Part shown: positions 1 through 36,965 of the stretch, one piece after another
Numbering within the stretch: the first letter of the stretch is position 1
How the letters are laid out: each line of letters opens with the position of its first letter
Virus record (IMG/VR): IMGVR_UViG_3300020595_000088
Coordinates: 1-36,965 of that record
DNA: 36,965 nt
From: a virus
Reading direction: 5' to 3' (one strand)
Notes under the pieces: model-generated
Seen by the model: the letters and a program-made list of their open reading frames with translations, nothing else
The model's database searches: none
Told to the model about the DNA's origin: nothing
Translations under genes and position numbers: made by a program

Positions 1-1
1 T

Positions 2-1186
2 AAAGACGAGCGTGGTGCAAACATCTACTTTAAGGATGTTCTTAACCGTGATTCAAAATACGTTCGCGTTGTTGATATTACAGTTGCTACCTACGATTCA
101 CCAACAACTGACATTGTTCTTAATAAGACACTTGTAGAACTTCAAGCAATGAGCGATTCGCTCGATTCACCATTTGATTCGCCGTTTGGCCCTATTGGTT
201 TAGATCAGAACATTATTGCATTCCTTAACGCTACTACTTACGCTTTGTCTGGTGGTGCTGCTGGCACAATTTCTGCTGACGCAGGTGTTAATGCTATTGA
301 GGCTTTTGCTGATGCAGAAACGATTGACATTTCTCTTATCTTCACATCTTGTCAAGATGTGGCTGGTTCTGAATGGTCTGCGACTGAGCAGGCGCTTAAC
401 ACAATTGTTACTTCTCGTAAGGACTGTGTTGGATTTATTTCAGCTCCACTCCAGATCGCTAAAGCACAGAGCGATGATGATAAACGCAAGTTGGTATTTG
501 ATGATGCTACTTCTGGTAAGTTCTCATACAGTGGTTCAAAGCATAACTCATACCTTGTATTTGATGCTTCTCCAGTTGAAACTTACAACAAATACCTTGA
601 CCGTTATGAGTGGATTCCTGCTTCAGGCCACATGGCAGGTCTTTGTGCAAACACCGACTTGGTAGCTGACCCTTGGTTCTCACCCGCTGGATTCAATCGT
701 GGTCGTATTAAGGCTGTTAGCCGACTTGCGTTTAACCCTAAGAAGGCATCACGTGATCTTCTTTATAAGGGTGGAGTTAACTTCATGACAGCATTCCCAG
801 GTGAAGGTATTGTTCTTTACGGAGACAAGACTGGACAAACAAAGCCAAGTGCTTTTGATCGTATCAACGTTCGCCGTTTGTTCATCGTCCTCGAGAAGGC
901 AATCGCTAAGGCTGCTAAATACCAACTGTTTGAATTGAACGATGAGTTCACTCGTGCTACATTCCGTAACATGGTGATTCCATTCCTTCGTGAAGTTCAG
1001 GGACGTCGAGGTGTAACAGATTTCGCTGTTGTTTGTGACTCTACAAACAACACTGGTGAGATCATTGACACAAACCAATTCGTTGGTGACATTTATATTA
1101 AGCCTGCTCGTTCAATCAATTACATTACACTTAACTTCATCGCTACGCGAACAGGCGTTGAGTTTACTGAAATCGTAGGTTCTTAA
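2..1186 (+). CDS. 18: Tail sheath protein gp18 (C-terminal part, 5' truncated by window edge)
   Basis: Contractile tail sheath subunit that polymerises around the tail tube and drives DNA injection. The frame is open from base 2, so the true start lies upstream; about 394 residues are visible, against roughly 660 for T4 gp18. The visible part carries the typical sheath C-terminal half: a segment reading TSRKDCVGFISAP, then YEWIPASGHMAGLCAN, a conserved NPKKASRDLLYKGGVN stretch, and a final domain (FDRINVRRLFIVLEKAI, then LREVQGRRGVTDFAVVCD) ending in TRTGVEFTEIVGS. It is followed 23 nt later by the tail tube gene, the usual T4-like order. The internal ATG at 149 is not a plausible start because coding continues upstream without a break. 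Confidence 0.95.
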   Translation, partial: KDERGANIYFKDVLNRDSKYVRVVDITVATYDSPTTDIVLNKTLVELQAMSDSLDSPFDSPFGPIGLDQNIIAFLNATTYALSGGAAGTISADAGVNAIEAFADAETIDISLIFTSCQDVAGSEWSATEQALNTIVTSRKDCVGFISAPLQIAKAQSDDDKRKLVFDDATSGKFSYSGSKHNSYLVFDASPVETYNKYLDRYEWIPASGHMAGLCANTDLVADPWFSPAGFNRGRIKAVSRLAFNPKKASRDLLYKGGVNFMTAFPGEGIVLYGDKTGQTKPSAFDRINVRRLFIVLEKAIAKAAKYQLFELNDEFTRATFRNMVIPFLREVQGRRGVTDFAVVCDSTNNTGEIIDTNQFVGDIYIKPARSINYITLNFIATRTGVEFTEIVGS

Positions 1187-1197
1187 TCGCTAACTTA

Positions 1198-1205
1198 AAT
1201 AAATA
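1198..1205 (+). promoter_or_regulatory. Late promoter box before gp19 (AATAAATA)
   Basis: This matches the T4 late consensus TATAAATA at seven of eight positions and lies in the 23-nt gap between gp18 and gp19. With T4-like spacing (+1 six bases after the last A) transcription would start at 1211, on the gp19 ATG at 1210. The surrounding A/T-rich run makes the register uncertain. Confidence 0.5.
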
Positions 1206-1209
1206 AAAT

Positions 1210-1737
1210 ATGTCTGAAAACATTAACAAATTCAAATCCCGCTTCACAGGAGGCGGTGCTCGTCCGAATCAGTTTCGAGTTCTAATGTCATGGCCTGCGG
1301 GTGTTGACGGTGGAGGAGACCTTGCTCAATTTATGATCAAGGGTGCATCACTTCCAGCTGACGTCATTGCAGAAACCATCGTTCCGTATATGGGGCGCCA
1401 AGTAAAGGTTGCGGGTGACCGCACATTCGAGCCAATGTCACTTACGGTTATCAATGATACTGATATGACTATCCGCAATGCGTTTGAGTCGTGGATGAAT
1501 AATATCAATGCTCACGGTGCTAATGTTGGTGAACAGAACCCAGAATTATATCAAGTTGACTTTGAAATTCAGCATCTTGATCGTAAGGGTGACGTTATCA
1601 AAAGTTATAAGATTGTTGGCGGTTGGCCTACAAACGTATCAGCGATTGACCTTAACTGGGAAACGAATGATACTGTTGAAGAGTTCACTGTTGAAATCTC
1701 ATACCAATACTGGACTTCGAATACTACTGATTCGTAA
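1210..1737 (+). CDS. 19: Tail tube protein gp19
   Basis: Major tail tube subunit forming the inner conduit for DNA. At 175 residues it is close to T4 gp19 (163). The N-terminus has the pattern typical of this fold: RPNQFRVLMSWP, then FMIKGASLP, GDRTFEPMSLTVINDTDM and a conserved WM pair (FESWMNNI). The C-terminal part VDFEIQHLDRKGDVIKSYKI followed by GGWPTNVSAIDLNWETNDT is strongly gp19-like. It sits between sheath and portal genes as expected. No Shine-Dalgarno is visible; a late box lies immediately upstream and a hairpin terminator follows. Confidence 0.95.
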   Translation: MSENINKFKSRFTGGGARPNQFRVLMSWPAGVDGGGDLAQFMIKGASLPADVIAETIVPYMGRQVKVAGDRTFEPMSLTVINDTDMTIRNAFESWMNNINAHGANVGEQNPELYQVDFEIQHLDRKGDVIKSYKIVGGWPTNVSAIDLNWETNDTVEEFTVEISYQYWTSNTTDS

Positions 1738-1759
1738 ATAGAACAGTTTAATCTATCTG

Positions 1760-1794
1760 GAGCGGCAATCAATTAATTTTGGTTGCCGCTCTTT
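1760..1794 (+). terminator. Rho-independent terminator after gp19
   Basis: Perfect 9-bp G+C-rich stem GAGCGGCAA/TTGCCGCTC (1760-1768 with 1783-1791), a 14-nt loop, then a short TTT. The U-tract is short, so it may be partial. The late box of gp20 begins two bases after it. Confidence 0.75.
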
Positions 1795-1795
1795 G

Positions 1796-1803
1796 CATAA
1801 ATA
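1796..1803 (+). promoter_or_regulatory. Late promoter box before gp20 (CATAAATA)
   Basis: Seven of eight matches to TATAAATA, directly after the gp19 terminator. Predicted +1 is 1809, giving a 2-nt leader before the gp20 ATG at 1811. Confidence 0.75.
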
Positions 1804-1810
1804 ATATCAA

Positions 1811-3376
1811 ATGGAATTCTTCGGCTACACTTTTTCTAAATCAAAGAGATCAAACTCACAGGCGCCTTCACAGGATACTGTTGAGCACGATCCAAAAACC
1901 GTCCAAGCCCTAACACCTAAAGACGACGATGACGGCGCAATTGTCATTCAAGGGGACTCGTTAAGAGATGCGTATTCCTATGACTCAGGTATAGAATCTC
2001 GGTTCAAATCTGATAGCGATATGATCCTTGAGTATCGACAAGCATCAGAATATCCTGAAGCAGATACTGCTATTAATATTATCGTTGATGAATCCATTAA
2101 CGTATTTAATGCTGTTGAGTCTCCAGTCAATATTAACATTAACGACGACGTGGTTAGTGAGAATATTGCAGCGAAGATTAGCGAAGAGTTTCTAAACATC
2201 TCGAGCATGTTTGACCTGAAAAATAAAGGTTACAAAATGTTCCGAGATTGGTATGTTGATGGACGAATTTACTTCCACATCCTAGTTGACGAAAAGAAAC
2301 AGAAAGAAGGTATTTACGACATCCGTCAACTTGATGCTGAAAAGGTACGAAAGATTCGTGAAGTTTGTGAAAAGACTGATAAGAAGACAGGCGCAAAATA
2401 TCAAGAAGTTGTTAAAGAATACTTCTTGTATTGCGACACAACTTATTCTCATGGGGTAAACATTCCAAGGGGAGGTAGTGGAGGAATGCAGGGTGTTATG
2501 TTGCATCCTAACTCTGTGATTTACGTTACTTCAGGATATAAAGATCCGACTAATAGAAAGATCCAATCATACCTTAACAAGGCGTTGAAGCAAATCAATA
2601 ACCTCCAACGAATGGAAGATTCGGTTGTAATTTACCGAATTGCTCGTGCCCCAGAGCGCCGTATCTTTTACGTTGATGTTGGTAACTTGCCAAAGGGTAA
2701 AGCTGAAGCTTATCTGCAGAACATTAAGGATAAGTATCGAAACAAGATTACTTATGATGGTTCTACAGGTAACATCATTAATCAGAAAGATCATCAAGCA
2801 ATCATGGAAGACTTCTGGTTGCCACGTCGTGAAGGTGGTCGAGGTACTGAAGTGTCAACTCTCCCAGGTGGCGAGAACCTTGGTCAGATTGAAGACCTTC
2901 TTTTCTTCCAACGTAAATTGTATCGTGCATTGAATGTTCCGATGCAGCGTCTTGAGCAGGAAAATGTTTTCAGTATCGGTCGTTCGTCAGAAGTATCTCG
3001 CGAGGAAGTTGCACTTCAAAAATTCATCACCAAGCTTCAACGTCAATTCTCAAAGATCTTCTTTGGTGCATTGAAAACTCAATTAATTCTAAAGAATATC
3101 ATTAAGGCAAATGAATGGGCTGACATTCAAAAGGGTATTTCATTCGACTTTGAGAAGGACAATCACTTCGCTGAACTGAAGGATAATGAAATTCTTCAAG
3201 GTCGACTTGAAGTTCTGTCTACCCTCGATGAATACGTTGGCAAGTATTTCTCACATGAATGGGCGCGTAAAAACATCCTTCGTCAAACTGACGAAGATAT
3301 TAAAGATGAAGATAAGCTCATTGCTGCAGAAAAAGAAGACCCGCGTTATAAAGATGAACTCGATGAGGACATCTAA
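1811..3376 (+). CDS. 20: Portal vertex protein gp20
   Basis: Dodecameric portal at one capsid vertex; initiates head assembly and is the DNA entry and exit channel. Its 521 residues almost equal T4 gp20 (524). Recognisable stretches are YRQASEYPEADTAINIIVDE near the N-terminus, then the FRDWYVDGRIYFHILVD segment, VIYRIARAPERRIFYVDVGN, and the region around LPGGENLGQIEDLLFFQRKL with the following NVPMQRLEQENVFSIGRSSE. The C-terminus is acidic. It is preceded by its own late promoter and followed by prohead core genes, matching T4 order. Confidence 0.97.
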   Translation: MEFFGYTFSKSKRSNSQAPSQDTVEHDPKTVQALTPKDDDDGAIVIQGDSLRDAYSYDSGIESRFKSDSDMILEYRQASEYPEADTAINIIVDESINVFNAVESPVNININDDVVSENIAAKISEEFLNISSMFDLKNKGYKMFRDWYVDGRIYFHILVDEKKQKEGIYDIRQLDAEKVRKIREVCEKTDKKTGAKYQEVVKEYFLYCDTTYSHGVNIPRGGSGGMQGVMLHPNSVIYVTSGYKDPTNRKIQSYLNKALKQINNLQRMEDSVVIYRIARAPERRIFYVDVGNLPKGKAEAYLQNIKDKYRNKITYDGSTGNIINQKDHQAIMEDFWLPRREGGRGTEVSTLPGGENLGQIEDLLFFQRKLYRALNVPMQRLEQENVFSIGRSSEVSREEVALQKFITKLQRQFSKIFFGALKTQLILKNIIKANEWADIQKGISFDFEKDNHFAELKDNEILQGRLEVLSTLDEYVGKYFSHEWARKNILRQTDEDIKDEDKLIAAEKEDPRYKDELDEDI

Positions 3377-3386
3377 AACCCAATTG

Positions 3387-3394
3387 TATAAATA
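3387..3394 (+). promoter_or_regulatory. Late promoter box (perfect TATAAATA)
   Basis: Exact match to the T4 late consensus. Predicted +1 is base 3400, which is the A of the ATG of the next gene, so its mRNA would be leaderless. Confidence 0.85.
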
Positions 3395-3399
3395 AAAAC

Positions 3400-3807
3400 A
3401 TGGATCCATTAATCATTGCAGCTCACAACGCCTTGCTTGGTATTACCGAAGCCAAACTTCGTACTAAATACGACAACGAGTATACTGCGTTAATCAAACA
3501 ATTTCAATCTGCTCTACCTTGGGATAAGAAGGTTAAGAAGAGCCGATCATCAGCACAGGTTGAATATACCGGTGAAATTAACGGCAAATCAATCTCATTA
3601 TCACTACATGAGCCCGACACAAAATGGAGCGACAATTGGAACTTCATGGGACTCTATGTTCTAGACGATTCAACATACAAGCAGGAAGTTTCTTTCAATA
3701 AAACGTTCGAAGGCTTGTTTGATGAAGTCAACGACAAAACTCAACGAGCGAACATTGCTGAAATGTCAAAGGCAGTTGCTCATGTTAAATCCGGAAAGGC
3801 ATCGTAA
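3400..3807 (+). CDS. Uncharacterised late protein between portal and prohead core genes
   Basis: A 135-residue protein that I do not recognise. The N-terminal half has an amphipathic helix-like segment followed by a basic patch (KKVKKSRSSAQ); the middle looks beta-rich (VEYTGEINGKSISLSLHEP) and Trp-containing (WSDNWNFMGLYVLDD). The C-terminus is helical and ends basic. There is no signal peptide or membrane segment. Its position between gp20 and the gp67-like ORF, behind a perfect late box, suggests a head-assembly or virion role (inference); T4 has core gene 68 in this neighbourhood but I see no convincing sequence match. Confidence 0.8.
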   Translation: MDPLIIAAHNALLGITEAKLRTKYDNEYTALIKQFQSALPWDKKVKKSRSSAQVEYTGEINGKSISLSLHEPDTKWSDNWNFMGLYVLDDSTYKQEVSFNKTFEGLFDEVNDKTQRANIAEMSKAVAHVKSGKAS

Positions 3808-3813
3808 ACTACT

Positions 3814-3969
3814 ATGAACCAAGACACACAAACACAACTCTTCGACGCAATTAAGAACGACGACCAAGACGCATTTGCTGAAACTATTAGACCAGTATTA
3901 GCAAAGCGCGTTGAGACAGTTCTTAAGATGCGAAAGATTGACAAAACAAAGGAAATCCTTAGCCAATAA
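3814..3969 (+). CDS. 67: Prohead core protein gp67-like (small)
   Basis: A 51-residue ORF lying between the portal-side genes and the gp21 protease, the position of T4 gene 67. The motif LFDAIKNDDQDAFAETIRPV followed by a basic helix ending KIDKTKEILSQ resembles the conserved N-terminal helix of gp67-type prohead core proteins (pattern: 'L..AIK.ND...A...F...').  T4 gp67 is longer (about 80 residues) with an acidic tail that is missing here. Its stop codon overlaps the gp21 start (TAATG), indicating translational coupling. Assignment rests on position and a short motif. Confidence 0.65.
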   Translation: MNQDTQTQLFDAIKNDDQDAFAETIRPVLAKRVETVLKMRKIDKTKEILSQ

Positions 3970-4640
3970 TGAGACTCGTATCAGAAGACATTCTATCGGA
4001 AGAAAACACTCCGACTCTTACTTCGCTAACTGAAGATGTTAACGGCAAGAAGTCGCTCTTTATTGAGGGTATCTTCATGCAAGCGGATATCCGCAATCGT
4101 AACCGTCGAGTATATCCACGCCAAGTTCTTGAAGAAGCTGTTTCCAATTACTCAACCAAGTTCATTGAAAGTAAACGTTCAGTGGGTGAGCTCAATCATC
4201 CTGATGGTCCTAAGATCAATCTCGATAAAGTATCTCACCGAATCGACAGTCTTCGTTGGGAAGGTTCCAATGTTGTCGGTCGTGCTGTGATCCTTGAAGA
4301 TATGCCTATGGGGCGTATCGCAAAGACACTTATCGAATCGGGAGTTCAGCTTGGTGTTTCATCACGTGGTTTGGGTGACATTGATCAAGTTGCTGGCAAG
4401 ATGCGCCGCTTTATTCTCAACACTGTGGACATCGTTCATGACCCATCTGCTCCAGAATCGTTTGTCAATGGCGTCATGGAAGGTGTTGAGTACACTGTAG
4501 ATGACGACGATGAGATCTTGCAAATGAAAGAAGACATTAAAGATCTTATGCATAAGACTCCGAAAAGCCAACATAAGATTGCTCAGAATATTGCATTCCG
4601 TGCATTCGTTAATAAACTTGCGCTAGGAGGCACTAAATAA
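3969..4640 (+). CDS. 21: Prohead core protease gp21
   Basis: Maturation protease that digests the scaffold and trims capsid proteins. At 223 residues it is close to T4 gp21 (212). Visible S77-family features are VGELNHPDGPKINLDKVSHR with the likely catalytic His, and later GVQLGVSSRGLGDI with the likely nucleophile Ser in the SSRG block; a further conserved stretch reads VDIVHDPSAPESFVNGVMEG. It overlaps the upstream core ORF by one base and the downstream ORF by one base, so the three are probably co-translated. Confidence 0.95.
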   Translation: MRLVSEDILSEENTPTLTSLTEDVNGKKSLFIEGIFMQADIRNRNRRVYPRQVLEEAVSNYSTKFIESKRSVGELNHPDGPKINLDKVSHRIDSLRWEGSNVVGRAVILEDMPMGRIAKTLIESGVQLGVSSRGLGDIDQVAGKMRRFILNTVDIVHDPSAPESFVNGVMEGVEYTVDDDDEILQMKEDIKDLMHKTPKSQHKIAQNIAFRAFVNKLALGGTK

Positions 4641-4954
4641 TGCATAAAGACAAATTAATCGAAACTATCGAATCAGTTTTATTGGGTGAAGATAAATCTG
4701 ATACATCAGGTGAGTTTAAAAAGCTTCTTAAGAAGCATGAAGAGATAACAGCAAAACGCACAAAGTTGTTTAACAAGCTTGAAGAAAAGGCGAAGGCTAT
4801 TAAGGCTAAAGCAAAAGGTGAAGTTAAAGCAATTCAGAAGCAACAATCCGATCTTGTAAATAAACCCAATCTTCAAGACTTCGCTCAAATGAAAAAGGAC
4901 GCAGATAAGCTTGGCTATCATTTTAAGGCGATTGGCGGATGGCAACCAAAGTAA
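4640..4954 (+). CDS. Small lysine-rich protein between gp21 and gp22
   Basis: A 104-residue protein, unrecognised. It begins with a short acidic helix (KLIETIESVLLGEDKSD), continues as a long highly charged Lys/Glu helix of probable coiled-coil character (roughly residues 25-75), and ends LGYHFKAIGGWQPK. Its start overlaps the gp21 stop (TAATG). An AGGAGG at 4625-4630 lies nine nt before the ATG, one of the few Shine-Dalgarno-like sites in the window. Placement inside the prohead core/scaffold block suggests an internal head protein (inference). Confidence 0.75.
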   Translation: MHKDKLIETIESVLLGEDKSDTSGEFKKLLKKHEEITAKRTKLFNKLEEKAKAIKAKAKGEVKAIQKQQSDLVNKPNLQDFAQMKKDADKLGYHFKAIGGWQPK

Positions 4955-4966
4955 GATTCTTATTTG

Positions 4967-4974
4967 TATAAATA
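4967..4974 (+). promoter_or_regulatory. Late promoter box before gp22/gp23 (perfect TATAAATA)
   Basis: Exact T4 late consensus. Predicted +1 is 4980, which is 13 nt before a 19-codon ORF and 76 nt before gp22. It probably also serves gp23, which has no convincing box of its own. Confidence 0.85.
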
Positions 4975-4992
4975 AAACTATATTTTAATATT

Positions 4993-5052
4993 ATGGGTAA
5001 TTTGATTAAAAACCATGAATTCTGTGAAGCTTTCACAACAAACCTTATTTAA
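4993..5052 (+). CDS. Possible 19-residue leader peptide upstream of gp22
   Basis: A tiny ORF (MGNLIKNHEFCEAFTTNLI) starting 13 nt after the predicted late transcription start and ending 3 nt before the gp22 ATG. No homologue is recognised. Its stop-to-start spacing would allow re-initiation into gp22, which otherwise lacks a Shine-Dalgarno site. It could equally be chance; the evidence is positional only. Confidence 0.35.
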   Translation: MGNLIKNHEFCEAFTTNLI

Positions 5053-5055
5053 ACG

Positions 5056-5844
5056 ATGAAAGACAAAAACAACAATGACAACAAGGATACCGTTGTCGAA
5101 AGCAAGAGTGCTATGGACGCACTCAAGGTTCTAGTAGAATCTAATGAATCGTTTGATGATTCTTTTCTTGAAGAAGTTTCAACCATCTTTGCAGGTGGAC
5201 TGACTGAAGCTATTAAAGCAAAGGGCATCGAACTCGCAAAGGCTAACGAAGCACAACAGGCTGAGTATCAAGAAGCATTCGCTGAAAAGATTGATTCTTA
5301 CCTCACTCATGCTGCTGAGGCATTCATTGAAGAAAACGAGCTTGCTGTTGATACAGCAATCAAGACACAAATCTCTGAAGACTTCCTAACTGGTCTCAAA
5401 GGACTGTTCTCTGAACATTACGTTGAGCTTCCTGAAGGTAAGGCTGATTTGTATGAAGAAGCATCTGACGAAAACAAGCGCCTCAATGAGGAACTTGATG
5501 AAAAAGAATCAGAGGTTGTTAAACTCCAAGAGTCACTTGAAACATTCACACGTAAAGATATCTTTAATACAGTATCTGAAGGTATGAGTGACACTGACAA
5601 GGAGCGTTTTGAAGAGCTCATCGAATCAGTTGAATACGAGACTGCTGCAAAGTATGAATCGAAACTCGGCATCCTTCGTAAAGCATTCATCGACAAAGAA
5701 TCATCAACTAACGAAGATACTAACACAGATGACTCGAAGGACACTACGTTCTTAGAAGATCTGTCAGGTGGAGAAGATGACGACAAAAATGTCGTGCAGG
5801 ACCCACTCGTTGCAAGAGTTCTTGCATCACTCAAATCAAACTAA
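5056..5844 (+). CDS. 22: Prohead scaffolding core protein gp22
   Basis: Internal scaffold of the prohead, degraded by gp21 during maturation. Its 262 residues match T4 gp22 (269). It is highly acidic and helical throughout. The order seen is an N-terminal segment SAMDALKVLVESNESFDDSF, a central EKIDSYLTHAAEAFIEENEL region, a coiled-coil (NKRLNEELDEKESEVVKLQE), an SEGMSDTDKERFEELIESVE block typical of gp22, and an acidic tail before a conserved LVARVLASLKSN end. It sits directly before gp23, as in T4. Confidence 0.93.
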   Translation: MKDKNNNDNKDTVVESKSAMDALKVLVESNESFDDSFLEEVSTIFAGGLTEAIKAKGIELAKANEAQQAEYQEAFAEKIDSYLTHAAEAFIEENELAVDTAIKTQISEDFLTGLKGLFSEHYVELPEGKADLYEEASDENKRLNEELDEKESEVVKLQESLETFTRKDIFNTVSEGMSDTDKERFEELIESVEYETAAKYESKLGILRKAFIDKESSTNEDTNTDDSKDTTFLEDLSGGEDDDKNVVQDPLVARVLASLKSN

Positions 5845-5871
5845 TCACACCCATAACAACAAAGAAAAATT

Positions 5872-7275
5872 ATGTTTCACTTATCTGAAGAAACCGAAAA
5901 GCGTTGGGAAGAAGTAATCGAGAGCGCAGATGCTCCAGCAATTACTTGCCCATACAAGAAACGTGTTATCACAAAGCTTATTGATAACCAAGCAGGCGCT
6001 CGCCCAGAAATCGGCATTAATGCCTTCAACGAATCCGTTGGCGACAATACAGTTGCTGGTGGTAAAGTTCAGAACTGGGACCCAGTTCTCATCTCTATGG
6101 TTCGACGTGCAATGCCTAACACCATCGGTTTCGATGTTGCAGGTGTTCAGCCAATGTCGCAGCCTTCTCAGTTGATCTTTGCGCTTCGTGCACAATACAA
6201 CAAGGTTGACAATGGTGTTCTTACACAGACTGAAGCGATGCACAAAAACATCGACTCGACATTCTCCGCTAAGCGTGGCGAATACGAAGGTACTGCAAGT
6301 CAGCCAACTGCATTCGACGGACAGCCTGAGCTCGCGCTCGACGGTTCTGGTGATCGCCAAGCTGCAACAGATTCACCTGGTGATGACGTTTACCTTGTTG
6401 ACCCATTCGCAACAACTGAGCTTGAAGCATTGAGCGGTAAGTATGATGCGACTAATAACACTGGCGGCTTCCGTCAGATGGGTATCAGCATCGACAAGCT
6501 TTCAGTTACTGCTGAAGGTCGTGCATTGCGTGCTGACTACACCGACGAATTCGCACAGGACTTGAAGGCTGTTCACGGTCTCAATGCTGAAAACGAACTC
6601 GCTGGTTTGCTCTCTACTGAGATGCTCAACGAAATCAATCAGGAAGTTATCCTTGAAGTTAACCGTAAAGCAAAGCTTCGTAATGACGCTGCTTCATACG
6701 GCGAGGCTGCATTCGATCTCTCTACTGATGCTGATGGTCGTTGGATGGTTGAACGCTTCAAGGCACTTGTTTTCGAACTTGAACTTGTTGCTAACGACAT
6801 CGCACTCGACACTCGTCGTGGTAAAGGTAACTGGGTGATCTGCTCATCGAACGTAGCTTCTGCATTGTCAGCTGCTGGTGTTCTTGATTCAACTCCTGGT
6901 GCTGCTGGCCCACTTAATGTTGACATTACACTGTCTACATTCGCTGGAACAATCGGCGGTCGCATGAAGGTTTATGTTGACCCATTTGCTGTAAGCGATT
7001 ACGCAACTGTTGGTTACCGTGGATCATCACCTTATGATGCTGGTCTGTTCTACTGCCCATACGTGCCACTTCAATTGAAGCGTGCTACTGGTGAGGAAGA
7101 TTTCCAGCCTCGTATCGGGTTCAAGACTCGTTACGGTATGTCTGCAAATCCATTTGTTCTCATCGACGATGGAACATCCAAGGTTGGCGACACACTGTCT
7201 GGCCGTGGTAAGGATCGTAAGAACAACTACTTCCGTCACTTCGCTATCCGTAACCTCGCTGTTACAACTGCTTAA
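5872..7275 (+). CDS. 23: Major capsid protein gp23
   Basis: HK97-fold major head protein. At 467 residues it is shorter than T4 gp23 (521), comparable to many marine T4-like capsid proteins, mainly because of a short N-terminus. Conserved stretches are MVRRAMPNTIGFDVAGVQPM, GQPELALDGS, ISIDKLSVTAEGRALRADYT, LNEINQEVILEVNRKA, WVICSSNVASALSAAG and the C-terminal PFVLIDDGT region. No paralogous vertex protein gp24 occurs in the window. A strong terminator follows 22 nt after the stop. Confidence 0.97.
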   Translation: MFHLSEETEKRWEEVIESADAPAITCPYKKRVITKLIDNQAGARPEIGINAFNESVGDNTVAGGKVQNWDPVLISMVRRAMPNTIGFDVAGVQPMSQPSQLIFALRAQYNKVDNGVLTQTEAMHKNIDSTFSAKRGEYEGTASQPTAFDGQPELALDGSGDRQAATDSPGDDVYLVDPFATTELEALSGKYDATNNTGGFRQMGISIDKLSVTAEGRALRADYTDEFAQDLKAVHGLNAENELAGLLSTEMLNEINQEVILEVNRKAKLRNDAASYGEAAFDLSTDADGRWMVERFKALVFELELVANDIALDTRRGKGNWVICSSNVASALSAAGVLDSTPGAAGPLNVDITLSTFAGTIGGRMKVYVDPFAVSDYATVGYRGSSPYDAGLFYCPYVPLQLKRATGEEDFQPRIGFKTRYGMSANPFVLIDDGTSKVGDTLSGRGKDRKNNYFRHFAIRNLAVTTA

Positions 7276-7297
7276 TCGCAGCTAGCAAATAACTTAC

Positions 7298-7331
7298 AAA
7301 TCCCGCCCATTAATTTGGGCGGGATTTTTTT
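7298..7331 (+). terminator. Strong Rho-independent terminator after gp23
   Basis: A 12-bp perfect stem (AAATCCCGCCCA at 7298-7309 pairing with 7316-7327), a 6-nt loop and a run of T through 7331. It closes the capsid transcription unit. Confidence 0.92.
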
Positions 7332-7362
7332 GTTGACAGATTCCAAGAAGCAGTTCAATATA

Positions 7363-7370
7363 GATAAATA
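7363..7370 (+). promoter_or_regulatory. Late box GATAAATA, with a TTGACA element upstream
   Basis: Seven of eight matches to TATAAATA. Predicted +1 is 7376, the A of the next ATG. A TTGACA hexamer at 7333-7338, followed after 17 nt by CAATAT (7356-7361), suggests an overlapping weaker sigma70-like promoter; the same arrangement recurs before gp55. Confidence 0.65.
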
Positions 7371-7375
7371 GTAAT

Positions 7376-7840
7376 ATGAGAAACTTCAACTTATCAAATC
7401 CATTTCAACCTAACTCATTTATCTTCGTGATTGATGGGTTAGATGAGTTTGCATTTACGGTTCAGTCCGCAGAGTTACCACCAATGTCGACTGGAGCCGT
7501 CGCCGCAGATTGGCGAGGCCATCAAGGATTTGTCTCAGGAGACAAGATGACTTATTCATCAGCATCATTAACTTTCTTGGTTGATGAGCAGATGACTGGC
7601 TACCTATCAATTATGAAGTGGATGGAGTCAGCAGTTCGTGCCACTGAAGAAGCTGACGCGTCAAAGGACATTGTTGTCGTTATTATGACTCCGCAAAATA
7701 CGCCGCTGGCAGAATGCCGTTTGGTAAATGCAATTCCAATTAGTCTTTCAGGTATTAGTCTCACCGCAGAAAATACCGACCCTGTTCTTGCAACTCTCGA
7801 CGTTGAGGTTGACAAGGTTATCTACACACCACAAGTATGA
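7376..7840 (+). CDS. Second tail-tube-like virion protein (gp19-fold), after gp23
   Basis: A 154-residue protein whose layout parallels gp19 in this same window: NPFQPNSFIFVIDGLD aligns with the gp19 RPNQFRVLM start, AFTVQSAELP with FMIKGASLP, SGDKMTYSSASLTFLVDEQM with the GDRTFEPMSLTVINDTDM block, and MKWM with SWM. I infer a tail-tube-family fold. Candidates are a tail completion/tube-terminating protein (cyanophages carry gp3 in this position) or a tube-initiator-like protein (gp48/gp54 class). It has its own late box, and its last codon overlaps the uvsY start (ATGA). Confidence 0.8.
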   Translation: MRNFNLSNPFQPNSFIFVIDGLDEFAFTVQSAELPPMSTGAVAADWRGHQGFVSGDKMTYSSASLTFLVDEQMTGYLSIMKWMESAVRATEEADASKDIVVVIMTPQNTPLAECRLVNAIPISLSGISLTAENTDPVLATLDVEVDKVIYTPQV

Positions 7841-8286
7841 TTGATCAAGATACACTATTAGCAGAATGGGAACATGACGCCCGTTTATGTAAAGAAGATT
7901 TAACAGGTGAGACATTGCGTATTGCATCGCTTCACCCAAAATATCTGCGATACCTAATGGAAGGCAAGCGCGCTAAAGCAAAAGTGCAAAACAAATACGA
8001 TCAGACGTTGCACGTTATTACTCGATACTACCAAGGTCTGATGGAAAAGTTGGAGATGGACAAATTAGGTTTGCCTTACGATCCATACAACGGTGCGGCA
8101 AAACCTTTGAAATCAAATATGGGTCCTTGGATTGAAAACGATAGACGCATGCGTAAGGTTGTTGATGAACTTACAGAGATCAAAGATTCACTTGCTGCTA
8201 TTGAAGAAATTATTGGTACTATCAGATGGCGTCATAATGCTGTAAAGAACATTCTCGAATCTAAGAAGTTTGATGCTGGTTACTAA
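7837..8286 (+). CDS. uvsY: Recombination mediator UvsY
   Basis: Loads the UvsX recombinase onto gp32-coated single-stranded DNA. It has 149 residues, against 137 in T4. Shared landmarks are an N-terminal segment with HPKYLRYLMEGKRAKAKVQ, a basic RYYQGLMEKLEM motif (T4: YYSG), and a C-terminus IIGTIRWRHNAVKNILESKK ending FDAGY, comparable to the T4 '..RGFAIKHIQDMRAFEAG' end. It lies directly before UvsW, the order found in T4-like phages, and overlaps the upstream gene by four bases. Confidence 0.88.
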   Translation: MIDQDTLLAEWEHDARLCKEDLTGETLRIASLHPKYLRYLMEGKRAKAKVQNKYDQTLHVITRYYQGLMEKLEMDKLGLPYDPYNGAAKPLKSNMGPWIENDRRMRKVVDELTEIKDSLAAIEEIIGTIRWRHNAVKNILESKKFDAGY

Positions 8287-8289
8287 TCC

Positions 8290-8297
8290 CATAAATA
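8290..8297 (+). promoter_or_regulatory. Late promoter box before uvsW (CATAAATA)
   Basis: Seven of eight matches. Predicted +1 is about 8303, within one base of the uvsW ATG at 8302, so the mRNA would be leaderless. Confidence 0.75.
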
Positions 8298-8301
8298 TAG
8301 T

Positions 8302-9783
8302 ATGAGCACTGTAAAGGTAGAGAAATTGAATGAAGCGAAATCGCGGTTACACTGCAGCGATTTCGGTATCACGCAAGAAGTAAACGACTACTTCACCTTT
8401 ACAGTAAAAGGCCATCAGTTCATGCCTGCATTTAAACGTGGTCAATGGGATGGTAAGATCAGATTGTTTGATGCAATGCGCGGCTTGATCCCAAATGGTC
8501 TGTTGCAAATGACTGAGGATTTCTGTAAGGCACGTTCATACGAATATGAGGCTGAGGATGACCGCAAAGAATATCCGCTTGATGAAGACTTCATTAAAAG
8601 CATTCCATTGCGTGGAGGCAAAGGTGAAGAAATCGAGTTTCGCGATTATCAATACGCAGCTGTAAAGAACGCCATTGATAAACACCGCAGCATTCTGTTG
8701 TCACCTACTGCATCTGGCAAGTCATTAATGATCTACCTTTTGATTCGACACTTTATCTATTCGTTCGATGAAGATATTCTATTGGTCGTCCCCACCACCT
8801 CGCTTGTTGATCAGATGAAAGGTGACTTTCTTGATTATGCTAAAGCCGACGATGGATTTGATGGTGAGTCAATGGTTCACACAATCATGGCAGGTGCTGA
8901 TAAGTCAATCAAAAAGCGTATCACTATTACGACATGGCAGTCTGCATATAAACAGCCTAAGTCATGGTTTGATCGCTTTGGCATGGTTATCGGTGATGAA
9001 GCTCACACGTTTAAAGCACAGTCTTTGGTCAAGATCATGGACAACCTTACTAATGCTTGGCATCGTGTAGGTACTACAGGAACTATCCCTGCTGACTCTA
9101 AGGTTGATAAGCTGACTTTACAAGCACACTTTGGTTCGATCTATAAGGTAATTTCAACTAAGGAATTGATTGATGCAGGAACACTTGCTAATCTTGCAAT
9201 CAAGACGATGGTTATCAAATATCCAGACGAGCAATGCAAGCTTGTGAAGGCCGCTGATTATAAAATGGAAATTGATTGGCTTGTTGAAAATGATCGTCGT
9301 AACAGTTTCATTGCACGCCTAGCGCTTTCAACAAAAGGTAACTCGTTGCTGCTGTTCAACTTTGTAGACAAGCATGGTATTCCGCTATTCAATTTGTTAA
9401 AGAAGTTAGCACCCAACCGTCCTATCTATTACGTCAGTGGCAAAATTAAAACATCAGAGCGTGAAGAAATTCGTGCTGCGGTTGAAGGACATAGCGATGC
9501 AATTATTGTGGCAAGTTTTGCAACCTACTCAACGGGTATCAACATTCGCAATCTGAACAACATTATCTTTGCATCACCAACGAAGTCAACCATTCGAGTG
9601 CTTCAGTCAATCGGACGTGGTTTGCGTAAATGTGACCGTGGACTAAAAACTACAGTATTCGATATTGTTGATGATCTATGTTGGAAGAAGCATCAGAATT
9701 ATGCCTTCAAACATGGTAAGGCCAGAGCCAACATTTATGCCCAACAGCGCTTTAGAACAAAAACGTTTTTATACAGCATTTAA
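8302..9783 (+). CDS. uvsW: Recombination DNA/RNA helicase UvsW
   Basis: Superfamily 2 helicase that unwinds branched DNA and R-loops; in T4 it promotes the switch from origin- to recombination-dependent replication. It has 493 residues, against 503 in T4. The order seen is an N-terminal DNA-binding domain with FKRGQWDGKIRLFD, the Q-like FRDYQYAAV, Walker A SPTASGKS near residue 136, motif Ia VVPTTSLVDQM, DEAH near residue 233, motif III GTTGTI, and in domain 2 SFATYSTGINI and motif VI SIGRGLRKC. It has its own late promoter and its 3' end overlaps the convergent minus-strand gene by 15 bp. Confidence 0.96.
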   Translation: MSTVKVEKLNEAKSRLHCSDFGITQEVNDYFTFTVKGHQFMPAFKRGQWDGKIRLFDAMRGLIPNGLLQMTEDFCKARSYEYEAEDDRKEYPLDEDFIKSIPLRGGKGEEIEFRDYQYAAVKNAIDKHRSILLSPTASGKSLMIYLLIRHFIYSFDEDILLVVPTTSLVDQMKGDFLDYAKADDGFDGESMVHTIMAGADKSIKKRITITTWQSAYKQPKSWFDRFGMVIGDEAHTFKAQSLVKIMDNLTNAWHRVGTTGTIPADSKVDKLTLQAHFGSIYKVISTKELIDAGTLANLAIKTMVIKYPDEQCKLVKAADYKMEIDWLVENDRRNSFIARLALSTKGNSLLLFNFVDKHGIPLFNLLKKLAPNRPIYYVSGKIKTSEREEIRAAVEGHSDAIIVASFATYSTGINIRNLNNIIFASPTKSTIRVLQSIGRGLRKCDRGLKTTVFDIVDDLCWKKHQNYAFKHGKARANIYAQQRFRTKTFLYSI

Positions 9784-10188
9784 GCGGTTAGGCGAAGTAA
9801 CAAGAACATTGTGGTATTCTTGAGTTGGACGCAACGTGCCAAACGCAGCAATTTCGTCGTCAATCATCAAGTAATAGGTATGAATGAAATGCTGCATTTC
9901 GCTGATAGCACCTGCAGTAATTGTAATTTGAACTAAACCATTGGTTGGATCTGCCTCAAGATAAATTGGTTCGCCTTCAAATACCAGCGGTTCGCCTTCA
10001 TAACTGGCCGCAATGTCGCCCAATTCAACTGCCGCCGTATACTCATAAATAGAATCATTGAAGGCAACTACTTTTGCTGACATAGTTTTTCCAGTTAGAT
10101 CGAGCGGATAACCGTTGCGATCTGTTAGATAAATTGCCCATTCGTAATCAGTTCCGAGGCTCAAATCGTAGATATTTATTTGTTGCAT
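9769..10188 (-). CDS. Minus-strand late gene, probable virion/baseplate-associated protein
   Basis: A 139-residue acidic protein, the only convincing minus-strand gene in the window. It begins with IYDLSLGTDYEWAIYLTDRN followed by GYPLDLTGKTMSAKVV, a beta-strand pattern like the N-terminal domains of some phage baseplate or fibre-associated proteins. A near-tandem EGEPLVFEGEPIYLEADP sits in the middle. No family is firmly recognised. A CATAAATA late box lies seven bases upstream of its ATG on the minus strand, so it should be co-expressed with structural genes (inference). It converges on and overlaps uvsW by 15 bp. Confidence 0.8.
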   Translation of the reverse strand: MQQINIYDLSLGTDYEWAIYLTDRNGYPLDLTGKTMSAKVVAFNDSIYEYTAAVELGDIAASYEGEPLVFEGEPIYLEADPTNGLVQITITAGAISEMQHFIHTYYLMIDDEIAAFGTLRPTQEYHNVLVTSPNRLNAV

Positions 10189-10194
10189 TAGATA

Positions 10195-10202
10195 TATTTA
10201 TG
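10195..10202 (-). promoter_or_regulatory. Minus-strand late promoter box (CATAAATA)
   Basis: On the minus strand this reads CATAAATA. Predicted +1 is 10189, one base before the ATG of the minus-strand gene, reproducing the leaderless geometry of the plus-strand late genes. Confidence 0.75.
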
Positions 10203-10221
10203 CTATATCCGCTTATTTTTG

Positions 10222-10249
10222 TTGACAGAATTAAATTTAGTGTTATAAT
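10222..10249 (+). promoter_or_regulatory. Strong sigma70-like promoter upstream of gp55 leader
   Basis: Consensus -35 TTGACA (10222-10227), 16-bp spacer, consensus -10 TATAAT (10244-10249) with an extended TGT just before it. Predicted +1 is about 10256. Both hexamers are perfect, the only such promoter in the window. It reads toward gp55, about 258 nt away. Confidence 0.85.
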
Positions 10250-10513
10250 AGTTCTGTAGGAACTTCATAAGGAAGCATGCTTCCATCTTTGAGAGGTTTC
10301 CTCGATAAGATTAAACTCAGTCAACTACTGTTGATCTGATGTTCTAAATACAATGTGTTCGTTAAGTACCAAACTCAAGGAGAGAAAGGACAAATAGAAT
10401 AGAAAATACGAAATCTAAATGTTGGCCTATAGAATATGTTGCACTAGCAGAATTAATGGTTGACAAGATGAGACAAACCAGTCAATATTACTATAAATAA
10501 ATCATAACTCAAC
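10250..10513 (+). other. Transcribed, apparently non-coding leader upstream of gp55
   Basis: No convincing gene was found in this stretch. Its first 80 nt contain three consecutive small hairpins: GGAAG-CATG-CTTCC (10271-10284), GAGG-TTT-CCTC (10293-10303) and TCAAC-TACT-GTTGA (10321-10334). A 20-codon ORF starts at the ATG at 10277 and ends at 10339. A strong Shine-Dalgarno-like AAGGAG at 10379 has no start codon at usable distance. A later reading frame containing PIEYVALAELMVDKMRQTSQ looks protein-like and ends at the gp55 late box, but its only ATGs are internal. It could be a small RNA, an attenuated leader or a decayed gene. Confidence 0.5.
10492..10499 (+). promoter_or_regulatory. Late promoter box before gp55 (perfect TATAAATA)
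   Basis: Exact late consensus; predicted +1 is 10505, giving a 9-nt leader. TTGACA at 10460-10465 followed after 17 nt by CAATAT at 10483-10488 may be a second, sigma70-like promoter. A late box in front of the late sigma gene implies positive autoregulation (inference). Confidence 0.75.
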
Positions 10514-11113
10514 ATGCCTATATCACCGCCACCAATTAAAAAGAAAAGAGTCAAGCACGACTATATCGACAACAAGAAGTTCACTCAAGCCGTAGCAGAT
10601 CACGTCGCTGATCTTAAGAAGGCTAAAGACGAAGGAACTGAACCACCTCTCATGCCGCATTATGTTGGTGAGGGATTTTTGCTTATCGCAAAGGGTGTCG
10701 GCCGCAAACCAAATTTCTCAGGTTATCCGTTCATTGACGATATGATTATGGACGGTGTTGAGAACTGTGTTCGGTACGTTCACAATTTCAATATTGACGC
10801 AAAGACAAAGTCGGGTAAACCATCCGCGTTCTCATACTTTACTCAAATCATTCACTTTGCATTTATCCGACGGTTGCAGAAAGAAAAGAAGCAAATTGCT
10901 ATTCGGGAAAAGTTCAAAAGTGAAGGTAACCTTTCAGACTTTGCCGATTTTGGTGAAGACAGCGCGGAAGGTTTGTCGCTCGTTGAAAAGATGCGTTGCC
11001 GTGATGACTTTTATAGAGCAGACCGTTCGTTGCACCCTGAAGAAGAAGTAGCACCGTTATCAACGATCGGCAAAGTAAAACAGGCAGAACCTAAAGAGAA
11101 AACAGCATCTTGA
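10514..11113 (+). CDS. 55: Late-transcription sigma factor gp55
   Basis: Phage sigma factor that directs host RNA polymerase to TATAAATA late promoters with gp33 and the gp45 clamp. It has 199 residues, against 185 in T4. It opens with a Pro/Lys-rich stretch, then YIDNKKFTQAVADHV, KGVGRKPNFSGYPFIDDMIM and a region-2-like block NIDAKTKSGKPSAFSYFTQI followed by FIRRLQKEKKQ, the most recognisable gp55 signature. The C-terminus is acidic then basic. Its stop overlaps the TTG start of gp47. Late boxes of exactly this class fill the left third of the window. No gp33 was recognised here. Confidence 0.93.
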   Translation: MPISPPPIKKKRVKHDYIDNKKFTQAVADHVADLKKAKDEGTEPPLMPHYVGEGFLLIAKGVGRKPNFSGYPFIDDMIMDGVENCVRYVHNFNIDAKTKSGKPSAFSYFTQIIHFAFIRRLQKEKKQIAIREKFKSEGNLSDFADFGEDSAEGLSLVEKMRCRDDFYRADRSLHPEEEVAPLSTIGKVKQAEPKEKTAS

Positions 11114-12198
11114 AAATAGCAGTTATTAACGATACGCACTTTGGTGTGAAAGGATCATCGGAACTGTTTCTAAACTATCTTGAAAAATACTTTACTGAAG
11201 TATTCTTTCCTGAATGTGAGAAACGTGGTGTCAAGACAATCATCCACTTGGGTGACTACTTTGACAACCGTAAATCTATTTCCATCAAAACACTTAACCG
11301 ATCGCGTCAAGCGTTCTTAAACAAGATCCGTGAATACGGAATGGAGATGCACATCATCCCCGGTAACCACGACGTCGTGTATAAGAATACGAACTATGTC
11401 TGTTCTCTAAAGGAGACAATGGGTTACTATACAGATTGCATCAAGCTCTACATGGAACCTACTGAAGTTCAGTTTGACAGCATGAGAGTTTTGTTCCTAC
11501 CTTGGATCACTGCAGACAATGAAGAGCAGACTTATTCGGCAATTACGAATAGCGCCGCTGACGTAGTTGCAAGTCACCTTGAACTGTCTGGTTTCAATAT
11601 GATGCGTGGCGTGAAGTCACATCATAACGATGGCAAAGTAAACAAGACAACACTGGAGAAATTTCCTGTTGTCTTGTCGGGTCACTTTCACACGAAAAGC
11701 TCTGACGGCAACATTTACTACCTTGGGACGCAATACGAACAGACATGGGCAGACCATAATGATCCAAAGTATCTCAACTTCATCGACACTGAAACTCTAC
11801 AGTTAGAGACGGTATTAAATGAAGACTGCATCTTTTACAAGTTTCTTTATGACGACAGTGATCCGGCTGCCGTTAAAGAAATCCTTCACGGTCGTTCGTT
11901 AGAAGAAAAGTTCGTGAAGCTTGTTGTAAAGAAAAAGACAGACTCAAAGGCATTTGACACCTTTGTTACTGATATGGTTCATCACCATGACATGGCTTCA
12001 TTTGAGATAATTGACGATGTTGCGGCATTTGCATATAACGAAGACTTCAATATCGACGCTGAATGCACTGACACTGTTAGTATAGTCAATGGCTATATTG
12101 ATCGAAGTGAAACTGATTTAAATAAAGAACGACTAAAGAGCATCATGCACAACGCCATGCTAATTGCTCAATCCAAACAAACTAATGATTCTCTTTAA
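11110..12198 (+). CDS. 47: Recombination endonuclease subunit gp47 (Mre11/SbcD-like)
   Basis: Nuclease subunit of the gp46-gp47 complex that resects DNA ends for recombination-dependent replication. It has 362 residues (T4: 339). Metallophosphoesterase motifs are in order: NDTHFG (about residues 7-12), HLGDYFDNRKS (about 47), IPGNHDVVY (about 84) and SGHFHTK (about 196). The start is TTG, overlapping the gp55 stop as TTGA; the frame before it has no better codon and MKIAVINDTHF is the expected N-terminus. The 3' end overlaps gp46 by 14 bases. Confidence 0.95.
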   Translation: MKIAVINDTHFGVKGSSELFLNYLEKYFTEVFFPECEKRGVKTIIHLGDYFDNRKSISIKTLNRSRQAFLNKIREYGMEMHIIPGNHDVVYKNTNYVCSLKETMGYYTDCIKLYMEPTEVQFDSMRVLFLPWITADNEEQTYSAITNSAADVVASHLELSGFNMMRGVKSHHNDGKVNKTTLEKFPVVLSGHFHTKSSDGNIYYLGTQYEQTWADHNDPKYLNFIDTETLQLETVLNEDCIFYKFLYDDSDPAAVKEILHGRSLEEKFVKLVVKKKTDSKAFDTFVTDMVHHHDMASFEIIDDVAAFAYNEDFNIDAECTDTVSIVNGYIDRSETDLNKERLKSIMHNAMLIAQSKQTNDSL

Positions 12199-13894
12199 GA
12201 CCATCAAGTATAGAAACTTCCTTTCAGCAGGCGACAAGTTCGTCTCTGTAGATTTGGACAAACATGCGACGACACTCATCATCGGCAAGAACGGTGAAGG
12301 TAAGTCTTTGTTGACTGACGCTATATCGTTTGCGTTATACGGTAAGGCATACCGAAAGATCAAGAAGGATCAGTTGGTAAATTCAATCAACGAACGACAC
12401 CTTGAAGTTGAGATCACGTTCTCGACTGGAGCTGCTGAGTATAAAATCCACCGCGGCATCAAACCAAACATCTTCAAGATTTATAAAAACGGTAAGCCGC
12501 TCAACGAAGCATCTCACGCACGTGACTATCAGTCGTTTCTTGAACAGAATATTTTGAAGATGAACCAACGAGCGTTCAATCAGATTGTCATTCTTGGTTC
12601 AGCTGAATACATCCCCTTCATGCAGTTGCCCACATGGCACCGTCGTGAAGTGATTGAAGAACTGCTTGATATCAGAGTGTTCTCTCACATGCGAACTGAA
12701 ATCAAAAGTGTCCTTTCTGGTTTGAATGATGAGTTGACCGAACTTGACAAACGCGTATCTCATACGAATACCGTTATCAAAGAAAAGCGCTCAACACTTA
12801 CGAACCTTGAAAGAATCCGTGATGAGCAAAACCAGAATTCTGAAGAAAAGCGTTCAGCAATCCAATTGCGTATTGATACACTGCATCAAGAAATTCATGA
12901 CTGCATTCTTCGCGACAATTTGAATGAGATCAAAGACGCAACAATTGCTGCTGAGGCAAAGATCAATGTTGTCTACAAAAAGTCACTTGAGCTTAAATCG
13001 GCACAGACGCGGCACAAAGGTACGATGGAATTTTTCGATAAGCATTCTACGTGCCCAACGTGTAGCCACGATCTTGATCCAAAGCTCCGTCTTGATAAGG
13101 TAGCAAAGTCAAAAACAAAGCTTGAGAATATTACTGAAGCAGAACGCTTAGCTGATCAGATGCTCACGTCATTAAATGAGACTGTCAGTAACAACAATCT
13201 TGCAATTAAAGAGCATGAAGAACAGCTCCGTAAAATTGAAATGTTGAAGCGTCGTATCGCAGACTGTAATGCTGAAATTGTCGAGCTTGATAATGCAAAA
13301 CCAACAGCATCTGTTGATCTGATCAAAAGCACCGCCGAGGATATTGACAATCTCTATCTCAAGCGTGAAGATCTTCACAATGAGAAAGATTCAGTGAGTG
13401 ACAATATGCGTCACTATCAAGCTGCAGTGGAAATGCTAAAAGATACAGGCATCAAGCAGCAGGTGATCAGTCAATACTTGCCAGTCATGAACCAACTGAT
13501 TAACAAGTATCTTGAAGTGTTTGAGTTCTTCGTCCTATTCACTTTGGATTCTGACTTCAACGAAACTATCCGCAGTCGTCACCGTGATACGTTTTCATAT
13601 TCGTCATTCTCCGAAGGTGAGAAGGCTCGAATCAATCTTGCACTGATGTTCTGCTGGAGAGAGATCGCTCGTATCAAAAACTCCGCTCACACGAATTTGC
13701 TGATTTTTGACGAAACTCTCGATCAATCACTTGACAACGATGGAGTAGAGAAGCTCATGACAGTTATCTCAACAATCGTCGACAAATCCAACATTATCGT
13801 CATCTCTCACCGAGCGGTTGAGGAATCGGCATTCACCCGAACTCTTGAAGCAAAGAAAATCAAGAACTTCAGTACATTAAAGGAAATTCAATGA
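12185..13894 (+). CDS. 46: Recombination endonuclease subunit gp46 (Rad50/SbcC-like)
   Basis: ABC-type ATPase partner of gp47. The preferred start at 12185 gives 569 residues (T4: 560) beginning MILFKTIKYRNFLSAGDKF, as in gp46; an in-frame ATG at 12164 would add seven atypical residues. Features in order: Walker A GKNGEGKS (about 34-41), Q-loop region LGSAEYIPFMQLPTWHRREV, a long coiled coil interrupted by a zinc hook CPTC near residue 290, signature FSEGEKARINLAL, and Walker B LLIFDETLDQSLD. Its end overlaps the next ORF (ATGA). Confidence 0.95.
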   Translation: MILFKTIKYRNFLSAGDKFVSVDLDKHATTLIIGKNGEGKSLLTDAISFALYGKAYRKIKKDQLVNSINERHLEVEITFSTGAAEYKIHRGIKPNIFKIYKNGKPLNEASHARDYQSFLEQNILKMNQRAFNQIVILGSAEYIPFMQLPTWHRREVIEELLDIRVFSHMRTEIKSVLSGLNDELTELDKRVSHTNTVIKEKRSTLTNLERIRDEQNQNSEEKRSAIQLRIDTLHQEIHDCILRDNLNEIKDATIAAEAKINVVYKKSLELKSAQTRHKGTMEFFDKHSTCPTCSHDLDPKLRLDKVAKSKTKLENITEAERLADQMLTSLNETVSNNNLAIKEHEEQLRKIEMLKRRIADCNAEIVELDNAKPTASVDLIKSTAEDIDNLYLKREDLHNEKDSVSDNMRHYQAAVEMLKDTGIKQQVISQYLPVMNQLINKYLEVFEFFVLFTLDSDFNETIRSRHRDTFSYSSFSEGEKARINLALMFCWREIARIKNSAHTNLLIFDETLDQSLDNDGVEKLMTVISTIVDKSNIIVISHRAVEESAFTRTLEAKKIKNFSTLKEIQ

Positions 13895-14124
13895 ACCTAA
13901 CAAATTACATTCCGCACAAACAAAACGCAATCGGTTGGAAATCTTATATAAAACAAGAAGGGTCAATGGTTAAAACCTACGAACCTATGAATTGTCGTGA
14001 ATTGGGGCACAAAGACCATAATTCGGCCATTCTCTTCTTAGAGCGGGAGGGATACCGCTATTTGGAGAACGTGAAAGAGGATTTGCCACCAGATGCAGAA
14101 AATATGCAGCTTATGACCGAATAA
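13891..14124 (+). CDS. Small uncharacterised protein after gp46
   Basis: A 77-residue protein, not recognised. It has a basic/aromatic N-terminal half (IGWKSYIKQEGSMVKTYEP), a CRELGHKDHNSAILFLEREG stretch and an acidic tail. There is no membrane segment. It overlaps gp46 by four bases (ATGA) and is the last gene before the first of the repeated early promoters, so it probably ends the gp55-47-46 operon. Confidence 0.7.
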   Translation: MNLTNYIPHKQNAIGWKSYIKQEGSMVKTYEPMNCRELGHKDHNSAILFLEREGYRYLENVKEDLPPDAENMQLMTE

Positions 14125-14155
14125 AATACACCAAAAAGCAGTTTTTTCCCATTTT

Positions 14156-14198
14156 GGCAGAAATAACTATATACAGCGGAGAAAAAGTATGTTATAAT
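14156..14198 (+). promoter_or_regulatory. Early/middle promoter, repeated family copy 1
   Basis: Box GGCAGAAATAACTA, -35 TATACA (14170-14175), 17-bp spacer, extended -10 TATGTTATAAT (TATAAT 14193-14198). Predicted +1 is 14205, six bases before the ATG of the CobT-like gene. Confidence 0.85.
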
Positions 14199-14210
14199 TG
14201 AATTGTAAAT

Positions 14211-16373
14211 ATGAAATATCGTGAACAATTCTCCAAACTGCTAGCCACGGAAAATATCCGTATGGTGCAAAAAGGTGGGATCAGATCAGCGGCATTCGAC
14301 ACACTCAACCGGGTGTTATATCTCCCAGTTTGGGATGTGTCGGAGTCGGTGTATGATATGCTCGTTGCCCATGAGGTCAGCCATGCACTCCACTCTCCAC
14401 AAAATGACCGTCGTGTCTCAATTCCCCGTTATAATATTACGGAGGATGCACGAATTGAGCGCTTGATCTTGTCAAGATATCCGGGGTACGCTCGAGTTTT
14501 TAAAGAAGCTTATAGCGAGATTCCTACAGCACTCCCACAGTTTGCTAAACTGCTTGAAAAGATCGACGATCTCAAAACGATTGATCGTCTCAATCTTGCA
14601 TGGAAACTCCGCAAGACAGATCACTTGAATGCAGTTGAATATGACTTTTTCTGCCGCGGGCTTAAGACCGAATCATTTGAAGAGTGCGTTGCACTTGCTG
14701 ATGAGATCGTTGCTTATACACCGCCCGAGCCGGAAATTGAAATGCCTCCGCAAGATTCCTCTGGTGAGGAAGAAGCTGAAGGTCAATCTGGTGATGAAGA
14801 ACCTGAATCTGAACCTGAGCCTACTGACGAAACCGAAGAAGACGACGGTGTAACAACCGAAGGCGATTCCGATGAATCTGGCGACGGTGAAGAAGGTAGC
14901 GGTGATAAAGATGACGACGAAGAAGCTGAAGGTGATAAACCTGAAGGCAGCTCTGACGAAACTGAAGAAGACGGCGACGGTGAATCTGGCGACGGTGAAT
15001 CTGGCGACAAGGATGAAGAATCTGAATCTGAATCTGACGCTGATGCATCATCCGACGACATTGCTGCTGGAGAAGGCGCCGAGGACGTCGACGACGCTGA
15101 AGCAGAAAATTCTGAATCTGAATCTGATGAAAGTGCCAGCGATGCTGGTGCTGATGAAGACGGTCCGAGTGCAGATGATGCAACTGAAGAGGCTGAGCGT
15201 CAAGAAAATGCTGACGACTTAGGTGCAGAATCTCAAGAATTGTTTGATAGCTTTGCTGAGGATAATGTCGACTTGTCGACATTTTCCACACCTGTTACTC
15301 TTGAAGAAGACGTAATTCGTCATGTGATTAAGAACAAACCGATCAAGAATCCTCATAATTCGGTTGAATCAATGTCCAATTCAATTAAGTCTTGGAACCG
15401 CAAAGCATCTCGAGCACTAAAACGCCGTGAGTCAAAGTTTGATGCAACCAAAAGCGTGACACGGAATTTCGTGAAAGAGTTCAAGCGTCGTAAAAACGCC
15501 CATGAGCTCCTCCGCACTCAGCGTCACCGCACTGGTAAGATCAATACCAAGAAGCTTTATGCTTACCGCACAAGCGACGATATCTTCCTCAGCCGCAATA
15601 TCGTTGAAGGAGCGACAAATCATGGCTTGACAATGTTTGTAGACTTCAGCGGTTCAATGCGTGACCGACTTGATAATGCTCTTGCAATGGTTTACTCCTT
15701 GTCGGAATTTGCCAAACAATGTGACATTAAGTTCCAAGTGTTTGGTTTCTTATCGTCATACGGCTATACAGATCCTATGCCAAATGAACTAATGGGTGAA
15801 GGCATCTACAATATCCGTACCGCTGGAACTCAAATCTTTAAGATTTGTGACACCTCTCAGAAGCTCAAGACAATTCGACTTAATTTGCACCAAGCAGCAT
15901 TGGCACACTTAGGCGGAACTCCTCTTGACGGAACGTTGATTGCCAGCCGTATCATTCACGGCGACTTCCTCAAAAAGCACAATATTGAGAAGAGCATGAT
16001 CGTGTTCTTGACGGATGGCGGCAACGGTGAAGCGGTTTACGGCAACTTGACATATTCTGATGGTCTGACAATTAAACTCCCATCTCGCGGAGGCGAAGCA
16101 AAGACACGGATGATTGGAAATGCTGTTGAGGCTAGCTTCGGCGGTAACTGCAAAATTATCAATATCTTCATGACTCGCAATGTTAGGTGGGACAAGGACC
16201 AAGCATCGTTTGAGCGCAATCATGTTGTCGCTGATTCGACCTTCTCCCGCTCCCGCTTAAATGTAAAGCACTGCAACGATCTTAATTCAATTGAACAAGC
16301 AACATTGAACCATGCTCATGACGCTAAAGCGGTGAACAAGATCATCACTGAAATCATCAAAGAATTCGCATAA
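14211..16373 (+). CDS. CobT-like protein: HExxH metallopeptidase-like domain, acidic linker, VWA domain
   Basis: A 720-residue protein with three parts. The N-terminus carries a zinc-peptidase-like HEVSH (residues 54-58), followed by NITEDARIERL, which resembles the E-x-ARVE motif of CobT proteins. Residues of roughly 178-345 form an extremely acidic Asp/Glu/Ser/Gly tract built from repeats such as ESGDGE and ESESES. The C-terminus is a von Willebrand A domain with MIDAS motif MFVDFSGSM (D478-x-S480-G-S482), a TPLDGT loop and VFLTDGG. CobT plus CobS form the AAA+ partner of cobaltochelatase; this gene is followed by a CobS-like gene, but no CobN is present, so a cobalamin role is unproven and a MoxR-VWA-type chaperone role is equally possible. 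Confidence 0.85.
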   Translation: MKYREQFSKLLATENIRMVQKGGIRSAAFDTLNRVLYLPVWDVSESVYDMLVAHEVSHALHSPQNDRRVSIPRYNITEDARIERLILSRYPGYARVFKEAYSEIPTALPQFAKLLEKIDDLKTIDRLNLAWKLRKTDHLNAVEYDFFCRGLKTESFEECVALADEIVAYTPPEPEIEMPPQDSSGEEEAEGQSGDEEPESEPEPTDETEEDDGVTTEGDSDESGDGEEGSGDKDDDEEAEGDKPEGSSDETEEDGDGESGDGESGDKDEESESESDADASSDDIAAGEGAEDVDDAEAENSESESDESASDAGADEDGPSADDATEEAERQENADDLGAESQELFDSFAEDNVDLSTFSTPVTLEEDVIRHVIKNKPIKNPHNSVESMSNSIKSWNRKASRALKRRESKFDATKSVTRNFVKEFKRRKNAHELLRTQRHRTGKINTKKLYAYRTSDDIFLSRNIVEGATNHGLTMFVDFSGSMRDRLDNALAMVYSLSEFAKQCDIKFQVFGFLSSYGYTDPMPNELMGEGIYNIRTAGTQIFKICDTSQKLKTIRLNLHQAALAHLGGTPLDGTLIASRIIHGDFLKKHNIEKSMIVFLTDGGNGEAVYGNLTYSDGLTIKLPSRGGEAKTRMIGNAVEASFGGNCKIINIFMTRNVRWDKDQASFERNHVVADSTFSRSRLNVKHCNDLNSIEQATLNHAHDAKAVNKIITEIIKEFA
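14745..15235 (+). repeat. Low-complexity acidic tract inside the CobT-like gene
   Basis: A DNA stretch dominated by short imperfect repeats of GAA, GAC, TCT and GGC/GGT codons (for example GAATCTGAATCTGA, and GGCGACGGTGAATCT twice in succession near 14982-15004). It encodes the Asp/Glu/Ser/Gly linker and creates long spurious antisense frames. Confidence 0.8.
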
Positions 16374-16397
16374 TTAACCCACAGAGAAAACAATAAA

Positions 16398-16601
16398 ATG
16401 GAACAAAACACCGAAAATACTGAAGTCAATGAAACCCAGCCAAAGCTCACAAAAGAGCAGATTGACGAATTCATGGAGATGATGGCACGTAAAAAGAAGA
16501 AGGGCTGTCGCAGCAATTCTCCTGCTCGTGCAATCACCGCACGCCGTACTAAGAACAAGAATGCTCGTTCTGAACGTCGTCGTCAACGTCGCGCTGCATA
16601 G
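16398..16601 (+). CDS. Small bipolar (acidic-then-basic) protein
   Basis: A 67-residue protein, not recognised. The first third is acidic (NTENTEVNETQPKLTKEQID), the rest becomes extremely basic (ARKKKKGC and a C-terminus RSERRRQRRAA). Such a basic tail suggests nucleic-acid binding (inference). It lies between the CobT-like and CobS-like genes, 24 nt after the former, with only a weak GAGA before the ATG. Confidence 0.65.
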   Translation: MEQNTENTEVNETQPKLTKEQIDEFMEMMARKKKKGCRSNSPARAITARRTKNKNARSERRRQRRAA

Positions 16602-16603
16602 TC

Positions 16604-16885
16604 ATGTTCGGATTAGCAAAATTGATCTCCGCCTGTCTCGGGCTTTCAGATAAGAAATCTCGCTTGGCGGAGATCAATGCTATTCTGGAGACACTTCGCC
16701 CGTTTCACGATCGAATCTCTCTAGAATTAGATGAACTGGACAATTGTGCAGATGATGCCGATTTAGCAGATTCTATCTCCCGTGCAACGAAAATTGCAAA
16801 TTTGGACGCCCAAAACGACCTGCTGCAAGAAATCTTCCAAAATCTCCTAAGAGAGACGCAGGAAATCCAAAATTCTGCTAAATAA
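16604..16885 (+). CDS. Small helical protein before the CobS-like gene
   Basis: A 93-residue protein, not recognised. It starts with a hydrophobic MFGLAKLISACLGLS segment and continues as charged helices with heptad-like leucine spacing (LAEINAILETLRPFHDRISL and DLLQEIFQNLLRETQEIQ), so a coiled-coil or helical bundle is likely. It begins two bases after the previous stop. It is followed by the second repeated early promoter. Confidence 0.65.
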   Translation: MFGLAKLISACLGLSDKKSRLAEINAILETLRPFHDRISLELDELDNCADDADLADSISRATKIANLDAQNDLLQEIFQNLLRETQEIQNSAK

Positions 16886-16904
16886 TTGAATTATTTCCCA
16901 TTTT

Positions 16905-16947
16905 GGCAGAAATAACTATATACAAGTACTGAAAAGTATGTTATAAT
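16905..16947 (+). promoter_or_regulatory. Early/middle promoter, repeated family copy 2
   Basis: GGCAGAAATAACTA box, -35 TATACA (16919-16924), 17-bp spacer, -10 TATAAT (16942-16947) with extended TATGT. Predicted +1 is 16954, exactly the A of the downstream ATG. Confidence 0.88.
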
Positions 16948-16953
16948 ATTATT

Positions 16954-18297
16954 ATGATTATGAATGATAACGTGAAACTACTCCGAGAGTCGCTCGAACG
17001 CGTCCGACCTCTCGCTGACGGTTTTGGTGTGCTCCGTAAAAAGGAAATCACCGATGCCTTCCTTGCCGCTGGTGGCAAGATCAATGCCAATATTTGGCGG
17101 ACACTTGATGCTGGTCGGACTGACGTCCGCGGTCAGTATAGCATCGACAAGATTGCTGCAACCATTGACGGTTTGGCTCCCGCGGTCCCAGGAACTCCAG
17201 CTCCCGCTGTCGCTCCAACGCCTGTTCCAACGCCTGCTCCAGTCGCAGCAACTCCTGCTGCTCGAGCTCCAGAGACACTTGATTACGCTATCAAGAATAT
17301 CGGACTTTCACCCGTGCTGACTCCTCAGTCCGATCCACTTTATATCCCATGGGGCTGGCATAATCAGTTGAAACGTATCGTTTCTTCAGGTGCGTTTTTC
17401 CCTGTATTCATCTCAGGCTTGTCTGGTAACGGCAAGACTATGATGGTCGAGCAAATTTGTGCTCAGACTCGCCGGAAGTATATCCGTCTGCAGATCAATC
17501 CTGCTACTGACGAAGAAGATCTCATCGGCGGCATGCAACTCGTTGACGGAGAAACTGTCTTCGCAAAGGGTCCAGTGATCCGTGCAATGGAAGAAGGAGC
17601 ACTCTTGCTCATCGACGAAATTGACCGTGGGTCTAACAATCTCATGTGCTTGCAAGGTGTCCTTGAAGGCACCCCAGTTCTCATCAAGAAGACTGGTGAA
17701 GTCGTCACTGCAAAGCACGGTTTCAACGTGATTGCTACCGCTAACACCCAAGGTCAAGGCGATGAAACTGGAAAGTTCGCTGCTGCAACCATCTTGGATG
17801 AAGCTTTCCTTGAACGATTCCCAAATTCGGTGAATCAGGAATACCCAACTGAAGCAACAGAGCTCAAGATCATCCAACGCGTGATGGGTCCTGAGCTTCT
17901 CAACGGCAACATTGAGATTCCTGCTGATCCCAATGTGATTGGTTCTCTTCCAAAGACAATCGCTCCGTCGGACTTTGCTCAGAATATCGTTGCATGGGCT
18001 GGAGTTATCCGCAAAACCTATGCTCAGGAAGCAGTGGATTCAGTGATCTCAACTCGCCGTTTGGTGCACATTGTTAAGACTTTCAAGATGTTCTGGAAGC
18101 CTACTGCAAAGCACAGTGAGTCAATGTTTGCATCTGCAAAGAAGAATGCAATCAACCTCTGCATTAACCGTTTCGACGAGATGACTCGCGAAATTTTCTA
18201 CGACCTCTACACAAAGATCGACGACATTGAGTTCAAGATCGACCTCGAAGCAGAGGCTGCAGAAGAGGCGGCGGAAGCTGAAACTGTAGATTTTTAA
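16954..18297 (+). CDS. cobS: CobS-like AAA+ ATPase (MoxR/CobS family)
   Basis: A 447-residue AAA+ protein. The N-terminal 75 residues look like a DNA/protein-binding helical domain, followed by an Ala/Pro/Thr-rich linker (about 75-110). The ATPase core shows Walker A GLSGNGKTMM (about 151-160), Walker B ALLLIDEIDRG (about 210-220), sensor-1 VIATANTQGQGD and an ERFPN arginine-finger region. The tail is acidic and alanine-rich. CobS is widespread in marine T4-like phages, where it is proposed to affect B12 synthesis; pairing with a CobT-like gene here fits a two-component chelatase motor or MoxR-VWA chaperone. The start at 16954 coincides with the predicted transcription start; ATG 16960 is an alternative. 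Confidence 0.9.
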   Translation: MIMNDNVKLLRESLERVRPLADGFGVLRKKEITDAFLAAGGKINANIWRTLDAGRTDVRGQYSIDKIAATIDGLAPAVPGTPAPAVAPTPVPTPAPVAATPAARAPETLDYAIKNIGLSPVLTPQSDPLYIPWGWHNQLKRIVSSGAFFPVFISGLSGNGKTMMVEQICAQTRRKYIRLQINPATDEEDLIGGMQLVDGETVFAKGPVIRAMEEGALLLIDEIDRGSNNLMCLQGVLEGTPVLIKKTGEVVTAKHGFNVIATANTQGQGDETGKFAAATILDEAFLERFPNSVNQEYPTEATELKIIQRVMGPELLNGNIEIPADPNVIGSLPKTIAPSDFAQNIVAWAGVIRKTYAQEAVDSVISTRRLVHIVKTFKMFWKPTAKHSESMFASAKKNAINLCINRFDEMTREIFYDLYTKIDDIEFKIDLEAEAAEEAAEAETVDF

Positions 18298-18327
18298 TAC
18301 TCCTCTCTAGGAGATCATTTTCAACAC

Positions 18328-18353
18328 GGCGGCACTCAATAATGGGTGCCGCC
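18328..18353 (+). promoter_or_regulatory. Hairpin in the gp45 upstream region
   Basis: An 8-bp perfect G+C-rich stem (GGCGGCAC/GTGCCGCC) with a 10-nt loop, ending 14 nt before the gp45 ATG and not followed by T residues. A smaller hairpin CTCCT-CTCT-AGGAG lies at 18300-18313 and is followed by ATCATTTT. This 70-nt gap may hold an attenuator, an mRNA-processing site or a translational control element; no promoter was seen. Confidence 0.55.
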
Positions 18354-18367
18354 CAATCCAAACATAT

Positions 18368-19078
18368 ATGAAACTAAGCAAAGCTACACTAACAGTGCTG
18401 AAGTCCTTCAGCGAAATTAATCCGAACTGTCTCTTTCGTAAAGGAACAGTTCTTGCAACCGTTAACGAATCAAAGTCCTTTGTTGCTGAAGCAACGATCG
18501 AGGATACGATTGAAGATGAGTTTGGTATCTACAACGTGAAAGAATTCCTTTCTGCATTGTCGATTATTGATGCTCCACAGATTGCGGTTAACGGCAAAAC
18601 TCTCGTCATTACTGATGAGAACTCAAACGCCAAAGTCAAGTACGGTTGTGCTGATGCATCCATCCTTACCCTCCCACCAGCCGACGGTATTAAGATGCCT
18701 GAAGCAGACGCGTCGTTCACCATCACTGCAGACATTCTCACACAGATTGTCAGTGCTGCTGCATCATTGAACCTCGGTAAAGCTGGTAAGATCTGCATCT
18801 CTGGAAGTGCTGGTGCTGCGTCATTGGATATCGCTGTTGAGTCAGGCGACGGCTCTACTCGTAACACCTTTGTTACAGATATCAACCAAGACGTCACTGT
18901 CTCTGAAGGTCTTGAATCGTTCACTGCAGAATTCCCTGTTGATCTGTTCATGATGGTCCGCGGTGATTATGCTGTGCAGATTTCTCGTGGTGGCATCACC
19001 CAATGGGATCATACTGCTGAGCCAATCAAGTATTGGGTCGCAACAAGCAAGACTTCAGAATTCACCTCTGCAAAATAA
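18368..19078 (+). CDS. 45: Sliding clamp gp45
   Basis: Trimeric DNA polymerase processivity clamp, also the mobile activator of late transcription through gp33 and gp55. It has 236 residues (T4: 228). The N-terminus MKLSKATLTVLKSFSEINPN matches T4 (MKLSKDTTALLKNFATINS), followed by TVNESKSFVAEATIEDTIED, FLSALSIID and a C-terminal WVATSKTSEF. It heads the gp45-44-62-RegA cluster, as in T4. No promoter is visible directly upstream, so it may be read from the CobS-like promoter; a stable hairpin lies in the gap. Confidence 0.95.
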   Translation: MKLSKATLTVLKSFSEINPNCLFRKGTVLATVNESKSFVAEATIEDTIEDEFGIYNVKEFLSALSIIDAPQIAVNGKTLVITDENSNAKVKYGCADASILTLPPADGIKMPEADASFTITADILTQIVSAAASLNLGKAGKICISGSAGAASLDIAVESGDGSTRNTFVTDINQDVTVSEGLESFTAEFPVDLFMMVRGDYAVQISRGGITQWDHTAEPIKYWVATSKTSEFTSAK

Positions 19079-19081
19079 CCG

Positions 19082-20029
19082 ATGACTGATCATAATGAAT
19101 CTCTCTATGTGGAGAAGTACCGTCCTCAGACTATTGAAGACTGTATCCTTCCCGAGAACTTGAAGTCAGTGTTCGCAAAAATGGTCGCTGAAAAGTCCTT
19201 CCCCAATATGCTACTTTGTGGCACTGCGGGGTTGGGCAAGACCACTGTTGCTAAGGCTCTGTGTAATGAATTGGGATTGGAACATATCCTGATTAATGCA
19301 TCGGAGGACAACGGCATTGACGTTCTGCGTAACCGTATCCGTCGCTTTGCGGGCGAAAGTTCGCTCCTTGGCGGAGTCAAAGTAGTCATTCTCGACGAGG
19401 CTGACCATCTGAATCCAACTTCAACACAGCCTGCTCTCCGTGGGTTCATTGAAGAGTTCCATAAGAACTGCCGATTCATCTTGACTTGCAACTTCCGCAA
19501 TAAGGTTATTGAACCGCTCCACAGTCGATGCACACCGATTGAGTTCAACTCATCAAAGTCAACCATCCGCGAACTCTGCGGTCAGTTCCTCCGACGTTCA
19601 TGCACGATCCTTGACAACGAAGGTATCAAGTATGAGAAGAAGATTGTTGCTGAGCTCATTGGACAATTCGCACCAGATTGGCGTCGTGTTCTAAACGAAC
19701 TTCAACGTTACAGCGTTGGTGGTGAGTTATCATTGGCAGTCCTATCAGCAACAGCTGGTGGAAGTGTAGATGAACTTGTTAAGCATCTGAAGGAGAAGGA
19801 CTTCCGTGCAATGCGAAAATGGGTTGGTCAAAATCCAGATATGGATTCCGCTGTGGTCTTCCGACTGCTCTACGACAAGATCGTGTCTTACGGCGCTGAT
19901 CCTTCGTGCATGCCCAATATCATTATTCTTATTGGTGAGTATCAATACAAAGCAGCCTTTGTTGCCGATAAAGAATTGAACACTGCTGCGTTCTTGACTG
20001 AATGCATGGGTCACCTCAAATGGAAATAG
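19082..20029 (+). CDS. 44: Clamp loader large subunit gp44
   Basis: AAA+ ATPase that with gp62 opens and loads the gp45 clamp. It has 315 residues (T4: 319). It begins YVEKYRPQTIEDCILPE, the typical clamp-loader N-terminus, with Walker A GTAGLGKTT (about 47-55), Walker B VVILDEADHLN (about 101-111), sensor-1 FILTCNF and the SRC arginine-finger motif HSRCTPIEF. It begins three bases after the gp45 stop, without a Shine-Dalgarno site, and ends three bases before gp62. Confidence 0.97.
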   Translation: MTDHNESLYVEKYRPQTIEDCILPENLKSVFAKMVAEKSFPNMLLCGTAGLGKTTVAKALCNELGLEHILINASEDNGIDVLRNRIRRFAGESSLLGGVKVVILDEADHLNPTSTQPALRGFIEEFHKNCRFILTCNFRNKVIEPLHSRCTPIEFNSSKSTIRELCGQFLRRSCTILDNEGIKYEKKIVAELIGQFAPDWRRVLNELQRYSVGGELSLAVLSATAGGSVDELVKHLKEKDFRAMRKWVGQNPDMDSAVVFRLLYDKIVSYGADPSCMPNIIILIGEYQYKAAFVADKELNTAAFLTECMGHLKWK

Positions 20030-20032
20030 TAA

Positions 20033-20440
20033 ATGTCTACGACCGATAAACTCGGCCCATTTGATTTCATCAAGTCATTAGCGAAGGGCTCTCGTGGCCC
20101 TGACCTAATGACCTCTGCTGACAACGAAAAGGTCTACCTGCCATTCATTACCAACCGCACGCTTTCGTATTTCCCCGATTCGATTCTGATTGCTAACGAG
20201 TTGAACCGCCTAGCTCATCTATCGAGCAAGATGCAGTTCCATTTGTATCACTGGACACTTCGTCCACAGAACCGATTCACTAAATTTGCAAAGCAAGTCA
20301 AGGTAAAGAATCTTGAAATCATCATGGCTGAATACAACTACTCTAGAGAGAAAGCTCTAGCAATCGTTGACCTAATCAGTCCTGCACACTTAAAAGAAAT
20401 GAAGAAACGCCAAGACGAAGGCGGAACAAAGAAACGATGA
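20033..20440 (+). CDS. 62: Clamp loader small subunit gp62
   Basis: Non-ATPase subunit of the clamp loader. It has 135 residues, distinctly shorter than T4 gp62 (187), as I recall for cyanophage forms. Recognisable parts are GPFDFIKSLAKGSRG at the N-terminus, YLPFITNRTLSYFPDSILIA with a following NELNRLAHLSSKMQFHLYHW, PQNRFTKFAK and a C-terminal helix with YNYSREKALAIVDLISPAHL. It follows gp44 immediately, as in T4, and its stop overlaps the next ORF (ATGA). Confidence 0.92.
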   Translation: MSTTDKLGPFDFIKSLAKGSRGPDLMTSADNEKVYLPFITNRTLSYFPDSILIANELNRLAHLSSKMQFHLYHWTLRPQNRFTKFAKQVKVKNLEIIMAEYNYSREKALAIVDLISPAHLKEMKKRQDEGGTKKR

Positions 20441-20718
20441 ATAACAGATCACATTTTAAAGACACGGTTGTTGAAGCTTTCATTAAAGAGGGGGAGACTC
20501 ATGGTTTTACATATGACGATGAGACTTTCACGTTAGAAAAACTGGGAGTTAAATTTTCGCCTGAACTAGGATTAGAGATAAGACATTGCAACTCGGACAA
20601 CATTGATCCATGGTCTGAATTTGAGATAATGATTAAGTACGAAACTAAGCAGCGCGAAAAAGTTGCATCTGAACTAATTGAAAATAATATGGAGGACTTA
20701 GTCGAAGCACTGAGTTAA
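20437..20718 (+). CDS. Small acidic protein between gp62 and regA
   Basis: A 93-residue protein, not recognised. It is mixed alpha/beta in appearance: an N-terminal helix (FKDTVVEAFIKEGETHGFTY), then FTLEKLGVKFSPELGLEIRH, and a C-terminal charged helix (KQREKVASELIENNMEDL). It overlaps the gp62 stop by four bases (ATGA) and ends five bases before regA, so it is part of the replication operon. Confidence 0.7.
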   Translation: MNNRSHFKDTVVEAFIKEGETHGFTYDDETFTLEKLGVKFSPELGLEIRHCNSDNIDPWSEFEIMIKYETKQREKVASELIENNMEDLVEALS

Positions 20719-20722
20719 TATA

Positions 20723-21121
20723 ATGAACGATGAAGTAATTAAAACATTTTGTGAGGTTAACCTCACGAGCCCTGACGACTTCTTGAAAGTCAAGGAAACA
20801 CTAACGCGTATTGGCATCTCTAAGAAAGATGAGAATACACTTTTCCAATCGTGCCACATTCTGCACAAGCGCGGCAAGTATTACATTGTCCACTTTAAAG
20901 AAATGTTTGCACTTGATGGTCGTGAGACTGACTTTGACGACAAGGACCGCGCTCGCCGCAACACGATTGTCACTCTTCTTGAAGATTGGGGCCTGGTTGA
21001 ATCTCCATACGACAAAGCGGCAAGCATGCAAGAGCTCGTTCCAATGTCGGAAATCAAGATCATCCCGTTTAATGAAAAGAAGTCTTGGACGCTAATTCCA
21101 AAATATACCTTCACTGGATAA
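20723..21121 (+). CDS. regA: Translational repressor RegA
   Basis: RNA-binding repressor that in T4 blocks translation of early mRNAs, including gp44 and gp45, by binding near their start codons. It has 132 residues (T4: 122). Identity to T4 is high: DDFLKVKETLTRIGISKKDE, LFQSCHILHKRGKYYIVHFK, RARRNTIVTLLEDWGLVE and a C-terminal WTLIPKYTFTG (T4: WKLVPKYTIGN). It lies between the clamp-loader genes and the polymerase, as in T4, and its stop overlaps the next start (TAATG). Confidence 0.97.
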   Translation: MNDEVIKTFCEVNLTSPDDFLKVKETLTRIGISKKDENTLFQSCHILHKRGKYYIVHFKEMFALDGRETDFDDKDRARRNTIVTLLEDWGLVESPYDKAASMQELVPMSEIKIIPFNEKKSWTLIPKYTFTG

Positions 21122-21465
21122 TGAAATATTTTAAGATAAACGCACTTATCGCACAATGCCTTGGGACTCATAAAATCTTGGTAGACGAGGGTGAACATTT
21201 TGAAGTCCAAGACCGTGACGGTTTGGTTGCAGTCTATGTTGGTAACGGATGTTCGTACTCTTCTTTGTATACTTTCCCAGAGAGTTACCACAAATCTTTG
21301 GACGCGATGCATGAAGCAGAAAAGTATCTCTTTACGTTGAACAATTGGGCAGCATGTGATTACGAAGTAGCACTAAATAAGATCACGACAAGTTGGGCAT
21401 GGCATGCTACCGCAATGCAGAAAGCCGAAACTTTTTTGAAGATTATCAATAAAAAGCAGAAATAA
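21121..21465 (+). CDS. Uncharacterised protein between regA and DNA polymerase
   Basis: A 114-residue protein, not recognised. The start at 21121 overlaps the regA stop (TAATG) and is preferred over the in-frame ATG at 21085, which lies deep inside regA. Visible are MKYFKINALIAQCLGTHKIL, a VAVYVGNGCSYSSLYTFPES stretch, and a Trp- and Ala-rich C-terminal half (NNWAACDYEVALNKITTSWA) ending KIINKKQK. The repeated early promoter of the polymerase overlaps its last codons. Confidence 0.7.
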   Translation: MKYFKINALIAQCLGTHKILVDEGEHFEVQDRDGLVAVYVGNGCSYSSLYTFPESYHKSLDAMHEAEKYLFTLNNWAACDYEVALNKITTSWAWHATAMQKAETFLKIINKKQK

Positions 21466-21497
21466 CCATATACAGTTCTGCTTCACTATGTTACAAT
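21455..21497 (+). promoter_or_regulatory. Early/middle promoter, repeated family copy 3 (gp43)
   Basis: AGCAGAAATAACCA box, -35 TATACA (21469-21474), 17-bp spacer, -10 TACAAT (21492-21497) with extended TATGT. Predicted +1 is 21504, exactly the A of the polymerase ATG. The box overlaps the end of the preceding gene. Confidence 0.85.
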
Positions 21498-21503
21498 ATA
21501 TCT

Positions 21504-24002
21504 ATGTTCTACACTAAAATTGAAAAGTTCGGTAACTCCCTGCTTTATCGTGGATACGATGAGCACGGCAATCAGGTCAAAGACCGCATCAAATACAAGC
21601 CGCGGATTTGGATGGAAACCGACAAGCCAACCAAATATCACGCCCTTGATGGAACTCCTGTTGGTCAAATGTCCTTTCCTGACATGAAGCAGAAAGCTGA
21701 ATTCGTCAAGATGTATGGTGACTCAAACGGTGGCAGAATCTTCGGTGATATTAAGGACGTCGTGGCTTATACTTATGATGCTTTCCCTGGCACAGTTCAG
21801 TATCACTCAAAGGTTATTCGTGTTCTTAATTGGGATATTGAAACTGATATCTCTGATGGATACGGTGATCCTGAATTGGGCGACCGTGCAATTATCTCAA
21901 TTGCAGCAAAGCTGATGAGTGATAATGTCAAGCACGTTTGGGGTTTGAAAGAGTGGTACCAAGGTGATGAAAATATCGTCTACCACTTTTGCGAAACTGA
22001 GCAAGAGCTCCTTGAGCAATTTGTTGAATATTGGGAAGAGTTAGCGCCTGACGTTATCACGGGTTGGAATATTGAGTTCTACGATATTCCGTTTCTTATC
22101 AACCGCCTGAACAGAGTGTTCGGTGACGACAAACTAATCAAGCGCCTATCGCCTTGGAAGATTGTTCGTGATCAAAACGTAACGCAGTTCGGTCGTCAAC
22201 AGAAGACCTTTACTTTCCAAGGAATTACCATTCTTGATTATCTTGCACTCTTCAAAAAGTTCACGTTCACTGAACCTGAAAACTTCAAGCTTGCAACTGT
22301 TTCAAAGATGATCCTTGGAGATACTAAGATTGACTATTCTGAATACGGTGATCTCGGTGATCTGTATGAGCGCAACTCTGATCTCTTCTATGAGTATAAT
22401 GTCAAGGATATTACCCTGATCGACGACATGGAAGAAAAGCTGAATCTTCTTGAGGTCGTTTACATGCTTGCTTATATGGCAGGTGTTCAATACGAAACGA
22501 CTTTGGGTACGACCGCAATTTGGGATGCTTTCATCTTCCGTCAGTTGGCACAAAAGCGACAAGTCGTTCCACCAATGAAGAAATGCCGTCCTTCACCTTT
22601 CGCAGGTGGTTATGTTGCTGACCCTCTCCCAGGGATGCATGACTGGATTGTTTCTTTTGACTTGAACTCACTATATCCGAATTTGATTGTTCAGCACAAT
22701 ATGTCTCCAGAGACCATCGTGCATCAGTCTAAAGTTGAAGGTATCACTTCTGACAAAGTTCTTGAAGATCCATCGCTCCTACAAGTTCCAGATGAAAATC
22801 TTTGTTTGGCACTCAATGGTGCAGTGTTCCGTAAGGACAAGAAAGGCATCATTCCTGCTATGGTTGAAAAACTTTACAGTGAACGTGCTGAATGCAAGCA
22901 GTCCATGCTTGCAAAGTTAAGTGAAGCTGAGGCTACAAAAGATCCATCTGAAGCAGCTAACCTCAGAGGTCAAGCGTCGATTCTCAAAACCCGTCAGCAC
23001 TGTGTGAAGATTTTCCTCAACTCACTTTACGGCGCTATGGGTAATGCTTACTTCCGCTATTACGACATTGAGGTTGCTGAAGCTGTCACTCTGTCTGGTC
23101 AGTATGTCATTCAAACTGCGGCTAAGGCTGTAAACGTTTTAATGAATAAGGCATGCAAGACCGACGACAAGAACTACATTATTGCAGTCGACACTGACTC
23201 TAACTATGTTCTTATGGGTGATCTTGTTAAACAGAAGAACTTTAAGTCTCCTGTAGATGCACTTGACAAATTCTCCAAGATGGTCATTGAGCCTCAATTG
23301 AAACGCACGTTTGATGCTTACTTTGAATCGACGAACGGTATGGTTCCTCGTATGGAAATGGGTCGAGAGGTTATTGCTTCTCGTGGATTCTGGACAAAGA
23401 AGAAACGCTATGTCTTGAATGTTCTTGACGATGAAGGTGTCCGCTTATCAAAACCAAAACTCAAGATCATGGGTGTGGAAGCTATCAAGTCGTCAACTCC
23501 AGCAGTATGCCGTGAGTCGATGAAAGGCATCTTCAAGGTTATGATTGAGGAAGGTGAAGAAGCAGCACAAGCTCACGTTAAACAAGCACGAAAGGAATTT
23601 TATGAATACGCTGCAGAGACGGTCGCGTTCCCACGCGGTGTCAATGAAACGATGAAGTATGTCCCAGGTCCTGCAGGCGCAATCTACACGAAGCCAATTC
23701 CAATCAACTCTCGTGCTGCTGTCCTATTTAATCACTATATTAAGAAATTAGGTATTGACAACCGTCACCATCCAATTCAAAATGGTGATAAAATGAAATT
23801 CATCTATCTGAAACTACCAAATCCAATTCGTGAAAACGTTATCGGATTTACTGATCAGATTCCTGTTGAGTTTGGCCTTGAAGATTACATCGACTACGAT
23901 CTTCAATTTGAAAAGGTTTATCTTAAACCAATCCGCGAAATCTTCAATGTCCTTAAGTGGAACATTGAACCTGTAAACGATCTACAATCCTTCTTTCTAT
24001 AA
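21504..24002 (+). CDS. 43: Family B DNA polymerase gp43
   Basis: Replicative polymerase with 3'-5' proofreading. It has 832 residues (T4: 898). Exonuclease motifs are Exo I LNWDIETD (about residue 112), Exo II ITGWNIEFYDIPFLINRL (about 185-200) and Exo III YEYNVKDITLIDD (about 294). Polymerase motifs are A SFDLNSLYPN (about 385), B KIFLNSLYGAMGN (about 502), C AVDTDSNYVLM (about 562) and KKRYV (about 632). The C-terminus NDLQSFFL looks like a clamp-binding tail. It has its own repeated-family promoter, with the predicted transcript beginning at the start codon. Confidence 0.98.
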   Translation: MFYTKIEKFGNSLLYRGYDEHGNQVKDRIKYKPRIWMETDKPTKYHALDGTPVGQMSFPDMKQKAEFVKMYGDSNGGRIFGDIKDVVAYTYDAFPGTVQYHSKVIRVLNWDIETDISDGYGDPELGDRAIISIAAKLMSDNVKHVWGLKEWYQGDENIVYHFCETEQELLEQFVEYWEELAPDVITGWNIEFYDIPFLINRLNRVFGDDKLIKRLSPWKIVRDQNVTQFGRQQKTFTFQGITILDYLALFKKFTFTEPENFKLATVSKMILGDTKIDYSEYGDLGDLYERNSDLFYEYNVKDITLIDDMEEKLNLLEVVYMLAYMAGVQYETTLGTTAIWDAFIFRQLAQKRQVVPPMKKCRPSPFAGGYVADPLPGMHDWIVSFDLNSLYPNLIVQHNMSPETIVHQSKVEGITSDKVLEDPSLLQVPDENLCLALNGAVFRKDKKGIIPAMVEKLYSERAECKQSMLAKLSEAEATKDPSEAANLRGQASILKTRQHCVKIFLNSLYGAMGNAYFRYYDIEVAEAVTLSGQYVIQTAAKAVNVLMNKACKTDDKNYIIAVDTDSNYVLMGDLVKQKNFKSPVDALDKFSKMVIEPQLKRTFDAYFESTNGMVPRMEMGREVIASRGFWTKKKRYVLNVLDDEGVRLSKPKLKIMGVEAIKSSTPAVCRESMKGIFKVMIEEGEEAAQAHVKQARKEFYEYAAETVAFPRGVNETMKYVPGPAGAIYTKPIPINSRAAVLFNHYIKKLGIDNRHHPIQNGDKMKFIYLKLPNPIRENVIGFTDQIPVEFGLEDYIDYDLQFEKVYLKPIREIFNVLKWNIEPVNDLQSFFL

Positions 24003-24024
24003 TGAACAACCAATAAGAAACACT

Positions 24025-24459
24025 ATGAGTAAAAACTGGGTCCAAGACATACAGAACATGCACGCGCACTACAAAGTGCACGAAGCAATCAAAAAGAATG
24101 CAGACAAGCCTGAATGGTTAGCAAAGCTCCTTGAGTTCCGCGCTAATTTCCTTCAGGAGGAACTTGATGAACTGAAACAAGCAAACACCGCTGAAGATAT
24201 TACTGATGCACTTATCGACCTTTCGGTCGTTGCTATCGGAACACTTGATCTCTTCGGTGCTGACGCTTACAAGGCATGGGACGAAGTCCTTCGTGCAAAC
24301 ATGGAAAAGGAAGTTGGTGTTAAAGCTAATCGTCCTAATCCATTGGGTCTCCCTGACCTCAATAAACCTGAAGGCTGGCGTGGACCAGAATACCAAACTG
24401 AATGGAACGGTATGTTTGAACAACTTGAACTGCCTCTTAACCTTTACCCATTTGATTAA
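24025..24459 (+). CDS. MazG-like/PRA-PH all-alpha NTP pyrophosphohydrolase
   Basis: A 144-residue protein of the all-alpha NTP pyrophosphatase superfamily. The metal-binding pattern is visible as NFLQEELDELKQA (E-E-x-x-E) and EDITDALIDLSVVAIGTLDL (E-x-x-D-A-x-x-D), followed by the typical VLRANMEKE and a Pro-rich end of the phage phosphoribosyl-ATP-pyrophosphohydrolase-like family. Such enzymes hydrolyse (d)NTPs to monophosphates. Next to dCMP hydroxymethylase and dCMP deaminase genes, a dCTPase-like role (T4 gp56 function) is a plausible inference. Its stop overlaps a microORF start (TAATG). Confidence 0.85.
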   Translation: MSKNWVQDIQNMHAHYKVHEAIKKNADKPEWLAKLLEFRANFLQEELDELKQANTAEDITDALIDLSVVAIGTLDLFGADAYKAWDEVLRANMEKEVGVKANRPNPLGLPDLNKPEGWRGPEYQTEWNGMFEQLELPLNLYPFD

Positions 24460-24551
24460 TGTCTGAAGCAAAACCAACCGCACCAAACAAGCCAGTAACC
24501 GAATACACTAAAGCTGAACTTGCTGAGTTCACACTTATTCAAGCCAACTAA
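24459..24551 (+). CDS. 30-residue microprotein bridging two genes
   Basis: A 30-codon ORF (MSEAKPTAPNKPVTEYTKAE then LAEFTLIQAN) whose ATG overlaps the upstream stop (TAATG) and whose stop overlaps the next ATG in the same way. The seamless chaining on both sides argues that it is translated. It has a Pro/Lys-rich disordered N-terminus and a short amphipathic helix. No homologue is recognised. Confidence 0.6.
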   Translation: MSEAKPTAPNKPVTEYTKAELAEFTLIQAN

Positions 24552-25531
24552 TGAAAGTCAAAGCCACAATTTTTAATTCTATCAAAGACAACACGACAGG
24601 AAATCAAATGTCGTTTGACAACTACGACGAGTTTGAAGAGTGGCTTTACTTTCTAGCCAAGAAGCCTGGATACAAACCAAAAGCAGGGGAAGCAATTACC
24701 TCACGCTGCTCAAAACTAATCAGCCCTGCACAATATCTGCTCGGTGAGAAACGACGTAATGTAAACGTGACTCACTGGGCAGGTTGGTGTGCTTTGGACG
24801 TTGATGCTTATGATGGAACTCCTGACCAAGCAATCCGTCCGATGGCAAAATACCGATTCACGTGTTATAGCACAGCGTCCTCAACGCGCGAGCACCCAAA
24901 GTTCAGAGTTGTGTTTCCACTTACTCACGATGTTCCTGCTGAAAAGATTAAGCACTTTTGGTATGCATTGAACACTGAAATGGGATCGGTTGGTGACAAA
25001 CAGACCAAGGATTTATCTCGTCTTTACTATATCCCAGGGAAATTTCCAGACGCGTGTAATTTCATTTTTAGCAACAACCGTCCTGAGGTTACTGAAAATA
25101 ACAAAACCGCAACGGTCATTCTTAATCCCTTTGATTTGATGCAGAAGCATCCTTATGCTGAAAAGCAGAACAGTGATTTGTTGTCTCACCTCCCACCAGA
25201 GATGAGAGCCGAACTGTTGGAACTTCGCAAAAACCAACTCTCCAATACAGATATCAAATGGTCCTCATATAGAGATTGTCCATTCGTATCTCAGCAAGCG
25301 TTATTGAACTATCAGTCAATTGTCGGGGACGGATGGTACCATGGGTTCTACAAGCTCCTCGTTTCAATTTCATGTTCAGCCACAAAACGCAAATATCCGA
25401 TCTCTGTCAACGAAGTGGTTGCTCTTGCAAAAGAGATCGACATGGATAACGGAAATTGGTATAAGGACCGACCATTTGATCTTGAAGCAAATCGAGCAAT
25501 TGAATTTGCCATCGCAAATACTGAATTTTAA
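24551..25531 (+). CDS. AEP (prim-pol)-like replication protein
   Basis: A 326-residue protein resembling archaeo-eukaryotic primase/primase-polymerase domains of phage and plasmid replication proteins. Motif I is WCALDVDAYDG with the metal-binding D-x-D (about 82-84), motif II is YSTASSTREHPKFRVVFPLT (about 105-125), a variant of the usual 'S-x-H..P.fR.v.PL' block, and motif III is TKDLSRLYYIPGKFPDA (about 152-168). The C-terminal 100 residues (WYHGFYKLLVSISCSATKRK then EVVALAKEID) resemble a PriCT-like helical domain. No helicase domain is fused. Adjacent to gp43, it may supply an alternative priming or translesion activity; such a gene is not part of the classical T4 core. Confidence 0.78.
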   Translation: MKVKATIFNSIKDNTTGNQMSFDNYDEFEEWLYFLAKKPGYKPKAGEAITSRCSKLISPAQYLLGEKRRNVNVTHWAGWCALDVDAYDGTPDQAIRPMAKYRFTCYSTASSTREHPKFRVVFPLTHDVPAEKIKHFWYALNTEMGSVGDKQTKDLSRLYYIPGKFPDACNFIFSNNRPEVTENNKTATVILNPFDLMQKHPYAEKQNSDLLSHLPPEMRAELLELRKNQLSNTDIKWSSYRDCPFVSQQALLNYQSIVGDGWYHGFYKLLVSISCSATKRKYPISVNEVVALAKEIDMDNGNWYKDRPFDLEANRAIEFAIANTEF

Positions 25532-25533
25532 TG

Positions 25534-25562
25534 TTGACAAGAGCAAACTTTTAATCAATAAT
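25534..25562 (+). promoter_or_regulatory. Sigma70-like promoter TTGACA-17-AATAAT
   Basis: Consensus -35 TTGACA (25534-25539), 17-bp spacer and -10 AATAAT (25557-25562). Predicted +1 is 25569, six bases before the ATG of the basic-protein gene. It starts three bases after the stop of the AEP-like gene. Confidence 0.75.
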
Positions 25563-25574
25563 AGCAACTACAAT

Positions 25575-25847
25575 ATGACAACAACTAAACCACTAAGAAC
25601 GAGCCAAAAAGGCTCCGGAGTGCGTATCGTGTCTCACCGACAAGATACCTCAATCACCGCTCAACTCGAGCGTAACACAGGACGTGCTGCTAAGAAGGCA
25701 AACCGTCAAGCAGCAGCAAAGGCACGACGCCTTGAACGCGCAAAACGATCACCTCAGCAACAGCTCGAGATGATCGCAACATATCCAGGAGAGTGCAAAA
25801 AGGAAACTGCACGTCTCAAATCTCAAATCCGCAAGCAGGCTGCATAA
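25575..25847 (+). CDS. Small highly basic protein
   Basis: A 90-residue protein, not recognised. It is rich in Lys/Arg/Ala/Gln, with a long basic helix (RAAKKANRQAAAKARRLERA) and a second one (CKKETARLKSQIRKQAA). Nucleic-acid binding is likely (inference). The start at 25575 is chosen because a promoter lies directly upstream; an in-frame ATG at 25320 would sit inside the AEP-like gene and before the promoter. Its stop overlaps the next start (TAATG). Confidence 0.75.
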   Translation: MTTTKPLRTSQKGSGVRIVSHRQDTSITAQLERNTGRAAKKANRQAAAKARRLERAKRSPQQQLEMIATYPGECKKETARLKSQIRKQAA

Positions 25848-26266
25848 TGTCAAATCCAAAAGATATCCTCATCACCTTTAACCCAGGTGACCAAGTTCGT
25901 GCATCAGTTGACGTCCTCGTCGATTGTGCTAAACTCCAAATTAAGAAAGGGCGTGATTATCAGAATGCTGCATCTACGATTCGTCAGGCTGATTATTACC
26001 CGTCTGGAGTAAAGACGATCTATGAGATCATGCATGCCAAGATGCTGCGAATCCGCTCATTGATTGACGTCTATGAACAGAATCCAACACAGTCTCCGAA
26101 CTTTGAGTCGATTGAAGATTCCTTCAAAGATCTGATCAACTACACTTCGTTTGCTGCTTCTTATGCAAAGGGTGAAATTGATGGTCAACGTGAAGGCTTC
26201 GATATGCTTAACCGCGAGATCAAGCATCCTGTCCCGCCAATCCCAGAACCAATCGAAGTAAAATGA
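25847..26266 (+). CDS. Nmad1/DUF1599-like nucleotide-modification-associated protein
   Basis: A 139-residue helical protein. The pattern KGRDYQNAASTIRQADYYPS, then YEIMHAKMLRIRSLIDVY, and ESIEDSFKDLINYTSFAASY matches the DUF1599 / 'nucleotide modification associated domain 1' layout (K.rDY.., ..K..R...L, .ES..DS..DL.NY...A) common in phages, thought to act on modified nucleotides. This is a motif-level call. Its start overlaps the previous stop (TAATG); the upstream ATG at 25793 is internal to the preceding gene. It sits in the nucleotide/DNA-modification block, four bases overlapping the SLOG gene. Confidence 0.7.
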   Translation: MSNPKDILITFNPGDQVRASVDVLVDCAKLQIKKGRDYQNAASTIRQADYYPSGVKTIYEIMHAKMLRIRSLIDVYEQNPTQSPNFESIEDSFKDLINYTSFAASYAKGEIDGQREGFDMLNREIKHPVPPIPEPIEVK

Positions 26267-26658
26267 AGCTAGGCTTTACAGGTTCCAGAGATGGAATGAC
26301 AATGGGTCAAGTTGAAAGGTTCGCTGCTGAACTGAAGATGCTTCCTTCGTTGGAAGAGTTTCATCACGGCGACTGTATCGGCGCTGATGAGCAGGCAGCT
26401 GCAATGGTTCTGCGTTATCATCCATCTTGTAAGATTGTGGTTCATCCGCCAGAAAACTCCTCTAACCGTGCTTATGCTTATGGCGATGAATTTCGTGAAG
26501 AGAAATCGTATTTGGCTCGAAACAGAGACATCGTTGATGAATCGAGTAACATGATTGCAACTCCTCCAACGCGAGAAGAACTTGTTCGCAGCGGCACATG
26601 GTCAACTATCCGTTACGCTCGCCGTACTGGTAAGCATCCGCAGATCTTGATTCCGTGA
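26263..26658 (+). CDS. SLOG-domain (YspA/DprA-like Rossmann) protein
   Basis: A 131-residue protein with SLOG-superfamily landmarks: N-terminal KLGFTGSRDGMT, the nucleotide-loop motif HHGDCIGADEQA, then ARNRDIVDESSNMIATPPT and the terminal signature RSGTWSTIRYAR. SLOG proteins bind nucleotides or nucleic acids; some sense ADP-ribose or cyclic nucleotide signals in immunity systems, others are related to DNA uptake protein DprA. The exact ligand here is unknown. It overlaps both neighbours by four bases (ATGA and GTGA). Confidence 0.82.
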   Translation: MKLGFTGSRDGMTMGQVERFAAELKMLPSLEEFHHGDCIGADEQAAAMVLRYHPSCKIVVHPPENSSNRAYAYGDEFREEKSYLARNRDIVDESSNMIATPPTREELVRSGTWSTIRYARRTGKHPQILIP

Positions 26659-27167
26659 GCCACTTCAAAGACATAACTGAGCTAGGTGAGATCGGTGAGG
26701 AACTCGTTTATACTTATATGGTTTCTAGAGGCAACACCGTTGCGTATTCTGAAAATCCATTCGATTCAACCAAAGACTTGATCGTCAACGGTGAGTTTGT
26801 TGAAGTAAAGACACAGTGCCGCAACCGACCACCGCTCAATTGTTTCTCAACCCAGAAGAAACCAACCAACCTACAGAAATGTATGGAAGTAAAGTTTCTT
26901 CTGTTTGTGGAGTTTGACGACTCCGACACTTTAAGAATTTGGACACCTATCGACCGCAATCATTTTACTGACTATCAAGCAAACACAAAAGATGGTCCAA
27001 AGCAAATGCGCGGTTGGTATATTGAACCAAATGAAATCGGCCCAGGATGCAAGTGCGTCGCTGAGTTTAATCTGCCTCAAATGGCAAAGCGCATGAAAGC
27101 GCTATCTCCTTCACAATTCTATGGAAAACATAAAAAAAGTACAACATATTCGACAAGACCTCATTGA
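26655..27167 (+). CDS. PD-(D/E)XK-type nuclease-like protein
   Basis: A 170-residue protein starting at GTG (26655), overlapping the preceding TGA stop. The nuclease core is visible as TELGEIGEELVYTYMVSRGN (conserved Glu in helix 1), then STKDLIVNGEFVEVKTQCRN, a clear D-(X)n-E-V-K motif. The rest includes LLFVEFDDSDTLRIWTPIDR and a basic C-terminus. A Holliday-junction-resolvase or Vsr-like activity is possible but not specific. The next gene (gp42) starts 47 bases inside its 3' end. Confidence 0.75.
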   Translation: MSHFKDITELGEIGEELVYTYMVSRGNTVAYSENPFDSTKDLIVNGEFVEVKTQCRNRPPLNCFSTQKKPTNLQKCMEVKFLLFVEFDDSDTLRIWTPIDRNHFTDYQANTKDGPKQMRGWYIEPNEIGPGCKCVAEFNLPQMAKRMKALSPSQFYGKHKKSTTYSTRPH

Positions 27168-27801
27168 GCTATTTGAGCAAGGTAAGTTCGTAACCGACAA
27201 GACAGGCGTTAAGACAGTAGAACTGATTGGCGCTTCATTTATCGCTGACGAGCCTGGCATAATCCGCGAACCCAACCCGGATTATGTTTCACGCGAGATC
27301 GAGTGGTATAACAGCATGTCTCTCTATGTTGCGGACATCCCAGGTAAGACTCCACCAATTTGGAATGCAGTTGCGTCAGAGCATGGCCGTATCAACTCGA
27401 ACTATGGATATCTGCTCTACAGTCCTGACAACGGTTCACAAATGTCCGAGGTCTGTGCAGAACTTTCTCGCAACGAATTCTCACGACGCGCGGTTGCAAT
27501 TTACCAGCGACCAACAATGCACAACGATTACGCTATCGACGGCATGAGCGACTTCATTTGCACGAACGCTGTTCAGTATGTTATCCGCGATGGCAAAGTC
27601 GACTGCATTGTTCAGATGCGAAGCAACGACGCTGTCTTTGGTTACTGTAATGACAGAGCATGGCAAGAATACGCGCTTAAGCATGTAGTTGAAACTCTTC
27701 ATACTGTCTACTCCAAGAAGTATGAGGTGGGCGACATTCATTGGCAATGCGGCTCACTTCACGTATACGAACGCCACTTCGACCTTCTTACAAATGGGTA
27801 G
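27121..27801 (+). CDS. 42: dCMP hydroxymethylase gp42
   Basis: Thymidylate-synthase-family enzyme converting dCMP to 5-hydroxymethyl-dCMP with methylene-tetrahydrofolate. Similarity to T4 gp42 is very high: VTDKTGVKTVELIGASFIAD, REIEWYNSMSLYVADIPG, INSNYGYLL, SRRAVAIYQRPTMHNDYAID, then GMSDFICTNAVQYVIRD with the catalytic Cys, and RSNDAVFGYCNDRAWQ, in which the Asp that replaces the TS asparagine (dCMP rather than dUMP specificity) is kept. It has 226 residues against 246 in T4; it ends at SLHVYERHFDLLTNG, lacking the last ~20 residues. It predicts hydroxymethylcytosine in the phage genome. Confidence 0.95.
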   Translation: MENIKKVQHIRQDLIELFEQGKFVTDKTGVKTVELIGASFIADEPGIIREPNPDYVSREIEWYNSMSLYVADIPGKTPPIWNAVASEHGRINSNYGYLLYSPDNGSQMSEVCAELSRNEFSRRAVAIYQRPTMHNDYAIDGMSDFICTNAVQYVIRDGKVDCIVQMRSNDAVFGYCNDRAWQEYALKHVVETLHTVYSKKYEVGDIHWQCGSLHVYERHFDLLTNG

Positions 27802-28069
27802 ACCAAAGAAAAAAGATATTCCAAAACCTCAGACGGTCGACGTAGTTTTTCACTGCGTTGGCCACTCTGAGGTATACAATGATACTTACTATCAAGCAAC
27901 GTTCAGTGAGAAGTTTCTACCGTCCAATTATTTTCGCGCGTTCGATTCAGACATGACACCACTTCCAATAATCAAATCGTCGTGGATGTTGAAAGTTAAA
28001 AAGAAGCTTGACTCAAAAGGTTTCACAACTCAAGTAGTAGCAAAAGCACTAACCGATAATAAGAAATGA
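27794..28069 (+). CDS. Small basic protein between gp42 and dCMP deaminase
   Basis: A 91-residue protein, not recognised. It begins GRPKKKDIPKPQ, an AT-hook-like GRP motif in a lysine-rich context, followed by a beta-rich segment (VDVVFHCVGHSEVYNDTYYQ) and a basic C-terminal helix. The start at 27794 overlaps the gp42 stop by eight bases; the in-frame ATG at 27689 is inside gp42 and is not favoured. Its stop overlaps the deaminase start (ATGA). Confidence 0.65.
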   Translation: MGRPKKKDIPKPQTVDVVFHCVGHSEVYNDTYYQATFSEKFLPSNYFRAFDSDMTPLPIIKSSWMLKVKKKLDSKGFTTQVVAKALTDNKK

Positions 28070-28503
28070 ATTTGAAATGGCAAAGACGTTTTATGGAGAT
28101 TGCAGTTTGCACATCTCAATGGTCGAAAGATCCTTCCACAAAGGTTGGTGCAGTTATTGTATCTCCTGATAAGCAAATTCTTTCAACCGGCTACAACGGT
28201 TTCCCTGCTAACATTGAAGACAAACCAGAATGGTATGACGATCGAGAAATGAAGTACTCGTTGATCATCCATGCTGAAATGAACGCAATTCTTAACGCCG
28301 CTAAGAACGGTATTAATATCAAAGACGCGTGGCTTTTTGTCACATCACTTCCTGTCTGCGCCAATTGCGCCAAGCATGTCTGTCAAGCAGGCATCGGTGC
28401 AGTGGTTCGACAGGACAACATAATCGACCCACGTTGGGCAGATTCAAGTAAAGCGGCCGACACAATTTTCGGCCTAGCAAAGATTCCCATATATAAAATA
28501 TGA
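28066..28503 (+). CDS. cd: dCMP deaminase
   Basis: Zinc enzyme converting dCMP to dUMP, feeding thymidylate synthesis. It has 145 residues (T4 Cd: 193). Motifs are KDPSTKVGAVIVSPD, STGYNGFPAN, the zinc/catalytic HAEMNAILNAA (His and Glu near residue 67) and LPVCANCAKHVCQAGI with the P-x-C-x-x-C zinc ligands. It directly follows the gp42 group, competing with gp42 for dCMP. Both ends overlap neighbours as ATGA. Confidence 0.95.
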   Translation: MNLKWQRRFMEIAVCTSQWSKDPSTKVGAVIVSPDKQILSTGYNGFPANIEDKPEWYDDREMKYSLIIHAEMNAILNAAKNGINIKDAWLFVTSLPVCANCAKHVCQAGIGAVVRQDNIIDPRWADSSKAADTIFGLAKIPIYKI

Positions 28504-29717
28504 AAAACAAATATACGCATGCAGCAATCATTCCTCTCATTGGCGGTGAAGCAATCGCTCAGATGAACGTCTTCGGGTCAAAGCTCGACTACATTCTATC
28601 TTACTCAGCCTTTGAGAAAAACGACGGACAGTTCCGCAACTATTTAGAGACTCACGACATTGATGTTCCTTACCACGTTATTGATGCTGAAGGCTACGAA
28701 ATGCCTCATGGCGTTGACGTCGTTTCATCTGTATGTCCATGTGCTGGTCTGTCTCGCTTGAATCCTCATGCTTCCGCTGACGCTGCTGCTAACGATTGGA
28801 TGTATAACTCAACACAATACGTTCTTGAAAATATCAAGCCGCGTGTTCTCTGGGGCGAGAATGCACCAGGCCTTGTTGAGAAGATGGGCAAGCCTGTTCT
28901 TGCAAAGCTTAAAGCAATCGGCGAGCAGTATGGTTATACTCTCACGACCTACCGCACGCGAACACTCCTTCACGGTTACCCTCAGGTCCGCAATCGTTCC
29001 TTCTATATGTTTTGTAAGGACGACAAGTGCCCAATGCTTCCGTTCTTCCAACGCGAGTTGAGCATTACTATTCCTGATCTCATTGCCGAGGTTGATGACC
29101 AAGACCCTGTTTGTGCTACTCGTTCAAAGAAGCCTTCCGATGAATTCTTCTACAGTGCTATCTTGCACATGAAGGGAATGACTCACGCTGAGTATATCGC
29201 CCACATTAATTCTGACAAGAAGAATGTCATGTCCAAAGAGTCTCGTACTGCATTCTTGAAGGAATACAGTTACGCTGATGCTTACGCTCACGTTGAACGC
29301 AATCCTGAGAAGTATGGTGCTTATACCGCAAAGCTTGATCGTATGGTTGCTAAGGAAGCTGACGGTAAGGGCGTGATGTATTCAGGTGTCTTCTTTCCTA
29401 TCGACCACATCGGCGCGTTCATCTCTCGCTACACTTATGGTCTTGCTCATCCAACTGAAGATCGCTTCATCTCCGTTAAGGAATCAATGGCTATCATGGG
29501 AATGCCTGACGACTTTGAGTTGCTTGGTGGTGCAAAGAATATCAACATGATCTGTCAGAATGTTCCTGTTGGTACTGCAAGTGATATTGCCCAAGCAGTT
29601 CTTGATTATCTTGATGGTAAACTTGAAATGTCCGAAACTGACTATCTGCACTGTCACAATGTCAAGAAGCAGTATATGTTTGACAAGCCGGATATTGCAT
29701 TGGTTGAACTTTTTTAG
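28500..29717 (+). CDS. C5-cytosine DNA methyltransferase homologue
   Basis: A 405-residue protein with C5-MTase motifs in order: motif I-like IIPLIGGEAIAQMNVFGSKL, motif IV VVSSVCPCAGLSRLNP with the catalytic Pro-Cys, motif VI LWGENAPGL (ENV variant), motif VIII YPQVRNRSF (Q-x-R-x-R), and near the C-terminus motif IX/X-like MGMPDDFELL and NVPVGTASDIAQAVLDYL. The product would normally be 5-methylcytosine using SAM. Its clustering with dCMP hydroxymethylase is odd because hydroxymethylated cytosines are already substituted at C5, so a different or pre-replicative substrate is possible. It is followed by a TTGACA promoter. Confidence 0.85.
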   Translation: MKNKYTHAAIIPLIGGEAIAQMNVFGSKLDYILSYSAFEKNDGQFRNYLETHDIDVPYHVIDAEGYEMPHGVDVVSSVCPCAGLSRLNPHASADAAANDWMYNSTQYVLENIKPRVLWGENAPGLVEKMGKPVLAKLKAIGEQYGYTLTTYRTRTLLHGYPQVRNRSFYMFCKDDKCPMLPFFQRELSITIPDLIAEVDDQDPVCATRSKKPSDEFFYSAILHMKGMTHAEYIAHINSDKKNVMSKESRTAFLKEYSYADAYAHVERNPEKYGAYTAKLDRMVAKEADGKGVMYSGVFFPIDHIGAFISRYTYGLAHPTEDRFISVKESMAIMGMPDDFELLGGAKNINMICQNVPVGTASDIAQAVLDYLDGKLEMSETDYLHCHNVKKQYMFDKPDIALVELF

Positions 29718-29746
29718 TTGACAGAATCAAAAATATAGTTGATAAT
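29718..29746 (+). promoter_or_regulatory. Sigma70-like promoter TTGACA-17-GATAAT (rnh)
   Basis: Consensus -35 TTGACA (29718-29723), 17-bp spacer, -10 GATAAT (29741-29746). Predicted +1 is 29753, two bases before the RNase H ATG. The -35 begins directly after the methyltransferase stop. Confidence 0.78.
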
Positions 29747-29754
29747 AGACATAT

Positions 29755-30669
29755 ATGATTATACTAGACTACTCGGGAACCGCGATCTCTAATCTCTTCG
29801 CCAACGGCCTATCAGCAGGTGGGCACGTTGATGAAGGGATGCTTCGCCACATGATCCTTAACCAGATTCGGACTGTTTACACCAAGCACCGTAATACTTA
29901 TGGAAAAATGATCATCGCATACGACGCTGGTGGCAATTGGCGCCGCAACGTTTATGCTCAATATAAAGCTTGTCGCAAAACAAGCCGTGATGGTGATGCT
30001 AAGGATTGGGATGCTATCTTCGAATCATTGAACAAGATCAAGAACGAAATCAAAACCATCATGCCTTATCTTCATGTTGAAGTCTACGGGTGTGAAGCAG
30101 ATGACGTAATTGGAACTTTGGTTCATGAGGTATTTGGTGGAACCGCTGAGAAGACATTGATCGTCTCGTCTGATCATGACTTCAAGCAACTTCAAGAATA
30201 TCCAAATGTCCGTCAGTGGGCTGCACGTGAAAAGAAGTTCGTCGATGAGAAAGATCCAAAGGGTCACCTCTTCGAAAAGATCATGCGAGGCGACAAAGGT
30301 GACGGCGTTCCAAACGTTCTGTCATCCGACGACTGTCTTGTTGAAGGCATCCGCCAGACTCCAGTCAAGAAGACACTGATTGAAGAAATGTCAAAACTCA
30401 CCGAAGAACAGCGAGAGACCACTTTGGGTGATAATTATATTCGTAACCGAGCAATGGTTTCTCTTCGACACACTCCTCAAGAATATCAGGATACCATCTT
30501 GACTGAATACCGCGATCCTAAGAACCTTCCTGACGGCATGCAAGTATTCAACTACTTCATTGAATCAAAACTTAAAAACTTAATCGGCTCTATTGACGAC
30601 TTTTTAAAAACACCGAACCAAACACAAAATGACAGCATCCAAACCACAACCCACCGACTTTTTGTATAG
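29755..30669 (+). CDS. rnh: RNase H / 5'-3' exonuclease (T4 Rnh family)
   Basis: FEN-1/PIN-family nuclease that removes RNA primers from lagging-strand fragments. It has 304 residues, equal to T4 Rnh (305). Motifs are an N-terminal LDYSGTAISNLFA metal-binding Asp, IIAYDAGGNWRRNVYAQYKA, GCEADDVIGTLVHE, VSSDHDFKQLQEYPNVRQW and IMRGDKGDGVPNVLSSDD (helix-3-turn region). It is preceded by its own promoter, and its 3' end overlaps the next ORF by 41 bases. Confidence 0.95.
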   Translation: MIILDYSGTAISNLFANGLSAGGHVDEGMLRHMILNQIRTVYTKHRNTYGKMIIAYDAGGNWRRNVYAQYKACRKTSRDGDAKDWDAIFESLNKIKNEIKTIMPYLHVEVYGCEADDVIGTLVHEVFGGTAEKTLIVSSDHDFKQLQEYPNVRQWAAREKKFVDEKDPKGHLFEKIMRGDKGDGVPNVLSSDDCLVEGIRQTPVKKTLIEEMSKLTEEQRETTLGDNYIRNRAMVSLRHTPQEYQDTILTEYRDPKNLPDGMQVFNYFIESKLKNLIGSIDDFLKTPNQTQNDSIQTTTHRLFV

Positions 30670-31093
30670 CGCGTTCGACAAGATCACTTCGTATAAACGA
30701 ATTGGTCAGGCTCGAAACGAATTCAAAAAATACGTAAACCGAGACCTCGCATTCCGATCAGTAATTCAAGGTGCTTTCCATAAGTCAATTCAATTCCGTT
30801 TGCCGCCTGGCACACCAGAAGGTTTTGATTTGATCAACTCGCCTGGTGTCACCAATGCAAAGAAGCTTTTCACTTCAGGTGAGGTCAAGCAGTTCGTTGG
30901 TAAGCCTGGGACAGCAACACCTCAACTCGAATCAAAATGGGTTGGTTGGCTCGAAGCAATTGACCCGCTCGATGTAAAGGTCCTTGAAGCAATGAAGGAC
31001 AAACGTCTTACTGAAGCGTATCCAATCATCTCACGGGATTTCGTTGTTGTCGCACTTGGTGCAAAAGAAGCAAAAGCACTGATCGGCGAATAA
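30629..31093 (+). CDS. Conserved T4-like phage protein of unknown function, after rnh
   Basis: A 154-residue protein. FLYSAFDKITSYKRIGQARN, a FHKSIQFRLPPGTPEGFDLI segment and LEAIDPLDVKVLEAMKDKRL resemble a family of uncharacterised proteins of T4-like cyanophages (possibly DUF6433), but I cannot confirm this. There is no catalytic motif, signal or membrane segment. Its start lies 41 bases inside the rnh gene. A hairpin terminator follows at 31174. Confidence 0.75.
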   Translation: MTASKPQPTDFLYSAFDKITSYKRIGQARNEFKKYVNRDLAFRSVIQGAFHKSIQFRLPPGTPEGFDLINSPGVTNAKKLFTSGEVKQFVGKPGTATPQLESKWVGWLEAIDPLDVKVLEAMKDKRLTEAYPIISRDFVVVALGAKEAKALIGE

Positions 31094-31125
31094 AGCAGTA
31101 AAAACTCAAATAAGAAAACACAAGC

Positions 31126-31140
31126 AATTGACTGTCAATT
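31126..31140. repeat. Perfect inverted repeat AATTGAC-T-GTCAATT
   Basis: A 7+1+7 palindrome in the 153-nt gap between the rnh operon and the zinc-ribbon gene. Its symmetry fits a dimeric DNA-binding protein operator, but no promoter overlaps it. It is too short alone to act as a terminator. Confidence 0.5.
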
Positions 31141-31173
31141 AGTTGAGAAGCTCGATTTTCTTAATTTTAGGCT

Positions 31174-31213
31174 AAAACGGGAAATCCATACAATCATATA
31201 GATTTCCCGTTTT
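31174..31213 (+). terminator. Bidirectional-looking hairpin terminator
   Basis: A 13-bp perfect stem (AAAACGGGAAATC at 31174-31186 with 31201-31213) and a 14-nt loop, flanked by A on one side and T on the other, so it could act in both directions. It closes the rnh transcription unit. Confidence 0.85.
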
Positions 31214-31246
31214 ATGCTCTGAGAATCTCTCTTTTACATAATACAA

Positions 31247-31513
31247 ATGACCTACGATTATAAATGCGACGAATGTAAAGCTGTTTGGGAAGACGCCTTT
31301 CCAACAAAGGACCGCGATCGCCCTTTAGCAGAACCATGCCCCCACTGCGGTGTTGAAGGAAAGATCACTCGCCCTATGTGTCTCCCGGGCATTCAATACG
31401 ACGGCGTTAAGCCGCTACAGAAACGCGCACATCCCGATCTACGCGAACGACTTAAATCAATGAAAGACACCTTCGGATATTCTCGCAAAGGTTGCACTAT
31501 TCAATATGACTAA
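31247..31513 (+). CDS. FmdB-like zinc-ribbon protein
   Basis: An 88-residue protein starting TYDYKCDECKAVWEDAFPTK, with a second pair CPHCGVEGKITRP: a four-cysteine zinc ribbon of the FmdB/'putative regulatory' type (YEY.C..C...f......d.....CP.C). The C-terminal half (PDLRERLKSMKDTFGYSRKG) is basic. A role in binding nucleic acid or protein is usual for such ribbons; the specific function is unknown. It begins 33 nt after a terminator and overlaps the exonuclease gene by eight bases. Confidence 0.8.
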   Translation: MTYDYKCDECKAVWEDAFPTKDRDRPLAEPCPHCGVEGKITRPMCLPGIQYDGVKPLQKRAHPDLRERLKSMKDTFGYSRKGCTIQYD

Positions 31514-32204
31514 TTTTATACACGAAGACCTCTCCCACCTCATTGTTGACTCAGCAGAAGAAGTTGAGATTAACGGTAAGCGCCACTACGCAGCCAAAGC
31601 GTCGGGCGGTGTTTATCCATCCATTACTACAGTCCTCGGTTATCACACAGCACAAGGTCTCCATGAATGGCGAAAGCGTGTCGGTGAAGAAGAAGCCAAC
31701 CGCGTAGGCCGTCGAGCTTGCATGAATGGAAATAAGGTTCATGCAATGGCCGAAGATTATCTCAACAACAAGTTTGAGTTTGATCCTACAGAAACGCCGT
31801 ATTATCACCTTGCCTTCGAATCGCTCCAAAAAGCACTATCTCGTTGCACCAAAGTTCATGCACAGGAAGTTCGTCTATATTCCGACTTTCTGCAGGTTGC
31901 TGGTCGTGTTGACGCTATTCTTGAATTTGACGGCAAGATCTCTATTGTTGATTTCAAGACATCTTCTCGAATTAAGGATCGAGCGTGGTTGAAGTCCTAT
32001 TTTCTCCAAACTGCAGCCTATGCGATCATGTTTGAAGAACGAACTGGAATTCCTATCAACGATCTCGTCATCATCTCCATCAACGCTGGAGAATCCGAAC
32101 CGCAAGTTACCAAGGAGCGACGTGACACTTGGTGGCCGACTTTGAAGCAGTATATTAAGGACTATTACGATTATCATGGCAATCCAAATAAAAATCAAGA
32201 TTAA
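31506..32204 (+). CDS. PD-(D/E)XK exonuclease (RecB/MGME1/Cas4-like)
   Basis: A 232-residue nuclease-fold protein. Landmarks are YPSITTVLGYHTAQGLHEWR, GNKVHAMAEDYLNNK (helix with conserved His), then VAGRVDAILEFDGKISIVDF followed by KTSSR, giving the D-(X)n-D-x-K active-site signature, and SYFLQTAAYAIMFEERTGI (Q-x-x-x-Y motif IV of RecB-family nucleases). Similar genes occur in T4-like cyanophages. It lacks the cysteine cluster of true Cas4. Its 3' end is overlapped by the next ORF by 29 bases. Confidence 0.88.
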   Translation: MTNFIHEDLSHLIVDSAEEVEINGKRHYAAKASGGVYPSITTVLGYHTAQGLHEWRKRVGEEEANRVGRRACMNGNKVHAMAEDYLNNKFEFDPTETPYYHLAFESLQKALSRCTKVHAQEVRLYSDFLQVAGRVDAILEFDGKISIVDFKTSSRIKDRAWLKSYFLQTAAYAIMFEERTGIPINDLVIISINAGESEPQVTKERRDTWWPTLKQYIKDYYDYHGNPNKNQD

Positions 32205-32505
32205 CAGCGAAGAGCTGGAAATTGACCTAAATGACGCCCGCGAGCTCTTCAACGACCTAAAAGACGTTTTTGAACCAGAATTGGACAAAAGTTGTCCAGA
32301 ACCAGACGAAATTAAGGAAAATGGCGCTTCAGAGGCTTTTCGTAAGTGGTGTGAGGAACATCCTAACGAAATCTTCCCAGATCAGCCAATTTTACCAACG
32401 CTTCCGTATAATCCGTATAATCCGTACCCAAACTACCCAGATTATCCGATTTACCCGACATATACCCCAAATTCTCCTATACTCTGCTTTGTAAAGACAG
32501 AATAA
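32176..32505 (+). CDS. Acidic protein with a Pro/Tyr-rich tail
   Basis: A 109-residue protein, not recognised. The first 75 residues are acidic and helical (EELEIDLNDARELFNDLKDV). The tail consists of repeated P-Y units (LPYNPYNPYPNYPDYPIYPT) encoded by near-tandem CCGTATAAT repeats at 32405-32425. Such Pro/Tyr tails are disordered and resemble adhesive or tyrosine-modified segments; a function cannot be assigned. It is the last gene before a double hairpin region. Confidence 0.7.
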   Translation: MAIQIKIKINSEELEIDLNDARELFNDLKDVFEPELDKSCPEPDEIKENGASEAFRKWCEEHPNEIFPDQPILPTLPYNPYNPYPNYPDYPIYPTYTPNSPILCFVKTE

Positions 32506-32536
32506 CGATGCACTGACCAGTCAAATCGTCATTTTT
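32505..32536 (+). terminator. Possible terminator immediately after the Pro/Tyr-rich gene
   Basis: Bulged hairpin: ACGAT (32505-32509) with ATCGT (32525-32529) outside, ACTG with CAGT inside, followed by CATTTTT. The stem is interrupted, so termination is less certain than at the following hairpin. Confidence 0.45.
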
Positions 32537-32541
32537 AGGAG

Positions 32542-32594
32542 AAAATCCCAAAAATTGGAAAAAAACACACTTTTTTCTGGTTTTTGGGATTTTT
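32542..32594 (+). terminator. Long A/T-rich hairpin terminator overlapping the next promoter
   Basis: A 13-bp stem (AAAATCCCAAAAA, 32542-32554, with 32581-32593), plus an inner A-run/T-run stem separated by a TTGG/CTGG internal loop, then T residues. Its 3' arm occupies the position of the GCAGAAATAAC box seen in the other copies of the promoter family. Confidence 0.75.
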
Positions 32595-32595
32595 C

Positions 32596-32626
32596 TATAT
32601 ACAGAGGAGAAAAAGTATGTTATAAT
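32596..32626 (+). promoter_or_regulatory. Early/middle promoter, repeated family copy 4 (box replaced)
   Basis: -35 TATACA (32598-32603), 17-bp spacer, extended -10 TATGTTATAAT (TATAAT 32621-32626). The upstream GCAGAAATAAC box is absent, replaced by the terminator arm. Predicted +1 is 32633, five bases before the ATG. Confidence 0.82.
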
Positions 32627-32637
32627 TGTTATATACT

Positions 32638-33066
32638 ATGAGAACCAAAATTATAACATACGACCTTTCAAAGTGGATTCCTGAACCTCACGTTCTCCGC
32701 TACTGCCGCAAACAAAATTTTAACCTCGGTCGCAAAGCTGACAACGCTAACAAAAGCGCCATCGCTGATCGTCTTGAAGGCAACCTTTGTTCACAGACAG
32801 GAATTCTGCTCATCATCCAAGAAGGCGACAAAATCGTCGGATGGGGATTGTGCTCTGATACTGCTCACGTCTGTGCAACGCGGATTGAGTTTCAAATGTA
32901 TGTTCCTGTCAGTCAGCGCGGCAAAGGTCTTGGAAAAAAGATCCTCAAGAAAGCAACTCAACTCTGCGGCAAAGTTCGCGTTTTCGTTACAGATCAAAAC
33001 GAATCATTTTATAAGCGTTGCGGGGTAACTCCTTACGGCACACTCACAGGAAAACTTATCAAATAA
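32638..33066 (+). CDS. GNAT-family N-acetyltransferase
   Basis: A 142-residue acetyltransferase-fold protein. GNAT motif A is clear: EFQMYVPVSQRGKGLGKKIL with the Q-x-x-G-x-G acetyl-CoA loop, followed by a motif B-like VFVTDQNESFYKRCGVTPYG. The substrate is unknown. The start at 32638 is chosen because a TTG at 32626 is part of the -10 hexamer and could not be transcribed. The N-terminus (KIITYDLSKWIPEPHVLRYC) is not typical. First gene of the accessory operon. Confidence 0.85.
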   Translation: MRTKIITYDLSKWIPEPHVLRYCRKQNFNLGRKADNANKSAIADRLEGNLCSQTGILLIIQEGDKIVGWGLCSDTAHVCATRIEFQMYVPVSQRGKGLGKKILKKATQLCGKVRVFVTDQNESFYKRCGVTPYGTLTGKLIK

Positions 33067-33070
33067 TCTT

Positions 33071-33358
33071 ATGGCTAAATCACTAAAAGAAATTTGGAAT
33101 GATTTGTGGTCCAACGGACACGTTAAAAATGTTGTTTGGATAGTCGAGAGCCGTGGGGTGTTTGCTCCCACTGTATCCCGCACTGACGCAGTTAAGGTTG
33201 AAGCTGCAGCAGAATTATATCACGTCGCTGATGCGTTTCGTAAAGAGATCGGTCGGCTCCGTAAAGTTCTTGTAGAAAATGAATTAGCAGAATATGACAG
33301 CGACGGAAATTTCGTTGAAAAGTTCACATCCGATACACCAAAAAATATAAGCAACTAA
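33071..33358 (+). CDS. Small uncharacterised protein
   Basis: A 95-residue protein, not recognised. Visible are a basic/aromatic N-terminus (SLKEIWNDLWSNGHVKNVVW), a short beta segment, and a helical stretch VKVEAAAELYHVADAFRKEI. It begins four bases after the GNAT stop and ends three bases before the phosphoesterase start, so it belongs to the same operon. Confidence 0.65.
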   Translation: MAKSLKEIWNDLWSNGHVKNVVWIVESRGVFAPTVSRTDAVKVEAAAELYHVADAFRKEIGRLRKVLVENELAEYDSDGNFVEKFTSDTPKNISN

Positions 33359-33361
33359 GAA

Positions 33362-34078
33362 ATGTATAAAGCACTAAAATTTGTTGAAACCGAAGATAAC
33401 CGTATCTTCTTCACATCCGACACTCACTTCTGCCACGACCGCGACTTCGTCTTTGGTCTCCGTGGATACGATAACGTTGATCAGATGAATGAAGATCTGA
33501 TTGCAAAGTGGAATGAAACTGTCCGCCCAACTGATACCGTCATCCACCTTGGCGACTTCATCCTCGGTGCTGGTAAGGACTCTGATAAGCGTTTTCGGGA
33601 GATCATTCACCGTCTTAACGGTAATATCGTCTACCTCTGGGGCAATCATAATGCTGGAGTTAAGCAGTTTTACCGTGACTTGATGGTCGGTCGGTTCTGT
33701 GATGCAAAGCAGTTTGATGAGCAGCGTATGGAGGTTTACCCTGTGGGCGAGGACACTGCAAACGGCAGCTTCACTTTCCGTGGCAATAATCTCTACTTGC
33801 AAATCAAAACTCTTGAAGGTAAGAAGGCAACCGTCTTCTGTGCTCACTTTGCACACCGCCTCTGGATTGATTGCCACCACGATCGGATCATCCACCTCAG
33901 CGGTCACTCCCACGGTTCTGATCCAGAATCTCAGCCAAATCACAAAGTTGGCAAGCGCCTTGACGTTGGGGTTGACAACTTCGGTCGTCCAATCAGTATT
34001 AATGAAGTTCTTAAGGTCACTCGCAACATGGAGTGGCAGAACTTTGATCACCACAACGAAGATACAAACCCAAGCTAA
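33362..34078 (+). CDS. Calcineurin-like metallophosphoesterase
   Basis: A 238-residue phosphoesterase. Metal-binding motifs in order: FFTSDTHFCHD (D-x-H, about 18-24), VIHLGDFILG (G-D, about 60), VYLWGNHNAG (about 87; the usual GNH[DE] is GNHN here), VFCAHFAHR (about 160) and HLSGHSHGS (G-H-x-H, about 180). The pattern is that of a widespread bacterial/phage family; substrates may be phosphodiesters or nucleotides. The long antisense frame opposite it is a shadow. It lies between a small ORF and a P-loop kinase. Confidence 0.88.
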   Translation: MYKALKFVETEDNRIFFTSDTHFCHDRDFVFGLRGYDNVDQMNEDLIAKWNETVRPTDTVIHLGDFILGAGKDSDKRFREIIHRLNGNIVYLWGNHNAGVKQFYRDLMVGRFCDAKQFDEQRMEVYPVGEDTANGSFTFRGNNLYLQIKTLEGKKATVFCAHFAHRLWIDCHHDRIIHLSGHSHGSDPESQPNHKVGKRLDVGVDNFGRPISINEVLKVTRNMEWQNFDHHNEDTNPS

Positions 34079-34107
34079 TTGTGTTCAAAGCACGGCACAT
34101 CAAAACT

Positions 34108-34515
34108 ATGAAAAAGACTATTATATTCCTCCGCGGCGTTTCTGGCTCAGGCAAGACCACTGTCGCAAATCTCCTTTCCTTTGGTGTCGGACCAGTGTTC
34201 ACTGCTGACGACTACTTCATGGATGAGGAAGGTAACTACAACTTCGATGTGACCAAGTTGGGTAAGGCTCACATGGCCTGTAAGAAAGGCGTCTTCTCTG
34301 CTTGCGCTGCAGGCGAACGAACCATCTTTGTTGCGAATACTTCAACCTCTGAAAAGGACATTACTGCTTACCGCAATATTGCAACCATTCACGGTTATGA
34401 CTTTGTTTCGCTAATCGTTGAAAACCGTCACGGTAACACTGACGTTCACAATGTTCCTGAAGACACTCTTGTTCGTCAGGAGTCTCAGCTTCGCAATTCA
34501 ATCAAGCTACGATAA
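34108..34515 (+). CDS. P-loop kinase-like protein (AAA_33 / polynucleotide-kinase-like)
   Basis: A 135-residue protein beginning KKTIIFLRGVSGSGKTTVAN with Walker A GVSGSGKT, then FTADDYFMDEEGNYNFD, typical of the AAA_33 family, which includes the kinase domain of T4 Pnk and NEDD4BP2-like proteins; TIFVANTSTSEKDITAYRNI is the second conserved block. It probably phosphorylates nucleic acid 5' ends or a small molecule. The start is ATG 34108; a GTG at 34081 would add nine residues before the conserved beta strand. Its stop overlaps the next start (TAATG). Confidence 0.82.
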   Translation: MKKTIIFLRGVSGSGKTTVANLLSFGVGPVFTADDYFMDEEGNYNFDVTKLGKAHMACKKGVFSACAAGERTIFVANTSTSEKDITAYRNIATIHGYDFVSLIVENRHGNTDVHNVPEDTLVRQESQLRNSIKLR

Positions 34516-34706
34516 TGAATGACTTTGAAAACAAATCTATCGTCGTCGGAAATGACGTGATTTATTCAGACCCTAAAAAGCCTAAGTTATATCGCGGCAC
34601 TGTTATTGGTCTAACACCAACAGGTGTTAGCATTGATTCTTACGGAACAAAAACTTTTCGTGCAGGCAGCAACGTGTGCCGCGTTCCAGCAAAATGTTCA
34701 AGATAA
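34515..34706 (+). CDS. Small SH3/KOW-like beta protein
   Basis: A 63-residue protein with repeating beta-strand and turn spacing: SIVVGNDVIYSDPKKPKLYR, then GTVIGLTPTGVSIDSYGTKT. This resembles small SH3/KOW barrels (V-x-x-G-x-x-V ... G-x-V-x-G), as does the separate ORF at 35238. No specific function. It overlaps the kinase stop by one base and the next gene by 13. Confidence 0.6.
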   Translation: MNDFENKSIVVGNDVIYSDPKKPKLYRGTVIGLTPTGVSIDSYGTKTFRAGSNVCRVPAKCSR

Positions 34707-35182
34707 AGACAAAGTTCTACTTCGACAAAGGTTTGAAGATCGCTGTTGACCAAGAGGTCCTTCGTTACTATATGTGGCAGATCGCTCGTGGACCACACGA
34801 CACTCTTGGTCAACAGACACCAATGCGGAAAGCCCACATTTCTGTAATTCTCCCACGAATTCATGGAGGAGAGATCACCGAACTTAGCCGTCAGTTTGAC
34901 GGTCATGAAGTCGAAGTAACTTGCGACGGAGATATCCATCAGGGCGGGAGCTGGTTCACGAACTATTGGGTCATGTTTCAGTGCTCCCATGCAACGTATA
35001 TTAAGAAGCTCCTTGGAGTCCGTGAAAAGAACTTCCTTGGGTATCACTTGACAATCTGCAACAATAAGGGCCGAATTAACGAGTTATACCCTGAAGCGGC
35101 TATTCTTGCCAAAGAAATGAACGACGGACGGTATAATGTTGACGAATATCGTCAGAAAATGCTAAATTTGGTAAAAAAATAA
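34694..35182 (+). CDS. 2H phosphoesterase-like protein
   Basis: A 162-residue protein with two H-x-[ST]-x motifs spaced as in the 2H superfamily: MRKAHISVILP near residue 51 and FLGYHLTICNN near residue 118, with the intervening FDGHEVEVTCDGDIHQGGSW and NYWVMFQCSH segments. 2H enzymes open 2',3'-cyclic or 3',5'-cyclic phosphodiesters; T4 57B (Acb1), which degrades CBASS signals, is a phage example. Whether this one acts on RNA ends or on immune cyclic nucleotides cannot be told. Start ATG 34694; upstream GTG 34676 is an alternative. It follows a phosphoesterase and a kinase. Confidence 0.72.
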   Translation: MFKIKTKFYFDKGLKIAVDQEVLRYYMWQIARGPHDTLGQQTPMRKAHISVILPRIHGGEITELSRQFDGHEVEVTCDGDIHQGGSWFTNYWVMFQCSHATYIKKLLGVREKNFLGYHLTICNNKGRINELYPEAAILAKEMNDGRYNVDEYRQKMLNLVKK

Positions 35183-35188
35183 GAAAAT

Positions 35189-35231
35189 GGCAGAAATAAC
35201 TATATACAAGAGCTGAAAAGTATGTTATAAT
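35189..35231 (+). promoter_or_regulatory. Early/middle promoter, repeated family copy 5
   Basis: GGCAGAAATAACTA box, -35 TATACA (35203-35208), 17-bp spacer, extended -10 TATGTTATAAT (TATAAT 35226-35231). Predicted +1 is 35238, exactly the A of the next ATG. Confidence 0.88.
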
Positions 35232-35237
35232 TGTTAT

Positions 35238-35435
35238 ATGAAATCTGCTAATAAAATTACTGAAGGCGTTAAAGTGAAGTTTAAGAAATTAGGCAAAGTC
35301 TATGAAGGCTTGGTGGTCGGATTTCACCCACGCATTCCTAACATTGCTCGTGTAGAATATATCGTCACAAATTCTAAACATGGTGACCGCAAAAACGAAA
35401 CTTGCATCCCATTTGACACTTTAAAATTAGCTTAA
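35238..35435 (+). CDS. Small SH3/KOW-like protein with leaderless promoter
   Basis: A 65-residue protein. KITEGVKVKFKKLGKVYEGL followed by VVGFHPRIPNIARVEYIV resembles a small beta-barrel of SH3/KOW type, like the 34515 ORF, although I would not claim direct homology. Basic overall. It opens a new transcription unit, with the predicted transcript beginning at its ATG, and is followed one base later by another small gene. Confidence 0.7.
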   Translation: MKSANKITEGVKVKFKKLGKVYEGLVVGFHPRIPNIARVEYIVTNSKHGDRKNETCIPFDTLKLA

Positions 35436-35436
35436 T

Positions 35437-35595
35437 ATGCCACAACCAATGCATTCTGAAAAATACCACGAAATGTACCTCAAGGTGCAGCAAGGTAAGA
35501 TCTCCGAAGACACATGGCGTGAATTCTGCAATCAACTCCTTGAGCAAATTCTGGAGAAAAATAAGGATGTTCTTATTCGTTTGAAGAACCGATAA
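35437..35595 (+). CDS. 52-residue helical protein
   Basis: MPQPMHSEKYHEMYLKVQQG, then KISEDTWREFCNQLLEQILE and a basic end. The MYLKVQQGKISEDTWREFCNQLL pattern looks like a compact two-helix domain. It starts one base after the previous stop (TAATATG) and ends three bases before the next ATG, which supports real translation. No family recognised. Confidence 0.65.
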   Translation: MPQPMHSEKYHEMYLKVQQGKISEDTWREFCNQLLEQILEKNKDVLIRLKNR

Positions 35596-35598
35596 ATT

Positions 35599-35892
35599 AT
35601 GAAAACTGTAAAAATGTGTATCGGAGAGCTTATGTCTCTTCCCGAGATCGTCGACGTTAAGCGTGTATCAGTTGCTCGTATGCAACGACGAACTCATTGC
35701 TTTATTGTTCCACCGATTGCAAAATCGCAACGTGAAGCTGAAGAGCTTTTTAACAAAATGTTTTCTGACGTCGTCTTTAACGAATTCGTTGGTCATTACT
35801 CACTCTTCGAACAAATCCGATGCGGATGGTTTCGAGTTTTAATTAAGACCCTATTGGTCATCGAAAATAAATCTATCGACATCGTAATATAA
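35599..35892 (+). CDS. Small uncharacterised protein
   Basis: A 97-residue protein, not recognised. MKTVKMCIGELMSLPEIVDV leads into basic VKRVSVARMQRRTHCFIVPP and a helix (SQREAEELFNKMFSDVVFNE). The C-terminus is hydrophobic (RVLIKTLLVIENKSIDIVI). Its stop overlaps the ATG of the following truncated ORF (TAATG). Confidence 0.65.
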   Translation: MKTVKMCIGELMSLPEIVDVKRVSVARMQRRTHCFIVPPIAKSQREAEELFNKMFSDVVFNEFVGHYSLFEQIRCGWFRVLIKTLLVIENKSIDIVI

Positions 35893-36082
35893 TGAAAAAA
35901 GGAAAAGCATGTATTCTTGCACTTGATCCGTCTTGGCAAAATATTTAAAGAATTTATACTACAAGCTTAGGCGAGATAATTTCAAACGTGAGCGAGCACC
36001 TCTCAGCGATGTGCCTCTGGTATATTTTAACATCGACATGAATCGCGTAGAGAAGGGAATGAAGAATGAGGAAGAAAACTAA
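35892..36082 (+). pseudogene. Frameshifted/chimeric remnant carrying a copy of the HNH gene start
   Basis: The ATG at 35892 opens an 18-residue frame (MKKGKACILALDPSWQNI) that stops at 35946-35948. It matches the N-terminus of the HNH gene exactly 200 bp downstream (RKPEILMLDPSWQP); 14 bases, GATCCGTCTTGGCA, are identical. From about 35933 a different frame (TTG start possible) reads 49 codons to 36082, containing LYYKLRRDNFKRERAPLSDV and VYFNIDMNRVEKG, which looks genuinely coding. Either a one-base indel broke a small gene or an HNH 5' fragment was fused to an unrelated ORF. Confidence 0.6.
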
Positions 36083-36091
36083 AATTTTAAT

Positions 36092-36712
36092 ATGAGATCA
36101 CGTAAACCAGAAATACTAATGCTCGATCCGTCTTGGCAGCCATTTGATTGGGCAACCAAAGAGGACACTATCAGACTCTTAATGAAGGGTGCGGTCCGCG
36201 GCATCGACGCAAATATGGTCGAAGCTGAATGGTACCCAAATCCAGATAAGGGTATGTCTGTCTCTTGGGGCGACCAAACCGTCACTCCCTTTGACGATGC
36301 GCCGTCGCTCTCGTCTGGTTCGTTTCATGGTGTCCGCACTTGGAAGCTTCCAACAGTTGTTATCATTCGGCCGCAAGAAAGTCGGATTGACAATCAACGC
36401 GAGAAGATTTCTCCAAACTCGTTGCACGGCATTTACAAGCTTTACGACGGCAAGTGTGTTTTCTGTGACCGCACCATCGGAATGGATGAAGCGTCGAGAG
36501 ATCACTACTTCCCACAAGCAGAGGGTGGACCAAACGAACTCTTCAATATCGTTCTTGCATGTAAGGCATGTAATAACAAGAAAGGAAGTCAATTCCCTTG
36601 GCACAACAAAGACGGTAAAGAGCCAAGAATTCGTGTCCCACTTCGTGGTGGCATCCGTCTTCCTTTCGGGTTAAAACTCCGTGAAGAATGGAAACAATTC
36701 ATGTACCGCTAA
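36092..36712 (+). CDS. HNH endonuclease
   Basis: A 206-residue protein. The N-terminal ILMLDPSWQPFDWATKEDTI followed by RLLMKGAVRGID is the conserved lead-in of a common free-standing HNH family ('vL.L..s.qP.....w..A..ll..GkA'). The HNH core is YDGKCVFCDRTIGMDEASRD, then HYFPQAEGGPNELFNIVLAC and KACNNKKGSQFP, giving two CxxC zinc pairs and the catalytic DH..P..GG..N..N motif. It may be a homing-type nuclease or a phage DNA-processing enzyme. Its stop overlaps the next start (TAATG). Confidence 0.9.
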   Translation: MRSRKPEILMLDPSWQPFDWATKEDTIRLLMKGAVRGIDANMVEAEWYPNPDKGMSVSWGDQTVTPFDDAPSLSSGSFHGVRTWKLPTVVIIRPQESRIDNQREKISPNSLHGIYKLYDGKCVFCDRTIGMDEASRDHYFPQAEGGPNELFNIVLACKACNNKKGSQFPWHNKDGKEPRIRVPLRGGIRLPFGLKLREEWKQFMYR

Positions 36713-36807
36713 TGCTTAAAGCACGGTTCAAAATCTTAATACGCGGATGGGTTGGTTATATCGGCCAGCTCATCCGCTCAATTAAAGTCAAACTAAAGGT
36801 AAAGTAA
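36712..36807 (+). CDS. 31-residue basic microprotein
   Basis: MLKARFKILIRGWVGYIGQL then IRSIKVKLKVK: an amphipathic or membrane-active-looking helix with a basic C-terminus. Its ATG overlaps the HNH stop (TAATG) and it ends two bases before the next ATG, supporting translation. No family recognised. Confidence 0.55.
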   Translation: MLKARFKILIRGWVGYIGQLIRSIKVKLKVK

Positions 36808-36809
36808 TT

Positions 36810-36965
36810 ATGAATATCAGATTAAAATCAGGCTCGTTTGAGGTAACTAAAATTGTCAAGAAGACAAAGGCACGAGGGTTTGTAGATCTCGCTGTTGGTG
36901 ACGTAATCGAATTCAGTTGCAATTTTATGCGGACCACTGGAGCTAGCTGCGGGAAACTATGCTCT
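36810..36965 (+). CDS. Small protein, 3' truncated by window edge
   Basis: The first 52 codons are visible: MNIRLKSGSFEVTKIVKKTK, then ARGFVDLAVGDVIEFSCNFM. The LAVGDVIEF stretch looks like a small beta barrel. No stop is reached before the window ends. Not recognised. Confidence 0.6.
   Translation, partial: MNIRLKSGSFEVTKIVKKTKARGFVDLAVGDVIEFSCNFMRTTGASCGKLCS

Follow-up and report, generated by a model that had tools for sequence, protein, structure and literature searches.

Many promoters of an uncultured T4-like phage lie so near their genes that transcription is predicted to start on or beside the initiation codon

Introduction

Phage T4 is the textbook case of phage mRNA led by a Shine-Dalgarno (SD) sequence. 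Bacterial leaderless mRNAs carry no SD: their −10 hexamer lies ~6–7 nt from the ATG, and the AUG stands at the 5' end of the message. Transcripts of this kind are common in some hosts, e.g. mycobacteria (PMC4633059). The T4 late octamer, TATAAATA, covers positions −13 to −6 (PMC1524935). For pelagimyophages, one study reports that its attempt at late-promoter prediction did not succeed (PMC7029224). Our literature search, which covered titles and abstract openings of mostly open-access papers, returned no report of leaderless late mRNAs in T4-like phages.

Here we analyse DNA of an uncultured T4-like phage (IMG/VR record IMGVR_UViG_3300020595_000088, positions 1–36,965); "the window" denotes this whole stretch of 36,965 nt. 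Many of its promoters are so near the gene that the predicted 5' end of the mRNA coincides with the start codon or nearly so. Leaderless spacing is known from bacteria, and the finding extends it to the late promoter class read by a phage sigma factor.

Materials and methods

Start codons in the window are our own calls, and 57 starts were scored. Nx denotes x nt between a promoter box and the ATG. The +1 of late promoters was placed six nt after the last A, a ruler borrowed from T4 (PMC1524935) and predicted for the window; late N5 or sigma70 N6 corresponds to a leader of 0. As a control, the 60 nt preceding each of the 57 starts were dinucleotide-shuffled in 1000 rounds. For the SD comparison, one stretch of at most 50 kb was taken from each of T4, HTVC008M, C48C1 and Syn9. 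The survey of relatives comprised 91 T4-like loci with 1255 starts called by a simple ORF caller rather than taken from curated annotation; L121 and L123 (24% capsid identity) and one more locus without a capsid ORF of 250 codons were left out, and the available sequence of the sister contig G003 contains no gp23.

Results

The window carries the gp18-gp19-gp20-gp21-gp22-gp23-uvsY-uvsW-gp55-gp47-gp46 block and a second T4-like block, gp45-gp44-gp62-regA-gp43, as judged by ORF order against the annotation of Syn9, HTVC008M and C48C1, which places the phage in the T4-like myovirus superfamily (Kyanoviridae-like). Polymerase and capsid matches support this placement, with aligned identities of 46–53% for the capsid and 42–48% for the portal; several core genes are named by position, not each by family search. 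No Rfam match and no tRNA were found in the window.

Late boxes of the form NATAAATA are enriched upstream of genes in the window (Table 1). The octamer occurs within 60 nt of 8 of the 57 starts (shuffle mean 1.3, maximum 5), and six starts have it at N4–7, where the shuffles gave a mean of 0.093 and a maximum of 2. The window also encodes a gp55 sigma factor (10514–11113, matching phrog_234 with E 2.3e-42). The spacing is spread over N4–7, with exactly N5 in two of eight boxes, and is less sharp than in the relatives. The gp20 start at 1811 is supported because residues 4–5 (F, G) are invariant in five aligned portals. At gp23, the lack of both an SD and a visible promoter means that initiation must be SD-independent, yet not leaderless from a visible promoter.

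Table 1. Predicted promoter boxes and related features of the window
Feature	Position	Strand	−35	−10	Spacing to ATG	Gene	Leader (nt)
Late box AATAAATA	1198–1205	+			N4 to 1210	gp19 tail tube (named by position)	
Alternative box CTTAAATA	1194–1201	+			N8 to 1210		
Late box CATAAATA	1796–1803	+			N7 to 1811	portal gp20	2
Late box TATAAATA	3387–3394	+			N5 to 3400	135 aa, function not assigned	0
Late box TATAAATA	4967–4974	+			N18 to 4993	19-codon putative ORF upstream of gp22	13
A/C-rich gap without SD, 27 nt	5845–5871	+			before 5872; no promoter recognised	gp23 major capsid	
Late box GATAAATA	7363–7370	+			N5 to 7376	tail-tube-like gene after gp23, phrog_45	0
Late box CATAAATA	8290–8297	+			N4 to 8302	uvsW (named by position)	
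Late box CATAAATA	10202–10195	−			N6 to 10188	139 aa, function not assigned	
Late box TATAAATA	10492–10499	+			N14 to 10514	gp55 late sigma (phrog_234)	9
Early promoter with CAGAAATAACTA element	14158–14211	+	TATACA 14170–14175	TATAAT 14193–14198	N12 to 14211	peptidase, phrog_459	6
Early promoter with CAGAAATAACTA element	16907–16954	+	TATACA 16919–16924	TATAAT 16942–16947	N6 to 16954	CobS-like AAA, phrog_249	0
Early promoter, element with 1 mismatch	21457–21504	+	TATACA 21469–21474	TACAAT 21492–21497	N6 to 21504	DNA polymerase gp43	0
Promoter	25534–25575	+	TTGACA 25534–25539	AATAAT (weak) 25557–25562	N12 to 25575		6
Promoter	29718–29755	+	TTGACA 29718–29723	GATAAT 29741–29746	N8 to 29755	exonuclease, phrog_107	2
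Promoter	32598–32638	+	TATACA 32598–32603	TATAAT 32621–32626	N11 to 32638	acetyltransferase-like, phrog_1249	5
Early promoter with element	35191–35238	+	TATACA 35203–35208	TATAAT 35226–35231	N6 to 35238	65 aa	0

Seven further sites are predicted promoters which, by their consensus, we take to be of the sigma70 type, with TATACA or TTGACA, 17 bp and a TATAAT-like −10. TAYAAT with a −35 stands at N6 before three of the 57 starts, versus a mean of 0.007 and a maximum of 1 in the 1000 shuffle rounds. An earlier note, made from this DNA alone, had named chance in this composition as one thing that could undo its leaderless reading, and the dinucleotide shuffles argue against chance for both classes. 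All 14 of its leader lengths equal our recomputed values, and its late-box entries are all correct, but the list omitted the TATAAATA box at 4967–4974. A counterexample to the close spacing is the strong sigma70 promoter at 10222–10249, ~258 nt before gp55.

No SD signal is present in the window, where the median duplex energy with the anti-SD is +0.3 kcal/mol over 57 starts, versus +0.2 in shuffles. This bears out the near-absence of SD sites reported in the earlier note and differs from T4, rightly cited there as an SD user (−5.8 versus −2.55; 58 starts), as well as from HTVC008M (−5.55 versus −2.8; 58 starts), C48C1 (−4.0 versus −2.4; 62 starts) and Syn9 (−3.2 versus −2.4; 54 starts). The enriched 4- and 5-mers upstream of window starts included no clear SD-like or SD-substitute motif (AAGG at 7 of 57, 2.1 expected). 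Upstream regions in the window are A-rich and G-poor.

Internal genes mostly start by overlap or near-overlap, again as the earlier note had it: 24 of the 57 starts overlap the preceding gene (TAATG/ATGA type; −1 nine times, −4 eight times) and 11 lie 0–6 nt behind it. The 22 non-abutting starts (21 on the plus strand with a gap of at least 7 nt, 1 on the minus strand) have predicted leaders of ~0–2 nt in 10 cases, 5–6 nt in 3 and 9–13 nt in 2, and the remaining 7, including the major capsid gene, have no recognised promoter. SD is absent at these starts; at the box-led ones this is partly built in, because the box occupies the place of the SD. With ~0–2 nt leaders at 10 of 22, "genome-wide" was too strong a word for the leaderless architecture, although SD-independent initiation, leaderless at some genes and coupled at others, accounts best for the data.

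The earlier note had also proposed computing SD strength and promoter-to-ATG distance in relatives. Across the 91 loci the box-to-ATG distance has a sharp peak at 5 nt, found at 53 starts from 20 gene families, and every other distance has at most 10 starts. Many of the 53 are orthologous and so not independent; tail-tube-like genes, to which the window's gene at 7376 belongs, are the largest family with 30, and without them 23 N5 starts in 19 families remain. By T4 spacing, N5 would put +1 on the A of the AUG. Where N5 is followed by an open frame of at least 60 codons, the codon is ATG 66 times, GTG once, TTG once, ATA 4 times and ATT 6 times, and this near-exclusive ATG is the bias expected of leaderless starts. 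In the 61 SD-rich loci of the 91, an SD energy of at most −5 is found for 75% of the 88 late genes with N15–45 and for 11% of the 37 with N3–8, the latter scoring low partly because the AT-rich box falls inside the scored stretch. The portal gene gp20 occurs with both kinds of spacing: the window has N7, L127, L146 and L147 have N5 and L162 has N6, whereas T4 has N28, Syn9 N31 and HTVC008M N30.

The sister contig G003 has a late box at N5 of four called starts, at N6 of one, and at N10 and N28 of two. It also has three sigma70 sites with ATG at N6; ORFs of 158 and 89 codons lie behind two of them, and the third opens only a 21-codon frame, so that a leader may precede the long gene that follows. 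SD is lacking in G003 and nine further loci. An SD-less, Syn9-related pair (L190/L197) is without the N5 layout (N18, N40). On a gp23 tree, from which the L120 fragment was excluded, the 11 SD-less rows, chosen beforehand by their SD score, did not form one clade (AU test, p 0.00025 against monophyly); the branches of the window and L119 are long, which makes their places unsure. Among the CobS-region loci the sigma70 N6 count is 8 (SD-rich) and not the highest bin, and early regions without SD were so scarce among these relatives that their number did not suffice for a clade-wide test of early genes.

The predicted leaderless layout is not peculiar to this phage, and several relatives, including a cultured SAR11 phage, have it at some late genes. 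T4 late genes share with the window the octamer, an encoded gp55 and the corresponding late structural genes, but in 95 kb of T4 the box lies 12–52 nt before the ATG (0 of 23 at N5) and the SD signal is clear. Syn9 has none of 17 boxes at N5 in part of its record, and no late box examined in T4 or Syn9 is nearer than 10 nt. The Pelagibacter phage HTVC008M (Kyanoviridae) has its core genes between gp18 and gp43 in a similar order, and nine of 24 ORF-preceding boxes in its whole record, searched in four pieces, stand at N5, all nine at annotated starts (record positions 6280, 7562, 19456, 31132, 49760, 75559 and 142360, and 18916 and 16007 on the minus strand); unlike the window, it has an SD signal at its genes, and the other 15 boxes lie at other distances. 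C48C1 (OQ984149), the best-ranked polymerase and capsid match in the phage collection (41.7% and 47.9% identity), is alike in core gene order and GC (0.43), but it uses SD, and in part of its record 11 of 14 boxes are at N20–35 and one at N5. Bacterial leaderless mRNAs have the same −10/AUG geometry and no SD, a likeness by description, not by sequence comparison. In the cyanophage S-CAM3, the gene at 194874 just before thyX has TATACA-N12-TATGTTATAAT-N6-ATG at its annotated start, although this is one site in a cyanophage and the upstream element CAGAAATAACTA is absent.

The 18-mer promoter element has exact matches in four contigs, with a promoter behind it only in G003 and not in G001, G002 or G004. 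Its core, GAAAARGTATGTTATAAT, was found in 19 stretches, among which no relative with the layout was seen except G003; in the SD-rich contig L323 an ATG lies at N6 after this core. TATATACA-N12-TATGTTAYAAT occurs at 56 sites (55 other viral loci), with an ORF ATG at N17–48 in 42, at N5/N10 in 2, further away in 3 and none seen in 9; this mostly N17–48 spacing indicates that possession of the core promoter is not enough to produce the layout. A search of viral contigs with the DNA polymerase as the sole query yielded no relative. As to the host, a promoter scan of genome contigs gave 12 matches, 11 in Clostridia, Clostridiales, Oscillospiraceae, Ruminococcus or Paenibacillus and one in Promineifilum, and none was used. 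Bacteroidota were set aside, the −10/−35 being of sigma70 type.

Discussion

The reading that we prefer, with a probability of about 0.78, is that the fusion of promoters to start codons produces leaderless mRNAs, whose downstream genes are translated by coupling. Late genes would be transcribed from T4-type late promoters by the phage's own gp55, and early genes from sigma70-type promoters. In about half or more of the recognisable transcription units the promoter would be fused to the start codon, with +1 on, or at most ~2 nt from, the A of the AUG, and the ribosome would bind the leaderless message through its 5'-terminal AUG. Downstream genes would be read by overlap or near-overlap (TAATG, ATGA) without SD, and a few starts, the major capsid included, may use an A/C-rich gap without SD. 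We infer the +1 positions from those of T4 and common sigma70 promoters, and likewise that such 5' ends would be translated. The rulers of the two promoter classes differ (N5 for the late box, N6 for the −10), yet both arrive at about the same +1, which supports the fusion. Counted against it are five units with leaders of 5–13 nt, the seven gap-led starts without a recognised promoter, and the weak −10 at 25575.

Several leaders of 2–13 nt instead of 0 would also suit compaction, whereby promoters squeezed into short gaps are near-leaderless by accident and translation comes mainly from upstream read-through transcripts. The tight packing fits this as well (24 overlaps and 11 gaps of 0–6 nt), as do three N4–7 boxes of the window that lie in gaps of only 15–23 nt. 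However, two others stand in gaps of 73 and 100 nt (1811, 7376), and compaction, which we consider improbable, fails to predict a single-nucleotide peak at N5 (53 versus at most 10 elsewhere) or near-exclusive ATG. It is very improbable that TATAAATA-N5-ATG acts not as a promoter but as an A/U-rich enhancer of translation or a regulator site at the start codon, with the late promoters elsewhere. In favour of this, T4 RegA-type repressors bind start-codon regions, and the upstream regions of the window are A-rich and G-poor. But gp55 is encoded, the identical octamer stands at N15–45 with an SD in relatives, the peak at 5 fits the T4 +1 ruler, the sigma70 promoters, a class of their own, lead to about the same +1, and T4 is known to use this octamer as its late promoter (PMC1524935).

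The earlier note held that host and phage are both adapted to leaderless and coupled initiation: the SD-less state would reflect unusual initiation in the host, to which the phage would have adapted by leaderless mRNAs. This is possible, though less likely than not; SD is lacking in the window, G003 and the nine further loci, and leaderless transcripts are common in hosts such as mycobacteria (PMC4633059). The geometry described for the phage stands. Adaptation of the host is neither forced nor required, because SD-using phages, HTVC008M of Pelagibacter among them, also have leaderless-spaced late genes. These phages and the SD-less pair L190/L197, which is without the layout, indicate that the two traits can be uncoupled.

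Returning to promoters fused to start codons, we tentatively suggest that joining the start codon directly to the gp55 late promoter may be an old and widespread mode of expression among aquatic T4-like phages. Lineages that use SD may have retained it for certain virion genes, and it may let late mRNAs use the 5'-terminal-AUG intact-ribosome pathway, unlike most host messages; in the window's lineage it may have become a main mode for early and late genes. If this is true for a large group of aquatic T4-like phages, promoter and start-site prediction must change. These phages would offer a natural system for asking whether leaderless translation favours late phage over host messages, and the cultured HTVC008M makes leaderless late messages directly testable.

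Promoter-to-start spacing in the window

Spacing was measured at 57 rebuilt starts of the window, 4993 and minus-strand 10188 included. The earlier note had listed 14 predicted leader lengths, counted from the assumed +1 to the ATG, and all 14 proved correct on remeasuring; a late box at 4967 was absent from its list, with 18 nt between box and start codon (N18, the notation used hereafter for late boxes and -10 hexamers). The chance control that it had named was run by dinucleotide-shuffling the 60 nt upstream of starts (1000 rounds). Close spacing exceeded the shuffles in both promoter classes: six late boxes lay at N4-7 against a shuffle mean of 0.093 (maximum 2), and TAYAAT with a -35 lay at N6 three times against 0.007.

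The 57 starts comprise 24 that overlap the preceding gene, 11 that are 0-6 nt behind it, and 22 others, namely 21 plus-strand starts with a larger gap and the single minus-strand start. Among these 22, the predicted leader is ~0-2 nt at six late boxes (N4-7), three -10 hexamers at N6 and one at N8; it is 5-6 nt in three and 9-13 nt in two, and no promoter was recognised at seven (5872, 16398, 18368, 24025, 31247, 34108 and 36092). The proposal of leaderless mRNAs throughout the genome therefore fits the promoter spacing at 10 of the 22 starts and is too strong for the rest, which have longer predicted leaders or lack a recognised promoter. This breakdown indicates that the window uses two predicted modes of initiation: leaderless units, and coupled or A-rich starts without a Shine-Dalgarno (SD) site.

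SD energy in the window is the same as in shuffled sequence. T4, HTVC008M (a Pelagibacter phage) and C48C1 (OQ984149) clearly outdo their shuffles in this measure, Syn9 more weakly so, and all four show enrichment of AGGA or GGAG words ahead of their starts. No SD-like word was found upstream of the window starts beyond AAGG (7/57), G is rare there (4-21% by position), and A occupies position -3 in 63%. The near-absence of SD sites noted earlier thus holds over the starts examined.

Identity and additional elements of the window

The window has 36,965 bases and a GC content of ~0.43, with no tRNA and no Rfam match. Its gene order, gp19-gp20-gp21-gp22-gp23-tail tube-uvsY-uvsW-gp55-gp47-gp46-peptidase-CobS-gp45-gp44-gp62-regA-gp43 (several names by position), is similar in HTVC008M, Syn9 and C48C1. 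Judging from its best-ranked phage-collection matches, both in C48C1 (polymerase, 41.7% identity; capsid, 47.9%), the window is a distant Kyanoviridae-like T4 relative. A C5-cytosine methyltransferase-like gene (PF00145, 1.2e-14) lies at 28500-29717, in a gene run that includes dCMP deaminase and thymidylate synthase.

Promoters and elements in the window
Feature	Position	Remark
CAGAAATAACTA element	14158-14175, 16907-16924, 21457-21474 (one mismatch), 35191-35208	directly 5' of the -35 in 4/5 early promoters
Strong sigma70 promoter	TTGACA 10222-10227, TATAAT 10244-10249	16-bp spacer
Palindrome GGAAGCATGCTTCC	10271-10284	within the ~258-nt stretch 5' of gp55
GC-rich hairpin GGCGGCAC...GTGCCGCC	18328-18353	closely precedes gp45, whose start (18368) is SD-less; no T run

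Between the strong sigma70 promoter and gp55 (region 10222-10513), ~258 nt hold no called gene; this stretch may encode a small RNA or form a long leader, and the folding z-score over 10256-10500 is only -1.38. The hairpin before gp45 may have a role in regulation or processing.

Five window sites share TATACA-N12-TATGTTAYAAT, a -35 and extended -10 with a 17-bp spacer. The conserved CAGAAATAACTA element at four of them might bind an activator or act like an UP element, and perhaps marks a middle-promoter class. The 18-mer promoter element has four matches with up to three mismatches in the window against a shuffle mean of 0.02. Among viral contigs holding the exact 18-mer, it occurs as a promoter only in the sister contig G003 (IMGVR_UViG_3300020595_000171), twice, with the ATG at N6 in both and ORFs of 89 and only 21 codons. 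TTGACA and TATAAT occur at a third site of G003, the latter at N6 of a 158-codon ORF. Since its proteins match those of the window only once and weakly (tail-tube, 23.5%), G003 may come from a different region of a related genome.

The same promoter core is found in S-CAM3 (NC_031906) at 194874, at N6 of the annotated ATG of the gene just before thyX, so cyanophages may have leaderless-spaced early genes too. Loci L027-L034, L036 and L038-L040 were grouped with this thyX-side observation.

Late-box spacing across relatives

A capsid query gave 8 loci and a capsid-alignment query its best 80 matches, with one locus common to both; together with the window, G003, T4, Syn9, HTVC008M and C48C1 (one 50-kb stretch for each of the last four), and with two distant loci excluded, 91 were analysed. 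A simple caller (ATG-first ORFs of at least 60 codons) yielded 1255 starts for which 60 nt of upstream sequence was available. The promoter-to-ATG distance, which the earlier note had proposed to follow in relatives, was taken here from the late box; it peaks sharply at exactly 5 (53 starts), the runner-up bin holding 10 starts. These 53 starts represent 20 protein families, of which a tail-tube-like one is the biggest (30). In a count of N5 codons that open frames of at least 60 codons over the loci examined, ATG occurs 66 times, GTG once and TTG once, against a background of 10 for ATA/ATT. By the T4 late ruler, N5 spacing puts +1 on the A of the ATG (PMC1524935).

The HTVC008M record, covered whole in four parts, has 24 boxes ahead of ORFs of at least 55 codons; nine are at N5, all at GenBank starts. 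N5 boxes number 0/23 in T4 (95 of 169 kb), 0/17 in Syn9 (135 of 177 kb), 1/14 in C48C1 (150 of 156 kb), 1/11 in Melnitz-2 (42 kb) and 1/10 in Mosig (40 kb).

The 5-kb contig L150 has N5 late boxes at 1500, 2406 and 3421. Two of them precede ORFs resembling homing endonucleases (HNH and GIY-YIG, judged by eye), so mobile genes may come with a fused late promoter of their own. At 17371-17388 of locus L023, a palindromic late box, TATAAATACATATTTATA, has a reading frame on either side and could serve both directions.

SD loss and promoter-start fusion

In the 61 SD-rich loci (median SD energy -3 or lower), a strong SD accompanies 75% of 88 starts at N15-45, 57% of 14 at N9-14 and 11% of 37 at N3-8, a contrast between the outer classes that is partly built in, as a close box takes the SD position, where no substitute element is found. 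It seems, then, that late units of two kinds coexist within these phages.

Of the 91 loci, 11 count as SD-less, the window and G003 among them, under a cut that requires a median energy higher than -1, no more than 20% strong sites and five or more starts; 20 of their 29 boxes are at N4-7. A gp23 tree was built by a quick method (88 rows, T4 outgroup), with G003 left out and 11 SD-less rows taken at a somewhat less strict cut, which brings in L126; it is rough, the window and L119 being long branches. The SD-less state requires four changes on it, and a single clade is rejected (p 0.00025). Most SD-less rows branch off close to the base, whereas L190 and L197 (N18) form a pair that groups with Syn9. 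Taken together, SD loss and promoter-start fusion overlap, yet are separate traits.

Relation to known systems and proposed mechanism

Leaderless mRNAs and T4 late promoters are each already known; a literature search judged on titles and the opening of abstracts did not find late promoter-start fusion as a recurrent T4-like layout. In the portions of the sources consulted, TATAAAT served as the search motif for Melnitz late promoters and 'leaderless' appears solely in a reference title (PMC9004378), late promoters of pelagimyophages could not be predicted in one study (PMC7029224), and AR9 is given 5' UTRs of 26-491 nt, with phage transcripts described as often leaderless (PMC5312081).

The sequences show directly that the spacing is present, that it exceeds chance and is sharp to one nucleotide in many gene families, and that SD sites are lacking. 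Sigma70 transcription starts 7 nt past the -10. The gp55-polymerase would initiate at the A of AUG, as would the sigma70 polymerase at N6 sites, and ribosomes would accept a 5'-terminal AUG. The strongest argument from sequence is that two promoter classes with different rulers would arrive at one +1. Candidate benefits to the phage are speed, escape from SD competition and genome economy.

What the first reader, a model, noticed from the sequence alone, without database searches (positions are those of the whole stretch)
27121..29717. dCMP hydroxymethylase clustered with a C5-cytosine methyltransferase: an apparent biochemical contradiction
gp42 keeps its catalytic Cys and the Asp for dCMP specificity, predicting 5-hydroxymethyl-dC in the genome. 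The nearby C5-MTase homologue has its catalytic PC motif, but C5 would already be occupied. Possibilities: partial substitution, methylation of host DNA, or a repurposed C5-MTase that further alkylates or removes the hydroxymethyl group. No alpha- or beta-glucosyltransferase is seen in the window.
Basis: partly seen in the sequence, partly recalled or inferred. Interest (0 to 1): 0.62.

Follow-up and report, generated by a model that had tools for sequence, protein, structure and literature searches.

The report
Methylase-fold enzyme without methyl-donor site
Many environmental viruses of bacteria that rebuild the DNA letter C as hydroxymethyl-C also carry a protein that looks like a DNA methylating enzyme but has lost the usual pocket for the methyl donor, so it probably performs a different, still unknown chemical step on that altered letter.

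Summary
27121-27801 is a T4-gp42-type dCMP hydroxymethylase (catalytic Cys147 and specificity Asp178 present) and 28500-29717 has a C5-cytosine methyltransferase fold with its catalytic Cys81. The two genes and the dCMP deaminase between them sit in one run of overlapping genes. The 'contradiction' dissolves on comparison. The methylase belongs to a divergent family (280 relatives found in IMG/VR; Pseudoalteromonas phage XG4; cyanophages S-TIM5/54/61/66; remote kin in Bacillus phage G). All 33 family loci with at least 6 kb upstream carry gp42, and 32 of 33 carry a DNA glycosyltransferase or sugar gene. In 94 distinct members every residue that activates cytosine is kept, but the S-adenosylmethionine contacts equivalent to M.HhaI F18, G20, E40 and N304 are replaced, in the same way throughout, by residues more conserved than the rest of the protein. 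Best reading: a SAM-independent enzyme that flips 5-hydroxymethylcytosine (hmC), forms the Cys-C6 adduct, and transforms the 5-hydroxymethyl group, by nucleophile exchange or loss of formaldehyde. Both are known in vitro for C5-methyltransferases; sequence does not settle which occurs. LC-MS of DNA from isolated phages (S-TIM5, XG4, phage G) can test it. I found no description of this family in the held literature.

The parts
24025..24459 (+). MazG/PRA-PH-type pyrophosphohydrolase, possible dCTPase counterpart of T4 gp56
   Evidence: PF01503 E=1e-9, PHROG_671; a homologue lies in 32 of 33 family loci; dCTPase role inferred
27121..27801 (+). gp42-type dCMP hydroxymethylase
   Evidence: PHROG_160, PF00303; 57% to annotated gp42s
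27559..27561 (+). gp42 catalytic Cys147 codon (T4 Cys148)
   Evidence: alignment with T4 gp42; C in 48/48 neighbours
27652..27654 (+). gp42 dCMP-specificity Asp178 codon (T4 Asp179, E. coli ThyA Asn177)
   Evidence: (48/48 D)
27794..28069 (+). 91-aa ORF of unknown function, overlapping gp42 and the deaminase
   Evidence: sequence reading; no Pfam or PHROG match for the longer reading 27689-28069
28066..28503 (+). dCMP deaminase
   Evidence: PF00383 E=1e-21, PHROG_174
28500..29717 (+). C5-MTase-fold enzyme of the hmC-operon family
   Evidence: PF00145; AlphaFold model and VIA-align Z 25 to M.HhaI; family alignments
28530..28547 (+). motif I equivalent, I11-P-L-I-G-G16, in place of F18-A-G-L-G-G23 of M.HhaI
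   Evidence: MAFFT and HHalign agree; P-L-x-G-G in 94/94 members above 300 bits
28599..28601 (+). motif II equivalent, Ser34 in place of the ribose-binding Glu40
28740..28742 (+). catalytic Cys81
   Evidence: C in 95/95 members
28857..28868 (+). motif VI variant E120-N-A-P123 (ENV in canonical enzymes)
   Evidence: part of the search pattern, but also in all members reached through gp42
28983..28997 (+). motif VIII Q162-x-R164-x-R166
   Evidence: Q161/R163/R165 equivalents invariant in 52 representatives
29556..29567 (+). motif X variant Q353-N-V-P356 (N304-S-V-V in M.HhaI, Arg350 in CmoX)

Best explanation
28500-29717 encodes a C5-cytosine-methyltransferase-fold enzyme that works in the 5-hydroxymethylcytosine pathway with gp42 and most likely does not use S-adenosylmethionine. 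Steps: (1) gp42 makes hm-dCMP, which enters phage DNA (inferred from conserved residues). (2) The enzyme flips a 5hmC out of DNA and its Cys81 adds to C6, helped by Glu120 and Arg166 (inferred from complete conservation of this machinery and the known C5-MTase mechanism). (3) The adduct activates the 5-hydroxymethyl group. The remodelled former SAM pocket then lets that group be exchanged for a nucleophile (hypermodification, favoured) or released as formaldehyde (restoring C). In relatives it acts beside, or on sites missed by, DNA glycosyltransferases. Family membership, the changed cofactor site and the gene association are shown. Substrate and reaction are inferred.
For: Association: 33/33 family loci with at least 6 kb upstream carry gp42, 28 dCMP deaminase, 32 MazG, 32 a GT or sugar gene. 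The alpha-glucosyltransferase PF11440/PHROG_2888 lies next to it in 35/62 loci. Starting from gp42 instead, 21 of 47 loci carry the family and every C5-MTase found there belongs to it. The pairing recurs with other hydroxymethylase lineages: S-TIM5/54 ThyA (N to D, canonical TS background) and Bacillus phage G gp319 with two PF11440 GTs. Active site: M.HhaI C81, S85, E119, N120, Q161, R163, R165 equivalents invariant in 52 representatives, while F18, G20, E40 and N304 are kept in 0 of 52. MAFFT and HHalign agree. Former SAM-contact columns are 91% conserved against 63% overall, none of 20,000 random draws as high, so the pocket is under selection. Q82 is A/S throughout; Q82A/N304A in M.HhaI widens this channel for bulky groups (PMC10666283). 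Precedent: engineered M.SssI couples thiols to 5hmC (PMC7176277); MTases without SAM release formaldehyde from 5hmC (PMC11347137).
Against: No biochemical data. SAM could bind in an altered way: G22/G23 and V306 are kept, and Asp62 lies just after strand 3 in the model and could serve as D60, although both sequence alignments put Pro there. No operon gene points to a particular nucleophile. Exchanging the hydroxyl on every hmC would compete with the glycosyltransferases, so the enzyme would have to act on a subset of sites. 26 of 47 gp42 loci lack the gene nearby, and T4 lacks it altogether, so it is not needed for hmC DNA as such.
Confidence: 0.58

Rival explanations
1. Dedicated dehydroxymethylase: the enzyme removes the hydroxymethyl group from selected 5hmC sites as formaldehyde, giving plain C, for instance at naked hmC that the glycosyltransferase misses. 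A sub-case of the best explanation with a different product.
For: Needs no cofactor, so it explains loss of the SAM contacts with retention of the Cys-C6 machinery; C5-MTases do this in vitro without SAM (PMC11347137). Alpha-glucosyltransferase leaves about 25% naked 5hmC, which Brig3 attacks (PMC13160076), and family records lack a T4 beta-GT (0 of 8).
Against: The former cofactor pocket is highly conserved, which suggests a ligand rather than an empty site; restored C would be open to ordinary restriction.
Confidence: 0.2
2. SAM-dependent C5-methyltransferase that methylates residual unmodified C in phage DNA, or host DNA.
For: C5-MTase fold and catalytic residues; annotated 'DNA methyase' in S-TIM54.
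Against: F18, G20, E40 and N304 equivalents kept in 0 of 52 representatives, although the seven other C5-MTases aligned with them, CmoX included, keep the motif I glycine and an acidic motif II residue; does not explain linkage to gp42.
Confidence: 0.13
3. DNA-level hydroxymethyltransferase: adds a one-carbon unit (formaldehyde or methylene-tetrahydrofolate) to cytosines that escaped dCTP replacement, completing hmC substitution.
For: M.HhaI with formaldehyde converts C to 5hmC in DNA (PMC7176277); linkage to gp42.
Against: MazG/dCTPase-like genes are as frequent with as without the enzyme (10/13 against 14/20), so no sign that it compensates for poor dCTP removal; no folate gene seen in the conserved clusters annotated.
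Confidence: 0.1
4. Non-methyl SAM-analogue transferase such as CmoX, which uses carboxy-SAM.
For: CmoX (8YF3) is the best PDB sequence match (E=1e-6) and is a phage C5-MTase repurposed for hypermodification (PMC12783734).
Against: CmoX keeps the SAM contacts Phe25, Glu47 and Asp69 and needs Arg350 (PMC12783734); this family has I/V, S/T and Gln at the Phe25, Glu47 and Arg350 positions; C5 is already occupied in hmC; no CmoA among the cluster representatives annotated.
Confidence: 0.03
5. Catalytically idle base-flipping reader that targets glycosyltransferases or masks hmC.
For: Gene lies directly behind the GT in many loci.
Against: All cytosine-activating residues invariant, unusual for an idle protein; present with unrelated neighbours (alpha-GT, cluster-16 protein of unknown family, NDP-sugar/GT sets).
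Confidence: 0.08

Closest known systems
M.HhaI and canonical cytosine-C5 DNA methyltransferases (Dcm family, PF00145)
   Same: Whole fold (Z 25, 293 residues aligned), catalytic Cys, E-N, Q-x-R-x-R, motif IX and X positions
   Different: SAM contacts F18, G20, E40, N304 replaced; Q82 to A/S; V121 to A; modelled target-recognition region largely helical; genetically tied to dCMP hydroxymethylase
CmoX, DNA cytosine C5-carboxymethyltransferase of Synechococcus phage S-B43 (PDB 8YF3, PMC12783734)
   Same: Phage C5-MTase homologue repurposed for a non-methyl modification; Z 22, nearest PDB sequence
   Different: CmoX keeps the SAM-binding residues and has Arg350 for the carboxylate; this family has Gln there and lacks the Phe/Glu contacts; pathway starts from hmC instead of C
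Bacillus phage G gp301
   Same: Closest predicted viral fold outside the core family (BFVD E 2.5e-24); CPC and ENAP motifs; phage has N-to-D thymidylate synthase, dCMP deaminase and two alpha-GTs
   Different: Only 117 bits to the family HMM; motif I/II differ again (FIFGGS, Glu kept at position 40); borderline member
T4 gp42 / beta-GT / alpha-GT hmC glucosylation system
   Same: gp42 and PF11440 alpha-GT homologues
   Different: T4 has beta-GT directly behind gp42 and no C5-MTase-like gene; eight family records (five IMG/VR contigs, S-TIM54, XG4, phage G) lack beta-GT
5hmC carbamoyltransferase pathway (MetaGPA, PMC8670742)
   Same: A second enzyme acting on gp42-derived hmC, found by gene association with TS, PRA-PH and dCMP deaminase
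   Different: Unrelated enzyme; acts on the hydroxyl with carbamoyl phosphate and ATP; PF00145 is not mentioned in that main text

Membership tests
T4 gp42-type dCMP hydroxymethylase | Catalytic Cys (T4 C148) | tested here: met
   Cys147; 48/48 neighbours
T4 gp42-type dCMP hydroxymethylase | Asp in place of Asn at the pyrimidine-specificity position (T4 D179) | tested here: met
   Asp178; Asn177/Asp rule cited in PMC8670742
T4 gp42-type dCMP hydroxymethylase | Hydroxymethyl-dCMP production | not testable with these tools
   needs assay
C5-cytosine methyltransferase fold (PF00145) | Pfam gathering score and overall fold | tested here: met
   55 bits vs 22; Z 25 to M.HhaI
SAM-dependent Dcm-type C5-methyltransferase | Cytosine-activating residues C81, E119, N120, R163, R165 | tested here: met
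SAM-dependent Dcm-type C5-methyltransferase | Motif I F-x-G-x-G-G and motif II acidic residue for SAM | tested here: not met
   IPLIGG and Ser34; 0 of 52 representatives keep F18, G20 or E/D40
SAM-dependent Dcm-type C5-methyltransferase | NCBIfam dcm (TIGR00675) cut-off 100.65 bits | tested here: not met
   30.3 bits, relatives 39-53
SAM-dependent Dcm-type C5-methyltransferase | Methyl transfer from SAM to C5 | not testable with these tools
   needs assay
CmoX carboxymethyltransferase | Arg at the M.HhaI Asn304 position with SPPC motif | tested here: not met
   Gln353 and VCPC in the window; Gln in 95/95; definition from PMC12783734
CmoX carboxymethyltransferase | CmoA (Cx-SAM synthase) in the neighbourhood | tested here: inconclusive
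   no CmoA-like Pfam match among the cluster representatives annotated; genome incomplete
DNA alpha-glucosyltransferase system | PF11440 gene in the genome | tested here: inconclusive
   absent from the 37-kb record, which is a fragment; present in many relatives

The most novel reading that the evidence does not exclude
A natural SAM-independent C5-MTase-fold enzyme that replaces the hydroxyl of 5hmC in DNA with a new group held in the former cofactor pocket: the natural counterpart of the laboratory reaction in which engineered M.SssI couples thiols to 5hmC. It would give a cytosine hypermodification widespread in environmental phages.
Probability: 0.33. Interest if true: 0.9.

Novelty: new variant of a known kind. 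Interest (0 to 1): 0.72.

Why it matters
It points to an unstudied enzyme family, with at least 280 loci in IMG/VR, linked to hmC synthesis in environmental phages and in the isolated phages S-TIM5, XG4 and (remotely) phage G. If it transforms hmC without SAM, it adds a new reaction to one of the best-studied enzyme folds, probably a new DNA base, and a possible cofactor-free tool for labelling or erasing 5hmC. It would also show how phages with only an alpha-type glucosyltransferase might deal with the naked hmC that McrBC and Brig-type glycosylases attack. Even if it proves to use SAM after all, the family needs re-annotation.

Tried and rejected
Single-sequence scan of IMG/VR with the window MTase found nothing; the four-sequence profile found 280 relatives. 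Chance co-occurrence rejected: 33/33 MTase-first, 21/47 gp42-first. Misalignment of motif I/II/X rejected: MAFFT and HHalign agree, and strands 1 and 2 and the first helix of the model fall where expected; the D60 position stays uncertain. Decay of an unused cofactor site rejected: those columns are more conserved than average. CmoX membership rejected on the Arg and Glu tests. The idea that the enzyme makes up for missing dCTPase got no support. Cluster 16 (365 aa, found where the alpha-GT is missing) could not be identified: no Pfam, only PHROG_14998 of unknown function, no HHalign link to the alpha-GT. The second phage G thymidylate synthase was read in a wrong frame and is not used. Papers: no description of the family found in the held library; Iyer et al. 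2013 (PMC3763556) and Lee et al. 2021 (PMC8989533) are not held, so prior mention there cannot be excluded. Some relatives came up in bacterial MAG contigs; most of those also carry gp42 and look like phage contigs, so they are not evidence of a cellular family.
Full report
OBSERVATION. The 36,965-base window is one whole IMG/VR record, a fragment of a T4-like phage. ORF 27121-27801 (226 aa) matches thymidylate-synthase-type PHROG_160 (E=3e-50) and Pfam PF00303, and annotated dCMP hydroxymethylases of T4-like phages at about 57% identity. On alignment with T4 gp42, Cys148 and Asp179 correspond to Cys147 and Asp178. ORF 28500-29717 (405 aa) passes PF00145 (55 bits against a cut-off of 22) but scores only 30 bits against the NCBIfam dcm model, cut-off 100.65. 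The DNA shows gp42, a 91-aa ORF (27794-28069), a dCMP deaminase (28066-28503) and the MTase joined by stop/start overlaps, so they look co-translated. PF11440 gave no hit in the record, and the larger unknown ORFs scanned matched no glycosyltransferase.

RELATIVES. In 50,697 phage records the MTase has close relatives only in Pseudoalteromonas phage XG4 and cyanophages S-TIM5/54/61/66. In XG4 the order is gp42, small ORF, NDP-sugar nucleotidyltransferase, two GT-like proteins, MTase. The S-TIM phages carry, about 2 kb away, a ThyA whose specificity Asn is Asp, and a PF11440 glucosyltransferase elsewhere. A profile of these four sequences found 280 relatives in IMG/VR, of which 80 loci were kept. 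A remote relative is Bacillus phage G gp301, whose neighbourhood holds a thymidylate synthase with Asp (gp319), a dCMP deaminase and two PF11440 genes.

ASSOCIATION. Of 33 family loci with at least 6 kb upstream, 33 carry gp42, 32 the MazG/PRA-PH protein, 28 the deaminase, and 32 a GT or sugar-nucleotide gene. PF11440/PHROG_2888 alpha-glucosyltransferase stands next to the MTase in 35 of 62 distinct loci. Others have epimerase, UDP-glucose dehydrogenase, UDP-galactopyranose mutase or TAGT genes. The MTase-like gene is thus more constant than any one sugar gene. Starting from gp42 without regard to the MTase, 21 of 47 loci with at least 6 kb downstream carry the family, and every C5-MTase found there belongs to it. 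The specificity Asp is present in 48/48 neighbouring gp42s, as is the Cys. In a tree of thymidylate-synthase proteins the S-TIM ThyA falls with canonical TS (support 99/98), apart from gp42, so the pairing of Asp-type hydroxymethylase with this MTase family arose with at least two enzyme lineages. That argues for a functional tie rather than simple co-inheritance.

THE ACTIVE SITE. M.HhaI (sequence confirmed identical to 10mh), CmoX and five other phage C5-MTases were aligned with the family, then 95 distinct members with them (94 without the remote phage G protein). Retained in all: the equivalents of C81, E119, N120, R163 and R165; S85 and Q161 are invariant in the 52 representatives below 80% identity. 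Replaced: F18 by I/V, G20 by L, E40 by S/T (G once), N304 by Q. None of the 52 representatives keeps F18, G20, E/D40 or N304. HHalign gives the same column pairing, including motif X. Q82 is Ala or Ser and V121 is Ala throughout. The 17 columns at SAM-contact positions (list from established knowledge of M.HhaI) average 91% identity against 63% for all aligned columns; none of 20,000 random draws reached that. The pocket is therefore remodelled and under strong selection, not decayed. One caveat: ENAP was part of the pattern used, so its conservation is partly by construction, but members reached through gp42 show it too. A second: Asp62 follows strand 3 in the model and might play the part of D60.

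STRUCTURE. AlphaFold2 with 50 family sequences gave pLDDT 86, pTM 0.86. VIA-align puts M.HhaI first at Z 25.4 over 293 residues, with CmoX at 22.4. The closest viral model is phage G gp301, E 2.5e-24. Strands 1 and 2 and the first helix fall where motifs I and II are expected. The region that recognises target sequence in M.HhaI is modelled largely as helices at low to moderate confidence.

MECHANISM. Shown: fold, intact cytosine-activating residues, replaced SAM contacts, gene tie to hmC synthesis. Inferred: the substrate is 5hmC in DNA, attacked at C6 by Cys81. In vitro, M.HhaI with formaldehyde makes 5hmC and engineered M.SssI couples cysteamine to 5hmC (PMC7176277); MTases without SAM release formaldehyde from 5hmC (PMC11347137). 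In M.HhaI the Q82A and N304A mutations widen the channel for larger groups and weaken methylation (PMC10666283); the family has Ala/Ser and Gln there by nature. I favour nucleophile exchange, with dehydroxymethylation close behind; sequence alone cannot choose. Possible benefit: alpha-glucosyltransferase leaves about a quarter of 5hmC naked, and naked 5hmC is attacked by Brig3 (PMC13160076). T4 covers this with beta-GT, directly behind gp42. Eight family records (five IMG/VR contigs, S-TIM54, XG4, phage G) have no beta-GT, and T4 has no member of the family. That is suggestive only.

COMPARISON AND VERDICT. The protein has the fold of the C5-methyltransferases but fails tests that define the SAM-dependent Dcm group, and it fails the Arg and Glu tests of CmoX. 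It is best filed as a new variant of the C5-MTase fold, tied to hmC biosynthesis. No description of this family was found in the papers held, but key older papers were not available.

Noticed in passing
L001:9120-9962 and L002:8772-9608 (cyanophages S-TIM54, S-TIM5): The gene annotated ThyA has Asp at the specificity position on a canonical thymidylate-synthase background, so it is probably a dCMP hydroxymethylase; with the PF11440 glucosyltransferase these phages are predicted to have glycosylated hmC.
   Followed up: partly
L086, L097 (Bacillus phage G, 219-235 kb): Split modification cluster: Asp-type thymidylate synthase gp319, dCMP deaminase gp317, thymidylate kinase gp315, two alpha-glucosyltransferases, sugar nucleotidyltransferase and C5-MTase-like gp301. 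Glycosylated hmC is predicted.
   Followed up: partly
L003:100-6580 (Pseudoalteromonas phage XG4, unannotated record): Compact cluster of gp42, small ORF, nucleotidyltransferase with a kinase-like C-terminus, two GT-like proteins and the MTase-like gene.
   Followed up: partly
L031:8914-10011 and relatives in 15 loci (cluster 16): 365-aa protein of PHROG_14998 (unknown function) that takes the place of the alpha-glucosyltransferase between gp42 and the MTase-like gene; perhaps a new DNA-hmC glycosyltransferase.
   Followed up: partly
L046:6633-7019 and 13 loci (cluster 17): About 128-aa protein with a weak uracil-DNA-glycosylase match (E=0.002) between gp42 or the dCMP deaminase and the sugar genes in hmC operons.
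   Followed up: no
window:27794-28069: 91-aa ORF overlapping both gp42 and the deaminase; no family match.
   Followed up: no
window:24551-25531 and window:36092-36712: Primase-like protein (PHROG_9765) behind the DNA polymerase and MazG genes, and a free-standing HNH endonuclease near the right end.
   Followed up: no
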